The position numbers were made by a program, and so were the translations under genes. DNA of 64,000 nt from Bolinopsis microptera (lineage: Eukaryota > Ctenophora > Tentaculata > Lobata > Bolinopsidae). The notes under the pieces were generated by a model. That model was not told where the DNA came from. It saw nothing but the letters and a program-made list of their open reading frames with translations, and ran no database searches. Below, piece by piece: positions 1 through 64,000 of this stretch. Position 1 is the stretch's first letter. Each line of letters starts with the position of its first letter. Where the stretch lies: contig NC_087081.1 in assembly GCF_026151205.1 (NCBI RefSeq), positions 5,451,246 through 5,515,245 of the forward strand. The letters are read 5' to 3'.

Positions 1-218
1 ATGATCCAGTATTGAAGACAGTAAAATGACAAGTTAAATTGCTTCACCCATTTCAGGGGATATTCATAATAACTTGAGTCTTACAGATCTTTGCGGGCCG
101 CGAAAGATGTCAAAATAAAGTAACAAAGTCTTTAGTGTTATAGACAAAATGTAGGTCCCGTCTTGATAGCCAAGCCACACATATAAAAGTTCACTTTGTG
201 ATATCACTTGGATCACTC

Positions 219-328
219 AAGGGGGCAGTCGGGTTTAATCATGTGACCAGGATTTTCTCCCTGATTGGTTGGTATTAAAAATGGAGTGATCTGATTGGGT
301 GTGGCTTGGAGTCCATTACTGCCCCCTT
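219..328. repeat. Short inverted-repeat element
   Basis: AAGGGGGCAGT at 219-229 is matched by its exact reverse complement at 318-328, enclosing about 88 bp that contain two inverted CCAAT boxes. No clear target-site duplication flanks it, so it may be a small transposon remnant or a promoter palindrome. Confidence 0.4.
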
Positions 329-1989
329 ACTTAGGAGCTATGATCATATTGGTACCTTGAAAGCTTTGAATTACGGTCATGTGGTGTTGTTGCTAGTAGT
401 AGTATGTTACAGTGTGTACATGGTATATCAAAGGAGTTTTGATGGTTCAGTGGAAATGTGGTGGTTGCCAGTCCATAGGACTCTAGGAAACATGTATTAA
501 TATGTACTATGTAATTATCACGTATATTTTTAATCAATACGAGTTACGACTGTCAGATACTAAAACTAAAAGTAAGTACAGAAAACAGATTTACGGTTTA
601 AAGTATCGAATGTCAAACTGACAGTTGATTTTCGTTTGGAGATGTGTAAGCTACACTTTATCACGTGTATCTTTATTTCTTAATAAAGTTTCAGAAACGA
701 AATTTAATCACACAATTTAGGTCGAGATACGACAAAGGATCAGCAAAAACTCGAGTATCATCACAAGGTTGTAGATTGTAGAAATAATGACAAAGTCGAA
801 ACCTGAAACTCGCCCCACAAAAATAAAATGGCACAATGGCAGTCGGAGTGGCTCGATTGCGACAAGGTGCACTCTGTCCAACATAGTCTATCAAGCTCGT
901 GTGAGGGTATGTCACGTGATCACTAGTCTAATAATGGGCTCACAATACCCCCTCTCAGTATAATATACCCGCATAATACGGGGGCCAGCTCTCCAAGTAC
1001 CTGAGTTTACAGGGTCTCTGAGCTTACAGGACACAAAGCAATATGGCTCCACTGTGTAACGTGACTCGGCGCTAATGGGTCAGATTGCACGGTCAATAGG
1101 ATATGAATCAAAGAGGGTTAGATTAAGTAGATTGAGCGTGTTTAAGGTAGTTTCTTGTTTCTAAGAACTTAAGTACACAGTGGGATTAGGGAGCACTTGT
1201 ATTGGGGGGGGGGGGGGGGGGGGGGTTTGGCTGAGATTAGACCATGTCGCAATGTCGGATTAGTAAATTTCTGACGAAAGTTATACTCGCCGAGATTTAA
1301 CAAATTGAAAACAGCTGATGAACATGGAAGGTACTATAACAAGTACATATTACAATCATTATAGAGTTATAGTATGGTAAAGTACTACTATACAACTGCA
1401 GTCTGCAGGTACCATACTGCTATACTGGTTGTCTCTTGTCTATCCAAGAATATAAGCAAGTTAATACCAAGATTTACAGTTGCTAGCTAGTAGCAATAGA
1501 GACATTTATTGGAAATAAATTGTTGTAGTTACTACTTATTACAGTAATGTGCTTCTAAAGGAGTTAATACTTCAGGTCAAATTCCGAGTGAAATAGTCAA
1601 AGAGATTTCATAACAAATTGCAGGGAACGCGCTTTCGTTAGGCAAAGGCCAAAGCTAATAGTATAAATGACGTTTTTACGTCCGAGATAAAATAACTAAT
1701 ACTCTAGTAGAAAAAAGGGTGGAGTTTAATGAACGAATGAAAAAACAATCATGATAAAGTAGTAAGTGGATCATACTCATTACTCATGTTAATGAAGAAC
1801 AATAAAAACATGAATAGTGTAGCTACAATTAAACAAGAAAAGAAGTCCGCCAATCCCCACTTTGGAAATCAGCTACTATTCAGGTAGATCTCCACCGGTC
1901 CATTTGTTATCATTACTTGAGGCCGTGCTAAATGGTTGCTTGAAAGCTGCTTCAGTTTCGAGGACCACTGCCTATTACCGGAACTCTGA

Positions 1990-2125
1990 CCGCATACCAC
2001 GTGGCTTTACAATATGTACCACGTGACATTTTCACGTGGTACACCGCTAAGTCACTGGTGCAACATCAAACCTCATCCAACGCGAAAATTAAACAACGTG
2101 ACCTAATATTGTACCACGTGATCAT
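1990..2125. promoter_or_regulatory. CACGTG (E-box) cluster 1
   Basis: Four CACGTG palindromes lie within about 130 bp, three of them written as GTACCACGTG or its complement. CACGTG is the canonical binding site of bHLH-zip factors of the USF, MITF and Myc type. No gene start can be tied to the cluster. Confidence 0.4.
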
Positions 2126-3504
2126 GTTAAAGGGCAGAGTTTGAGTTTACACAGCTAAACGAATGCTTGATGCTACAGAGAAGGCCGCTTTGATATATTA
2201 TTGTTTGTTATACAAGGACCGGCCGCTTTTATAGAGGGTGATATGTTATTATAGTCTGTTACAAAAACCACCCAGTTCAACGCGGGGTGAGCAGGAACCA
2301 TACCAACCCAAAGCTGTGACAGTTATATTGGTTCAACTAGCGGGCTCGAGTAGTAATTCTTAATCTGTGGAGAGTCTTGCAAATGGCTGTCTGAACTGTC
2401 TGAAGGTTGTCAAAAGTTTGCCAAAAGTTATTGACTGTCAAGTGTAAGTATAACGTGTCAGCTCGGACTCCAGGCTCTTAGATAGTTTAATTTAATCAAC
2501 AAAATTAAAAATAGGCTTGCTTATGTAATCATATTAGAAGGTTGTTTATACTTTCTGGTGCAATAATCAGACTATGAATACAACATTTGGACTCGAGTCT
2601 TGAAACACTGCAGCTGTAGTTATTAAATAAAAAGGAATCGTTTCTCAATGGTGAAATGAAAATATAAAAACGATTCATGTTAAAAAACGACAGCAGTGGT
2701 TTTGGTGATCCTTTTAATTTGAATACTTATTTTTATATTTATAACTTATAACTACACACTAAATGCTTAAAACTGGGATAATGGACAATCGTGAGGAGTA
2801 AAAATACAACAAACTGTAAGCCGCACCATGCGATTCTGATATTATATTATAAGCCTTTAAAAGTTAAAATTATGTGAAAGTCAAAAAGCATTGCTGTAGC
2901 AGCAGACTTACTGATGGAAAGCAGATGCATGCGATGCGGCAAAACAATCGTGCAAAAAATCCGGAACTTGCATATCTGACTTACTATCAATTTTCTGGCC
3001 TGTTTTAAAAACTTGACTCAAAGATTTGAAACGTTTTGGCATGTTTTAAAAACATGGTTGAAAGATCTGAACATTTTTGGAACATAATGACGAGTTGATT
3101 TAAAATGAGAACATTTGTGACATGGTTACTTAATCGTGTTAATGTATGAAAAGTTTCGTAAGACAAGAAAGTATCATGCAGGTATACGGGAATTCTAGCT
3201 ATAATAAGATAAAATGGAATTAACAAAGGAAAAGCTATCGAAAAATTTAAAGTGAAATAAATTCTATCTAAAGATTCACGATGTATTAAATTTCACTGTG
3301 AACCGCAGATTTCGATACTGTGCTGCACGAGCATTAAAATTTAGGCAACAAGCAATTCTTCAAAATAAACATGAACCTCAATTTAAATGAGACTACACGA
3401 TGATGATGGCGCGGGGCTGACGTATACAAAATGTAACAAACTGTATATCAAACGAATACATTTAGATAGTCATAGCAAGGAACGCAATCTAATAATCACT
3501 ACTC

Positions 3505-3585
3505 CACTCCTATTGGCTCTCCCCCTCAACTCTTGCTTCTGATTGGCCGGATCGGCGGGACAATAATATGATTGGTTTTGAGAGA
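3505..3585. promoter_or_regulatory. Inverted CCAAT box cluster
   Basis: ATTGG motifs at about 3512, 3541 and 3571 lie on the same strand with spacing close to 30 bp. This is the arrangement typical of NF-Y-bound promoters. A similar triplet occurs at 4208-4285 and others at 263-295 and 6819-6855. The promoter role is inferred. Confidence 0.35.
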
Positions 3586-4073
3586 GAGTAATGTTTGTGT
3601 TGGCCGTCACGGGTTTTCGGGTCGGTCTGCGTGCTGCCGGCTTGGTTTATAACCATGATCGAGCTCCTTTAATCATAACAAATTAGCATGAACCTTGCCC
3701 CTAGAACAATAGTAGAGGGTGTTGGAGGGAGAGTAGGGAATGATAGGGGTATTAGGAGGAGAGTGTAGCCGTAGGGAGTGGACTAGGGGCTTAGGGGGAG
3801 AATGACACTGAGGGAGGGTTCTTTGTTCCTAATCAAACAAGATCTTTCCATTGTGTGATCAAAGGAGATTGCGGTGTTTCTACTTTTGGAACCAGACATG
3901 CATAATCGTGTTTAGATATCAAATAATTTGTTGACGCCTGTAGTTTTAAGTTTGCAGGTGGTCAATCATGAAATGCCTATCATTTCATCGAACTAAATAA
4001 ACAGATATTAGAGCCAAAAATCACTGTATCAATGCAAGTAACAGGGGTTCCGGAAACATAGTATCAATGCTAG

Positions 4074-4104
<31 letters not shown>

Positions 4105-4203
4105 AGTCTCCACTACAACAAACTACAAATAACTAGTAATTACAACTACAAGCTCCACAACCCCCACTACGATTACCATCGTCCGAACTTGTTTACAGCA
4201 CTC

Positions 4204-4290
4204 TTGTAATTGGCTAGCGAGGATTGAATACCTCTCTCTGATTGGCTGGTGCTGATCTCGTGACACGCTCAATTTGATCCGATTGGTGGG
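4204..4290. promoter_or_regulatory. Inverted CCAAT box cluster
   Basis: ATTGGCTAG, GATTGGCTGG and GATTGGTGGG occur about 30-40 bp apart on one strand, matching the 3.5-kb cluster in motif and spacing. The same DNA yields a 65-codon minus-strand ORF that I regard as a shadow. Confidence 0.35.
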
Positions 4291-4892
4291 TGACAGAAGG
4301 AGGACTATTGACATCCTCAATATTGTGGTAACGAGCTGTATTATTGTGCCCTCTGTCTAGTCGCTGCAATTGTTAGATCATCACAAAAACTATCCCTGTG
4401 TGGCTGGATACATTAATAAGTAATACTGTCAAGTTATTCTTCAGACTCAGCAAGTTGGTGGTCAGTTCAATAATCTAAAAAAGTGAGTTTTTTCATGGGC
4501 TCGATTTAATTCCCGTCTAGATCAAACAGCAAAATAAACTAATAAGATTCAGATCTCCTTACGGGTAGAGTAATTAAGAGCAGTAACCAATTAAAGGGAG
4601 CAGCAGGAAGTAATGATTATTTGCATTACTACCCATGTTCTTACTGGGCACCAAACCCTATCGAGGCTGTTCTGTTGAGAGTACATGTCGACGGGCGTTA
4701 CACGTAGCACGAGCCACCCGTTTACCTTAATTACTAATGGTTATTGCTTAGTTCAACCACAAGCTGACAAACCTTCCTACGGTAACGCGTCGGCAGGCGG
4801 TACCTCTAATGTCATTCTTTTAGTCCTCGTAACATAAGGATCAGACAGCAATTATATTTAAACAAAATTCCTATTAAAACCTTACTTGACAA

Positions 4893-5192
4893 GTTAAGGT
4901 TGATGTTGCCAGGACAACAAGGTTGATGTTTCCAGGACAACAATGTTGATGTTGCCAGGACAACAAGGATGTTGTTACCAGGACAACAAGGTTGATATTA
5001 CCAGGGCAACAAGATTGATCTTGCCAGGACAACAAGGTTGATGTTGCCAGGACAACAAGGTTGTTGTTACCATGACAACAAGGTTGATATTGCTAGGGCA
5101 ACAAAGTTGATGTTGCCAGGAAAACAAGGTTGAAGTTGCCAGGACAACAAGGTTGATGTTACCAGGACAACAAGGTTGTTGTTACGGCCAGC
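4893..5192. repeat. 24-bp minisatellite, about 12 copies
   Basis: The unit AAGGTTGATGTTGCCAGGAC plus four bases recurs about 12 times with scattered substitutions. No reading frame of note is associated with it. Confidence 0.85.
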
Positions 5193-5757
5193 AAACAAAG
5201 CTGACAGCGTAAAACACAAGGGACTGATACCACTGTGCGATACATGAGTGACTTCAAATATATGCCGTCGACCTTACAAGCTTGTTGTACTTCAAATCAA
5301 GATGATTAATCCAGCACATCAGTCCTTGCATTGGGTATCGCATTATCAATATGCGATGTGAACGCTTGTTCAATTGTCCGGTCTATGACAAGCAATATCG
5401 TGATTAAATGTCCTCTCTGGAGTTTAACGACCATTTCATTTTGTCACGTGACTAGTTGTCAATCTGCAGAGTTCTAGAAACTTCCTACGGTCGAAGCTTA
5501 CTTATACCTTTATCCGGTGTTATCTGCTACAAAATGTTATTCTCGCGAGTTATTTATCAATCGTTATTGTAGCGTAACTTAAAAAGACAGAAACCATCAG
5601 AAACGACCCAATCACGCAATTAATCACGAGCATCTCACACTATTCCCAATCTCCGAAAGTTACTACGTTATCAATGTCACGACTCACAAACTCTCGTGAA
5701 GCTTACAACTTTACTAATTACTACAGTGACTGTTTTATGTATATTGTATAAGTGTAT
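5193..5757. other. Intergenic, no feature recognised
   Basis: This AT-rich sequence lies between two minisatellites. It holds one CACGTG (about 5447) and no exon or mobile-element end that I can support. Confidence 0.5.
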
Positions 5758-5761
5758 GACG

Positions 5762-6410
5762 GTGCATATTGTGGGGGTGGTATAATTACAAGGGATATTA
5801 TCACAGATTGTGGGGGTGGTATAATTAGAAGGGATATTATCACAGATTGTGGGGGTGGTATAATTACAAGGGATATTATCACAGATTGTGGAGGTGGTAT
5901 AATTACAAGGGATATTATCACAGATTATGGGGTGGTATAATTACAAGGGATATTATCACAGATTGTGGGGGTGGTATAATTACAAGGGATATTATCACAG
6001 ATTGTGGAGGTGGTATAAATATAATTACAAGGGATGTTATCACAGATTGTGGAGGTGGTATAATTACAAGGGATATTATCACAGATTGTGGGGGTGGTAT
6101 AATTACAAGGGATATTATCACAGATTGTGGAGGTGGTATAATTACAAGGGATATTATCACAGATTATGGGGTGGTATAATTACAAGGGATATTATCACAG
6201 ATTGTGGGGGTGGTATAATTACAAGGGATGTTATCACAGAATGTGGAGGTGGTATAATTACAAGGGATGTTATCACAGATTGTGGAGGTGGTATAATTAC
6301 AAGGGATATTATCACAGATTGTGGGGGTGGTATAATTACAAGGGATATTATCACAGATTGTGGGGGTGGTATAAATTATAATTACAAGGGATATTATCAC
6401 AGATTGTGGA
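5762..6410. repeat. 39-bp minisatellite, about 16 copies
   Basis: The roughly 39-bp unit reads GGGATATTATCACAGATTGT followed by GGGGGTGGTATAATTACAA. Copies differ by small indels, for example loss of GG or an inserted AATATA. Because the unit is a multiple of three, long ORFs open in several frames on both strands; these are artefacts of the repeat. Confidence 0.95.
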
Positions 6411-7139
6411 ACCTGATTATGACAAAACCTTAAACGTTACAAAGTTACAAGACGTTAAACCAGCAAAACCATTCTCAAAAGAATGATATCGAATGTAAGA
6501 GATAGCGAGTCCTGCAGTGGAACAAATCAGTTTATAACGATATCAAGGAGGACCCTGACCAAACCAAGATGTTGGAACTAGAAACCCTTACTATTGTTCA
6601 CTCTCTTACCCCTTCTTAACATTATAGTGACTGAACCACGTGCAGGACCACGTGTGTTAATGCCACGTGTTAATGCCACGTGTTAATGCCACGTGCTTAG
6701 CCTAATAATCCACATGCTCTCCAAACCGTGTCTTCAGGGTATCTGTGTACCTTTTTGAAAAGAAATTGAGGAGTAATCCCGGCACTTTAGCTGCGGTTCT
6801 GGAGCGCTGGTGCTCTGTCATTGGTGGATTGGTTGGTGAGGAAGTCCGTTGATTGGCTACTGTGGTTAAAACGTTCAGCTAGTCTGCTGTTTCAGAATGA
6901 GCCCATCGCAATGTAATATCATTAGAGCCAGTCCACCTTATACGCTAGCTTTTTTAGTATTATTACATTGCTAAAACCATGATGCTATGAAAACGATAGT
7001 TACAACATACGAGTAAAACATGAACATTTTACAATTGGTGTAGAACGTTTTACAACAATTCTAATAAAATATTAATCACTTTATTAACATGAAAACCGCT
7101 ATAAGCTTGAAGCTTCTTGATCAGCAAACTAACTGACAA
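6411..7139. other. Intergenic with E-box and CCAAT clusters
   Basis: I see no coding exon. The segment contains the five-site CACGTG array at 6634-6695 and four ATTGG motifs between about 6819 and 6855, which resembles promoter architecture without an identifiable gene start. Confidence 0.4.
6634..6697. promoter_or_regulatory. Array of five CACGTG sites
   Basis: Five CACGTG palindromes occur in about 60 bp, the last four partly generated by a 13-bp tandem repeat TTAATGCCACGTG. A CCAAT cluster lies 130 bp downstream. The array could recruit bHLH-zip factors. It might instead be a microsatellite that happens to contain the site. Confidence 0.5.
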
Positions 7140-7629
7140 CTACAGAGTACAGGGAGGGGGGCCTGTATAATGTCGCAATAACATTAATTGTAAACATATT
7201 ATGGCGGAGTTAAGTTTGTTCAAATGGCACACAGTAAACGTTAACTGAGCACACAAACCGTTACCATAAATGTCAAAATGTCGCGGGTTAGCTATCAAAT
7301 CAGGTCTTTGTTTATTTTGAAACATCCGTCCTTGTACAATGTGCAATGTGCATGAAGTATGAACAGTATACAAAATAATGTTATTGCAAACAAGAAGTGT
7401 ACCCGACGTAATGGTTTTAGTAAATCATGGTGGTTCTATTACCAGAAGCTCCCTCCGTGATCCCTCTGTGAACCCTCCCTGATCCCTCATCCCTCCGTGA
7501 TCCCTCCCTGCTAGCTACACTCCAGGACTCCCTAAGTATTTAGTATATACATAATCATATATATTATATATACATAATCATAAAATAATAAATATCACCA
7601 CAACAGACCTCGGTAGTCTTGAAGCTGTC

Positions 7630-7965
7630 ACTGCGTGACTCAGAGCAAACCCACTTCGGTTGTAGTACTTCCGCGGGCAAACAAGGGACTTCCGAACCAG
7701 GTCCAAGCCTGGCCGGATAGTTGTCTCTGTACACTTGCACAGAGACGGGCCTAGGTTGAGTTCCTAGTGTGGGGTAATCCTAGGAGGTTACCCAAAAAGG
7801 GTTTCCCTATCCGGTCTTGTCGACTGTTCCACAAATTTGAAGATCCTCCAGAGGGGTTTACCAAATATCTTTATTCTAAGCTTCATGAGCTGGATGCACT
7901 TGAAAAGGATGGGATGTCACTGCTTCTCTTAAACAGTCTTCATAATCTTGCGTCTCGATGTTGAC
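7630..7965 (+). other. GC-richer island of unknown nature
   Basis: This block is clearly more GC-rich than its AT-rich surroundings. It contains a 65-codon ORF (7767-7964) without recognisable domain and short palindromes, such as GTCTCTGT paired with ACAGAGAC at about 7722-7745. It directly precedes a foldback arm. It may be the 3' part of a retroelement or SINE; I do not recognise it. Confidence 0.35.
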
Positions 7966-8017
7966 GTTGTTCGCCACGTCCATAGCTGGGCAGAGGCCAT
8001 GATAGCCATCTGAAGGG

Positions 8018-8700
8018 CCAATGGGTATTTTTTGTGAAACTTGAATTCGAGATAGTAGTTGACCAACAAACTAGGACCAGTGACCAAACTTTTGAGGGGG
8101 TCCCGGACCCCGACCGCCAAACGGTGCGCGCAGGGCAGCACCGCCCATATTTGGTCCAAATTAGGCCCAATTTAGCCAAATACCCTGAACATACCCAAAA
8201 CCCAGGTTTATGGTGCTCTTCTTGTAGCTAGTGGTCTTTTGAACTCGTATATCAAATTTTATCAAGATTGGACAAAAAATGACTGAGTTATGAGCCAAAA
8301 ACCATATGCCAATTGTTGGGCATACGCACCAAATTTGGTAAATTTCGTCCCAAAAATTGGCCAAATATCAATATTTTTGGATGAGACTAACTTTATATGA
8401 AAGGTAGGCTTAAACTACATATTCTCTGTAAGTTATAGCTTTATATCTGTTTAAATGTGGATACTAAGGCGAAAATACCCCAAAAAATGAACAAAATTGG
8501 CCGTATCTTCGTTCGCGATATTCGCGGAATTGATTTCATCAATTTGGAAATAACTCAATCAGTTTTCAAAATTTTTACGTGAAATTTTCGGAATCGACTC
8601 TAAATCGCATTTCAACCTTATTCTAGGAAGCCGATTTTTAATTTAGGCCTCCAAAATAATATGGCGGCCAATTTCTGAATTTTGCCATGCAAATTGTTGT
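8018..8700. repeat. Foldback family F, single-arm copy
   Basis: Begins near TTTTTTGTGAAACTTG and continues through a stretch shared with the 47.9-49.3 and 58.95-60.04 kb copies, including GATAGTAGTTGACCAACAAA and ATGACTGAGTTATGAG. Only one arm plus interior is present, so this copy is truncated or solo. Small ORFs recur in every copy of the arm and are not genes. Confidence 0.8.
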
Positions 8701-9690
8701 CATACCACCACTGGCAGGCCAGTACCACTACACCGTGTCATACCACCTGCAGCTAATAATTTTTCAAATCTCTGGATTTCGTTTTTTCTTTTGAACTAAT
8801 TTGTGACTCAATAGTCAATATGCATGTGGTTACTTTTTGATTGTATAAAATCAGGTCCGTGATTTATATTTTATATGAACTATTATTACACATTACTGCC
8901 CTTTATTATACTTAAAACGTTATTGGAATGATTTAGGAAGGTGCTCCTGGTTACGGTTTAAAGTATCAAAATGAAGAAACGAAATTTAGGAGAAATATTT
9001 CCAACTGATATTAATCGATTCATTCATATTCTAAAACAAAAATTATTTAATTTAACGTCGTAACTCAAGTGAATCAAAAAGATAACCCCAAATTAATTGT
9101 AATTTATAAATTAGTTCATTACAAAAATCATAAACCGTTAATACTAAAATATTGTTTAGAGAAAGTTCACATTATGTCACAAGTGAAGTTTCACTAGCTA
9201 AATAAGTTTTATCTTATTTTTTAAATTGTTAACTCTTATAACACTATACGAAGCATGTGTATTATTATAGTCGACCGCATCAATAAGAGTTCATCGAACC
9301 GTAATGATTAAGTTAAAGTAATTAAAACCAGAAATTAATCTAATAGATTTTTGACGCTGTTTCGTTGAGTTCATTATAAAAATGTATATCGTTCATAGAA
9401 TGTTCGCATGATGTCAGCAGTGAAGTCAGAAATGTCACTATCTTAATAAATTCTCATCCTGAGCTCCGTATCATTGTGTCTTTTCCTGGTTTCGTAAATC
9501 TGCAGGGACAGAATAATATGTTAAGGTGACCAACATATCACTTTCAGAAGTGGTGAATATTTGGGTTTTATCAGGTGGCAAATAAAAAGATAGCGTTTTT
9601 TATTTTTCTAGTATTAGGGTTTACCATGCCATTAAAAACTTGATCGTTTTATTTTAATGCCCAAAACCTAAAAATGACAAGGTACCGCGA
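8701..9690. other. AT-rich intergenic, nothing recognised
   Basis: About 1 kb of very AT-rich sequence without exons, repeats or RNA genes that I can support. A minus-strand AATAAA close to 9650 is a plausible polyadenylation signal for the gene ending at 9694. Confidence 0.5.
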
Positions 9691-10045
9691 GAGTTATTGT
9701 TGTTCGTTGGTACAGTGATGTTCCTTCAGGTGGGATATTAAGCTATTATCTATGACATGCCCTTCAAACTCAGCTAGAAGTTCCCATCTTTCCCTCAAAT
9801 CTTGCATCATGGTGGCTGTCACTTCCTGAAAAAAATCATTAAAGATAATATGTAATTTCCTACAATCTTCAGCACAAACCATACCTCATATACTCATTTT
9901 GTTGGTATAACAAGATGAAATAAATAAACCCGCGATTAATTATTTAATAATTTACTACAGCTCATAATATTATCTTCACCTTATTATAGAACTCAGACAG
10001 TCGGAGGATTGCCCAGCGGTTGTCGCAGCCCCCCTCAGATTCTTC

Positions 10046-10118
10046 AGTTGGTACAGCATTGGTTGGTACAGCAGTGGTTGGTACAGCAGTGGTTGGTACA
10101 GCAGTGGTTGGTGCAGCC
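10046..10118 (-). repeat. 15-bp coding minisatellite
   Basis: The plus-strand unit TTGGTACAGCAGTGG repeats about four to five times. It encodes the TAVPT-like linker of the LamG-type gene, a mucin-like spacer likely to vary in length between alleles. Confidence 0.75.
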
Positions 10119-10508
10119 GTGGTAAGAATCCCAGTGGTTGGCTCGTGTGTGTGATCAGGACAGGTCAAGTTTAACTTCACAATGTTTCCATGTTTTTCGG
10201 TATCATCGGAAAGTAGCGTCTCCCACGAAAGATGGGTGTCAGTTTTAAGTGTTTCTTCAAAGCTGGAACAGATCCCTGACTTGTACATTTTGGCTACCTC
10301 TTGTTCGGTCAGTTCTCTTTTCAGGATGTTCAACTTTGTTATTTCACCTCCGAATGAGCGGCTACTAACAAACGAAGCCTCCATCTTGTAGGTGTAATGA
10401 TATTGTCCGATAACGAGAGAGCCGGTTGTGACAGAGAACTTCCGTCCAGAGCACGACGAGGCAGTCCCACTCTGCACGCCATTGTAGAAGAGGGTCTTCT
10501 TCCCGCTG

Positions 10509-10524
10509 CTGTAAGACTGTAAGA
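10509..10524. repeat. Frame-breaking 8-bp tandem duplication
   Basis: CTGTAAGA is present twice in direct succession inside the LamG-type coding exon. Ignoring one copy keeps the conserved ConA-like domain open, so the duplication is the lesion. Its length equals the target duplications of several elements in this window. Confidence 0.85.
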
Positions 10525-11754
10525 CCATGTAATGCAAATATGGTACCACTCTGAATGTACCGGAGTCTGACTCTTTGGAGTGTTGCCTAACAAGAGATAA
10601 GCCCAGCCAAGGTTATCAGAGAAAAGTATCTCATTGGCACTATCCATAGTCCAGTAATGAAGCCACGTTCCATATTGAGAAGTAGGACTCAATTGCTTTA
10701 TCCATGTACAGATGGACAATTGTTCCTCCAGTGGGGACATGTCCGGGGCAATCATTATATAACTTGAGGTATCATAAAAAGAAAGATCATCACCAAACTT
10801 AAGAGCAACGTGGGGTTTGTCCGAGATCACAGCTGTCAGAAAGAGGAGTATTAGAAGCGAGGTTCTGTACGCAGTCATGTTTTAGGTGCAGGTTGTTCGT
10901 ACTAGTGGTCAGGATTCAGGAAGATGTATGACTTGTTTCCTTAAAACTTTATTATCGTTAATTATTTAAAAATATATCATTATGTCTGGTAATGATGTCT
11001 AAGTTACTTATTGATCAGTGATTTGAGATCGTTGTTAAACTGCAGGTCCTTATCAAAAATCAAATCGTCAATTAGCATGCTGTTCAACAAACGTGATGAA
11101 ATAATCACTGATCCTTAGTCAATGGCAGATCTTCTACAAGAGCAATTTAGCTCTGTTTTCAGTGATCCAGATGTTCAAATTCCCCAGTTCATGGCAGCAG
11201 ATATAACGCAGCCACTAACTGACGAAGATTTTGTTATTTCTGATGAAGACATCATATCGGCTATTTCTGCAATCTCGCCCGAGTCGGGTTGTGGACCAGA
11301 TGGAGTGCCAGTAGTTTGTCTCTCAAGACATGAGCTCAAGAACTGTGGCAACCCATTAAACTTATCTGGACGGAATCATACACTCTGGGACTTGTACCCA
11401 AATTCTATAAGGAGACACACATTTATCCTCTCTACCAAAAGGGAAACCGGGCACATGCAGTGAACTACCGTCCCGTTGCCCTCACCTCACACATCATCAA
11501 GATCTATGAGCGCATTCTACGGAGCACCATGGTCAAGTACTTAGATGAAAATGAAATCTTGTGTGATAATCAACATGGATTTCGTTCGAGAAGGAGCTGT
11601 TTGACTCAGCTTCTTAGCCACTTCGACCACATCGAATGAGAGGCCTTTTGAGTGGGTCAGATACTGATGCAACATATTTAGACTTTGCGAAGGCCTTCGA
11701 CAAGGTGGATCTCATTGATAAATTGCAAAAGTATGGATTTAACGGAAGGATTCT

Positions 11755-11862
11755 TTGTATAACGTTGCGACCCCCACGGTCGTTTCACTATGGTGATGAT
11801 ACCCTGACGATACAGGGGGAGCCGCGCACTTCTTGCGCGGCGGGTCATACAACGTATGACAA
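11755..11862. mobile_element. Hairpin element HP-A copy 1 (108 bp)
   Basis: Flanked by the perfect 8-bp duplication AGGATTCT (11747-11754 and 11863-11870), inserted in the reverse transcriptase ORF. The ends read TTGTATAACGTTG and CAACGTATGACAA, an imperfect terminal inverted repeat. The interior is a row of small inverted repeats, partly eroded relative to the copy at 13203. There is no ORF. Taking out the element and one duplication restores continuous reverse transcriptase coding, which independently fixes its borders. Confidence 0.85.
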
Positions 11863-12342
11863 AGGATTCTTAAGTGGCTGGAGTCATTTCTGTCGGACCG
11901 TCATCAACATGTTGTTCCGAACGGGGTGTCTTCCTTCGCGGCCTTGGTTATCAGTGGAGTCCCCCAAGGAACCGTTCTTGGACCCCTCCTTTTTATACTC
12001 TTCATAAATGACATGAAGCTTTGTGTGACTGGTTCAATTATAAGATTCTTTGCTGATGACACCCGTATACTGAAGCACATATATACAGAACAGGATGTTA
12101 TCGTTCTTCAGCAAGATCTTGACCATGTCAATGTCATTGCATGGGCCAAACGTAATAATATGGTTTTACATGAGGATAAGTTTGAGCTCCTAGTTCACCG
12201 GGGGAATCCTAACAAGAGTCTGTATGAGCTGCCTTTTGTATGTCAAACACAAACATACTTAATGTGTCAGGCGGTAATATGCTCTATCCTACAGACCAAG
12301 TTAAGGATATTGGAGTTATAGTGTCTTCTGATAGTGATATGT

Positions 12343-12419
12343 TGTAGGTTTACAACCTACCAGGACGCGCGCCGAGTTCAATATATGGAACAGATATTTT
12401 ACGAGTATCACCCGTTAAC
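12343..12419. mobile_element. Hairpin element HP-B copy 1 (77 bp)
   Basis: Flanked by the perfect 8-bp duplication TGATATGT (12335-12342 and 12420-12427) within the LINE ORF. It starts with the hairpin GTAGGTT-TAC-AACCTAC, continues with ACGCGCGCC and ends with CCCGTTAAC. Removing it with one duplication keeps the ORF in frame. A second copy of about 93 bp is at 48078-48170 in the opposite orientation; this copy lacks an internal 16-bp hairpin present there. Confidence 0.85.
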
Positions 12420-13202
12420 TGATATGTCGTGGTCACATCATGTCAGTTCTATGGCATCTCGAGCTAGAAAAGTTGCAGCCTGGGTGCTCAGTGCGTTATC
12501 AAGTGCAGAAATAGAATAACAATGTTGACACTTTACAAATCACTTATCCGAAGTCATTTAGAGTACTGCTGCCCTCTGTGGAATACCAGTAAAATCTCAG
12601 ACATCCAACAGATTGATTAAGGAGTACAGCGTACTTTCACCTCAAGAATTTGGGGTGTTCAACAATATTTTGACTATTGGCAGCGGCTCAAAGCACTAAA
12701 TCTAATGTCGATGCAAAGGAGGTGAGAGCGTTATATTATCATCCACATGTGTAAAATCTTACATCAACGCTGCCCAAATGACCTTGGGATTCTTTTTTCT
12801 ACTCCATCAAGACACGGAATCAAGGCCACCATTCCAAGTCTCAGCAAGAGCAGTACTCAACGTCAACAGTCATTGTATGATGGTTCATTTGCAGTAATGG
12901 GGCCACGTTTATGGAACACCATTCCATCAGATCTTCACCTCATTGAAGACCCACTGCTGTTCAAAGCAAAACTATCAGCATTTCTTAAACCGTTTCCAGA
13001 TAACCCACCTGTGAGCAATTACAGCTGTCCTAATGGAAATTCTTTGCTGGACTGGAGTATGAATAAGGCAGCAGCGATGCTGCAAGGGCGGTCGATTTAT
13101 TTGATGACCCAGTAGAGGAATCTACGAATCTCTCCAAAGTCCAAAGTCCAGGGCATCTGTTCAATTTTTATAGCGGCCTGTCTTGACTGCTTTCCAATGG
13201 TC

Positions 13203-13313
13203 TTGTATCACGTTGCAACCCCGACGGTCGTTTCACTATGTGAAACTGTATCGTCCTGACGATACAGGGGGAGCCGCGCACTCGTGCGCGGCGGGTCATA
13301 CAACGTATGACAA
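13203..13313. mobile_element. Hairpin element HP-A copy 2 (111 bp)
   Basis: Flanked by the perfect 8-bp duplication CAATGGTC (13195-13202 and 13314-13321). It contains four perfect hairpins in succession: GTTTCAC-TAT-GTGAAAC, TGTATCGTC-CT-GACGATACA, GCCGCGCAC-TC-GTGCGCGGC and GTCATAC-AAC-GTATGAC, plus the palindrome GTTGCAAC near the 5' end. It has no coding capacity. It sits just 3' of the LINE remnant. The compact structured body is unlike ordinary MITEs, which have unstructured interiors. Confidence 0.88.
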
Positions 13314-13321
13314 CAATGGTC

Positions 13322-14393
13322 ATCAGTCATACTTCTTATAATTATATCGATTCTTTAAAGCAACGTAATATGTCATTCGTCACCTTATAATTATATCAAC
13401 GTGAACATTGCGCACATCCTATTTAAACAAATTGTGTCTTTGGCTCCATTAATAAAGTCTGCCATAAAACTACCATTATACTCAAATTATGATGTCATAA
13501 AATGGCAATTAAGTTATTCAGTTTAACTTTAACTGAGATTAAGAAATGTTGATGTACAAGCTAGCAGCGCGTCATGAATTGGTCAAAAAATTAAACTTTA
13601 AAAATAATGATTCTGAGGATGAAATAAACAACAGTATTCAGTCCATATCATATATTAATAATAATATATTATATTGGAGAACTGAGAAATAAAATTAACG
13701 TAGAGCTTTTAAAAGAACTGCATAAGCAGTGGGTACTCCTGCTTAATTGATACGAACATTGGCGATTATTGGACACTGACGTTGAGGGCCTAACAATGAA
13801 CACACGTATTATGAGACGATATAGAAATATCTATACACCTGGCAACGGGAAAAAACATTGAAAACCGACCAAAAACCAACCCTCACAAATGGAATTGAAA
13901 CCTCGCCAATTTCAGCAGGGTTTTAAAAACAAGGATAGGAATAGAATATAGCATCCTTAAAATTGTGATTAATGCATTATATTTTCAATAATTAACGTCG
14001 GAAGTGAGCTAAAATAAACGTTAGAATAACTAGCAGGAAGTGGGGATGGCGCAAGAATGGCTAGCAGGGCTGTTACTGTTAGCAGTTGCAAAAACATTAT
14101 CATGGTTTAAGGTTACTGAATAGTGAATACTGATAATTTTTAAGTATGATTTTTATTTTAACTTAAACCCTAATTGTTTAATTATTACTTGTCAGTTTAA
14201 ATTAACAAGAAGAGGACCCAATCATTGGTAGTCAAACGGTAGCTATTAGCTAATTTTCTTGACCGAATACAGTTAAACCCTAATTAAAATTGAACAAAAT
14301 GCCGAACGTTACAGAAAAATCTATAATACATTAAATTGGGGTTATAACAACTGTAAGGTAACAAACCAAGCAATTATAAAATGACCCTGCCCT
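13322..14393. other. AT-rich intergenic, no gene seen
   Basis: No exon, RNA gene or element boundary can be supported in this kilobase. Confidence 0.45.
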
Positions 14394-14630
14394 TCAATCA
14401 CGATGCTGATTGTTGTTGCAAGGGAACTTGCCGGTAGACAGTGGACACGTCATAACGATACAGTCCAATAAAACTAAGGGTGCCTTCTGATATCTGGACC
14501 TCAGACCGCTGCTTATATAATATTCGTAACTCTCCTCAATCCCGCCTCCACAGGGCTCTCTGACTACAGCAGTCTTACCGGCGCAGCTTGTTTCACAAGG
14601 CCTCCCCACACCATGTCAACTTATTAGCCT
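14394..14630 (-). CDS. Possible terminal exon of a cysteine-rich protein
   Basis: A minus-strand open stretch ends at a stop at 14394 and encodes a compact Cys-containing segment (RPCETSCAGKTAVVREPCGG, later CIVMTCP and KFPC). Its composition is less AT-biased than its surroundings. A possible acceptor (CTAATAAG) lies near 14628. I could not connect it to upstream exons, and a 19-bp terminal inverted repeat of a transposon begins at 14659, so the neighbouring exon may be displaced or lost. Family unknown; it could also be chance. Confidence 0.3.
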
Positions 14631-14658
14631 ATTTCAAACCACCGCGGTGCGTTTATTA

Positions 14659-15515
14659 GTAGAGGCTCTTACGGGCATTGTCTGCTCGATACGTTAGGGA
14701 CCCCAGATACACCTTACTAGACGTATTTTTGACCGTAGAATCGATTGAAAGTGGTTTCAAGATGATTGGACTGATTGTTCTGGGGTAAAATCGCAAAAAA
14801 CCGATTTTTGGGCCAAAAATAGGCCAAAAAACCATGTTTTTTGATATTTTGAGCAAGTTAATTTTGTTGGCATGTCGGCAAAACTTGCATAAAGATAGCT
14901 AAAAGACAGCCGCACAAGATTGTATAAAAATAAAACAAATCCCTCTATTTGTTCTGAGGTAAAAATCCAAAAAAGTGGTAAAAATTTTGACTTTTTTGCT
15001 TGAAGTTTGAATAATTTTTTGCAGTTGTATTAAATCAACCCAAAAATAGTCACATCGTGTTTGCCTAAATTTTTCATTTCCGAGAAGTACCCACTTCATA
15101 TACTTTATCGAAGTTTGAATATTTTCACTCCGCAAGCGTTTTTGCCAAATTTTCGACGCGCACTACGCGCAAAATCATTTAGTTGTTATCAATTGGCACC
15201 CGCGCGTTCATCATAAATTTCAAACAGCTATAACTCAGCGAGATTATGTCCGTTCTAGCTCATATTTTCACACTAAATAGAAAATAATGTGATCTTATTG
15301 CTGACAAAATATGAATATAATTAATCTATTTGCCTTAGAGTAATAGACTGTCAAAGTTTAAAACGCGCATTGGTAAAGGACGTGACTAATAAGGCCAAAT
15401 TTATACTTCTTAACATATTATCGATCCTTAGACATCATACTATTGTGTCCAATTAGCGGTTAGGTCTCTAAACTCGTAGCAGAAAACACGTCTTTTTGCC
15501 CGTAAGAGCCTCTAC
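14659..15515. mobile_element. Non-autonomous DNA transposon with 19-bp perfect TIR, TA target
   Basis: GTAGAGGCTCTTACGGGCA at 14659-14677 and its perfect complement at 15497-15515 bound an 857-bp AT-rich element. TA dinucleotides flank both ends (14657-14658 and 15516-15517), as in Tc1/mariner insertions. There is no transposase ORF. Part of the left half (TCTGCTCGATACGTTAGG onward) recurs at about 23070-23345. Confidence 0.85.
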
Positions 15516-16476
15516 TATATTGATAAAAGCTCTTTGTTTCTTGAATAATGCTTCAACACGTGCAAATTCTTAGAGCGCATGTTCACTAATGAAAACGCTA
15601 ACAATTTTTGTTCGGATTCTAGGGCCGAAGGGCAGAATTCGGTTCCGAGAAAGTTAGTTTAACAAAAGGTACAGTGGAGCTGCACGTGCCTGCTTCACTT
15701 CTTTACCTTAGATGGCAAGTACGTACGGTACAGGGCTTTAAGTACGTACGGTACAGCTACTTTTAAAGGTACGTACCGTACAGGCACTGTAAGGTACAAT
15801 TTTTTTTCAAATTTTTAGAATCAACTTCAGTGAATTACTTGCAATTTCTGATTAGTATTATCATCATAATTTTTGAGATAGAAGTCGAAAATTAACACAG
15901 TGGTTAAAACAATAAAAGATTTTTTTCACAGGGTGAGAATCCTTGTCAGGTTTTACTGGTTCTTCCAGGGCTCATGTCTGTCCGCATTGCACTTTGTGGC
16001 GAGGCAGCATTAGTGTCTATAAAAGAATCTTGTGCCTAGCGAGGGGACTCGCAATGCCATGGTGGGCTATGAATACACCAGTTTAACTCACGAGGCAACT
16101 CGCAAAAGCCATGGTGGGCCTTGAATACGCCAGCTTCTCTGGTTACTATAGAGCCGACAGCGCTAGTGGGCCCCCTTATGTACCAGGACTCTACCGGCAA
16201 CGATCGACTAACGCTCTAGATATAAGCAAAGATTGGCGCGCAGTCATAAACAAATAAACAGCGGGTGCGCGCACAGAACTGCTTCCCGCTAGCACCAATA
16301 ACACTCACCTGACTCCCATGTGACACTAACCTCACGCCGCGGTGCGGTAATTCGATCATGACAAGCCAAACCGGATTAAGTTAGTTAGTTAATATAGCCG
16401 TTCTGCTTGCCAGTCTCTACATTAATTAGCCCGCTGGGTTTTGCTGCCCCCCTGTTTGCAAATTTGCCGCCCCCTC
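15516..16476. other. Repeat-derived segment, no gene
   Basis: Contains three of the GTACGTACSGTAC motifs (15719, 15741, 15769). It also holds an imperfect tandem duplication of about 54 bp at 16035-16140, each copy including GCCATGGTGGGC. Its left part (about 15709) pairs in inverted orientation with about 17774, so it may lie inside a larger composite element. Confidence 0.45.
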
Positions 16477-16478
16477 GG

Positions 16479-16736
16479 AGAGTGTAATGGGAGTATCGCT
16501 ACAATGTGGGAGTGTAATGGGAGTATCGCTACAATGTGGGAGTGTAATGGGAGTATCGCTACAATGTGGGAGTGTAATGGGAGTATCGCTACAATATGGG
16601 AGTGTAATGGGAGTATCGCTACAATGTGGGAGTGTAATGGGAGTATCGCTACAATATGGGAGTGTAATGGGAGTATCGCTACATTGTGGGAGTGTAATGG
16701 GAGTATCGCTACATTGTGGGAGTGTTATGGGAGTAA
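16479..16736. repeat. 30-bp minisatellite, about 8.5 copies
   Basis: Unit GAGTGTAATGGGAGTATCGC plus TACAATGTGG, very homogeneous, with only T/A and G/A variants. In-frame length (30) opens two overlapping repeat ORFs that I do not consider genes. Confidence 0.95.
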
Positions 16737-17039
16737 TGTATAGTATAAGTTACCACACCAAACGTGTGTAATGTGTGTAATGGCATAAATGGACCCTGGA
16801 TCAGAACCTGTATTTCCTTTGTCGTACATTATGATCCCTGCTCCTGTTATTTCTGGACTGAGTGAGAGTCCACCTCACGTGACGTCACAAACCCTCACGT
16901 TTTAGCTCAGCCACCAAAAGGCAGATAGTATCAATACAGTTCCACCTAACACACTATCCAAACGTTAGCACACCCGCAACCGCCATTAGCAACCTACGTC
17001 TCACCAAGTCTCAAGAGCCAGCATTACTCAGCACGGGCG

Positions 17040-17272
17040 TCATCCTTTCATGGTATGGTGTTGAGCGGCCAGGGTAACCACCCAGAACTTCCCTAGGGAC
17101 CAAGTTAGTAAATCTTCGGAGGTGCAACCCCGATTCGGCTGATACCTTAGCAGGTATTATCATCCAGTGGCCCTCAGGGAAGGGGCTTAATGCAGATGGA
17201 TGGACTCCAGTAGGACGCTCCCCAAGTGGAGGGTCGCCACCTCTATATGACGGTGGTCAGTGGGTGTCGCGA

Positions 17273-17310
<38 letters not shown>
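17040..17310 (+). mobile_element. Poly(A)-tailed retroposon 3' segment
   Basis: A GC-richer block of about 230 bp ends in 37 consecutive A residues (17274-17310), the hallmark of a retrotransposed RNA copy. No A or B box, ORF or known SINE head is visible, so the source could be a LINE 3' UTR, a SINE or a processed RNA. The left boundary is uncertain. Confidence 0.5.
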
Positions 17311-17312
<2 letters not shown>

Positions 17313-18513
17313 AAAGATTTAAGAGGAAAATTTGTGTACTGGATCGCTCTTAACCGGTACTACACTAAGTCTACTACTTGTAATTATCGTTAAACTCAAA
17401 GCTTCATCCTTTTGTTGCAGTATACGAACACCAGCTTTTCAGCTAGCTCAGGTCGCAACCTTAATCTACGCTTGTCCATAATATACTCGTAATCTCTAAA
17501 ATTGGTCTCACAAATTGACGAAAACACTGAATACTATTTGGGCCAACTGTTTAAGCAGAAAAAGTTCTCCTCAAAAATATTTCCAGTATATTGACGGATT
17601 AATAAGCTTCATAGGTTCTGATTCCGCATCAGTGTAGGGTTTTACCCTTTCTCTGTCGCACGTACCGTCTAGTTTTGTTTCCATTGCTATCAACTGGATT
17701 CAACCTTTCAGCCTACTTTATTAAGTACGTACCGTACAGCTTATTTAAAGGTACGTACCGTACGAACTTACCATCTTAGTTCTTTACTCACCAGTTGGTG
17801 TTATGAGGTCTAGGAACAAACACAGGCTCATGAACTAATAAATCCGTAAATGTTTTCACCATTTATTTAGTCTGACTACCTCTTCAAGGGAAATTTAAGA
17901 TTTATTCCAAACAATAACAGTGCAGGTGGTAAAGTTAACGTGTTTCTTTATCAGCCATCTGACCGCGGTTTACTCTCCAGTTCAATGGAGTTAATTTCAT
18001 CCTGCTGGATGAAATTTCTATTCAAGTAATGCTTTTCAACTCCAGGACTGTTAATGTGTTGTTCCACTAAATTAACACGACCATCTTGAGAATGACCTGA
18101 TCAATCTTCGCCGTCTGGATATGAAGAAAATCATTGTGTTAAAAATCTTACTACTATCCGATAGATCCTTGCTAGGATTGGCTCTAACTTATCTGCAAGA
18201 CATGTTCAGATACTTACAAAATAGTCACTCATTGAAACTTATTATCCTATCTTTCAAATTCTAAGTTTAGTGGCCTGAGTGTTGTCTGTGAGAGCGAGGT
18301 AGCACTAGCAGTGGCAGGGAAATTTAAGAGATTTGCTCTTCCGGAAACGCCAAGCAGAGGAGAGGACGGTGTCGTCAGATTTTTTCTGCTGTAGATATAT
18401 CCGTCAGAATCAAGCACCTGTTGACATCATCTGAAACCATTGAGGAACTTGGAGAAGGAATGCATGACTGTTGATAGAATGTGATACTACTACCTTCTAT
18501 CTTCTAGTATATA
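17311..18513. other. Intergenic, no gene seen
   Basis: Moderately AT-rich sequence with two GTACGTACSGTAC motifs (17723, 17750). Nothing supports an exon. Confidence 0.45.
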
Positions 18514-18621
18514 CAGCAGGGTGTCATAATTATTGGCGGGTAGAAGATTTTGCGGAAAATTTTAGCTTACCCAAGCTTTCAGAAATGATCAATCTGAGGG
18601 TCAGTTTCTGACACCCTGCTG
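18514..18621. mobile_element. Mariner-like MITE (108 bp)
   Basis: TATACAGCAGGGTGTCA at the left and TGACACCCTGCTGTATA at the right are perfect inverted copies with TA at the borders (18512-18513 and 18622-18623). The CAGGGTGTCA-type terminus is typical of mariner-derived MITEs. Internal length about 80 bp, no ORF. Confidence 0.8.
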
Positions 18622-18879
18622 TATACCTAAGACCACTTGATCGGCTCATTCCCCTTGCATGCCTTTGGCACTTACATCCCCTTTAGCAAGAGCTACTGTC
18701 TCTTATGTGATCTACGAGTCGAGCTGTCAGATCATGTTTACTTCTTAATCATAATGTACAGTTTCCTAATCCAAAGTCTCCTGCAGTGATCAACCGAGGG
18801 GGAGGGGCTTTTCCAAATGGGGAAATTTTGCTAAATTGTAGCTTTTGTACCTTATATAAGCTTATATGGTTCGGTTTTA

Positions 18880-18926
18880 AAGGTACGTACCGTACAGTCA
18901 TTTTTAAAGGTACGTACCGTAAGTAC
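18880..18926. repeat. Two further GTACGTACCGTA motifs
   Basis: Two copies of AAGGTACGTACCGTA, 28 bp apart, match those at 15719-15780 and 17723-17762. Seven copies in total occur within 3.2 kb and almost nowhere else in the window. Confidence 0.6.
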
Positions 18927-19604
18927 TTCTTTTCTTAGTTTTTACTTTATGCTAACAACAGTGAAAAAGAGGAATGAAATTTTACAAAACTTTCAGGAAA
19001 TTTAAATTTGACCCATATCTATAATTAGTATATTCTCTAAAATTCTGACACGAATTACGTAAGTTATTAACTAGGGTTGCTTGTGGGCAGTTACTTGTGG
19101 GCAACCCTGTATAACAATTTATGATAGTATACTGAGTTACACGATAACAGTAAAAGAGAATGTTAATTCATTGATTCTTGGTTCTAATTGTCCGCATGTA
19201 TTATCTTATTATAAATATTCTTCACTTAAAATTACAAATAATAAAAGTGCTAAAAGTCACTCCAGCAATTATCAACACGACGTGCTGACACGAAACTAAA
19301 CACGTGGTAAACACGTGGTAAATACTCCTCGCATTAGAACATTGTCCAGTAAAACATGATGTTCAACTCTTTTTAATTAACTGATTAACTAATTAACTAA
19401 TTAACCACAACATCTATGCTATGATTAAACACCCGCCCACATAACTGTCGATTATTCCGAATTAAACTAGTTCGGTTATGGAATAATTGTGTGTAGCTGG
19501 ATCAACTCAGTTCTTCTCACTTAACTGTAGGGATATATATTACATGTTTTAAACAATCCATCTCCAGGTCTAGGGATAGTGGACCTTTACTGATCGTTGA
19601 AATT

Positions 19605-19710
19605 CGACATCTAGCGTCATCCAGCGTCATCTAGCGTCATCTAGCGTCATCTAGCGTCATCCAGCGTGTCATCCAGCGTCATCTAGCGTCATCCAGCGTC
19701 ATCTAGCGTC
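19605..19710. repeat. AGCGTCATCT short tandem array
   Basis: About 10 copies of a 10-11-bp unit form the left inner arm of the foldback element. The complementary array is at 20335-20550. Confidence 0.8.
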
Positions 19711-19811
19711 ACCATAACCCTCTAACTCTCTAATGTGCTGAAACCCTAACCCTAACGAGAAATTAGACCAACTTCCTAAGTCCTGACGCGGCGACATCTA
19801 TCGCTTAATAG

Positions 19812-20229
19812 GATTGGGCGACATCTGTCCGACAGCGACATTTGTCCGACTCAGAAAATAGGTTATTTGGACAATAGTTTATGTCGGATCCTACCGTACG
19901 ATTTTCTCAAAACTTTCCACAAAGTATGGTGGTTATAGGACGAATAATTTGTGTAAGTTTGAGCGAGTTTCTATGTGCCAAGTTTAAGATATTACCTTAA
20001 ACACAAAACATATAACCAATTCGGTGGTTTTCAGTGGTTCCAAAGCATATATCTGGAGATCTAACGATACGATTTTCTTGAAACTTTCTAGTTAGTAAGA
20101 TAGCTTTAAGACAAATAATTTGTGCAAGTTTGGATAAATTTTCTATGTGCCAAATTTGAGATATCACTTCAAAAACACGAAAATAGTGCTGTCGGACAGA
20201 TGTCGCTGTCGGACAGATGTCGTGTTACC
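19812..20229. mobile_element. Nested DNA element family G, copy 1
   Basis: Flanked by the perfect 8-bp duplication CTTAATAG (19804-19811 and 20230-20237). Termini GATTGGGCGACATCTGTCCG and the complement of GTCGTGTTACC share the core GACATCTGTCCGACAGC as subterminal inverted repeats. A shorter relative lies at 46855-47091 with its own 8-bp duplication. No ORF. Confidence 0.85.
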
Positions 20230-20334
20230 CTTAATAGCGCTAGACAGCACTAGACAGCGCTAGATGTCGCCCACAAAAAGGCCAGTAATTCTGTGCAAAT
20301 AGCGCTAGCTGTCGCCTGGCGACAGTGTCGTGTA

Positions 20335-20555
20335 ACTAGCGTCATCTAGCGTCACCTAGCGTCATCTAACGTTAGATGACGCTAGATGACGCTAAATGAC
20401 GCTAGATGACGCTAAATGAAACTAGATGACGCTAAATGAAACTAGATGACGCTAAATGACGCTAAATGAAACTAGATGACGCTAGATGACGCTAAATGAA
20501 ACTAGATGACGCTAGATTACGCTAGATTACGCTAGATTACGCTAAATGTCGAATT
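20335..20555. repeat. AGATGACGCT short tandem array
   Basis: About 20 copies with variants (AAATGACGCT, AAATGAAACT). This is the reverse complement of the array at 19605-19710. Confidence 0.85.
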
Positions 20556-20724
20556 TCAACAATAAGTTAAGGTCCGGGATAGTAAGTGTATCAGTGTGTT
20601 TAATTGCTTTGATTGTCAGCTGATTTTATAATTTTCCTTTATAGGAAATCTTTCTCGTGTTTCATGATGGTTTCGCGATACAGGTGCTAAAATCTGATTC
20701 TTTAAACTCGTTCCTTTTCTTTCG

Positions 20725-23700
20725 TTAGATTGGGTTCACCTTTCCAGAACCTTTTCCTGAAATTATAAGTTGATAATTAAGTTAATATACTTACATTGAT
20801 ATCATAACTCAACTGAAACTTATTTCAAATATATAACTACTAACTAACATAATTTAATATACATTTAATAAAAAATGTTGGAAAAGCAATTTAAAGCTAA
20901 TTAGTTAGAACAAGAGTGATTGGTTTGATTTTTGAAGCTCATTAATTAAATTACAGTCAATTACAGTTAATTTAGTTATTGATTATCAAGTGATGTAATA
21001 ATGTTCAGGATAGTAATTTGATCTGTTTTTGATGGTTATAGTAATTATAGTTGGCATTGTTCCCGTGTCGCTAGAAATACTTCTAACTTTGAGTATTGAA
21101 CCATCTCAGTGAGTAGATGCATATTTGTATGTCAATGTATTGTTTTTGTATATTAGAGCTTTAGCAGACCGTTGGTCTGCACGGAGCCCCACAGTTTCAA
21201 TTCCTTGTTTAACTAGCCGTACAGCAAGGATATCCACTGTGTTCATCAGGTTAGGCACATAACCAACACTACCCTGCCAAAGTCAGCTATATACTATGGT
21301 TTTCTCGAAAGTATTTCCTTGTATTTGACTTACGTCAAGAAAGTACTGTTACTTTCGGTTCAGATGTTATACAAGTGTTATTGCACTGCTTTTGTTTTCA
21401 GTCAATCAATGACAATACTTTTAAACCCCCCCCCCCCCCCCCCCCCGATTGCAATTTTAATTAATTTTAATTGCTCACTTGATCGCATGGATCCCTTCTT
21501 TTTCTTGCCGCTAGTCTCGGCAACTATTGGTATTTCTTCTGTCTTACTCTCCTCTCCGAACCCAAATAATCCTCCGATCGCCGAGAAAATACCTGCAAAA
21601 TTCATTGTGATGGTCCTCAGTAAGTCAGTATACTTATATACGCTTATTAATTATCAGAACAAGCTGAAAGGTGTGAAGGCACCTAGTGAGCCAATTTTAT
21701 TTGAATGTTCACGTCGAATACATAAAAAGTGTAACTAAAAGGTGAAGTAGTAGCCGGCAGTATAGTGTTGAAACTCATTTATATATGTACTTATGTAGTA
21801 CTAAAGTATTATTAGTATATTAAAACTCATTAGTTGTGGTATACTCACCCCCAGTAGTTTCAGTAACTGTGTCCCCCGCTTTCTCCATCAAAGTCTTTTC
21901 TCTTCTCATTTGCTTTCTCTGGAAGGTGACTTGTTGAACACGGTGGTGTTTACAAAATGTTAAATAGTTAAATGTACAGTTGTGTATGATTCATTAGATC
22001 TAACGGGCACAATTCTGTCCGAATCTTGAGATCAAGAATCAATCTAAAATTTGGTCAGGATCATGATCAATTCTTCAATAGCTGTTTTTGTTTATTTGCA
22101 TGTTTTTGGGACACCCACTCTACCTCAATACCTAAGTAAAAAAGCTGCTGACGTTTAATGGGCTGACGTTCAAGGTCCCTTTGGTGCAGGGATAGAGCGT
22201 GTACCTCAACTGTGTTCTGGGCCAAGTTCAGGTACACACTCCAAAAGGATTTAGTCTGACCGTTATCAGGAGAATAGACAAGGTCAAAACATTCTCCCGG
22301 AACGTTGGTTAACAAGACCATCACCCCCCCCCCTCCAATGTCCAATCTGTTGAATATATCATGGCTGGAATGGGAACTTATAGTGCGAGTGGTGGTATCC
22401 TATTTGCGAATAATGCCTTTATTGGTCGTTTGTATAACATAGGTAGGTAAAAATAATAATTGTATGATTACCTGTTATTTTGCGATTGATATTTTGTCCA
22501 CTATGATTGTTACAATTGAACTTAAGAAGCATAAGATAATGTGATTGTGATGTGATAGAAATTCACAGCAGATATCTGGCGTATGATATATTCTTTTCTA
22601 TTTCACAGTACGTGCTTTGCGCTTGGGATAATAGATTTAAGGCGGGATATTATGTTATTGGTATTGAATTAATCCTATTGATTGATTGCACGCACCGTAT
22701 AACACGTGTCATTGAATTTGACATTGCACTAACTGATTTAGTAATTAGTGATCTCGTTCTGACGCTATGTATGTCAGAAAACTCTTTTTAGCTAAATGTC
22801 ATTCAGAGTTTGTTAAATGAACTTATAAGAGTTTATCACGACTTTGTTTTTGTCGGCAGGATATGCTTTATAGTTCCGATATGGTGAGTTTTATTGGTAA
22901 TGGTGGTTAGTGCCGATTTTAGCTTCTCCTCGGCTGGAGTTATAATTATAAAGTCCGGATAGCAACCGGAAGCAAAGGTAGTTGACCGTGCTACAAGATC
23001 AACAGAAAGGCTACGAGATCCCCCCTAGGGAGAAAGTGACTACCATGATCAGGCGTAAAGTTTCTGCTCGATACGTTAGGCCAGGGACCCCAGATACTAC
23101 GTATTTTTTCCCGTATGATTTATTGAAAGTGGTTATGATTAGACTGAGTTTACCCGGTTAAAACCCAATTTTCGGTCGAAAAATAGGCCACAAACCCATG
23201 TTTTTTTTTATTTTGAGCAAGTTAATTTCGTTGGCATTTCAGCAAAATTTACATAAAAGTGTATTAGAACTAGCTTCACAAAATAGTATCAATATTGTGC
23301 TAATATTTCAGGATTTTCCCGGTCAAAAATCCAATCAAATGGTCGATATACAGTGTGGTTATAACCGGAGTGAAATATAAGCTCATACTCCCTCCGTAAT
23401 TAATAGCTGTTTGCTAGTGGAACACAAGGAAACGTTTGCGGAGGTTACAATTTTCAGAAAGACCTTTGTACTGCTCCTACTGTTCAAGTTTGTAATCTTA
23501 ACGAGCCCTTTGTTACATATGAAAGATGCAGAGCGTTTCGTATTACGAACGTGTGATAATGTGAAGTGTACACCGGGTCATGCGGTTATATTATAGTAAC
23601 TTAGTTATAAGTTTAGTCGTCCTCACCCACCTATGTTATTATCAGTTTGTTATGATTGAACAATATTACTTTGGTAAGAATTACAGTTGTATTTTGTTTG

Positions 23701-26657
23701 CCGTATTTAAGCTTTAATTTTTTCCGTTCACCCTTTTGTAAAAAGGCAATAGTGAAAGGTTACGAATGGACGTTTTTGCAGAAAAACGTGGATTTTAGAG
23801 AACGAGATAGGTGGGTTTAAATATGTCGTGTGTCCTTCCGTTAGTTACCATGTCAATTAACTAGTGCGCAGTGCAGCGCGCGAGTATTGCTTGCGGAGAT
23901 GTGATGTAGGTATATAGATAGCCTAGCTGTCAATGAATGCGAGGCGCGAGTGTATTTTAATGTATACTATTTAATGTATAGTATTAGGTAATAAGCCCAA
24001 TTTGTACGTGGCATGCGTAGTATAGTGTATAACTGATGTGCATCAATATTATTTTTATGAAGTGAGCTGATTGGAGCCTATATTTATAGTTATAGTGAAT
24101 GGAAATCTAGCGTCCGCCAAAACAAAACAACGGGCGCAATTCTTGTTGACTGATCAGATTCAAGGAATTGGGTTCATCAAGTTAAAATAAACTGTGAATC
24201 GCTGACACGCGAATAGAGATATTCAAAAACCATTACTTTGTTATATCTTTAGTTACCATGGAAACTACTATGCAGTTACCTTGTTCATAGCAGCTATGAC
24301 TTGTTTCAGTCTCCTTCTCTTTGTTGTCTCCAGGACACAATATACCACCAGCAAAATTATCAGTATAATTAGAAATGTACCGCCTCCAGCGCCGGCGTAT
24401 ATAAATATCATTGGTAACTGCTCTGACGTCACTGTAACATAAAATAGGTGTGACGTCACTGTAACATAAACACATGTTGTAGCGGAGCAAGGCGACCCTA
24501 TGACTCGTGTTTAGCTACTGTTGTTAGACAAAGAAAAATAAGTCTTGATAGATTTAATTGATTAAATAAAATTGATTAAGTAAATATGGCAGAAATTTGT
24601 AAAAAATATGCCAGAAATATGTTGGAAATATGTCAGAAATGTGTTAGAAATACCGTTGAAAGTGACATTTGTTTTGTTCACCTCCTCTTCTGTGGATACT
24701 GAGATCGACTGCGGCCACTCTGAGATATGTGGGATCATTAAAATATCTACGGTGTTTTAATGGTCGAATTTCCAGTTATTCAGGTATTGCTTCATCTTTT
24801 CTATATCATATAAGTATTATCATCAAACTAAAATAACCGAAAGTTGGAACGGAGATTTGTTTTCATTTTTGTATAAATATAAATACCTTTTCTATTATTT
24901 TTTAATCAACACTTGTTCATCATTTATAATTATATAAATTTATATAAATTAACACAAAATAGTTTCTAAAACTCTCATTTTCTAAAACACTAACTAATGT
25001 CTCTAAATCACTAACTGACTTGTGACTCTCTCCGAGTTGCAATTATCAATCTGACAGCAATATAAACACTGAGTTTCGTTACTTCCAGCAGGGGTTTCAC
25101 ATCTTTTCCACGTTTCGTTTATCAGGCCAAAACAAAACTCCCTCCCTAGACATCCTCTGGGGGGTTAATTACTAGGCAACCGTTACTAGCATTACATACT
25201 TAGCCTTGCATAGCCTCGAATTAAGATAGACTGTTGGTTGCTAAGCAATCTTACCTAGCGTCAAATTTAGATAGACTGTTGGTTGCTAGGTAACCTTACC
25301 TTGCCTCGAATTTAGATAGACTGTTGGTTGCTAGGTAACCTTACCTTGCCTCAAATTTAGATAGACTGTTGGTTTCTAGGTAACCTTACCTTGCCTCGAA
25401 TTTAGATAGACTGTTGGTTGCTAGGTAACCTTACCTTGCCTCAAATTTAGATAGACTGTTAGTTGCTAGGTAACCTTACCTTGCCTCGAATTTAGATAGA
25501 CTGTTGGTTGCTAGGTAACCTTACCTTGCCTCAAATTTAGATAGACTGTTGGTTGCTAGGTAACCTTACCTTGCCTCAAATTTAGATAGACTGTTGGTTG
25601 CTAGGTAACCTTACCTTGCCTCAAATTTAGATAGACTGTTGGTTGCTAGGTAACCTTACCTTGCCTCAAATTTAGACAGACTGTTGGTTTCTAGGTAACC
25701 TTACCTTGCCTCGAATTTAGATAGACTGTTGGTTTCTAGGTAACCTTACCTTGCCTCGAATTTAGATAGACTGTTGGTTGCTAGGTAACCTTACCTTGCC
25801 TCAAATTTAGATAGACTGTTGGTTGCTAGGTAACCTTACCTTGCCTCAAATTTAGATAGACTGTTGGTTGCTAGGTAACCTTACCTTGCCTCAAATTTAG
25901 ATAGACTGTTGGTTGCTAGGTAACCTTACCTTGCCTCAAATTTAGACAGACTGTTGGTTTCTAGGTAACCTTACCTTGCCTCAAATTTAGATAGACTGTT
26001 GGTTGCTAGGTAACAGACATCATCCAGCCCTGTGCATGTCTGAACTTGGCACTCTGCCAATGAACTTGTACAGTTAATTTTGTCGGGAGAAGGAGCTTGT
26101 TTCCAGCACGTGCTCACTGTTTCAATCACTGTGTAAGAGAGGTGTTACTCAGGTTTAATAGAAATCATGATTATGAAATTTAATTGTAATGTGATGATGT
26201 AAAACTAAACGTGTCTATTATTTATTTGATTTTCTGATTTTCTGGATTGTTGTACTTGTCTAATGTCTTGTGATTGTGAGAGCTGGTTAGTTTTTAGGGT
26301 TGTGAATCATCTTCACTGTGCCGATACGGTATTATCGTTATTATTGTGGTATGATTACCGTACTTATAATGGTGAATCACTTGTGCAGCCGTTAACAGTA
26401 ACTGTGTAATGGCTAAAAAGTAGGCGTGGCAGGTACAACTGTCTAGTAATCTGTGAGCTTGTGCTGTTTATACTTAGTTACAATAGTATAGCGCGTAGTG
26501 GGGTTTTACGAATTTGCATTTGTTTATATCATAGTTGACGCGCTTAAAAATATTGTTTAAGTACTATAACCAATTGAGGGTTGTATAACGCACACATGGG
26601 CGAGAAAGCGGTAAGAACAAGGAAAGAAACCAAGTAGTCAAATATCCCCTCCCTCAT
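20725..26657 (-). CDS. Single-pass membrane protein with Ly6/uPAR (three-finger) domain
   Basis: Eight minus-strand exons join in phase to 262 codons: 26657-26594, 26128-25975, 25156-25020, 24719-24654, 24431-24280, 21918-21849, 21592-21479, 20756-20725. Order: signal peptide (MREGIFDYLVSFLVLTAF), LU/three-finger domain at about residues 29-113 with 12 Cys and the diagnostic CLYCCQIDNCN ending, short stalk with N-glycosylation sites NKT and NVT, one transmembrane helix at about 149-174 (GGTFLIILIILLVVYCVL), a basic stop-transfer (KRRR) and a tail of about 85 residues ending KVNPI. Most LU proteins are GPI-anchored or secreted; a receptor-like tail without kinase is less common. Every junction has AG/GT, but the donors of exon 1 (GTGCGT), exon 3 (GTCAGT) and exon 4 (GTATTT) are weak. 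Intron 2 is almost wholly a minisatellite and intron 5 carries two repeat insertions. Ligand and pathway unknown. Confidence 0.8.
21424..21446. repeat. C homopolymer run
   Basis: An uninterrupted run of about 21 C residues lies in intron 7 of the Ly6-type gene, close to the exon 7 donor. Long G/C runs recur in the window (about 1204, 4078, 57602, 58951, 60027). Confidence 0.8.
22067..22460. other. Unassigned open stretches in intron 5 of the Ly6-type gene
   Basis: A 92-codon minus-strand ORF (22345-22067, with NVPGECFDLVYSPDNGQTKS) and a short plus-strand segment at 22365-22438 followed by GTAGGT look somewhat coding-like. I recognise no family and neither fits the exon phases of the surrounding gene. 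They may be fragments of a mobile element. Confidence 0.25.
23057..23345. repeat. Truncated relative of the 14.66-kb transposon
   Basis: TCTGCTCGATACGTTAGG, GGGACCCCAGATAC and TTTTGAGCAAGTTAAT occur in the same order as in the left part of the 14659-15515 element, with many substitutions. Neither terminal inverted repeat is intact. Confidence 0.7.
23727..24147. repeat. Dispersed repeat family R, copy A
   Basis: About 420 bp matching 30098-30639 in direct orientation, from TTCACCCTTTTG (a short hairpin with AAAAAGGCAATAGTGAA) to CAACGGGCGCAATTCTTGTT. Copy B carries about 120 bp more in the middle. No ORF or clear TIR, so the superfamily is unknown. This copy sits in intron 5 of the Ly6-type gene. 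Confidence 0.8.
25211..26013. repeat. 45-bp minisatellite copying an exon-intron junction, about 18 units
   Basis: Each 45-bp unit, read on the minus strand, contains TCTATCTAAATTTGAGGCAA followed by GGTAAGGTTACCTAGCAACC. The first unit (26013 downward) holds the end of exon 2 and its donor GGCAAG|GTAAGG at 25975. About 16 later units carry the identical donor sequence. The array fills nearly all of intron 2. Units are very homogeneous, with only TTG/TTT, C/T and A/G variants. Confidence 0.95.
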
Positions 26658-27048
26658 GACAGACAACTGTTGCTATAGTGGTATAGCAACGATTTTTATA
26701 GCAACAAGGCCGACTGATAACTAAAGCAATTAATGAAAACCATGTATACAGCAATATGTAGAATGTATTACCAGGGTAAGGTGGTGTAGGACTAGACACA
26801 TGTACCGGGACAGACTTTGTGTCAGTACATCACGGTAATATTATCACGGTAATATTATCTCGGTAATACCGCTTATCAGCATTTATCAGCACTTCAGTAA
26901 CTACAATGAGTAATGTGCAGACTGCAGAGAAAGGTATACTTCATTTATGTTAAAACAATTTGTACAAACAATTTTGATGTGTAACAGCACTCAGCAGCTA
27001 TAATAGTATAATGGTGTGCACAGTGGACAATTACAGGGTTCATAAACA
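26658..27048. other. Probable upstream/promoter region of the Ly6-type gene
   Basis: This lies immediately 5' of the predicted start codon of the minus-strand gene. It contains the short repeat ATTATCACGGTAAT at about 26835-26868 and no recognisable TATA box. Nothing coding is seen. Confidence 0.35.
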
Positions 27049-27941
27049 TACCTTAATTCCCAAAAATTTAGGCGACAAAAAATTTGAGCGGGCCTCTCGC
27101 CCAAATTTTTTGCAGACCAAATTAATTGCATAAATCTTTTCCGTCTGCTAAATTTTTTGCTTACCAAACTTTTGGCATTTGGCCTGTGGCCCTGAAATCT
27201 ATAGAAAGATGGCTTTTTCTTCATATCCAATTGAAATAATATTTGAAATTTTAGTTTTCTAAGCAACAAGCATTCCACGTAACTGTAGTTCAAAGAATGT
27301 GATGGTGCATATGTCTGGTTAATTAAAATTAGACTTGACCTTTGGTCCGGGTTTACAGTAGTTCGCTACACAATTATGTACACCTTTGTTTCCCCCAAAG
27401 CTAAGCGTATGTGCCGCTTAGTTTGATAGATCATCATCTATCAAAATGATAGATATACAATAGTGATATTTAGTCTCTCAATCAGACACTTTAGTCTACT
27501 TACACTCAGCCTATCTTATCATACCCCTTTCACATACAATTATCATTATGACGCCTCACCAGATGGTCGAAAGGTTTGGAAGAAAATTAGAAAAATAGAA
27601 CCTTCTAATATCACTATTGTATATTTATCATTTTGTACTGTGCCATCATCACTGTATTTTTTAGTAGTTAATGGGCAGATCGTAAATTTCATAATGAGAA
27701 ACAACTCAGACTACCACCTACATGCTTAAAATTGAAAGCAAAATGACTGGAATAATAAGGAATAATAATGAACTAAGGCAAATATCTAACTGAAATTTTA
27801 GTGGAAAATCGTTCATTTTTCGAAGAATTTGTGCCCAAATTTTCGGTCGCCCAAATGAGTTCAAATTTTCTGCCCAAATTTTTTGGGCTCAAATAAATTG
27901 TGCTCAATATAATGGCACACAAATTTTTGGGAACTAAGGTA
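27049..27941. mobile_element. Non-autonomous element with TACCTTA-TTCCC inverted ends
   Basis: TACCTTAATTCCCAAAAATT at the left and the complement of the right end (TACCTTAGTTCCCAAAAATT) match at 19 of 20 positions, enclosing 893 bp rich in AAATTTTTTGC-like subrepeats. It has no transposase ORF and no certain target duplication. A tandem 10-bp array starts directly at its right end. Confidence 0.65.
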
Positions 27942-27949
27942 AATAAATA

Positions 27950-28213
27950 GTGATAAATAGTGATAAATAGTGATAAATAGTGATAAATAGTGATAAATAG
28001 TGATAAATAGTGATAAATAGTGATAAATAGTGATAAATAGTGATAAATAGTAATATATAGTAATATATAGTGATACATAATGATAAATAGTGATAAATAG
28101 TGATAAATAGTGATAAATAGTGATAAATAGTGATAGATAGTAATAAATAGTGATAAATAATGATAAATAGTGATAAATAGTGATAAATAGTGATAAATAG
28201 TGATAAATAGTGT
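27950..28213. repeat. 10-bp tandem array TGATAAATAG
   Basis: About 26 copies with a few variants (TAATATATAG, TGATACATAA). A mariner-type end AACACCCTGTATAGTG follows at about 28266. Confidence 0.95.
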
Positions 28214-29800
28214 CCTGTTTTTGATTTATTTTTATTGTTTTTTAAAATCAGGACATTATTTTTGAAACACCCTGTATAGTGTATACCTACTTCGAACCTT
28301 AACTTAAAGTCTTATATTAATCTTTACCGACTGTTTGTGATTTACACAGAAATACAGTTTCCTTGTGCTTTAAGGATGTCAAAAGGTAATTTTTTACTGT
28401 TTGAAACTTTCATATAGCTTAGATTATGATAACAGAGCAACAAGGGGTGCACATCCAAGCCGTGAGCAATCATTTAATTTGTATCTGGTAGAGGTGTAGC
28501 AAGATAGTAATAATATGGTTTACCGATTTATAATTGGCGGATTATACTATTAGGTATAGCAATTCTCAGAAAGGTCAGTGCAATCGTTACAGGAAGCAGA
28601 ATCAAACAAGCAAATACCTACCATACAATTAACATTCCACGAATCCTGCAAATCTACTTTAAACCTCTTGTTTGCTGCTTTGTAGCTTTATTATACACTG
28701 GTGTTACCTTACTATTATTATACATAATATAGTTATGATTATACACACAGTGTTATAGTTATAGTTACTTAGTTATACACATAGCGTTATAGTTCTTGCG
28801 TTAATGCTTTATACACAGCGATAGGTTTGATGTTTGTTATTAGAATCACCTCATAATGCTCACTTCTCGTGTGATCACTGATCAAGTCCTTAGTATAATC
28901 TTTAGATTAAGGACCAGTTTTAACTTCAATTTAAGCTACTGTTTTTCTGCTCGTTTTGTGTTCAAATATTTGAGTTACGGAAACAACATAATTTAGGTGC
29001 ATGTCGCTTTCTACCAGTCCACAACACAAAATTAATTTTAGAGTTTGGAAATCCACTGAAATCGTTAAAGTTCAACCTCGATTTTATCAATGTTCTTATT
29101 TCTTGCTTTTACTTGAGTGACCGTAACTATATCTGTTTAGAAGTTATTATAATAAATTAATATCGTAGACCAGTTATACCACCTGCAAGTAAAATGAACT
29201 AATGAAGAAATACATGTATACCATTCTAACTCAACTTGCTTGACCATGGTATATCGAGCTTTACAGAGGTAGTATTAGCTTATTAGTACAGGCGAATCAA
29301 CAAAAGATCACACTAATGTCGCTAATTAAGCGTGAAATTACCGCAGCTTGCTATCGGACCTAATGAAAATTGAAAAGGTTGTAAGTCTTTGGAAAATAGG
29401 GTTCGAGCAATCTAATCTCCAGATGTTCGCCTGAACGCTAGGACGGCTAGGTGGATTTAACATGGAGTTTAATTAACTCATTATGTATTATACTGCAGAG
29501 GCTGTTGGCGTTGCAACACATTGGATGATTAATTTTATAATATTAAAGGTTCCCCACAATGATCAGTTTTAGATTAAAATATATATTTGTCCTGGAAGTC
29601 TTAATCATTAATGCTCATGTTCATGATAATTCATTTTATTTGCCCTCTCAAAAGCTGCACAACCTCGTCTATACCACGTCTACATTAATGTCATAAACTG
29701 ATCTGAATGCCATAATTACAACACTAATTCAAACACCTGCACACCTGTCATGCCTATAAATTAGCCATAAGTTTTACACAAAACATCGCCTCATCTTTTG
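28214..29800. other. Intergenic, nothing recognised
   Basis: AT-rich, with no exon set or element border I can defend. One GT-AG-bounded stretch at about 28349-28385 is too short to call. Confidence 0.45.
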
Positions 29801-29839
29801 CTGCCAAGGTACACTCCACTCCCCCATGTGACCCGCTCA

Positions 29840-29932
29840 ATACGTAGCACGTGCCTCTTTGAACCTCTATAAGTACAATAATGTTACCATGGTCACGTGT
29901 CATGTTGCCATGGTCACGTGGCGTGTCACGTG
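29840..29932. promoter_or_regulatory. CACGTG cluster with CCATGGTCACGTG repeats
   Basis: Four CACGTG sites in about 85 bp, two of them inside a repeated CCATGGTCACGTG. No adjacent gene start was identified. Confidence 0.4.
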
Positions 29933-30097
29933 TCTCATACTACACAACAGGTGCATTATAGCTCTAGAGTGGGGCGTAGTCCCGGTTGGCCTGTGTTATT
30001 ATACTATTCATCAGCCGCCATGAACCACAACGTTTTACTTTTTATTTAGCTCCTCTTCTTATTTTGTTAATGTTCTCCTTTAGCTCCTTTTTTCCTT

Positions 30098-30639
30098 TTC
30101 ACCCTTTTGAAAAAAGGCAATAGTGAAAGGTTACGAATGGAGGTTTTTGCAGAAAAACGTGGATTTTGGAGAACGAGATAGGTGGGTTTAAATATGTCGT
30201 GTGTTCGTTCGTTACCATGCAACGAAAAAGTTGGGCGCGCGCGAGGATTGCTTGCGGAGATGTGATGTATAGATAGCCTGTGATCTATGAATGCGCGGCG
30301 CGACTGTGTATATGATGCATGTAATGTATAATATTACTATTAGGTAATACACCCAATTTGTACGGGGCACGCGTAGTGTATTGATGTGTACACAAGTATA
30401 TACAATAGTTTACCTTTGCTGATAATTTCTTGAATTACAGATACAAGTTAAGTTGTACGGCAATTGAACTGAATTTCAAGTGTTTCCCGTATTTGATGCA
30501 TAATTGATCAATATTATTATCAATTATCATGAAGATTGAAGTGAGCTGATTGGAGCTTATAGTTATACTTAAATTTATAGTAAATGTGAAATGGAAATCT
30601 AGCGTCCGCCAAAACGAAACAACGGGCGCAATTCTTGTT
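30098..30639. repeat. Dispersed repeat family R, copy B
   Basis: The longer copy (about 540 bp) of the repeat at 23727-24147, same orientation and same two ends. Divergence is modest, so the family spread relatively recently. Confidence 0.8.
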
Positions 30640-31280
30640 TATTCAGTTACTGTTTTTGTTTACAATCACTATTGTTTCACGTTTCTATCCTTAACGCCTT
30701 TTATTGTTCAGGCTTTCGCATGATTAAATAGTAAAATTTTCAAGCTGTGGAGCCTACCGCCAGAGCCATGAATAACATATTGATTAATGGGCTTGAACCC
30801 TACGAAAGTGTGTTCATGATCGCAGTGCTGGCAAGCACGACTAAGGCTTTTACTGGTTTTTATTAGATATTACTCTTACACACGATGCTTCAGCTAATTA
30901 TGGACGATAATCAATCAATTAATGTGATTAAACCATTGATTAACAGCTTGTTAAGCTGAGTTAATTATGCAGCGCTGCAATTAATTCTTTGTGATTTGGC
31001 AAGCTGTACAAAGAGAAAACATTCCCTGTCAGCACTAGTAATAGCACTTAGCATGCATAGAAAGGGACTATAACTGATTGTCAAAGATTACCTTATCATC
31101 CTGCTTATCATTCCTTATCCAACGTGCTTGATTTTATCGTAGCCTTATACGTGTAACTTAGTGATTACTTTCCTTAGCTTAGTACTTTTGTAGGCACACT
31201 GCGTGACAGCCGACAGGGCTTTGACAGTCACAGAGTCAAATACTTGAGTCAAGTAATTGAGTGGGGTTCTACGTGTAAAG
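30640..31280. other. Intergenic, nothing recognised
   Basis: No exon or mobile element is supported. A 19-bp match (CAGTGCTGGCAAGCACGAC, about 30818-30837) to a site at about 57250 is noted. Confidence 0.4.
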
Positions 31281-31289
31281 AGACTTCTA

Positions 31290-32372
31290 TACTCACTTCT
31301 AGAAGTATTCCGTCCTGTACGTGTAGTACAGATCAGACTTCTAGAAGTATTTCGTCCTGTACGTGCAGTACAGATCAGACTTCTAGAAGTATTCCGTCCT
31401 GTACGTGCAGTACAGATCAGACTTCTAGAAGTATTCCGTCCTGTACGTGCAGTACAGATCAGACTTCTAGAAGTATTTCGTCCTGTACGTGTAGTACAGA
31501 GACTTCTAGAAGTATTCCGTCCTGTACGTGCAGTACAGATCAGACTTCTAGAAGTATTTCGTCCTGTACGTGTAGTACAGAGACTTCTAGAAGTATTCCG
31601 TCCTGTACGTGCAGTACAGATCAGACTTCTAGAAGTATTTCGTCCTGTACGTGTAGTACAGAGACTTCTAGAAGTATTCCGTCCTGTACGTGCAGTACAG
31701 AGACTTCTAAAGGTATTCCGTCCTGTACGTGCAGTACAGAGACTTCTAGAAGTATTTCGTCCTGTACGTGTAGTACAGAGACTTCTAGAAGTATTCTGTC
31801 CTGTACGTGCAGTACAGAGACTTCTAGAAGTATTCCGTCCTGTACGTGCAGTACAGAGACTTCTAGAAGTATTCCGTCCTGTACGTGCAGTACAGAGACT
31901 TCTAGAAGTATTCCGTCCTGTACGTGCAGTACAGAGACTTCTAGAAGTATTTCGTCCTGTACGTGTAGTACAGAGACTTCTAGAAGTATTCCGTCCTGTA
32001 CGTGCAGTACAGATCAGACTTCTAGAAGTATTTCGTCCTGTACGTGTAGTACAGAGACTTCTAGAAGTATTCCGTCCTGTACGTGCAGTACAGAGACTTC
32101 TAAAGGTATTCCGTCCTGTACGTGCAGTACAGAGACTTCTAGAAGTATTTCGTCCTGTACGTGTAGTACAGAGACTTCTAGAAGTATTCTGTCCTGTACG
32201 TGCAGTACAGAGACTTCTAGAAGTATTCCGTCCTGTACGTGCAGTACAGAGACTTCTAGAAGTATTCCGTCCTGTACGTGCAGTACAGAGACTTCTAGAA
32301 GTATTCCGTCCTGTACGTGCAGTACAGAGACTTCTAGAAGTATTCCGTCCTGTACGTGCAGTACGTGCAGAC
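31290..32372. repeat. 39/42-bp minisatellite with higher-order structure, about 27 copies
   Basis: The unit contains the palindrome ACTTCTAGAAGT and the hairpin CTGTAC-GTGCA-GTACAG. Two unit lengths occur, 39 bp (CAGAGACTTC) and 42 bp (CAGATCAGACTTC). A marker variant CTAAAGG appears at 31707 and 32100, and the order of variants around both is the same, which shows a 393-bp higher-order duplication. All units are multiples of three, so 394- and 414-codon plus-strand ORFs and a minus-strand ORF are open; I do not call a gene. Confidence 0.95.
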
Positions 32373-34458
32373 TTCCAATGTCACGTGATGAACAATGTCG
32401 TTTGTTTTGTGACAAGCAGATATTTTAACTCGTTCATTCAATGCTGCTGCCAATGCAGTTGTGACGATGTATATAAGCTGCTCTTTTACTCTTATAAATA
32501 AAGTTTCGTACAAATTGAAAGAATATCCAAAGTTTAAGGTGTTAAGGTTATAAATTTCAATTCACGGCATGTTATACGTATTAATCCTCGGTTGCAATTA
32601 TTCAGAACGTTTGGTATCATACTAATCATTGATTCATTCATTGATTCATTGATTCTTTTAGAACTTCCCAAAGGACTGATCATTCATTGTTTAGAACTTC
32701 CCAAAGGTTATAACATCCTTAATCATTTTAACATCCTTGATCATTTTACAGTTAAACTATCAGCTTCTATGAGAGGTAAGTGTACTACATAGTTTCATCC
32801 ATACTTCATTGTGAATGATAATATTTTGTACAATTTTGAAGTATCGTTAAAATTTCGAACTTTTGGGTCGTGACACCAAACCAAATCTGGAAACTCGACT
32901 TTCTGTGTCGCAAATACAAGGCCAATATTGCGCTTTCTGAGTGAAGTTTATTGAGACTAATTATACTAATAGAGTGAGCCAAATTTCGAGGAGCAGCGAA
33001 AATCAAAACACACGAAAAAAATTTGCAAATTGGAACCAGAGCACGTTATTAGTTAACTAGTTATACTTCTTTACTTCGAGATAAAACACGTGCTAATTGA
33101 TTATCAGGTAGTCACGCTGAGCAGTTCACATTTAAACACAGACATGATCAAAATAATTATAATTAACCAGCACCCAGACAACGCACTAGTACGTCACTGT
33201 AACGGAGTAAGTATAAATCAGAGAAAGGTAGGAATGTTGTCAACACGTCTGCACTCTACAGATGATCATTTATTTCAGTAAAATACTTGATATATTTGTT
33301 GTTATTAAGTATTGATACTGATAATCCGCACCAAATATACGTTTCTTCTTTGCACGGTCAACATCTAGGTCTCTGTTATAGTACGATACGTCTGTTTTAT
33401 GTGCAGATAATCATTGTGGGCCGTTATTACAGTGTGAGAATTGCAGTACCTGTCACAGAGCTGAGTAGCTTGACACGTGTACTGTGTACCGATATTGAAT
33501 ACTAGTGACATCTAAGATTGAAGTACGGACTAGTCGTACTTTTCAATTCGAAGGTGTCATAATACGTACTTATTACTTTTAAATTTAAATGATTGTTGAA
33601 AAGCACTGTCCCAAAAAAACCACGTGCAGGAGAAAAATTTTCGATGCACAGATTCGTTCCAGAAGGCGATAGGAAGTATTCTAGAAGGCCATAAAAGAGT
33701 TTTAAGCTCTTATTTCTATTTTTAAACAGTCGGCTTACTTAGCCGACTGTTGAAAATAGAAATACGACTGTTTGAAAATAGAAATACGACTGTTTGAAAA
33801 TAGAAATACGACTGTTTGAAAATAGAAATACGAGCTAAGTTGACTTTGCTTTTATCCTGATTGTTAAGCACCTGAATATTTAAACAAAACAGACCTCTTT
33901 TTCGTCAAAAGACGGGTGGAAATTATTATGAGAATTCCTAATTCTATCCAAATGTATCTACACCCAGCTAGAAATCTAAAACGTTCTAAAAACATCATAT
34001 AGCTGCTTATAGTTGCAGGTAGCGGAGATCAGGCACAATTCCATGCATTCTTGTATAGTAACGCAGTAACGGCAAACATTCCTAGTGTCTCGTCTAGCTC
34101 GAACATTGTTGGCAGGTTAATATACGCAATGGCTTTGACTGCAGTACACGTGGATTGTCTTACTTTGTACTTTTGTAGAGATTCATCTCACTGCACTGTA
34201 TTTTTCACTTGTATATCTCATACGCAGCTAGGTACTGTTTGTATCTCATACGCAGGTACTGTTTACTTATTCCAAGTTGTAGTGATCTCACTTTACCTGA
34301 CATAAAACCTATCGTTAAATCGTATGTTTTTACCGTTTCCAACAAGTACAACCAAACATCATGAGTGCTTTATTTTCCTTTAAGTATCGATTGTTATAGA
34401 TTTAGGAATTTAAAGTTCGTAGAGTTGATTATCCGTTGTAACCCGATGCTTCTTATAT
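32373..34458. other. Intergenic, no gene supported
   Basis: AT-rich with short direct repeats (GAACTTCCCAAAGG at about 32661 and 32694) and the long hairpin at 33711-33764. An AG/GT-bounded open stretch near 34017-34115 has no partners. Confidence 0.4.
33711..33832. repeat. Long hairpin followed by 22-bp tandem repeats
   Basis: TATTTCTATTTTTAAACAGT plus CGGCT (33711-33735) pairs almost perfectly with AGCCGACTGTTGAAAATAGA plus AATA (33741-33764), leaving a 5-nt loop. The right arm is then repeated as GACTGTTTGAAAATAGAAAT units, so the array looks seeded by the hairpin. Confidence 0.85.
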
Positions 34459-34468
34459 TGTTAAATAC

Positions 34469-37400
34469 ATACATGTTACATGTTACATGGCGAGATCTCC
34501 ATCCAAAAGGATTAGTCTGCGTCATCTGCGTCATTACTTTGTATTATACAACTTCGGCGGGTAACATTTCTCCATCCCTTTCGGTCTGCAGCTAATCTTC
34601 TCATACAATCAATCGTGAGTCCATTACGATCCAATCTCTGCTCAGCATCCTCAATGAATACATCATTTAAGCTCTTCCTAGGCCTGCCTCTTGATCTCTT
34701 CCCATGCTTGGGTTTCCATTCAAGTAAATAGTTGGGCAACCGATCTTCAGGCATTCTACTGACATGTCCAAACCAACGCAGCCGTTTTGTTGTTATTATG
34801 TCAGCAAGGGCAGTTATTGATGCCCTTCTTAAAACATCCTCATTACTTACTCGATGGAACCACCTCACTCTCAGGATTCTTCTTAAGCAGTACTGATGGA
34901 AAGACTCCAATCTTCTTGTCTGCACTTGAGTCGTGTTCCATATCTCACATCCATAGGTCAGAATGGTAAGAACAGCTGCGATGTAGATTCGCACTTTGTT
35001 GTTAATGCTTATGTTCTTATTCTTCCAAATGTTGTTGAGTTGGTTAAAAGCTCCGGTTGCTTTTCCAATCCTGACACTTATTTCTTTATCAATCTTGCCA
35101 TCTGATGTAATTTTGGCACCCAAATAAGTGAATTGAGTGACCTGCTTTGCAGAGTTTCCATCGACAGTTATATCTATGGTCCTATTCTCTGGGAGTGGGT
35201 GCTGCGATGTATCTTTCCCAATGACCATGATCTCTGTTTTCTTTGCGTTCATCTTTAAACCCCCAAGTCCACAGTATTTCGCAATATTGTCCGTAGTTTC
35301 TTGCAGTCCTTCAACAGTGTCATCCATTCCTGCGATGTCATCAGCATAGTCAAGATCAATGACACATTTTTCCGGTTGTCTGGAACTTTGTCTGTACTGA
35401 AGTGTAAAACCACGGGATATATTCTTAAACTTCTCTGCAAGTTCTAATCCCCAGTTAAGTACAAGATTAAAAATAGGGGGCCCTTGCACATCACCTTGTC
35501 CAGTCCCCGAATCGACATCACACCATCTTGTCAATTTTCCATTGACACGAACTGCACTTTCAGTTGCTCTAAAGAACGCTTTGAAAACAATGATATATTT
35601 TGTCGGAAGACCATAATGTTCTAAAGCTTTCCAAATAAAGTCACGATTGATTGAATCAAAAGCAGCTTTAAAATCAATAAAGTTTATGTACAAAGGGACG
35701 TTGAATTCTATACAATTGTGTATTATACAATGAAGTGAGTACAGCTGATCTATACAAGAACGGTTTCTCCTGAAACCACACTGATTCTCTCTGAGTAATT
35801 TTTCAAGCCCATTACTCAGTCTTTTTAACAACACAATTTGGAATAACTTTGATATAGTTGAGCGTAAAGTTATACCTCTGTTATTGTTGCAATATGTGAG
35901 GTCCCCTTTCTTTGGGATGATGGTGATTATTCCTTTTCTCCAATCATTAGGAATATCCTCACTTTTCCACACAGTTTCAAAAAGATCCTTTAACCAAGGC
36001 AGAAGTCCAGGAGAACCGTACTTTAACTGCTCATTTGAAATTTCATCAATTCCAGCACTCTTGTAGTTCTTCAACTTCTTGATAGCTTCCTCAATTTCAA
36101 ACAAGGACGGTGGTTCATCATCATTACTAAGGTATTCAAAAGAAAGTAACTTTTCATCCTGATCCAATATAGAGAAATCCACCGCATTTGCTGCTGGCGT
36201 CAAGAGTTCTTCAAAATATTCGGCCCAGCGATGTGATTGAGCTTCGGGATCTGATATAAGCGTCCCATTCTTATCCCGCTCTGCCGCAGATCTGTTTACT
36301 CTCTTGTTTGTTAGGGATTTTATTTTCTGCCAAACATCTCTTTGTTGACCCTGCTTGGCAGCATCTTCTAATTCCTCAGCTATTCTAACAGCCCAAGCAT
36401 TATCATCTCTTTTACAGTTCTGCCTAACAAGACCGTTAATCCGCGAGTACTTAGCACGGTTCTCAGCAGTACTGGGTTTCTTTTTAATCTCCCCTCGTTC
36501 TTTTAGGAGATTCTTAGTATCCCTTGAGAGATGTTCTGTTCTCTTTTTCCGGCCCCTTTCACCCAGAACTTCAAATGAAACATCAGTTATTATATCTCTT
36601 AAATTTTGCCACTGTTCTTCTAAAGGAGAGTTTTCATGCTCCTGATCGTTGTTATAGTACTCTTCAGCTATTCTGTTAATATATTCCTGGCTCTTAGATC
36701 TATCACGCAGGTGCTCTAAAGCAGGCTGTCTTACACGCTTCTTTCTTTTCTGAGGACACTTAAGTTTAATAGATACATATCCTCTAACCAGATAGTGAGT
36801 AGTATTTATATCTGCTCCTCTCATGCTCCTGACATCAAGCAAAGAATGGCTCCATCTCGTCGAAATACACATATGGTCAATTTGAGTGACGGTGTTACCA
36901 TTTGGGGATATCCATGTTGTCTTGTGGATATCCTTGTGTTCAAAGAGTGTGCCTCCAATCGTCAGCTGGTGCATAGTACAGAAATCTAGCATCCGTTTTC
37001 CGTTATCATTTGATTCTGTGTGATATGAGTGTTTTCCTATAACACCAGGGTGAGCATCAGTATCCCTTCCAACACGAGCATTAAAATCTCCTAAAACTAT
37101 TTTTATATCATGAGCAGGTAGTCCCGATTGAACATCATTCAATTCCTTGTAGAATGAGTCTTTTAAACTGATTTCTGCATCCTCAGTTGGAGCATACACA
37201 ACTGTAACACTAATGTTGATGTGTTTGCTATGTAAACGGGCAGTCATAACCCGTCCTGATACAGGGGTGTATGATATGAGAGTATTCTTCATCTTTTTGG
37301 AAAGAACAACACCAACTCCTTCTCTCCGTACTCCATCGCTCCTGCCAGAATAAACCAAAACAGCCCCATTGCTCAAAGTCTGAGTTCCTGATCCAGCCAT

Positions 37401-38193
37401 ATGTGTTTCAGTTACCCCAAGGAGCTCTAGTCCATAATCATCAACACCTTTTCCTAATTGATACATCTTACTGGAATTACTGACAAGAGAAGTAACATTC
37501 CATGTACTGATACAGAGAGGATTCTTTACAATATTTACAGGATTAGACATACTTGACTGTCTGTTTACAAATGACAAATCTGATGAAGGAATTCTGTATT
37601 TACAGTGTTTACGTCGGCTCTTACGGGAGTTGCAAACAGACATCAAGCTACTAGGGTCCTTTCGGCTTTGACTAGTCGCCGTCATCACTCCACCTGCGCC
37701 TCCACGTATAATACTATTGAATGACACTGTAGACGTTTCTGTAGCGGTTTGATTTAAGGTTGATGGTTTGCCGGACCTTCGCACCCGATCCAGAGGCAGC
37801 ACCGACATCAAGAAGTTAGCGCTCCGTCCAGACACCAGCAAGCTGGTGGTTAGGTTCGATACGTTAAATTAAAGCATGAAGAGCTTCTGAAGCCCATAGG
37901 GAATCAAAATTAAACCGTAAGTGATCATGTCAGAGACAAGATCACCAAGCAAATGCTCGATTACACAGGGCAACCAAGACTTGGACAAAATGGTGAACCG
38001 TGAGTGACACACAGATGACCCTGCCACAAGACAGCATCACCGAGCACCACCCAGCAATTGCATCCTCTCGCCACCACAGCAACCGACCCCCCAGTGATAT
38101 AGCACTGACAGGCAATTAACGGTTTTATGGTGTTACCACTCCCAGGTGATCTGTGCTAACAGACTCGGACCAGATGCAAGGGGAGCTAAATAC
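34469..38193 (-). mobile_element. Full-length RTE-like LINE retrotransposon
   Basis: A 3.7-kb minus-strand element is flanked by the 10-bp duplication TGTTAAATAC (34459-34468 and 38194-38203). It comprises a 5' region of about 350 bp, one intact ORF (37841-34512), almost no 3' UTR and a short tandem tail of ATGTAAC-type units at 34470-34490. Single-ORF organisation, EN-RT order and a short tandem 3' tail fit the RTE clade. The intact ORF and matching duplication imply recent insertion. Confidence 0.85.
34512..37841 (-). CDS. LINE endonuclease-reverse transcriptase ORF (intact, 1,109 aa)
   Basis: One uninterrupted ORF carries out target-primed reverse transcription of its own RNA. Residues about 109-350 are an apurinic-type endonuclease with the expected catalytic positions (TWN near 114, ETH near 146, YAPTED near 216, LGDFNARVG near 250-258, IDH near 322). 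A linker of about 230 residues follows. The reverse transcriptase spans about 590-900, with QCGFRRNRSC (687), motif A FIDFKAAFDS (721), motif B GQGDVQGPPIF (781) and motif C DYADD (831). The C-terminal part holds TYGCEIWNT and RLRWFGHVSRM, common in these elements. The start is the first Met; the true start could be a later one. The YADD box is complete and no stop or frameshift is seen, so the protein may be functional. Similar ORFs are often annotated as craniofacial development protein 2-like. Confidence 0.93.
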   Translation of the reverse strand: MLVSGRSANFLMSVLPLDRVRRSGKPSTLNQTATETSTVSFNSIIRGGAGGVMTATSQSRKDPSSLMSVCNSRKSRRKHCKYRIPSSDLSFVNRQSSMSNPVNIVKNPLCISTWNVTSLVSNSSKMYQLGKGVDDYGLELLGVTETHMAGSGTQTLSNGAVLVYSGRSDGVRREGVGVVLSKKMKNTLISYTPVSGRVMTARLHSKHINISVTVVYAPTEDAEISLKDSFYKELNDVQSGLPAHDIKIVLGDFNARVGRDTDAHPGVIGKHSYHTESNDNGKRMLDFCTMHQLTIGGTLFEHKDIHKTTWISPNGNTVTQIDHMCISTRWSHSLLDVRSMRGADINTTHYLVRGYVSIKLKCPQKRKKRVRQPALEHLRDRSKSQEYINRIAEEYYNNDQEHENSPLEEQWQNLRDIITDVSFEVLGERGRKKRTEHLSRDTKNLLKERGEIKKKPSTAENRAKYSRINGLVRQNCKRDDNAWAVRIAEELEDAAKQGQQRDVWQKIKSLTNKRVNRSAAERDKNGTLISDPEAQSHRWAEYFEELLTPAANAVDFSILDQDEKLLSFEYLSNDDEPPSLFEIEEAIKKLKNYKSAGIDEISNEQLKYGSPGLLPWLKDLFETVWKSEDIPNDWRKGIITIIPKKGDLTYCNNNRGITLRSTISKLFQIVLLKRLSNGLEKLLRENQCGFRRNRSCIDQLYSLHCIIHNCIEFNVPLYINFIDFKAAFDSINRDFIWKALEHYGLPTKYIIVFKAFFRATESAVRVNGKLTRWCDVDSGTGQGDVQGPPIFNLVLNWGLELAEKFKNISRGFTLQYRQSSRQPEKCVIDLDYADDIAGMDDTVEGLQETTDNIAKYCGLGGLKMNAKKTEIMVIGKDTSQHPLPENRTIDITVDGNSAKQVTQFTYLGAKITSDGKIDKEISVRIGKATGAFNQLNNIWKNKNISINNKVRIYIAAVLTILTYGCEIWNTTQVQTRRLESFHQYCLRRILRVRWFHRVSNEDVLRRASITALADIITTKRLRWFGHVSRMPEDRLPNYLLEWKPKHGKRSRGRPRKSLNDVFIEDAEQRLDRNGLTIDCMRRLAADRKGWRNVTRRSCIIQSNDADDAD

Positions 38194-38203
38194 TGTTAAA
38201 TAC

Positions 38204-38992
38204 TGAAAGCAATATTGTAAGGTATAAAAGGTAAGTACCAAATTAAGAAATTTGTAAAGCCCTTCAATAGCCCGGCTACCCTTCAACGAGGCCTAGTGCC
38301 TACAGATTCCCAAACGGGTAATACTGCACAACTGTGTACAATATTTCAGATTGCTTTATCACAAGATGTTTACTTGTGTTTCACAATACAGCACCACAAT
38401 GCGTTCAATCAGTGATGTTCCAAATTCCAACTCAATAGAGCATACTGCAATGGGAAAATAGTTTTTATAATTAATCTATTAGCAGATAACGCCTTCATAT
38501 CATGCCACCTTCTATCTTCACGTCACTGGTATAGTATAATTAATAGCATTCAATACACACATATACTCCTATATTCACTCTTTTGTTGGCTGTATTCGAT
38601 ATATTACTTTACAAAGCCACTATATAGTAACACTATATAATAACACCAAACATCTGTATATTGTTTTGTACACGTTTATTTGTCGATTAAGACTCATCTC
38701 TCTATTATTTATTTTGCCTCTTTTATTGTAACCATGTGATGCCCATGTACTCATGTAATACCGCTCAAATAACATTATCAGCTAATGTTTTAGAGTTGTT
38801 AGAGAAGCCAGGTTCTTTACTCAACTTTAAGTTTTATAAATTAATTCTTCTGACATAAGGTTTCGCTTTATAGCTTTATTACTTTTTGTTTGTTTGGGGA
38901 GTTCACCAGAAGTAAACTTGGCACTAACTGAATTTTGTTTAGATCAATCATAGAAAAATATAGAAACGTACAAAACTACAAAAGAAACAAAT
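38204..38992. other. Upstream region of the 74-codon gene
   Basis: AT-rich, no coding. It contains TATATAG-like stretches near 38620-38640 and no strong promoter signature. The LINE inserted at its left edge. Confidence 0.35.
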
Positions 38993-39884
38993 ATGACGTA
39001 CGAAAATGGTGAGTCAGCCCTGGCATCCTTTTGTTCGGTAGGAACTAGGAAGTAGGAAGGCTTTTATTGGAGTATGATGATAGTAAGTATTTTATTAATT
39101 TTACTTACTTACTTACTTACATACTTACGGTCTCTCGCACATATTCTAAATGTTTTATCTTCCAACTTACAGTTAAGTTATAAATCTAAAAGATAATATT
39201 GATTTTTTCTAGAAAATAGATATGAAGATTCGTTACATACCGTATCACAATCAATGTTTCTTAACCCTTTCAGTAGCTGATTGAGATTCAGTGATAGTTT
39301 TGCAATTTCACAGTTTAGCTGCAATCCCACGAATATTATAGGAGTTGTTTGAGATGATAATTATAAACCTTCAGTAGCAATATGGTGGTGCGAATATCTG
39401 GAGTAAAGTTTCACAGGAGAACACACTCTATTACATTGTTGCAAAAGCCTATTTGTAACCCAACAGATTACAGCAAAAGTTACGGTACTTTCATGTCACT
39501 GGCTGTCATAGACGAAACAGGTAGATTAATTAAATAATCAATGAATAAATAAAGTTATATTAATGATACGAGTTCATGGTTGGGCATGATGAATACAAGC
39601 ACTCAAACAGAAGCTTTTATAATACATACGTTAATACTCACCACACATGAATTAACACAGTTACAGTACTATAGTTACCATAGTGCCACTACTAGTTACC
39701 CCTATTAAGCTTTAATAACCCATATTCAGGCCAAGTACGGGCGATGACGGAGAACGAGGTGAAAGCACAAGCAGAGAAACTGAAAGAGTTAACACACAAA
39801 ATACAAACATATTTGGAGTCAGCCAGGAGGGCGGTGATGTCTCAATGGCCCAGGATAGATAGGAATGTCACGGAGATAAAGTGA
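38993..39884 (+). CDS. Small three-exon gene, 74-residue helical protein of unknown function
   Basis: Exons 38993-39008, 39467-39520 and 39730-39884 are joined by two phase-1 GT-AG introns with good sites (GTGAGT, GTAGAT; CCCAACAG, ATATTCAG). The total is 225 nt including the stop. The product starts MTYENDYSKSYGTFMSLAVI. Its second half is strongly charged and helical (ENEVKAQAEKLKELTHKIQT) and it ends RNVTEIK. There is no signal peptide or membrane segment, so it is probably a cytosolic or nuclear subunit of some complex. I do not recognise the family. An AATAAA about 270 nt after the stop (near 40155) is a plausible polyadenylation signal. Support rests on phase agreement of three exons and non-random composition in AT-rich surroundings. 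Alternative: terminal exons of a larger gene, if the short first exon is wrong. Confidence 0.65.
39103..39130. repeat. TTAC microsatellite
   Basis: About seven TTAC units (one CATAC variant), within intron 1 of the 74-codon gene. Confidence 0.85.
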
Positions 39885-40159
39885 ACACGGGTACTAGAAG
39901 TTAACTCCATCGGATTGCAAACTCAGAGCTGTTTCTACACTTTCAGTACTATAAGTTATGGGACCTGAAACTGAACTGATTGTGATGGTAAAGAAGAACT
40001 GAGAAGTATTTTAGTACCTACAGTACGGCGTACGCGTTGTGCAATACAAATATAAATGCTCCTTCACTTTCTAACGTACAACGGGTTACCAGTAACCACT
40101 GAAAAGATCTTTCGTCGTTTAGAGGAACTAACCAGAGAAAAGAAATATAATCAAAAATA

Positions 40160-40930
40160 AAATCAGTTTAACATCTTGGATTAATAACATTCCTCACCTC
40201 ATGGTTGATAAAATTTCGTGTTTTTACAAAGGTTCTGGTTTTCAGAGTAAATGCTATTTCCATATTGCGATTTTTATAGAAATCTGATACAAATTACGGA
40301 ACAGAACCACAAAATGCTACTTCTGTGCATCCCTAGATTATTTATGAATCTAGATTTCAGATTTGAAGGAGGACTAAAGATTTTCTCGGGACGTTTTAGA
40401 GATCTAAACGTTTACAGTAAGTGTATCAAAATTCATACATTTTGACATTCGTAGTTGAGTTTGACACGCTGAACGTTATGACAATATTGATCTCTCAATA
40501 ACATCAACTTTTTTTACGATAACGGTAATCAGTAATATTATTAAGTTTTGCCGCACTCAAGGGAAAGGCACTTTTGCTGCACTTTTGTTTATCAAAGGGA
40601 CCAGAAAAGTTTGCGGATTAAGAATTTGTTTAAGCAAATTTAAAAGTTTTTTTATTGATTTTCAATTTTGATACGAGTAATGAAATGGTATCAATTTAAA
40701 CAATTTAGAAATAAAACATTTATTTTGTCTCAATTTGTTAACATTTAGTTTCCACAAAACCTTATGTAGTTGAATTTACCCAACATAAAAAATCAAAAAG
40801 ACAGCGACTCTAACTGACCCTCAATATTATCCACATAATGTATTAGCCCAATGTTGGATTAAGTTATTGATGAAGAATTGAAGAATTCAGTTATGTGACC
40901 ATGCAACAAATTTTGGCTCAGTCTCGTAAA
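40160..40930. other. Intergenic, nothing recognised
   Basis: AT-rich sequence between the 74-codon gene and the SINE, with no supported feature. Confidence 0.45.
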
Positions 40931-40939
40931 ATACAAAAA

Positions 40940-41315
40940 GTGGCTTAGTGGCTTAGTTGGTTAATCTGCTTGTCTAGTGTCTACTGGCCCTGACGATGCG
41001 AGTTCGAATCCCAGTTGGGCCAAGATTTCAAAATAGATGGGCAGCCGTCGCTCACCAAACCATGGTGTAGCTACCATAGTAGCTCTCATTAGAGCTGCGA
41101 AAATAACACGAGTGCATATGCCTGGGGTTGCGTCTCGACTATGCTGCAGGGAAATCTGTACCGAAATAACACGAGTGCATATGCCTGGGGTTGCGTCTCG
41201 ACTATGCTGCAGGGAAATCTGTACCGAAATGACCGTGGCCGCACCGCAAAAGAAAAGGAGATCGGCCCCTCGATCCTAGCTTGCTAGGTTCGCCATTGTT
41301 GTTGTTGTTGTTGTG
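40940..41315 (+). mobile_element. tRNA-derived SINE with (TTG)n tail
   Basis: The head has a perfect pol III A box TGGCTTAGTTGG (about 40949-40960) and a B box GAGTTCGAATCCC (about 40999-41011) at tRNA spacing. The T stem does not pair properly, so it is a tRNA-derived promoter, not a functional tRNA. The body includes a tandem duplication of about 63 bp (41098-41160 and 41162-41225) and ends in TTCGCCATTGTTGTTGTTGT. Imperfect flanking repeats (AGTCTCGTAAAAT and AGTCTCTCTGAAAAT) may be the target duplication. The 80-codon ORF across it is a by-product of the duplication. Confidence 0.82.
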
Positions 41316-42047
41316 TATAGTCTCTCTGAAAATGTGTCCTAATCGGTGTTTACCTCGCACCTAGCAGCAGCTATGGGGAACTTTGCAAGGTAGCCCCATC
41401 CAATCCCATTCTCCCAACGGCAATAGCAAGGACCGCCTTGTCTAATTTGGTGATTTAGTTGGCACCCATGGGCATATGTCGTGTCGTCGAGTAGGATTTT
41501 GATATTCTGATAGTCTTATGAGTATGACACTCCTGCTGCTAACTGCTGCTCACTGCCGTCATGGTTTAGGAGATCGAGGGTGGCGTTGATTAAAATAACA
41601 CCGACAGCGGCGGCGTGGAATCAATGTCAACTAAATTTTGGTTTATCGTGCAGCTTTATAAATATAATTTTATCGACAGTGCTAGTGTAATAATAATTAA
41701 TATGAAACACTTTAAATTTGCTATTCAGTAATGAGTAAGCTGTGTTAAAAAACAAAATTGATTTAGTACAATTATTTTCAAAGTTTAAAATTTTGCCAGA
41801 CCCTGAGACCCATTTATATTTTTGTCGGACATTATGTGGACAAAATTGATTTTGAACGGACAATATTTGAATGAACGCTTTAATTTCGAAGTCATTGAAA
41901 ACCATCATAATCCAAATTTTTTCATTTATTTGGCGTTTTTAAATTTAAGCAGATAATTTTAAAATCAATTTTCATACAGTTAGCAAGAAAAGCAATAAAC
42001 ATTGTAATAGATTAAAAAGAACTACCCGGAGACAGCTGTTATACTCG
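41316..42047. other. Intergenic, nothing recognised
   Basis: No exon supported. The first 270 bp are GC-richer and may belong to a retroelement flank. Confidence 0.4.
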
Positions 42048-42177
42048 TTGACGGATGTTACTCGTCTAAATTTCTTTGAAGTATATAGTATAGCGCGCGC
42101 CGCTTTCTTCTCGAAATGGCCCGATGGCACGAGCTACGAAGTAGCGCGCGCCGGGCAAAATCATTAACAATGGTCAA
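42048..42177. mobile_element. Hairpin element HP-C copy 1
   Basis: It begins TTGACGGATGTTACTCGTC and ends ATTAACAATGGTCAA, matching the 42458-42600 copy in inverted orientation. It includes the palindrome CTACGAAGTAG and GCGCGCGCC. The left flank TATACTCG (42040-42047) recurs at 42215-42222, beyond a tandemly repeated GGTCAATTGACAGTTATATA. The original target duplication was therefore probably TATACTCG, with later tandem growth at the right end. Confidence 0.75.
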
Positions 42178-42457
42178 TTGACAGTTATATATACTTGGTC
42201 AATTGACAGTTATATATACTCGGCAATAACGATTCAATAAACATCGTCAATCGTCATCAGCTAATTCATGGACACTAACTACCGCCCTTATCCCGATTCC
42301 CGAAATACTAAGTATACTTATAGTCATAGAAACGTCTTCTGCCCCAAGGTTTGGTAGGCTTGCTGACTATAAATTGGGCAGTTTTGCGAAATTGTAGTGC
42401 AGACCACGTCATTTCTTGGCGCTTTCACGATATCTAAACCCACATATCTCCACAGTC

Positions 42458-42600
42458 TTGACCATTGTTAATGGTCTGACCCGGCGCGCGCTACTTCGTA
42501 GCACTTGCCATCGGGCATTTCGAGAAGAAATAAGCGGGCATTTCGAGAAGAAAGCGGCGCGTGCTACTTCGAAGAAATTTAGACGAGTAACATCCGTCAA
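42458..42600. mobile_element. Hairpin element HP-C copy 2 (143 bp)
   Basis: Flanked by the perfect 9-bp duplication TCCACAGTC (42449-42457 and 42601-42609). In this orientation it starts with TTG and the hairpin ACCATT-GTT-AATGGT, then CTGACCCGGCGCGCGC, the palindrome CTACTTCGTAG and a duplicated GGGCATTTCGAGAAGAAA, and ends GACGAGTAACATCCGTCAA. No gene; the ORFs across it on both strands are incidental. Confidence 0.88.
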
Positions 42601-42609
42601 TCCACAGTC

Positions 42610-43560
42610 CACCTTTGATTGGAGAAAGGAGATCAACTTGGGTATCAAAATGGTTAGAATCATCACATTTAGGGGAGTAGAACATGGTTTCAAAGTCCTC
42701 ACACTTAAGGTTGATAAGTTATGTGACCACGCGCCGCCCTCTTTCGCGAATTCGGTCTCGCGCGCGAGTACAATAACAATTATAATCACACTTATTTCAG
42801 TATATCTCAGCTTCTGATTGGAGCTAAGCGCTCATCTTGGGCATTAAAATGAGTTATTATATTATGCCAGCTGACCCCAATTTTACGCTGTCGCGAGTTG
42901 CAATTATTGACACTAGCTTAATACTTTAATTAAGCGCTCATGATCCTGGGAATTAAAATGGTCAGAATCATCATATTGAGTGGGGTAAAACATGGTTTTA
43001 AAGTCTACAGACTTGGTGTATCAACATTTTTCCCAAACTGGCTGAACTAATTGCCGAGCTGAACATTCTTGATAAAAGGTATGTTACTCTCATTATTGTG
43101 ATTGACGCTTACGTTCGGCAACTTAAGTTGAACCATAATTAGAGAGTTATACTTATAGCATTTATATTGATTGATCACGTTAAATTTAATGTTTTTTATG
43201 GCATATTTAATCTTTCTTAAATCAAGCCCTAATCTTTCCCTTTCAGTATGATCCTATTAAAATTAAACTGGAGTATATAGATTCTCCACAATCAAAAATG
43301 TCAACGAGTTTTGTGTTTGTTAAGGCGTGACGTGTTTGTTGTTAGATGTGACGTGTTAGTTTCTCTATAACAATCTTTGATTTTCTGCATGTGCAGCTCA
43401 GCAGTGCAGTGCAATTATATTTGCACGCATGATTAAAAGATTGAACAGTGTTTAACTTTAATAACTGTAATTAATTCAACAACAGGACTTCTTATAGGCG
43501 TGTTGCCATGGCAACAGGAAAACAGTAGTTTGCGCTGTGCACTAATTCTGAACATAATAA
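42610..43560. other. Intergenic, nothing recognised
   Basis: It contains two imperfect copies of a block with ATCATATTGAGTGGGGTAAA-like sequence (about 42652-42715 and 42955-43015), so a diverged repeat is present. No exon is seen. Confidence 0.4.
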
Positions 43561-43565
43561 GACGT

Positions 43566-43766
43566 TTAATAAAATTCTAACTGGCTGTCTTGTTTTAATT
43601 TTAATTTAGCCCGGTTTAAATTTTTTAAATGACATGGTTTTATGATACCATCTGATGGGGCAATGCCAATTAATTCTTGTTGCTGAATTTGGTTTTTTTT
43701 TAATGTCTGTTCTTCTACAATTTGTTTTAAATAGTTATAACTGCCATCAATTATCATTAAATCATC
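43566..43766 (-). CDS. Candidate terminal exon, unknown protein
   Basis: A minus-strand stretch of 66 codons plus stop follows a good acceptor (GATTATTTTTCAG, ending at 43767). It is open throughout and has a protein-like Lys/Gln/Leu-rich composition (NYLKQIVEEQTLKKNQ, then IGIAPSDGII). No family is recognised and no upstream exon could be joined. It could be a decayed transposon ORF. Confidence 0.35.
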   Translation of the reverse strand, partial: DDLMIIDGSYNYLKQIVEEQTLKKNQIQQQELIGIAPSDGIIKPCHLKNLNRAKLKLKQDSQLEFY

Positions 43767-43829
43767 CTGAAAAATAATCAAATCCATTCCAAAATTAAAG
43801 TATTGCAGAGAAAGTTTGTACATTATTGA

Positions 43830-45050
43830 TTTGTGTCATGCTGAATATCAGCACGTTATGCAATTGTCTTATTGTCTAGAATAAGTGCAGTAAATCCTTT
43901 GTTTCCATATAAACCAGTAAAGGCATATTAAAACGCATTATTCGTGTAATATAGTGACAAATCCTGAGCTTCTGTTAGATTTCACAGAACAATGACTCAC
44001 TCCGTACAACAGTTTATTTTTTCTGTAAAGCAATTGATTGAGAAGAGTGAGTTGCTCAAGTTGCATGCAGCGCGCGGCTCACGTGGTAAGCACGTGGGCT
44101 CACCTGACGTGCATGTGCACTATAAGAACTAGTTGCTAACGAACTATGTACACTTTGACTTACTATTTAAAATCCCGCAGACTTGCAAAGACGTGATTTT
44201 GTGGACATTCCTGGTTCTTGCAGCGTTGGACATTTTAATTTTAGATTTTTATAATTAACTAGACTTTAGTTATATATCTTGATTTAATGATTTAATGATT
44301 TACATGACTTCGTGTCATTGAAAAACTCTAATTTTAGATTTTACTCAAAATGATCTTATTTCTCGCAGTTCATTAAGAATTATTTGACGCATTTATTATT
44401 ATCAATTAATTAATGAACTTAAAAATACAAACATGATGCCGAGGATACATAAAGACAACACTTTCCGTTAAAACTTGATCAGTTTTTTGTCACTTCGACG
44501 TCTGCAGACAAAGTGAGAACGTAAGAACTGAAACATTAATAGAAATCGTTACTTCTATAATAATAACCTGAGTCAAACGCCGTACATATAGAGTTAAAAG
44601 TGAAGGATAAATTAGAATAATCATACTATTACTAAATTGACACGTACGACACATCAAAAATTTAATTGGGATTATATTTTAGTTAACGTTTAAGAACTTT
44701 ATTCAATTGTTTTAGGTGAATTATGTTTCATAAATAATATTTCCTCCTTAAAATTTAAGGACCATGACGTGAATTGATAGAATTGCCCATTTACCTCCTT
44801 AAATTATCCGATTCCTTTAAACATGACCTTCACACAGTTTTACTGGACAGACAGTCCTATAAACCGAATACACTCGGACAATATAAATTATACCGGTTTA
44901 AATCCTAATGATCACGATGCTTTATACACTCCGCAAAGTTATGCTGTCCCAGATTTCAAGCTATTCGTGGCCTTATTATATTATCCATTTAAATCCAGTA
45001 AAGTCAAAACTGTTGCTGCCTCACCGAACCTAATCAACAACCATTTGTCC
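43830..45050. other. Intergenic with a CACGTG pair
   Basis: Two CACGTG sites at about 44079 and 44091, otherwise AT-rich without supported features. Confidence 0.4.
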
Positions 45051-45802
45051 TAGGGTTTGGAACATATATTATCGGCGATAATTTGTGTAAAAATTCAACC
45101 GATAAACCGATAAACCAATCCTATTGAGGCACCCCATCGCGGGTTTACTAGTACTACTACTAATAATATCAAACATTTTTCTTCAAAAATTATTTCCAAA
45201 AGGTTTGAAATTCCGTAAAATCATCGGTCAAATTTAGACTTTAGCGTTATTGGGCCTCTACAGCTAACTAGCTAATTCTCACCACCCACTTTCACTCTTG
45301 ATATAGTAAACTGTTAGCATGGATATTTATCAACCGAATTTGCTACCTAAATCAATGTCATCCTCTCATTGTAAAATTAAAATATGTAAAGTTATTCACA
45401 TTTCATTGATGATCAATCTTTTAACAGCATATGTTTCCCAATGACCCATTCCAATAGAGTAAAATTGTATTTCGCCAATAAGACATCTATAAAGTAAAGT
45501 TACTTGTTTTACTTGAACATCTGTAAATTGTAATTTTCACGCAATTGAAGTGATATTATCTGATTGCTTTCTAAATAAATATACAATGCCGTTGTGGAAT
45601 TGCAAATTAATACATGTTTAGAATTCTTGTAACAGTAACTCAGGACTTCGGTAATCCTCATTCACAAAGGTGACAAATGTGTAATTGATTATGTCAGTCA
45701 TAAAAATCAACAGAAACTTAGCTCATTGTTATGACAAAATTTTATCGCCGAAAATTATCGGTATCGCCGATAAAAATTATTGGACCGATAATGCAAACCC
45801 TA
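45051..45802. mobile_element. hAT-like non-autonomous element (752 bp)
   Basis: The termini TAGGGTTTG and CAAACCCTA are inverted, with subterminal TTATCGG and CCGATAA motifs. The flanks ATTTGTCC (45043-45050) and ATTTTTCC (45803-45810) match 7 of 8, as expected for an aged 8-bp hAT duplication. No transposase ORF. Confidence 0.75.
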
Positions 45803-45810
45803 ATTTTTCC

Positions 45811-46460
45811 TAAGTTAGCCAAATTCGGTGTGGCCATTACATGCCAAAAAAATTAGGACCGATTTGGTATGTTTATAACTTGCTTATTTGACGCTGACCA
45901 AAATGAATGGTGTATACCAGAACCAATGATATTTACACTTTGCACTTTTATACTTGAGGTTCACATGTATTCTCTTGACAGTACGTAAGTACGTTTTGCG
46001 TAGGATTAGGAAGTTGAAGTGCTAACCGCATCCATGAAATATTGCGAATGAGTAGACCGGTATAAACCTCGTGAGTTTGGAGTTATAGTTCTCATGTTTC
46101 AGTAAAGGTGTGTAACACGTCAGTGTTCCGCATCTTGATCAATCTATGAGAGTTATATGAGCACGTGTATGCTATGCAACTCTAAACTTATCATTATTTA
46201 GTATCACTATTTCTAAACATATCATAATGTCTAAACATATCATTACTGCTCACTAGTACGGTGAAATGAAAGGTCAACTTCTCGTTAACTCGTTAAGAAC
46301 TAATCAGGTACTTTCATGTAAAAGCGTGATACATTCGTTTCGCTGGCCGATATCCCAACTGATCTTCGCTGTTCCCATATAACTCTAATTAATATATGAT
46401 TGGTACACTTTGTTCGTTAGACCCGCGATATGTTCATTTGTACAGCGGGATCAACCACAG
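45811..46460. other. Intergenic, nothing recognised
   Basis: No exon or element supported. The right part may be promoter sequence for the candidate start at 46618. Confidence 0.4.
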
Positions 46461-46465
46461 TGCTC

Positions 46466-46721
46466 CTTTATTTATAAATACCCCAGCCAAACTAGTTGGT
46501 ATAGTGTGACCGTTAGCTGTGTGACCTATCAGCTATCTGCTTATAGTTGTGGTATCTTTTTAGTTTTGTATTTTTTTAGTTGATCCTTTAGTTATATCGA
46601 AGATGTGATTTGAAATAATGACGGAAGTATCTCGTGACAAATTCTCCACTTCGTCAATCAATTGTAACAGTGGTTACTCTGTTCTTCTGTTGTTACGACT
46701 TATTATAACATCAACAAAGGT
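46466..46721 (+). promoter_or_regulatory. Candidate promoter and first coding exon
   Basis: A TATA-like TTTATAAATA at about 46468 precedes an ATG at 46618 by 150 nt. The ORF from it contains a hydrophobic run (YSVLLLLRLIITS) and reaches the possible donor ACAAAG|GTCAAT at about 46716. The downstream acceptor TCTTCAG has been hit by a transposon at 46855. The gene model cannot be completed from sequence alone. Confidence 0.3.
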
Positions 46722-46854
46722 CAATGGCACCCTCTTTCTTGAATGGTGATTTTATCGAACCTGTTCTTTTTAAAAACCTGATGAATGTCCATATCGAATG
46801 AATTGTGAATTTTTCTAATGAAGCAGATTTTGTTTTTTTAATTATGTCTTCAGA

Positions 46855-47091
46855 GGTAACACAACATCTGTCCGACAGCACTATTTAATTGTGTTTGAAG
46901 TGATATCTCAAATTTGGCACATAGAAACTCGCTCAAACTTACACAGATATCCGTCCTATACAAACGAACCACCATACTTTATGGAAAGTTTCAAGAAAAT
47001 TTTACGGTAGGATCCTACATAAACTATTGTCCGAATAACCTTTTTGTCTGAGTCGGACAGATGTCGCTGTCGGACAAATGTCGCCCAATCG
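46855..47091. mobile_element. DNA element family G, copy 2 (237 bp), inserted at a splice-acceptor-like site
   Basis: Flanked by the perfect 8-bp duplication TCTTCAGA (46847-46854 and 47092-47099). Ends GGTAACACAACATCTGTCCG and GTCGCCCAATCG match the 19812-20229 copy in inverted orientation. The target is preceded by a T-rich tract and followed by open coding-like sequence, so the duplicated TCTTCAG may have been a 3' splice site. Confidence 0.85.
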
Positions 47092-47152
47092 TCTTCAGAT
47101 CCTGAAGGAACTGAAATATTTGAGAGACTTGCGTTTAAGGTTTCGGAGAAAA

Positions 47153-47860
47153 AAGTAAATACTCACGCATGTAGGCATTGTGTCCTATTAGTATTACCTT
47201 ATTACATTATATGGCCTGACTCAGCCTGACATTTCCGATTTTACCAGTACCACATAAGATTGTGGTTGTTCCGTCCTTCAGTAATTGATCCTAATGTGAT
47301 TTTTCAGGCCTCCAAAAACCCTATGCATTTCACTTGAACGTGGTTTCATTTTGGGAGAAGAATTATAAAAGTATGGGGGGAGGGGGTTTGTAATTTGGAA
47401 ATGGTAACACTAGTGTCATTTGCACACCATATATATGTGTACACTGTACTGTGTAGAAGTCATTACGGACGAAGTCTAAAAACCAAATTTCAGTTTCTAG
47501 ATTACGTAATATTTAAACAATCCCATATAATCATTTGCTTGCTCAGATTTCAGATATTTAAGCAAGTTAGCAAGCTTGTTCACATGGTTGCTAACTTGTT
47601 TAATATAGTTAGCAAACAAGCTAACAATTGTCCGCATAACAACGCGGGGACTGTTCAAATTTGCGTGATTACAGTTTGATGGTGCATTGAACATGCAAAG
47701 CCGCGCACCACGGTTTAGCTCACACAGTTTGGGGTTTTTGAGCAGTAATATCTGAAAATGATGTAGTTCTAGTTCTAGAGCATACGTAATTGCACAAAAT
47801 AAATTATGAGTAATGTGATTGCACTCCGCAAAGTTATATTGATCCGGGATAACAAGAATG
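47153..47860. other. Intergenic, nothing recognised
   Basis: No supported exon. A short AGCAAGTTAGCAAGCTTGTT palindromic region occurs near 47560-47630. Confidence 0.4.
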
Positions 47861-48077
47861 GGTATTTATTTGTGAAACTTGATTTCGAGATAGCAGTTGA
47901 CCAACAAACTATAAAACCAGTGACCGAACTTTCGGGGGGGTCCCGGACCCCAACCGCCAAACGGTGTCTGCGGGGCAGCCACGCCCATATTTGGTCCAAA
48001 TTAGGCCGAGTTTAGCCAAATACCCTGAACATGCCCCATACCCATATTTTATGTGCTCTTCTTGAAGCTAGTGGTCA

Positions 48078-48170
48078 CTTAACGGGTGATACTCGTAAAA
48101 TATCTGTTCCATATATTGGACCGTCGACGAGTCCAACTCGGCGCGCGTCCTGGTAGGTTGTAAACCTACA
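48078..48170. mobile_element. Hairpin element HP-B copy 2 (93 bp)
   Basis: Flanked by AGTGGTCAC (48070-48078 and 48171-48179; an 8- or 9-bp duplication). Compared with the 77-bp copy at 12343 it has an extra hairpin TTGGAC-GTCCAA. It ends in GTAGGTT-GTA-AACCTAC-AA and starts TTAACGGGTGATACTCGT, which resembles the HP-C start TTGACGGATGTTACTCGT. Confidence 0.88.
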
Positions 48171-48222
48171 AGTGGTCACCTGAACTCGTATATGAAATTT
48201 CATCTAGATTGGACAAAAATTA

Positions 48223-48653
48223 CAGAGTTGAAAAATACGTGAGATAATTTTTTAAATACGCCGTATTTTGCGTATTTTTGCTTAGAAATAAAATACGTCA
48301 AAAATACGTTAAAATACGTTTTTCTTGAAATTTCATTCAAAGACTAAAGTTATGTCATTCGTTTGCATTTTTTTCAGACACATTTCTATTTAACTTCAAC
48401 GCTTTAATGCTTTGGTAGGTATAGCACGTGCCCAGTACTCTGAAGTCATATGCGAGGTGAAAAACGACAGAGCTACGCGAGTTTTGATAAAATCGTAAAT
48501 TTATATAAAGCAATAGTACTTATTACTTTATTGGAGCTATCAATGGTACAATAACACTTATTACGTATTTTATTCAACGAAAATAAAATACGCCGTATTT
48601 AACGTATTTTTGATATTTTATAAAATTCGTAAAATACGTATTTTTCAACTCTG
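48223..48653. mobile_element. hAT/Tol2-type MITE (431 bp)
   Basis: Perfect 18-bp inverted ends CAGAGTTGAAAAATACGT (48223-48240 and complement 48636-48653). The CAGAG start is typical of hAT elements. Flanks ACAAAAATTA and ACAAAAATGA suggest a duplication of 8 to 10 bp. Subterminal AAAATACG motifs are abundant. Confidence 0.85.
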
Positions 48654-49319
48654 ACAAAAATGACTGGCCGCCAAAAAAATTTGGCGGCCAAATTCCAAAA
48701 TTTTCTCACAAAAATTCAAAATTTTGCCGCCAATTTTTTTGAGGCCTAAATCAAAAATCCGTATTTAAAATAAGGTGAAAATGCGATTTCGAGTCGATTC
48801 AACTGATTGAGTTGTTACAATTTTAATGAGATCAATTCCGCGAATATCGCGAACCAAGATACGGGCAATTTAGTTCATTTTTTATGGTTTTTTCGCCTTA
48901 TAGTATCCACATTTAAACAGATATAAAGCTATAACTTACAGAGAATACGTAGTTTAGTAAGTTTCATTCAAAAATATTGATATTTGCCTAATTCATGGGA
49001 CGAAATCTACCAAATTTGGTGCGTATGACCAAATATGGGCATATGGTTTTTTGCTCATAACTCAATCATTTTTTGTCCAATCTTGATGAAATTTCATATA
49101 CGAGTTCAGGTGACCACTAGCTACAAGAAGAGCACATAAAATATGGGTATGGGGCATGTTCAGGGTATTTGGCTAAATTCGGCCTAATTTGGACCAAATA
49201 TGGGTGTGGCTGCCCCGCGGGCACCGTTTGGCGGTTGGGGTCCGGGACCTCAAAAGGTTGGTCACTGGTCTTAGTTTGTTGGTCAACTGCTATCCCCCCC
49301 CCTTAAATGGCATAACGCT

Positions 49320-50180
49320 CAATTGCACTCACGTCTAAAGCCGACCAATTTTACTCACAATATTAATTTTAGCCAATAAATATGACACGTACAATAAAGC
49401 AGCCCTGAAAACACGTACTACGTTTTATTTTTGTTGTGAGAATATATTTTCCCAATTCGTGTGAGAACACAGCTTATTTCTAAAATGTCATTTCGGTGCC
49501 AGCTTATATATCTGCCTGAGAATCGGTTCTGAATTTTTAATCGTTTCTCAATTTTGCTACGCAACTGCAATGACATGTGCCTTATGTTTTAATGTATGGA
49601 GAAATTAAATATCCCTGTGATATTTATCCGTGCATGTTTATTATTTTTGTTTTATGTTCACAATATATAACAGTAGTGACTTTGTTTGGTTCAATTTCCC
49701 TCGTGAGTTTATTATTATACGTATTAATACGCATAAACGTCTTTGGTTCTCAATGAAAACACCATGTACTGCTATTACATTGTAAATGGTACTATCATCA
49801 ATACTTCTATCATGTATACTTTAAAATTCAAGAAAATACCATATTTATGATAATTCCGGATCGAGATGCAAAATGTAATTTATGGCTAACAGTAACATTA
49901 ACAACCGAAATGTTAAATGAATTATTAAATGGGCTTCTACAAGAACTAAGCTGAAAATTCCAAATATTAATACAGTTGTTTTACATAGTGTGCATCACAA
50001 ATATATATTCCTGCGTCTTCGTTTACATACGCTGCAGATTTTATTTAAAAAGTTAGTTGCACTTTCACAAGATGAATATATTCGGCTGCAATTGGAGCTC
50101 AACAATTGTGTTCCTCTGTTTGGAGCAACTCGTTCTATGGTAACAAGTTACTCTGCATGACTATCTACTTGTCTCTCTTC
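49320..50180. other. Intergenic upstream of the sushi-type gene
   Basis: AT-rich, with no exon, repeat or element supported. Confidence 0.45.
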
Positions 50181-50187
50181 TTGACAA

Positions 50188-50298
50188 TGCGCACGTGACG
50201 AGTCACGTGGTTGCTTGGCGACACATTTTGACTCTATTCAGTTAGCACGTGGTTACTGAGCAGCTCGTTAATAAAGGTCACGTGCGAGTCACGTGCAC
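50188..50298 (+). promoter_or_regulatory. Five CACGTG sites upstream of the sushi-type gene
   Basis: Five CACGTG palindromes lie in about 110 bp, most with the flanks GTCACGTG or CACGTGAC, roughly 650-760 bp before the predicted start codon at 50950. This is the one E-box cluster with a plausible downstream gene. Control by a bHLH-zip factor is inferred. Confidence 0.5.
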
Positions 50299-50774
50299 GA
50301 GTTACTTGGTTTTAGCTCGACAAGTTGCAATCATTTCTTGATAAATCGCTCGTTGACGTTGCGTTTAGATCATCTGTTTACACCCCGATATCATCTGTTA
50401 TCAGTATTTTACTTTCAAGTGTCAGTTCTTTCTAACCTGAACAACTTTGTTAAGTTCACTCCACGCCTACTTAATCTATTATTGCTCAATTGAGGTCCGT
50501 TTACATCACATTTATGTCACATGGGTCATTTCAGTTTCTCTTTCTAAACCATTACTCGAAACTGATTCTAGCAGCAGATAAATACCAATTAAACTTCTTT
50601 AATGATTAATCTTCAACCAGCTTTGTGTTTATCGTCCAGTTCTTCTTTCATTTCCAAATTATGTTTTTCTTGAATTATCTGATTCAATTTTCAACTTATT
50701 TTTAGTTTGATTTAAGTATTGGCTTTGCAGTCATTTGAATATTGCCACATATTGTACAATTTTCATTTCTCTCT

Positions 50775-50947
50775 TTCAATGATTCAATTCAAACACGAGA
50801 AAGTATTTTAGCTCTTCGTAACAATTCAACTCAAACACAAGGAAATATTTCAGCTCGTCTTAATAATTCAACTGAAACTCAAGGAAATATTCCAGCTCCT
50901 CTAATAATCAACCCAAACACAAGGAAATATTTTAGCTCCTCGTAACT
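50775..50947 (+). repeat. Roughly 43-bp repeat, four copies, abutting the start codon
   Basis: AATTCAACTCAAACACAAGG and AAATATTTTAGCTCCTCGTA alternate through four diverged copies, ending 3 bp before the ATG of the sushi-type gene. An upstream ORF from 50742 runs through them and stops at 50945. If transcribed, this would be a repeat-encoded uORF directly preceding the main start. Confidence 0.7.
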
Positions 50948-50949
50948 CG

Positions 50950-53900
50950 ATGTCGGGGCCAGTGGTGATAGTCGCTCTTCTGAGCTGTATGCAGATAGCA
51001 AGTGCATTGACGCGGTGTAACTACCAAGTAGACCTGATTGAGCCCTACCTGGGTGCACAAGAGAACCTTTACTGTTTTGACGATGACGGAATCGATCATG
51101 TTGTGTGAGTATTTTTTATTTTCTTTATGACTTCCTGTTACATTGGATTTGAATTCAAATTTAAAGTGGTAGAAGCCTTTACACCGTACACAAAAACGTG
51201 TTGAAGTTATATTTGCTCATATGATATGGACTAGCAGGAACCCGTGTTTCTCTAAAGTGGTATCAAGAGACATTAAGACATTAGACAATGTTGTTTATTT
51301 AATTTGTGATTTTGACACCACCTGGGCCCTGGAGGTCCATTTTTCGAAACCTAAATTGTTTATTCCTTGGCCAATTTTTATTTATACTGACCAAAAGGCT
51401 ATAAAAGCATTCGACCCAGCCAACAAAATTTCAAAAGTATATTTTTCACGGTTTTCGCGGAAAGTCTTGAAGTCGTGCTGTTAGTAAAATGGTAACAGAT
51501 ATATATATATATAATATATATCGTCTAGCTTTATATATAGTAAAATAAAGAAAATCGTTAAATAATTTGTAAAAATCAATCCTCATCTTCTCTTCAGTGA
51601 CGAAAGTTCTCGACTGTGCTCAGAGGACTTCTCTTCAAGAACCGACGGAATGGGTAAGAACTTATTTAGAAATATCCCGGTGGCATCAAGAGTTCAACTT
51701 GGAACAATGAAATAGGATAGTCAACAGAAGTCATGAAAATATACGGATTAACCGAGTGATTCCTAACATTTTATATACACTCCGCTGATGTATCACTCTT
51801 CAAAATTTAAGATGTGATGTTGGTAACTAACAGTTACCTTGGTAACTGACAGTTAACTATTTCAGATGTACGATGTGGAGCTGAATTCACTTTGGTAGGA
51901 TACTCATTCTATCCCTGTGACACAGAAACAGGTGTCCTAGCAACCATTCTGGTAGAGGACGCTACCCTGACCCAACACTCTGCATGTGTTGCCAATGTTA
52001 ACATTACCCGCGATGTCTGCACTGGAGTTGATGTGAGCAGCTGTTCTTCTTTTCTTTTCGACAATAAAACAATAATTTTGAGACATTCTCTTTTCATAAC
52101 TTTGCAGAATTTCTTTACAATGAGTGAATATGTTGATATTTGTAGGTTGCGTCAGAAGTGAGCAAGCTGAAGGTAAACCAGGAGTTCGGAGATGTCGCAA
52201 ATATTGACTTGGTCCTTGAGGACGATACTGAATTTGGTAAGATTTTATTTTCTCTAATCTTAATGCTATTTCTTAATAATAATATAATCATCGTGGCGCC
52301 AGTTTCATGGTTATTGGGTATTTCATAACTTATTGGTAACTAAATAAATGGTTATTCATGTGCTCACTATTTGCTCACTATTTGCTCACTATTTGCTCAC
52401 TATTTGCTCAATATTTGCTCACTATTTGCTCACTATTTGCTCACTATTTGCTCGCTATTTGCTCACTATTTGCTCACTATTTGCTCGCTATTTGCTCACT
52501 CTTTGCTATTTGCTCAATATTAATCACTCACTGTTTCAGTGCAATACGCTTTTGCCTGCGACGAAGGATTTGGCTTCCAGGCTGATGTTGATACCCCAGT
52601 TTACGGTTACTGCAGTGGAAACGTCGACGGAAATTCTTACAACCTTACTTCTTCAGATGGATGTTACGGTAATTAACTGTTTATCTAACTTGAAAGGATG
52701 GGAAACATGTTAACTACCCTTTAAGCCTTTAGTTGCATGTCCAGTACGTAACGGTATAAAGAACGAATATCATCACAGCTTAAATGAAACCATTCTACTA
52801 AAAGTAGATATTCATATACAACAAATATAAAAGTACATGTGGTGCTCGAGCGTTTCTCACGTAGAATTAATTCAGACGTGTTAATCTGAGAAATTGTGCA
52901 GGAATTATAATCTTGTTTTCCCAAAATTAATGACTGGCAGGGAAAAAATAAGTACCTCCTATAAATCTAATATAATCCGACCAAAATTATCGAAAATTCA
53001 AATTTTTCCTATACGCGAGACCCTCAAAATGGGCGTGGCAAAAACGAGTATGGCAATTGGCAGTTAGATAAAAATGTGCAACAAGTCTAATTATGTTTGT
53101 AGGGATATTAACTACCAGTACTATATTCCGTTGAGAAATCCTTGTGAACATTCCGATCCAACGGAACCCTCAAATCGACCACTTTTCACCTGACTATACG
53201 GCCAGTTCCCAAAGATTTAGAGACGAATATTTAAAACAAACATTGCATTATTGGTCGGATGATTTCTTTATCTTTCAGAGTTGTGCTCACCCGACAACAC
53301 AAACCAAGAAGGAGTCACTCTGAATTTGGATGAGGGATCCCGACATGGAGCTAGCGTTTCCGCTGAGGTATATTACATAACCGGATACAATTATATATAG
53401 CAAAGCATGAAAACTGGTTTAGATTATTATGACATCTCGGTGTATCCAAGCGTTAAGCGTATCAAAGCAATATGATGAAATCCTCAACAAACGTCGAAAC
53501 TATTGGGAGAGATTATTAGATTTTACCATGAAATTAACCTAGGTTGTCTGCCCAAGTGGATTTGAAATCGCTTTCGACGCTGAGGCAGAGTACTCGTATA
53601 CTTGTGCCGGAGTCAAAGAGGGAACAGCCAACGCTGGAGTGTACGATTGTGGAGAAGGATGCCCTGAGTGCCTTGGTACTAGATTGTATATATTGTATTT
53701 AATAATAGATGTATGGTGAATGCTTATATATATTACTAATATTTATATTCAAATCAGTGCTAAAAATACCTAGAAAATGCCTTCAATATGAATAAACCAC
53801 CTCAGCCCAATGCCCGGCCAACCCCACCGCGGAGCAGATCAGCAACTTCGCAGATGTAGAAAACCTTGCAAGTGTTTCCATTGCCGTCCCTGCTTCTTCA

Positions 53901-56528
53901 GGACAGACTGTCTTGGCTGAGGTCACTTGTGCTGAAGGGTAAGCAACAAAATTGTAGCGATGCCAACAAATAATTAGGCAATTATTTATCTACTGATTCA
54001 AACTGTTGAAATAAAAGTGTTCAGAAACGAATCAGTGACTCAGTGAATTAAATTAGAAAAGATCACATACTACTTCGAATATACTGATCTGAATCTCAAT
54101 TCACTTTTACTCTTAGAACTTCTCTGGCCTTTGACGCCGAAACCCAGTACGATCTCCAGTGCAACAGCAATGAAAATAGCACCGAAAACAACGGAGTTTG
54201 GACCATAGTTAACGATCTTCCTGTCTGTCACCGTAAGAAATATTTGATATTCCTTGTCATCGATATTTGTGGACATTATCTCCCGATTTAACGTCCATGT
54301 TTAACTTTATACATGCTCAATTATATATATTTTCTGTCATTAGAAATACGCGATATATTTTCAAGCATAAGTCATAAGTTATTTTTAAGTGCTTGTCTGG
54401 GATGTTTAGATTAAATACTGCTGAGTATAAATTTTATCTTGAAAGTAGTGTCATTAAACTTAAATTCATTATTGTTATTACAAATCGACGTTATTCAAGT
54501 TCAACTCACCAAATTTTTAACTCGCGACTTCAAGTGCTTCAATTATTCACTGTCGACAAATTATTTTAGTGAGAGTATTATACTTATTACAGGAAATATC
54601 AAAGATCAGGATAAAATAAACTAACAATTATTCGATTTCAGCTGGATGTGGAAGTGACAATGTTGAAGAAATTGAAAATGTTGATACCGTTATCATCGGC
54701 GCAAATGGAATTCAGGGCGAGGCAAAAACTGGTAAGCTAAATTTTGGTTTTTTTAAAGAAAGAAAATGTTATACAAGTACAGTAAATTTTAGATACGTTG
54801 TTACAAGAAGATAGTTATGAAAAGTATCACGAAATTTCAAAACATAATAAAAACTACGTAATTAGTTGATAATTTTATGTTATTCCTAATTTAGTTTGAT
54901 TTAATTCAATCTAATTACAAACTAACTTCAGGTGTTGTAAGTTGTGCTGCTGGTTATGCTTTAGCTGAAAATGTTAATATGGTATTCGAGTTTACTTGCA
55001 GCGAAGGAACTTTCTACGCTTCTGCTGGAGTGCCCGAGTGCCTGAGTAAGTTACATTTACAATCTATTTAACCTCTATTTTTATATAGCTTCCAGAATCT
55101 AAATCTTTTACTTCCTCCGATTACCAACTTTTCTAAATTCAAACTCCTCCCTTTTCAGAGGAATGCTCTGTCCCCGAGAGTGAGGAGTTTACTTTCTACA
55201 ATGGAGATATGGAGGTTATGGAGGCTGGAAATGCTGTGTCACCTGGAAGGAATCACGTCGAGGTAAGCATGGAATAAACTACACCCTGACCCTGCTATGG
55301 TCACCATGGTGGTAGTTGGTACTGTATAAAAATCGAAAACAATCGTTTTCGAATAAAAAATGTTCTTAGCTAGATTACTTTTATCCAGTTCACTAAATCC
55401 ATATTCAGGTAAGATGTGCTAATGACACACTCAACCTGGTCGGACCCCCCACTATGAGTTGCACCCCTGAGGGTGATCTGGTTCATGATGATGCCAATCC
55501 CCCATTCTGCGCCGGTAAGTTTTTGCTTAATTTTCCTACGCTCGATTAGCAGTCATCGGTGCTCGGATGATCCTCGAAAATTCTTCGGCAGTTCAATCTT
55601 CTTATGTTTAATCTGTATTGAACTTGTACCCTTTACGTTAATAATGGGGCAGCTACTAGCTTTAATAGCCACGCAATATTAAAAAGATTTCTTACTTCTT
55701 AATGTAGCACGATACTTGGTTCAAGTTTGTGGTTTAACTCGAGTTTAACCATTTCAATCTCAGATACTATCATCTGCAACGCACCCAACGTACAGAAGGG
55801 ATCAACACACACTGGAAACAACCTCGAGATTGGAGGAGTCTACACAATTAGCTGTGACCCCAGCCATTGGTTTGACACTCAAACAGTGAAAGATTTTAAC
55901 CCCGGAGATTTGACCGCAAATGGATATTCTGAAACATCCGTCGAATGCGCAGGAGAGGATCTCCCAGAGTTCATTTGCTACTGTAAGTATTTTGAACTAG
56001 CTAAGCCAGATAAACTCCCTATAACCCCGCATAAACCCGTTATAAACCACCTTATATTTATAAACCACCTTATGAACCCAACCATTGTTTCTCTGCATAA
56101 TTCCTCAGCTGCTCTTACTAAACCAATAATCCACAGTCGGATGTCTTGCTCCCGATTTCGCTGGAGGTGCTACATATCCAGACATGGCCGAGTCGGGTTC
56201 AGCACCATATGAGATGGGAGCTGTTGTTAACTTTGAGTGTCTCGCGGGAGCCGGAATAGTTCGTTACTTTAGAATTATTTTACTTTTACTTTATATTTAC
56301 TTTTCAGTGATTCTTTAGTTCATTATCTTCGAATTAATGTTTTAATATGTCATAATATTTCTGTGTTGTGATAATATTTCTGCTGGATATAACGATCTAA
56401 CGTTTCAGGAGGAGGGAAGTGCTGAAGCAACTTGTGAAGTAGGGGGAATTGGTGCCCCAGTTTGTGGCGCTTGCTCTTTCGCTCTCTCCTTAATCCTCTC
56501 CTTCGCTCTGCTCCTGACTCTTTTGTAA
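50950..56528 (+). CDS. Sushi/CCP-like repeat surface protein, 16 exons, probable GPI anchor
   Basis: Sixteen exons join in phase into 648 codons: 50950-51104, 51598-51653, 51866-52032, 52146-52236, 52540-52668, 53279-53367, 53543-53675, 53806-53938, 54117-54232, 54642-54731, 54932-55045, 55159-55262, 55409-55514, 55764-55982, 56137-56258, 56409-56528. All are AG-GT bounded; the last donor (GTTCGT) is weak. After a signal peptide (MSGPVVIVALLSCMQIASA) come about seven Cys-rich modules, most encoded by two exons and often with phase-1 outer borders, as in CCP domains. The module ending NPPFCA at exon 13 is the most typical. The C-terminus is a hydrophobic tail (FALSLILSFALLLTLL) with no cytoplasmic residues, as in GPI signals. 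CCP proteins act in complement-like recognition and adhesion; the ligand here is unknown. The modules are divergent, so an unnamed Cys-rich fold related to CCP remains possible. Confidence 0.85.
52355..52517. repeat. 12-bp minisatellite TTTGCTCACTAT
   Basis: About 13 copies within intron 4 of the sushi-type gene, with GCTCGC and CTCAAT variants. The open frames through it are repeat artefacts. Confidence 0.95.
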
Positions 56529-57186
56529 AGAGTAAGTGATCCCCAACATCATATTACCGCCCTAACGTCACTAGGCAACGCTTCCCGCGTGCTCACACGT
56601 GCAACTAGGGATTCTGTTCTGAGATATTTGAACTGATGTAAATTGAGAAGTACTGATACCATGGTAACGGTGAACTCTCACTATCTCAGAGGAACAAGAA
56701 TATAGAATCTGAGATTAAAGATTTTGCAAATGACACCATTACCTTGTCACGTGATTACCATGGTGATCAGAGGATTGGAGACTTTTAGGGGGAATTATTG
56801 GATCACCCGCGATCCTGGGATTTTTATCACAAAATCAAAATTATTTTGTTATTCATTTTTCAGTGTTGAGACTCAAGGTATTAAAACATTTAAAAAACAT
56901 GCCACCATTAAAAGTTATTATTTTACGATTTGTGGGTTAAATTGGGACACTTAAAGTTTAAGTTTGCGATCGTTATTTATTTAAAATTTGGATGAATTTT
57001 TAATCATGTTTTTATAGTGTACCAGTTCAGTGGTGCACACCCTGCTGGCGTGTTTCCAGTTACAGATGGAGTTTCGTATATTTTGCTAAACCTGTGCCTC
57101 GTTATTGTGTTTTGTAATCATAGTCATGATAAGGCTGCCCGACTTTGGATAACCAAGTGATCCGACCACGATATATACGTCATCAG
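56529..57186. other. 3' flank of the sushi-type gene
   Basis: Probably the 3' UTR followed by spacer. An ATTAAA near 56714 could serve in polyadenylation. No coding is seen. Confidence 0.4.
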
Positions 57187-57431
57187 GATTAAACAGGACA
57201 AAATTAATTAAGCTTAAAGCACCGTGGGGACTTAGAGAAGCTGACATCACAGTGCTGGCAAGCACGACCGTCGCCATTACACTCACCATACTATTTACCA
57301 CCATATACTATTATATCCTCTTTATTGTTTTTAAGGCATTAAAACTCATCGAAAATGTTCAAGGCCGGGGTGTTCAAGGCCGGGGCCTAAAAACAAAATT
57401 AGTCAAGTTTTTGTTTAACTTTATGGAGTGA
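57187..57431 (+). CDS. Candidate transmembrane exon
   Basis: After a possible acceptor (ACGTCATCAG, ending at 57186) a plus-strand frame stays open to a stop at 57429. It encodes a hydrophobic span (TVAITLTILFTTIYYYILFI) flanked by basic residues, a typical membrane helix with positive ends. The antisense frame also opens (72 codons). No upstream exon of matching phase was found. It might be an alternative 3' exon of the sushi-type gene or part of another gene. Confidence 0.3.
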
Positions 57432-57601
57432 ATATCGTACAACGCTCTGGCCATACATAGCAAAGTTAAATGAATTAGAAAGCTTATCCTGAATACTGTA
57501 ACTTAAGTATGAAGGGAAGGTTTTTTGTTTATTCTGTTACATTACAATCGTGGTCCTATTATCGGTTATTTTTAATCTGTTAAACTTATTAATTCAAAAT
57601 A

Positions 57602-57621
57602 GGGGGGGGGGGGGGGGGGGG
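57602..57621. repeat. G homopolymer run
   Basis: About 20 consecutive G residues in AT-rich sequence. Confidence 0.85.
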
Positions 57622-58950
57622 ATGTTGATCGAAGGTGCTACGCCCATGTAAAGTGTAAACATTGTGCATCAAATTTATGGGCTATATCACTGTATTTGGA
57701 AGGTTGCCTACGTAAAAAATGAACAATATCGGACCAACAATAGTCAATTTCGCTCACTTTTGATAGGAACATATTGAAGACTTTCAGATATTATGTACAA
57801 AATGATCGCAACTGGCACATTTGGCCAGAACATCATATTAAATTCTGCCATGAAGCAAATTTACATGCGCTTGTATTTCAGAATATGAAGCTACTATTTA
57901 CTTTTGAATTTGTCATAATATCTATAAGTATAACATACATATACCGTTTCAGGCAGCTAAAGCTGTCAAACATTTACTTAGAGGGTTTTTGAGGACAAAA
58001 TTGGGCATCTAAATACATATTTTAAAATTTGTCTATAGATATGAATATGATCATTGCAATCATCCTGCACTAATAGTTTATAAGTCTCCAGGTCCCAAAC
58101 AATAAACACCATGACTGTTCACTTGCTTAGTTTGCTTCTGTATAAATTAGTTTCTTGGGTAATGAGTTGAGTCAGGGATATAATGTTTTGGAGGCGTCTT
58201 GGTAGATTCCAAACACAAGGAAATTTTCCTTTTGGTTGGTAATATACTCAATGATGGGAGTACAGTGTATTGGCTATGCCCCGCTTACTAGTTTAGCTCT
58301 TTCTAGTCCCCTGCTACACGGCATGTAAACAGGGATTGGCTAGTTAGAGGCGGTCCGTGTAGGCCTTACACTGTGCTTTCAGCAATACTCATAATACTGT
58401 TGAACTCTCGTCGCCAATGTTGAACTCTTTGGTTCTTTGAACAAAGTGAAACAAGAGTTGTTAGAAAACAATCGATGGTAAGAATAGAAGTGATTCATCT
58501 TGAAGAATGAACAGCTTTTTATATTGATTTTGGGAATCACTAGAAGCGGCCCAAGGTCACGTGATTTACTAGATGACTGCCTTGATCGCGTCAAGTAGGT
58601 GAGGCAGAGAAAGTTAGCAGTGCTAAATCATTTATGTGCGGGCAGCCAATAGGTTCTTAGAAATGAGTGATCACGTGAGCAGGGTCAATAATAAAACAAA
58701 TATTTATTTTTACGGCGCAATCAAACAATATCAATAATAAATAAATCAGGGGAGGTTTGAAGAGGTTTCAACCAATACACAGCAGAGGCGTGGTGATCGA
58801 GCTGAGGCAGTAGTAATATAGGCCTGAGTTACGGTTATATGTGACTTTAGCTTCTAATTCTAGGATAATGGGGCCGGCATTATATTAGGATTATTCTAGA
58901 ACTTTCTGGAACAATCCATGAATAATGAACTGGATCGTTATATACTTAAG
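57622..58950. other. Intergenic, nothing recognised
   Basis: No exon supported. Two CACGTG sites occur (about 58557 and 58673). Confidence 0.45.
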
Positions 58951-60042
58951 GGGGGGGGGGGGGGGGTTCACCCTGATTTTTTTGTGAAACTTGGTTTCGA
59001 GATAGCAGTTGACCAACAAACTAGGACCAGTGACCGAACTTTTGAGGGGGTCCCGGACCCCAACCGCCAAACGGTGCCCGCGGGGCAGCCACGCCCATAT
59101 TTTGTCCAAATTAGCCCCAATTTAGCCAAATACCCTGAACATGCCCAAAATCCAGATTCTAGGTGCTCTACTTGTAGCTAGTGGTCCCCTAAACTCGTAT
59201 ATGAATTTCCATCAAGATTGGACAAAAAATGACTGAGTTATGAGCAAAAAACCATATGACCATATTTGGGCATACGCACCAAATTTGATCGATTTTGGCC
59301 CATATATTGGTCAAACATCAATATTTTTGAATGAAATTCGCAATGCGAAATTCAGAATTTGGCCGCCAAATTTTTTAAAAGGCCTAACTCAAAATTCTGT
59401 CCCAAAACTTAAGGTCGAAATGCAATTCTACGTTGATTCTGAAAATTTCATGTAAAAATATAGAAACCCTATTGAGTTCTATTGTTTTGAGCGAAATCAG
59501 TTTTGCAAATATCGCGAACTGAGATATGGGCAATTTTGTTCATTTTTTGCGATTATTTGAACACAGAATCCACAGTTAGGTAGATACTGAGCTGATAATC
59601 ATAGAGAATGTGTAGTATTATTATATAGGCTTACCTTTCATATAAAGTTGGTTTCATTCAAAAATATTGATATTTGACCAATATATGGGCCAAAATCGAT
59701 CAAATTTGGTGCGTATGCCCAAATATGGTCATATGGTTTTTTGCTCATAACTCAGTCATTTTTTGTCCAATCTTGATAGAAATTCATATACGAGTTTAGG
59801 GGACCACTAGCTACAAGTAGAGCACCTAGAATCTGGATTTTGGGCATGTTCAGGGTATTTGGCTAAATTGGGGCTAATTTGGACAAAATATGGGCGTGGC
59901 TGCCCCGCGGGCACCGTTTGGCGGTTGGGGTCCGGAACCCCCTCAAAAGTTTGGTAACTGGTCCTAGTTTGTTGGTCAACTGCTATCTCGAAACCAAGTT
60001 TCACAAAAAAATCAGGGTGAACCCCAACCCCCCCCCCCCCCC
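58951..60042. mobile_element. Foldback family F element, nearly intact (1.09 kb)
   Basis: Arms of about 390 bp are inverted copies: the left begins with a G run, TTCACCCTGATTTTTTTGTG and AAACTTGGTTTCGAGATAGC; the right mirrors it and ends in a C run at 60042. The arms are nearly identical, so the pair is young or homogenised. The central 300 bp are AT-rich and non-coding. No target duplication is evident because of the homopolymers. Its right end lies 70 bp before the SnoaL-like gene. Confidence 0.9.
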
Positions 60043-60111
60043 ATCTGTCACTATTATTATTTTCCTATTTTGAATTGTAAGTGATAATTGTAACCTCTAC
60101 AGTCTACAATT

Positions 60112-61353
60112 GTGATGATTACGGCTACGCCGGTGTTAGACTTAGAACACTTCGACCCCTCGGAAGGGTATGCTCCACGATGGACTGACACTGAGGACTT
60201 CATTGAGGACATAACCTACCGGATATGGGAGAAAGGGGACGTTGACTTTATCAGGGACACCTACAGTGATACCTGTCCTATCTTCACCTTGTCAGGTAAC
60301 TGTGAAGGGGGAGAGATTGTGGTGCAGAACACCTCAAAAACCCTGAAAAGCTTCCCAGACAGAAGCCTGTACCCTGCTGATGTGGTGTGGAACGGAAACA
60401 ACACTACTGGCTACCATTCATCTCACCTCATCAGCACTAAGATGACGTATCACCACACGGAGGAGGAGAAAGGGGGGGAGTTCAGTGCTGCGTCCCATCT
60501 CAAGCAGGCCCGGATCTGGGTTATAGCGCACTGTGTTATGAAGGATGGGGTGATCGTGAGGGAGTGGCTGGTCAGGGATAACAAGAGTCTGTACGAACAG
60601 CTGGGGGTGTGTGGTGAGGAGGTGGCTAAGAGGTGGGCTGAGAAGTGGAGGCAGGAGAAACTCGACCCAGAGGAGAGTGGCTCTTGTCATCTCAGTTGGT
60701 TGACTGAAGAGTTCCAACGGGTACAGAAGGAGGGGACTTTGGAAGGGAATATCAGCATTAACCTGCACAATATCAGGCCAGCTGTAAGGCCTATCTACCA
60801 GTACATAGGACAGAGGGTTGCTGAACTGTACCGTAAAGTCTGGGGACCTGAAGGTATGGAATCACGTGATAGGTTTCAGGAGTTGATAGGACAAGTTTAC
60901 CACCCTCACGCCCGGTTTGAGTCTCCCCAAACAATCAACGGCACTGATTTAACAGGGTGGAGAGAGCTGACCACCCTGTACGACACATTTATTCTAGGAA
61001 ACGAGCAGGGTCAACAAGTTGCCATGTCCTTAGACTGGGTCATTGTCAAACCAGGGCATGACAAAAGGAAGATCTTATCAAACGGGGCTGTTCCAAACGC
61101 TTGGAGATACCCTGAACCCACGGATGTAAACCTTCAACTGGAGCTGGAGAGAGAGTTCAAAAACTCGGATCAAGTGTCAGAGAGCTTCACCATGGCCATA
61201 AGATGGACACTAGTAGGGAATCGGAAACAGGACCTATCTGATGTTTTTGTACCTGTGGTACTGTTGGCGGAGTCTCATTTGAACTGTGTGGGGTTCAGAG
61301 TTATACGGGACATTACTGTGTACGATAAAGTGGCTCTTGAGGCTCAGACTTAG
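60112..61353 (+). CDS. Two-domain SnoaL/NTF2-like protein, candidate bacterial transfer
   Basis: An intronless ORF of 413 codons, visibly GC-richer (around 50%) than its surroundings. Residues about 25-165 form a first SnoaL-like (polyketide cyclase/ester cyclase type, NTF2 fold) domain with the bacterial signature order IRDTYSD, FPDRSLYPADVVWNG, GYHSSH and EWLVRDN. Residues about 225-405 form a second, related domain (QVYHPHARFESP, GWRELTTLYDTF, MSLDWVIVK). Proteins of this layout are, to my knowledge, mostly bacterial and uncharacterised; the fold suggests a small-molecule enzyme or binding protein. There is no signal peptide, so it is probably cytosolic. The acceptor-like CCTCTACAG 12 nt before the ATG (60103-60111 region) may mark a 5' UTR intron. 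The intact ORF argues for a functional gene. Contamination or assembly chimera is less likely because host repeats lie close by. Confidence 0.85.
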   Translation: MMITATPVLDLEHFDPSEGYAPRWTDTEDFIEDITYRIWEKGDVDFIRDTYSDTCPIFTLSGNCEGGEIVVQNTSKTLKSFPDRSLYPADVVWNGNNTTGYHSSHLISTKMTYHHTEEEKGGEFSAASHLKQARIWVIAHCVMKDGVIVREWLVRDNKSLYEQLGVCGEEVAKRWAEKWRQEKLDPEESGSCHLSWLTEEFQRVQKEGTLEGNISINLHNIRPAVRPIYQYIGQRVAELYRKVWGPEGMESRDRFQELIGQVYHPHARFESPQTINGTDLTGWRELTTLYDTFILGNEQGQQVAMSLDWVIVKPGHDKRKILSNGAVPNAWRYPEPTDVNLQLELEREFKNSDQVSESFTMAIRWTLVGNRKQDLSDVFVPVVLLAESHLNCVGFRVIRDITVYDKVALEAQT

Positions 61354-63527
61354 ATTGGTTATGTAATTATCAGAAATGCGACGTTGTTTATGATGATTTA
61401 TTTTGACATGCGAAGTTAAAGCATTGAGCTGCGTTGTTTATTGTTTTTATCACAATTTGTAGAGGGGAATTCTGTTCAATATGTTAAGTGTTTGTGATTT
61501 TATTATTCTCGCAACGAGTTTGCAGAGTTCGCGTTCGTGATTTTTTGGTCTGAAAATCTGCGATTTTGGCGGACGTCCTAAGTAGATGGCCCCTTATCTC
61601 TTCACGAGATGTCAGAATCAATAGAGCATATTAAAATGTAGATTAGATAAGCGACAGACCAGGAGATTATTAATATTATAATTGAATTACATGTTTAGCA
61701 GTTTACCGTGGGTTCTATCTACTACTAGACCTATCAGTACCTTTCATATGAAGTTTGTATCATCCAAAATATATTGGTCAACTGCTCTCTTGAATCAAGT
61801 TTATCAATATCATGAACACCAAATAACCCAATTCTTTGCTTTTGCCAATTTATAACACCAAATAACACTTAAATTACTTTAAATTTCAAATTGAGTTATT
61901 TTGGTGTTGTGACTATAGAGTTTCCACAGCATTGTAAACTTAAAGTTGCATTGTACTCTGTAAATTATCACACTTCTTGTGCTTAATCCTATGTGTTACA
62001 GGTGTAAGTACGCAGTGAGTAAATGAGGCGCCAATTGTCATGGGAGCAGCTCTCTTCCTACATTATCTTCAATAGTGGTACGATATATAAAGAGAGTAAA
62101 TAGCAGTTTGTCTTGAGCGTGTTGGGAGAGAAGTACACGTGAGCAGTGATATAGCAGCAGTCGCTCCAAAATAATGATGTAATAAATCTTACAATTGGAA
62201 GCAGTCTTCAAACTTTGGAAGCATAAAAACAATGTACCTCGGGCTCGAGTCACAAGCGGGTCACAAGCGGGTCGCCTCGAGGTAAGAGGTACATCGTTTG
62301 CATGCTTCTATGACTACTTCAAACACTTCAAAAGACCAGTATGCAGCGATGTGTGCTCATATCGTAAACACTTATTACATTTATAGGCCAAAACATAAGA
62401 ATGGAACAGTGCCAAATTTTACCTAAACAATAATTCCGTTTTGTTATGGGGATTTTTGACGTTTTCAGGAGCATGTTCACAAATAATGACAATGAAAAAC
62501 AAAGTAAATTCTATTTTATTAATAAGTATAGCTTTATTAAAATTTATCAAAAGTCACATATTATAGCGATATACAGATTTCTCACTCGGAAAAGGATCAT
62601 GCTCTTCATCTTAACGTGGAATACCTTATCGGACGTTGTTTGACCGGACATTTCGTGAACCGACATAATTTTCAACGGACATAGGAACTCTCGAAAGAAT
62701 TCATTTAATGTATTTAATTTAACCTTCAGCGTCCAACTCCAATTAATGTCCGTTCAAATTAGGTCCGATAAGGTATAGTTAATATTCCTTCAGACATCAT
62801 TTACGATCACCTCCTGAATCCACGTGCGATATAACATAACTCATTTTGTTCTGGGATTGGTTGGTATTTACAGTCTTCTTGAACTTTCATTTCGTCATGG
62901 ACTTGTCAGTGACTTTCTGAAAATGTGATCAGAATTTAAAAGATAAATTTGCAATCAGTAGACAGTGTGATGAAATATATCAATTATAGCGGTCCTATTT
63001 TTTGTATACAGCACCACGATGCTCCTGGAGAACAAAACCTTTAAAGTTTGTTCCCACTTCCCTCCACTTTTGAAATATATTCTTAGAATATGCCGAACTA
63101 AATCTTCATGAAAATAATCAAGAAATGGATCATTTAGAGAATCGTTATTAATACACTTGTTTAAATAGTTTACGTAACCATAAACTTTGTTACTTACGTA
63201 GATTAATATTATAATTATATATGTAATTCAGCTATATACAACCCAGTAAATTTGTAATTATGTTATTGTTTCGACGCATCGTTTGCCGACTACCGCGTAA
63301 TACTAATATATTTTGTTCAATAGACCTCTAAATTCATTTCAATCTCTATCATTGTATTTGATTGTTAATCTTTCATAATCACGCCACCTCTGTATATTGG
63401 AGGTCCTGCGTCGTGTGGCTAGTATTTCATCACGTATGTTACTGATAAGGGGTGACGGACTGTCGTCTTCCCGGATCATCCTACTTGAATCTTCAACCTG
63501 CCAATAGGGATTGTCAAAGAATTAATC
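61354..63527. other. Intergenic, nothing coding recognised
   Basis: AT-rich sequence holding one imperfect palindrome (62218-62308) and scattered CACGTG sites (about 62138, 62821). The small ORFs are not supported. Confidence 0.45.
62218..62308. repeat. Long imperfect hairpin
   Basis: GAAGCAT-AAAAACAATGTACCTC (62218-62240) pairs with 62286-62308 at about 19 of 23 positions. The 45-nt loop contains CTCGAG and a duplicated CACAAGCGGGT. No target duplication, so it is either an old element or an independent palindrome. Confidence 0.65.
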
Positions 63528-63780
63528 AACTTGTTAATTACTAATTACCTGTTTATTACTAATTGTACGTTAATTACTAATTACATGTTCGTTACTAATT
63601 ACCTGTTCATTACTAATTGCATGTTAATTACTAATTACCTGTTCGTTACTAATTACCTGTTAATTACTAATTACCTGTTCATTACTAATTGCCTGTTAAT
63701 TACTAATTACATGTTCATTATTAATTACCTGTTAATTACTAATACCTGTTAATTACTAATTATATCCTGTTAATTACTAA
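63528..63780. repeat. 18-bp minisatellite TTAATTACTAATTACCTG
   Basis: About 14 copies with TTC/TTA and CCTG/CATG/TACG variants. The 73-codon repeat ORF is an artefact. Confidence 0.95.
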
Positions 63781-64000
63781 TCATCCGCCGTGAAAGTAAA
63801 CCTTATTTGTACAAAAAATCGTTAACAGTGCACAGTTCTATTTATAGTATTATTCCGAGTGGAGTTGTACCCCATCCATAATTGCAAAACGCAAATTATC
63901 GTCATGACGGTAAAGGTATATGTTTTATTTCCAATGTGCTGCGAAAATAGCGGTAGATATGCCATCTAAAAATTCCCAGCCACCCTAACATGCTACGAAT

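Follow-up and report, generated by a model that had tools for sequence, protein, structure and literature searches.

The question raised by this locus is whether six very short repeats in a 64,000-nucleotide stretch of the Bolinopsis microptera genome (hereafter the window) are mobile DNA of an unusual kind, and by what route such elements may be inserted and remade. All six copies that a preliminary description had assigned to three groups, HP-A, HP-B and HP-C, are present in the window (Table 1), and the GC block and the right end common to HP-B and HP-C were recovered as described; the HP-B limits alone are displaced, by one base, when the TT..AA ends are followed. The window copies span 77-143 bp and the copies examined genome-wide span 63-158 bp, coding capacity is absent, and an Rfam search of the window gave 0 matches. 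Target site duplications (TSDs) had been claimed for these copies, and five of the six carry one of 7-9 bp. The exception is the HP-C copy at 42048, whose right side continues into a tandem duplication reaching approximately 42224; here TATACTCG is found again only some 47 bp beyond the right end, past the tandem duplication.

Table 1. HP copies in the window and the empty site of one of them (window coordinates)
Feature	Positions	Strand	Length	Details
HP-A copy	11755..11862	-	108 bp	hairpin TTGTCATACGTTGTATGAC at 11862 end; TSD AGGATTCT, exact
HP-A copy	13203..13313	-	111 bp	TSD CAATGGTC, exact
HP-B copy	12342..12418	+	77 bp	centre joined GAGTT|CAATATATGG; TSD TGATATG, 7 bases exact, mismatch at eighth
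HP-B copy	48079..48171	-	93 bp	centre is commonest form GGTCCAATATATGG; TSD GTGGTCAC, exact, 9 bp if preceding A counted
HP-C copy	42048..42177	-	130 bp	left stem imperfect; no flush TSD
HP-C copy	42458..42600	+	143 bp	TSD TCCACAGTC, exact, 9 bp
Empty site of 48079 copy	49070..49249	.		inverted duplicate (96-98%) of 48079 flanks; single AGTGGTCAC; element absent

A search of the genome, which comprises 264.65 Mb with 13 large contigs, showed that the HP repeats are real, recently active mobile DNA with a target copy of about 8 bp on each side. The 28-bp HP-B left end has 1,049 exact copies, compared to 0 for the reversed control; HP-A has at least 42 matches (from the best 40 scored of 1,317 candidates) and HP-C at least 45 (from the best 40 scored of 1,728). 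The 93-bp HP-B query (48078-48170) is matched at full identity in 28 of 43 cases among the matches listed. A TSD of 7-9 bp flanks 21/22 HP-A, 35/48 HP-B and 13/20 HP-C copies, and shuffling of the HP-B flanks gives on average 0.7 of 48 copies with a TSD, and never more than 3; in addition, the empty site in Table 1 holds a single target copy. The proposed class of tiny mobile elements with TSDs of about 8 bp is borne out by these results, in that copies are many, TSDs exceed chance and, as set out below, compensatory change is seen. The lack of an exact flush 7-9 bp TSD in 13/48 HP-B and 7/20 HP-C copies counts against the explanation that we favor below.

Sixteen ends from eight families have in common a TT and a 7-bp stem closed by a 3-nt loop, and 84.8% of the stem cells are paired. 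Cells altered on both sides number 41, compared to 14.2 in shuffles, and the covariation of 0.874 in register drops to at most 0.135 once the ends are slid, so the claim that pairing is kept while the stem sequence changes between groups is upheld, and the check for compensatory changes gave a positive answer. Similarly, eight right ends chosen without regard to pairing have 39 of 56 cells paired against a shuffled mean of 23.7, while two of the five covariation measures were not separable from shuffles (two-sided-change pairs, 300/500; further pair types, 33/500). The left stem is paired 7/7 in HP-A, HP-B and the 42458 HP-C copy, and the terminal stem with a 3-nt loop, described for every window copy, is imperfect only in the 42048-42177 HP-C copy (TTGACCATTGTTAATGATT). 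With regard to the terminal inverted repeats typical of MITEs, the two ends of HP-A are similar to each other; those of HP-B, HP-C and HP-D are alike in the TT and stem-loop geometry and little alike in sequence. Further families with an exact TSD are HP-D, HP-E, HP-F, HP-G and HP-H. When folded as single DNA strands, both HP-A copies are well separated from shuffles (z -5.4 and -5.1), and the HP-B and HP-C copies less so (z -1.0 to -3.0); the term "all-hairpin" used at first therefore suits HP-A best and the other two groups less well.

Another finding, which the preliminary description did not contain, is that the centre is copy-specific, and this feature together with the palindromic end is the unusual part of these elements. 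In nearly every copy examined, the middle shows a repair-like scar peculiar to that copy. In HP-B, the arms are near-identical and the centre varies between copies at one fixed place; the 48 fetched tiny copies hold 43 distinct centres (43/52 when four C1 places left out of this sample, 961243, 3224141, 4648824 and 9448195, all of the common form, are included), and all 48 retain at most 57 bases of the left arm and at most 40 bases of the right arm. Among the matches listed, distinct junctions number 42/100 for HP-B and 56/98 for HP-A (100 less two overlapping double matches), and the commonest HP-B centre accounts for 37/100, which indicates that many copies moved unchanged and is a point against the favored explanation. 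Divergence from the majority reaches approximately 50-68% in the centres of HP-A and HP-B, compared to 0-14% in most arm columns. Some of the centres have repair-like forms: the snap-back palindrome CTGTTCCAATATATGGAACAG is found at the HP-B centre in 4/100 of the matches listed, and copies of arm stretches occur at the centre in L083, L089, L104 and two HP-A places. It is worth noting that five of the 48 tiny copies (L008, L015, L090, L104 and L116) keep the commonest junction yet bear a second lesion, which points to serial editing. A single HP-D insertion, the one case on which the stability test is based, occurs at four duplicated sites, where it has kept its centre length and differs by substitutions only; this centre, at least, was thus stable once inserted. 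Among the 18 tiny copies that lack inserted bases, 12 have microhomology of 1-3 bp, which is only weakly raised over the approximately 43% expected from uniform breakpoints and is another point against the favored explanation. Several long centre "insertions" in the HP-B junction analysis are partly artefacts of arm substitutions. The assembly is reported to be a polished wtdbg build of long reads (PMC10232365), so centre differences of a single base may be errors. One element in hundreds of copies, with its two ends near-identical among them, sets repair outcomes next to one another at a fixed point, and offers a natural record of the birth and remaking of tiny DNA elements, with a bearing on the origin of MITEs and on the transposition of elements below 100 bp.

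The suggested search for a larger autonomous relative succeeded in part: an 8.5-kb HP-B relative has the same ends and is non-coding. The long HP-B elements have both arms in common and collinear interiors. Among 59 fetched left ends, 11 lie outside the tiny set, comprising four copies of 181-227 bp and seven for which no right end lies in the next 300 bp; of these seven, L010, L018 and L099 retain the parental interior. ORFs of at least 90 aa are absent from the long copies L061 and L064, a Pfam search of six read-through frames of L061 gave no match above the cut-off, and the sole coding trace in a 5.3-kb HP-E element is an RVT_1 fragment below the cut-off. L124 contains a 336-aa ORF, presumably resembling a LINE ORF1, for which all Pfam matches are sub-cut-off. 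Overall, ORF and Pfam searches with partial coverage of the long relatives detected no transposase. Two apparent features of larger copies were rejected. The inverted interior of L064 belongs to one rearranged 26-kb element (L064, L081 and L062 together), which has a second left arm in place of the right arm and no matching TSD; the 205-bp insert of L102, first taken as captured random DNA, is a further hairpin element flanked by a duplication of its own. Nested cases also include L093 and L020, and judged by eye L011 and L019 are alike.

Based on the results presented above, the HP elements are probably MITE-like DNA elements moved by a putative transposase that would recognise a palindromic end, and breakage and rejoining of the centre would accompany their mobilisation. 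They would form a superfamily of non-autonomous, cut-and-paste-like elements, in which each end would consist of TT and a palindromic stem of 7 bp closed by a 3-nt loop, and the two ends of one element may differ in sequence. A putative trans-acting transposase would insert them through a cut staggered by 8 bp. What it recognises is probably the palindrome, as two half-sites or an extruded hairpin, instead of one fixed sequence, which would leave families free to diverge with pairing kept. The tiny copies would consist of a pair of end arms that meet at the centre, and this centre would be repeatedly remade by end joining, within the mobilisation cycle rather than by later decay, so that nearly every copy would acquire its own small deletion or insertion at one place. 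That no transposase was found is a point against this explanation. In a more speculative form, which we regard as rather improbable, the transposase would sense the palindrome or hairpin shape, and the tiny elements would move as two unlinked half-elements, with both ends inserted 8 bp apart and the broken centre healed by host end joining, so that each new copy would bear a scar unique to it; here, breakage would be useful because very short DNA is too stiff for its own two ends to meet.

The scars might also have arisen by the classical MITE route, in which each tiny copy derives independently from a long HP-B element through abortive repair after excision. The long elements with both arms and collinear interiors, the variable junction points of the arms, and the left ends that lack a nearby right end, three of them with parental interior, all agree with such deletions. 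We nevertheless consider this origin unlikely: every tiny copy stops within the same 57 left and 40 right bases although the parent runs on for kilobases, the four copies of 181-227 bp, as read by eye, hold nested elements or unrelated inserts and no parental interior, intact left inner boundaries number just 16 per 1,049 left ends, and the second lesions on the common junction point to editing of elements that were already tiny. A slightly poorer prospect is that these are ordinary MITEs in which, once they have inserted, the palindromic centre is destabilised by hairpin or cruciform cutting or slippage and decays in place much faster than the arms. The palindromic arms do fold strongly and the changes lie exactly between the two hairpins, but the constant centre length of the fourfold HP-D insertion and the commonest HP-B form, unaltered in more than a third of the matches listed, speak against this.

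It is also plausible, though on balance we lean against it, that a known superfamily with 8-9 bp TSDs (MULE, IS1595/Merlin or another) mobilises elements with unusual palindromic ends and that its coding copy was simply not read. Transposase genes are plentiful in this genome (88 matches for MULE, at least 150 for hAT and 58 for IS1595), and eight loci of each were read for termini. None of these 24 loci has TT-hairpin ends, with about ten of them lacking callable termini, and a scan of 23 loci (L069 lay outside it) found no TT-hairpin pair with a TSD around a transposase. The callable termini belong to other types: the CA/TA-type short terminal repeats of hAT elements are absent from the HP elements, whose ends all start with TT, and the callable hAT ends start with C, several of the eight hAT loci having ordinary CA-type ends (CAAGGGTCGACC, CAGTGGCGTAACG and CAGGCTTGTCC); the MULE termini, callable in only some of the eight loci read, are GGCAGTATCGAGATAGCCC in L069 and GATTGGGCGACTCCTGTCCG in L065; and the IS1595 loci L135 and L136 have GGCAG ends with a TSD. 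The termini lend no support to the hAT-type mobilisation put forward from the TSD size. In ten loci, however, no termini of any type were callable (L066, L067, L070, L071, L072 and L077, and L129, L131, L132 and L134, these four being IS1595 loci), which makes the exclusion of known superfamilies weak. In comparisons of the sampled transposases with the long elements, only L063 and L125 gave matches. In L063 the match is a hAT-like stretch (3226-3456) that lies apart from the HP-B copies of this element. The long HP-B element L125 contains 133 codons like the MULE-type protein of L065 (36%, E 1e-20; 38% in a second comparison), a point in favor of a known superfamily. This stretch lies within the part of L125 that does not align with L061, and it reads as a nested fragment because a stop follows within about 150 codons and then repeats of TAGTGATTCAGTCCG. 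PF18758 (KDZ/Zisupton) and PF21787 (P/THAP9-like) had 0 matches in the genome, in a search whose controls matched nowhere either. Single-strand transposition of the IS200/IS605 or REPIN kind, with the hairpin recognised in ssDNA, is very improbable, as clean 8-bp TSDs and an empty site holding one target copy are not expected of Y1 enzymes. The tiny size, the hairpin ends with compensatory change and the poorly conserved spacer would fit this route, as in the REPINs described in PMC3116915. Whichever enzyme may act on the HP ends, their defined motif provides a handle for a transposase search in an early-branching animal lineage.

MITEs are short, ORF-less, TSD-bounded and high in copy number, with long relatives that have the same ends and with nested insertions, and the HP elements resemble them in all of these respects. 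The view that they do not look like ordinary MITEs therefore holds only for two features: each HP end is an individual palindrome (TT and 7-3-7) whose sequence differs between ends and families with pairing kept, and copies differ from one another in the centre, at a single fixed position. Among the literature entries listed, we recognised no account of such elements in ctenophores, which is not proof of absence. REPINs, bacterial REP doublets associated with RAYTs, are likewise approximately 100 bp long, with two conserved ends, hairpins with compensatory changes and a less conserved spacer; in the text of the paper that describes them, the string "target site duplication" is absent (PMC3116915). 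The HP elements differ from REPINs in residing in an animal genome and in having TSDs of about 8 bp. Tiny, mobile, ORF-less hairpin elements are also found in the mitochondrial DNA of sponges and fungi as repetitive or double-hairpin elements; these differ from the HP elements in their location and in that the HP flanking duplications are clear, flanking duplications being noted as lacking for the Allomyces elements (PMC2800124). The HP TSD of about 8-9 bp is like that of hAT, Merlin/IS1595 and MULE elements, and the dissimilarity lies in the termini called at this genome's own hAT, MULE and IS1595 loci. Target preference is weak: across 53 exact 8-bp sites, for example, T accounts for 6% of bases in the first TSD position and 51% in the third.

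All six tiny hairpin-ended copies (groups HP-A, HP-B and HP-C) of the preliminary description are present in the window at the places it assigned them, the HP-B limits being shifted by one base. The target-site duplications (TSDs) are exact over 8-9 bp in four of the six copies and over 7 bases in the copy starting at 12342, and none lies flush with the copy starting at 42048. The right-end sequence of this last copy, an HP-C element, is tandemly duplicated at 42178-42224 (TTGACAGTTATATATACTYGG units). An empty site is also found inside the window: at 49070-49249, the flanks of the HP-B copy at 48079 recur in inverted orientation, 1 kb away and 96-98% alike, with one AGTGGTCAC and no element between them. 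At 11500-13320, two HP-A copies and one HP-B copy lie in or beside a single decayed stretch with broken open frames, which by eye looks like a retrotransposon.

The prediction of many further copies was borne out in the assembly to which the window belongs (264.65 Mb in 232 contigs, about 97.5% of it in thirteen contigs of 15-26 Mb), where the 28-bp HP-B left end occurs exactly 1,049 times and its reversed control not at all. DNA searches with one copy per group as query, whose counts are lower bounds, returned at least 42 matches for HP-A, 43 for HP-B and 45 for HP-C (40 candidates scored of 1,317, 1,601 and 1,728, respectively). Among the fetched copies, a TSD of 7-9 bp flanks 21 of 22 HP-A, 35 of 48 tiny HP-B and 13 of 20 HP-C elements, the HP-A and HP-C loci being the best-scoring matches and the HP-B loci being taken sequentially along contig C1 with an intact 28-bp left end required. 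For HP-B, these duplications are beyond chance: when the right flanks were shuffled among copies, 0.7 of the 48 carried one on average and never more than 3.

The terminal stems do show the compensatory change claimed for them. Sixteen ends from eight families (A-H) align ungapped as TT followed by 7 + 3 + 7 bases that pair; 84.8% of the stem cells are paired versus 50.3% in shuffles, and 41 cells carry a change in both partners versus 14.2. Covariation is 0.874 and falls to 0.135 or less after sliding by 1-3 columns; two other measures did not separate the stems from shuffles (300/500 and 33/500). Some of the left ends were picked because of their pairing, and the eight right ends, which were not so picked, have 39 of 56 cells paired, where shuffling leaves 23.7 on average. 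Families D, G and H were added by a scan requiring both the left motif and an exact 8-bp TSD, which gave 72 matches in 352,494 bases, mostly in loci fetched for A-C, with some places double-counted and one window match being a tandem repeat; wrong offsets gave 1, 2, 1, 11 and 2. By eye, family E contains a 5.3-kb element with the TSD ATTACGGC and family F has the TSD GCTTGCAG; families E, G and H are each based on one or two clear cases.

The end arms hardly vary between copies, but the centre, where the two arms of a tiny copy join, does: about 50-68% of HP-A copies depart from the majority in the central columns versus 0-14% in the arms, and the 48 tiny HP-B copies have 43 distinct middles, with up to 57 bases retained on the left and up to 40 on the right. 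Junction-spanning patterns found 768 HP-B and 358 HP-A places; among the first 100 and 98 of these in contig order, 42 and 56 junctions are distinct, and the commonest HP-B form occupies 37 of its 100. Among the forms are short deletions, a snap-back palindrome and stretches copied from the arms, and microhomology in tiny HP-B is only slightly raised (12 of 18 joints lacking inserted bases versus 43% expected). Five tiny HP-B copies retain the commonest junction and add a second lesion, and the centre length is unchanged in one HP-D insertion found at four duplicated places. Because the centre is far more divergent than equal decay after insertion would allow, either it changed before insertion or it is a hot spot. 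We infer that the central break belongs to mobilisation. In a bolder view, two unlinked half-elements would insert and the middle would be healed afterwards, and such putative half-element insertion is compatible with the data. The safest statement is that the HP elements form a MITE-like superfamily, whose palindromic ends are selected for pairing and whose centres are remade via end joining.

As portrayed in the relevant parts of PMC3116915, bacterial REPINs likewise are conserved at both ends and less constrained in the spacer between them, and their hairpins show compensatory changes. Mitochondrial hairpin elements resemble the HP elements in size and folding; those of Allomyces, unlike the HP elements, are said in the portion of PMC2800124 describing them to be without flanking duplications. 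A GC-rich motif serves the chromatin loops of another ctenophore, in which DNA transposon insertions occur in more than 90% of looping promoters, according to the sections of PMC12221973 on looping.

Larger relatives with HP-B ends were found, in elements of 8,505 bp (L061, TSD ACATAACA), about 8.3 kb (L128, TSD TATATAAA) and about 3.95 kb (L123); no transposase was detected in the long interiors examined, apart from a MULE-like N-terminal stretch of 133 codons in L125 (reverse complement 1188-1571, followed by TAGTGATTCAGTCCG repeats), which we read as nested in its HP-B element. The interiors are collinear with one another and rich in tandem repeats, and the genome holds 16 intact copies of the left inner boundary; for L121, L122, L124 and L125, the right end was not found within the 9 kb fetched. 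A 26-kb rearranged HP-B element (C1:3598186-3624512, L064-L081-L062) has a left arm at each end; a 5.3-kb HP-E element is nested in it, and its tandem repeats are expanded. Outside the 3.95-kb element, L123 carries a 534-aa open frame at 7398-8999 matching 2OG-Fe(II) oxygenases (2e-18).

Transposase genes in the genome include MULE (88 matches), hAT (at least 150) and IS1595 (58), whereas KDZ and THAP9-like searches gave no genome match, their controls likewise matching nowhere. Eight loci of each of the three types were read for termini; those that could be called are of types other than the TT-hairpin, and no TT-hairpin pair with a TSD surrounds a transposase gene in the 23 loci scanned, which exclude L069 with its GGCAG ends. 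Since the termini of about ten of the loci read are of no callable type, the mover of the HP elements may come from MULE, hAT or IS1595. L069 (2129-5393) and L135 (1140-3806) share a near-identical terminal repeat (GGCAGTATCGAGATAGCCCGACC), and one of these elements contains a MULE-model match and the other an IS1595-model match.

Other features of the window
Feature	Position	Strand	Description
LINE-type element	34512-37841	-	Open frame of 1,109 aa in which Pfam finds reverse transcriptase and endonuclease domains
Inverted repeat	58950-59336 and 59652-60038		Two arms of 387 bp that are 98% alike and separated by 315 bp
Satellite-like repeats	19581-20575		Dense inverted and direct repeats, unit of about 10 bp (CGTCATCTAG)
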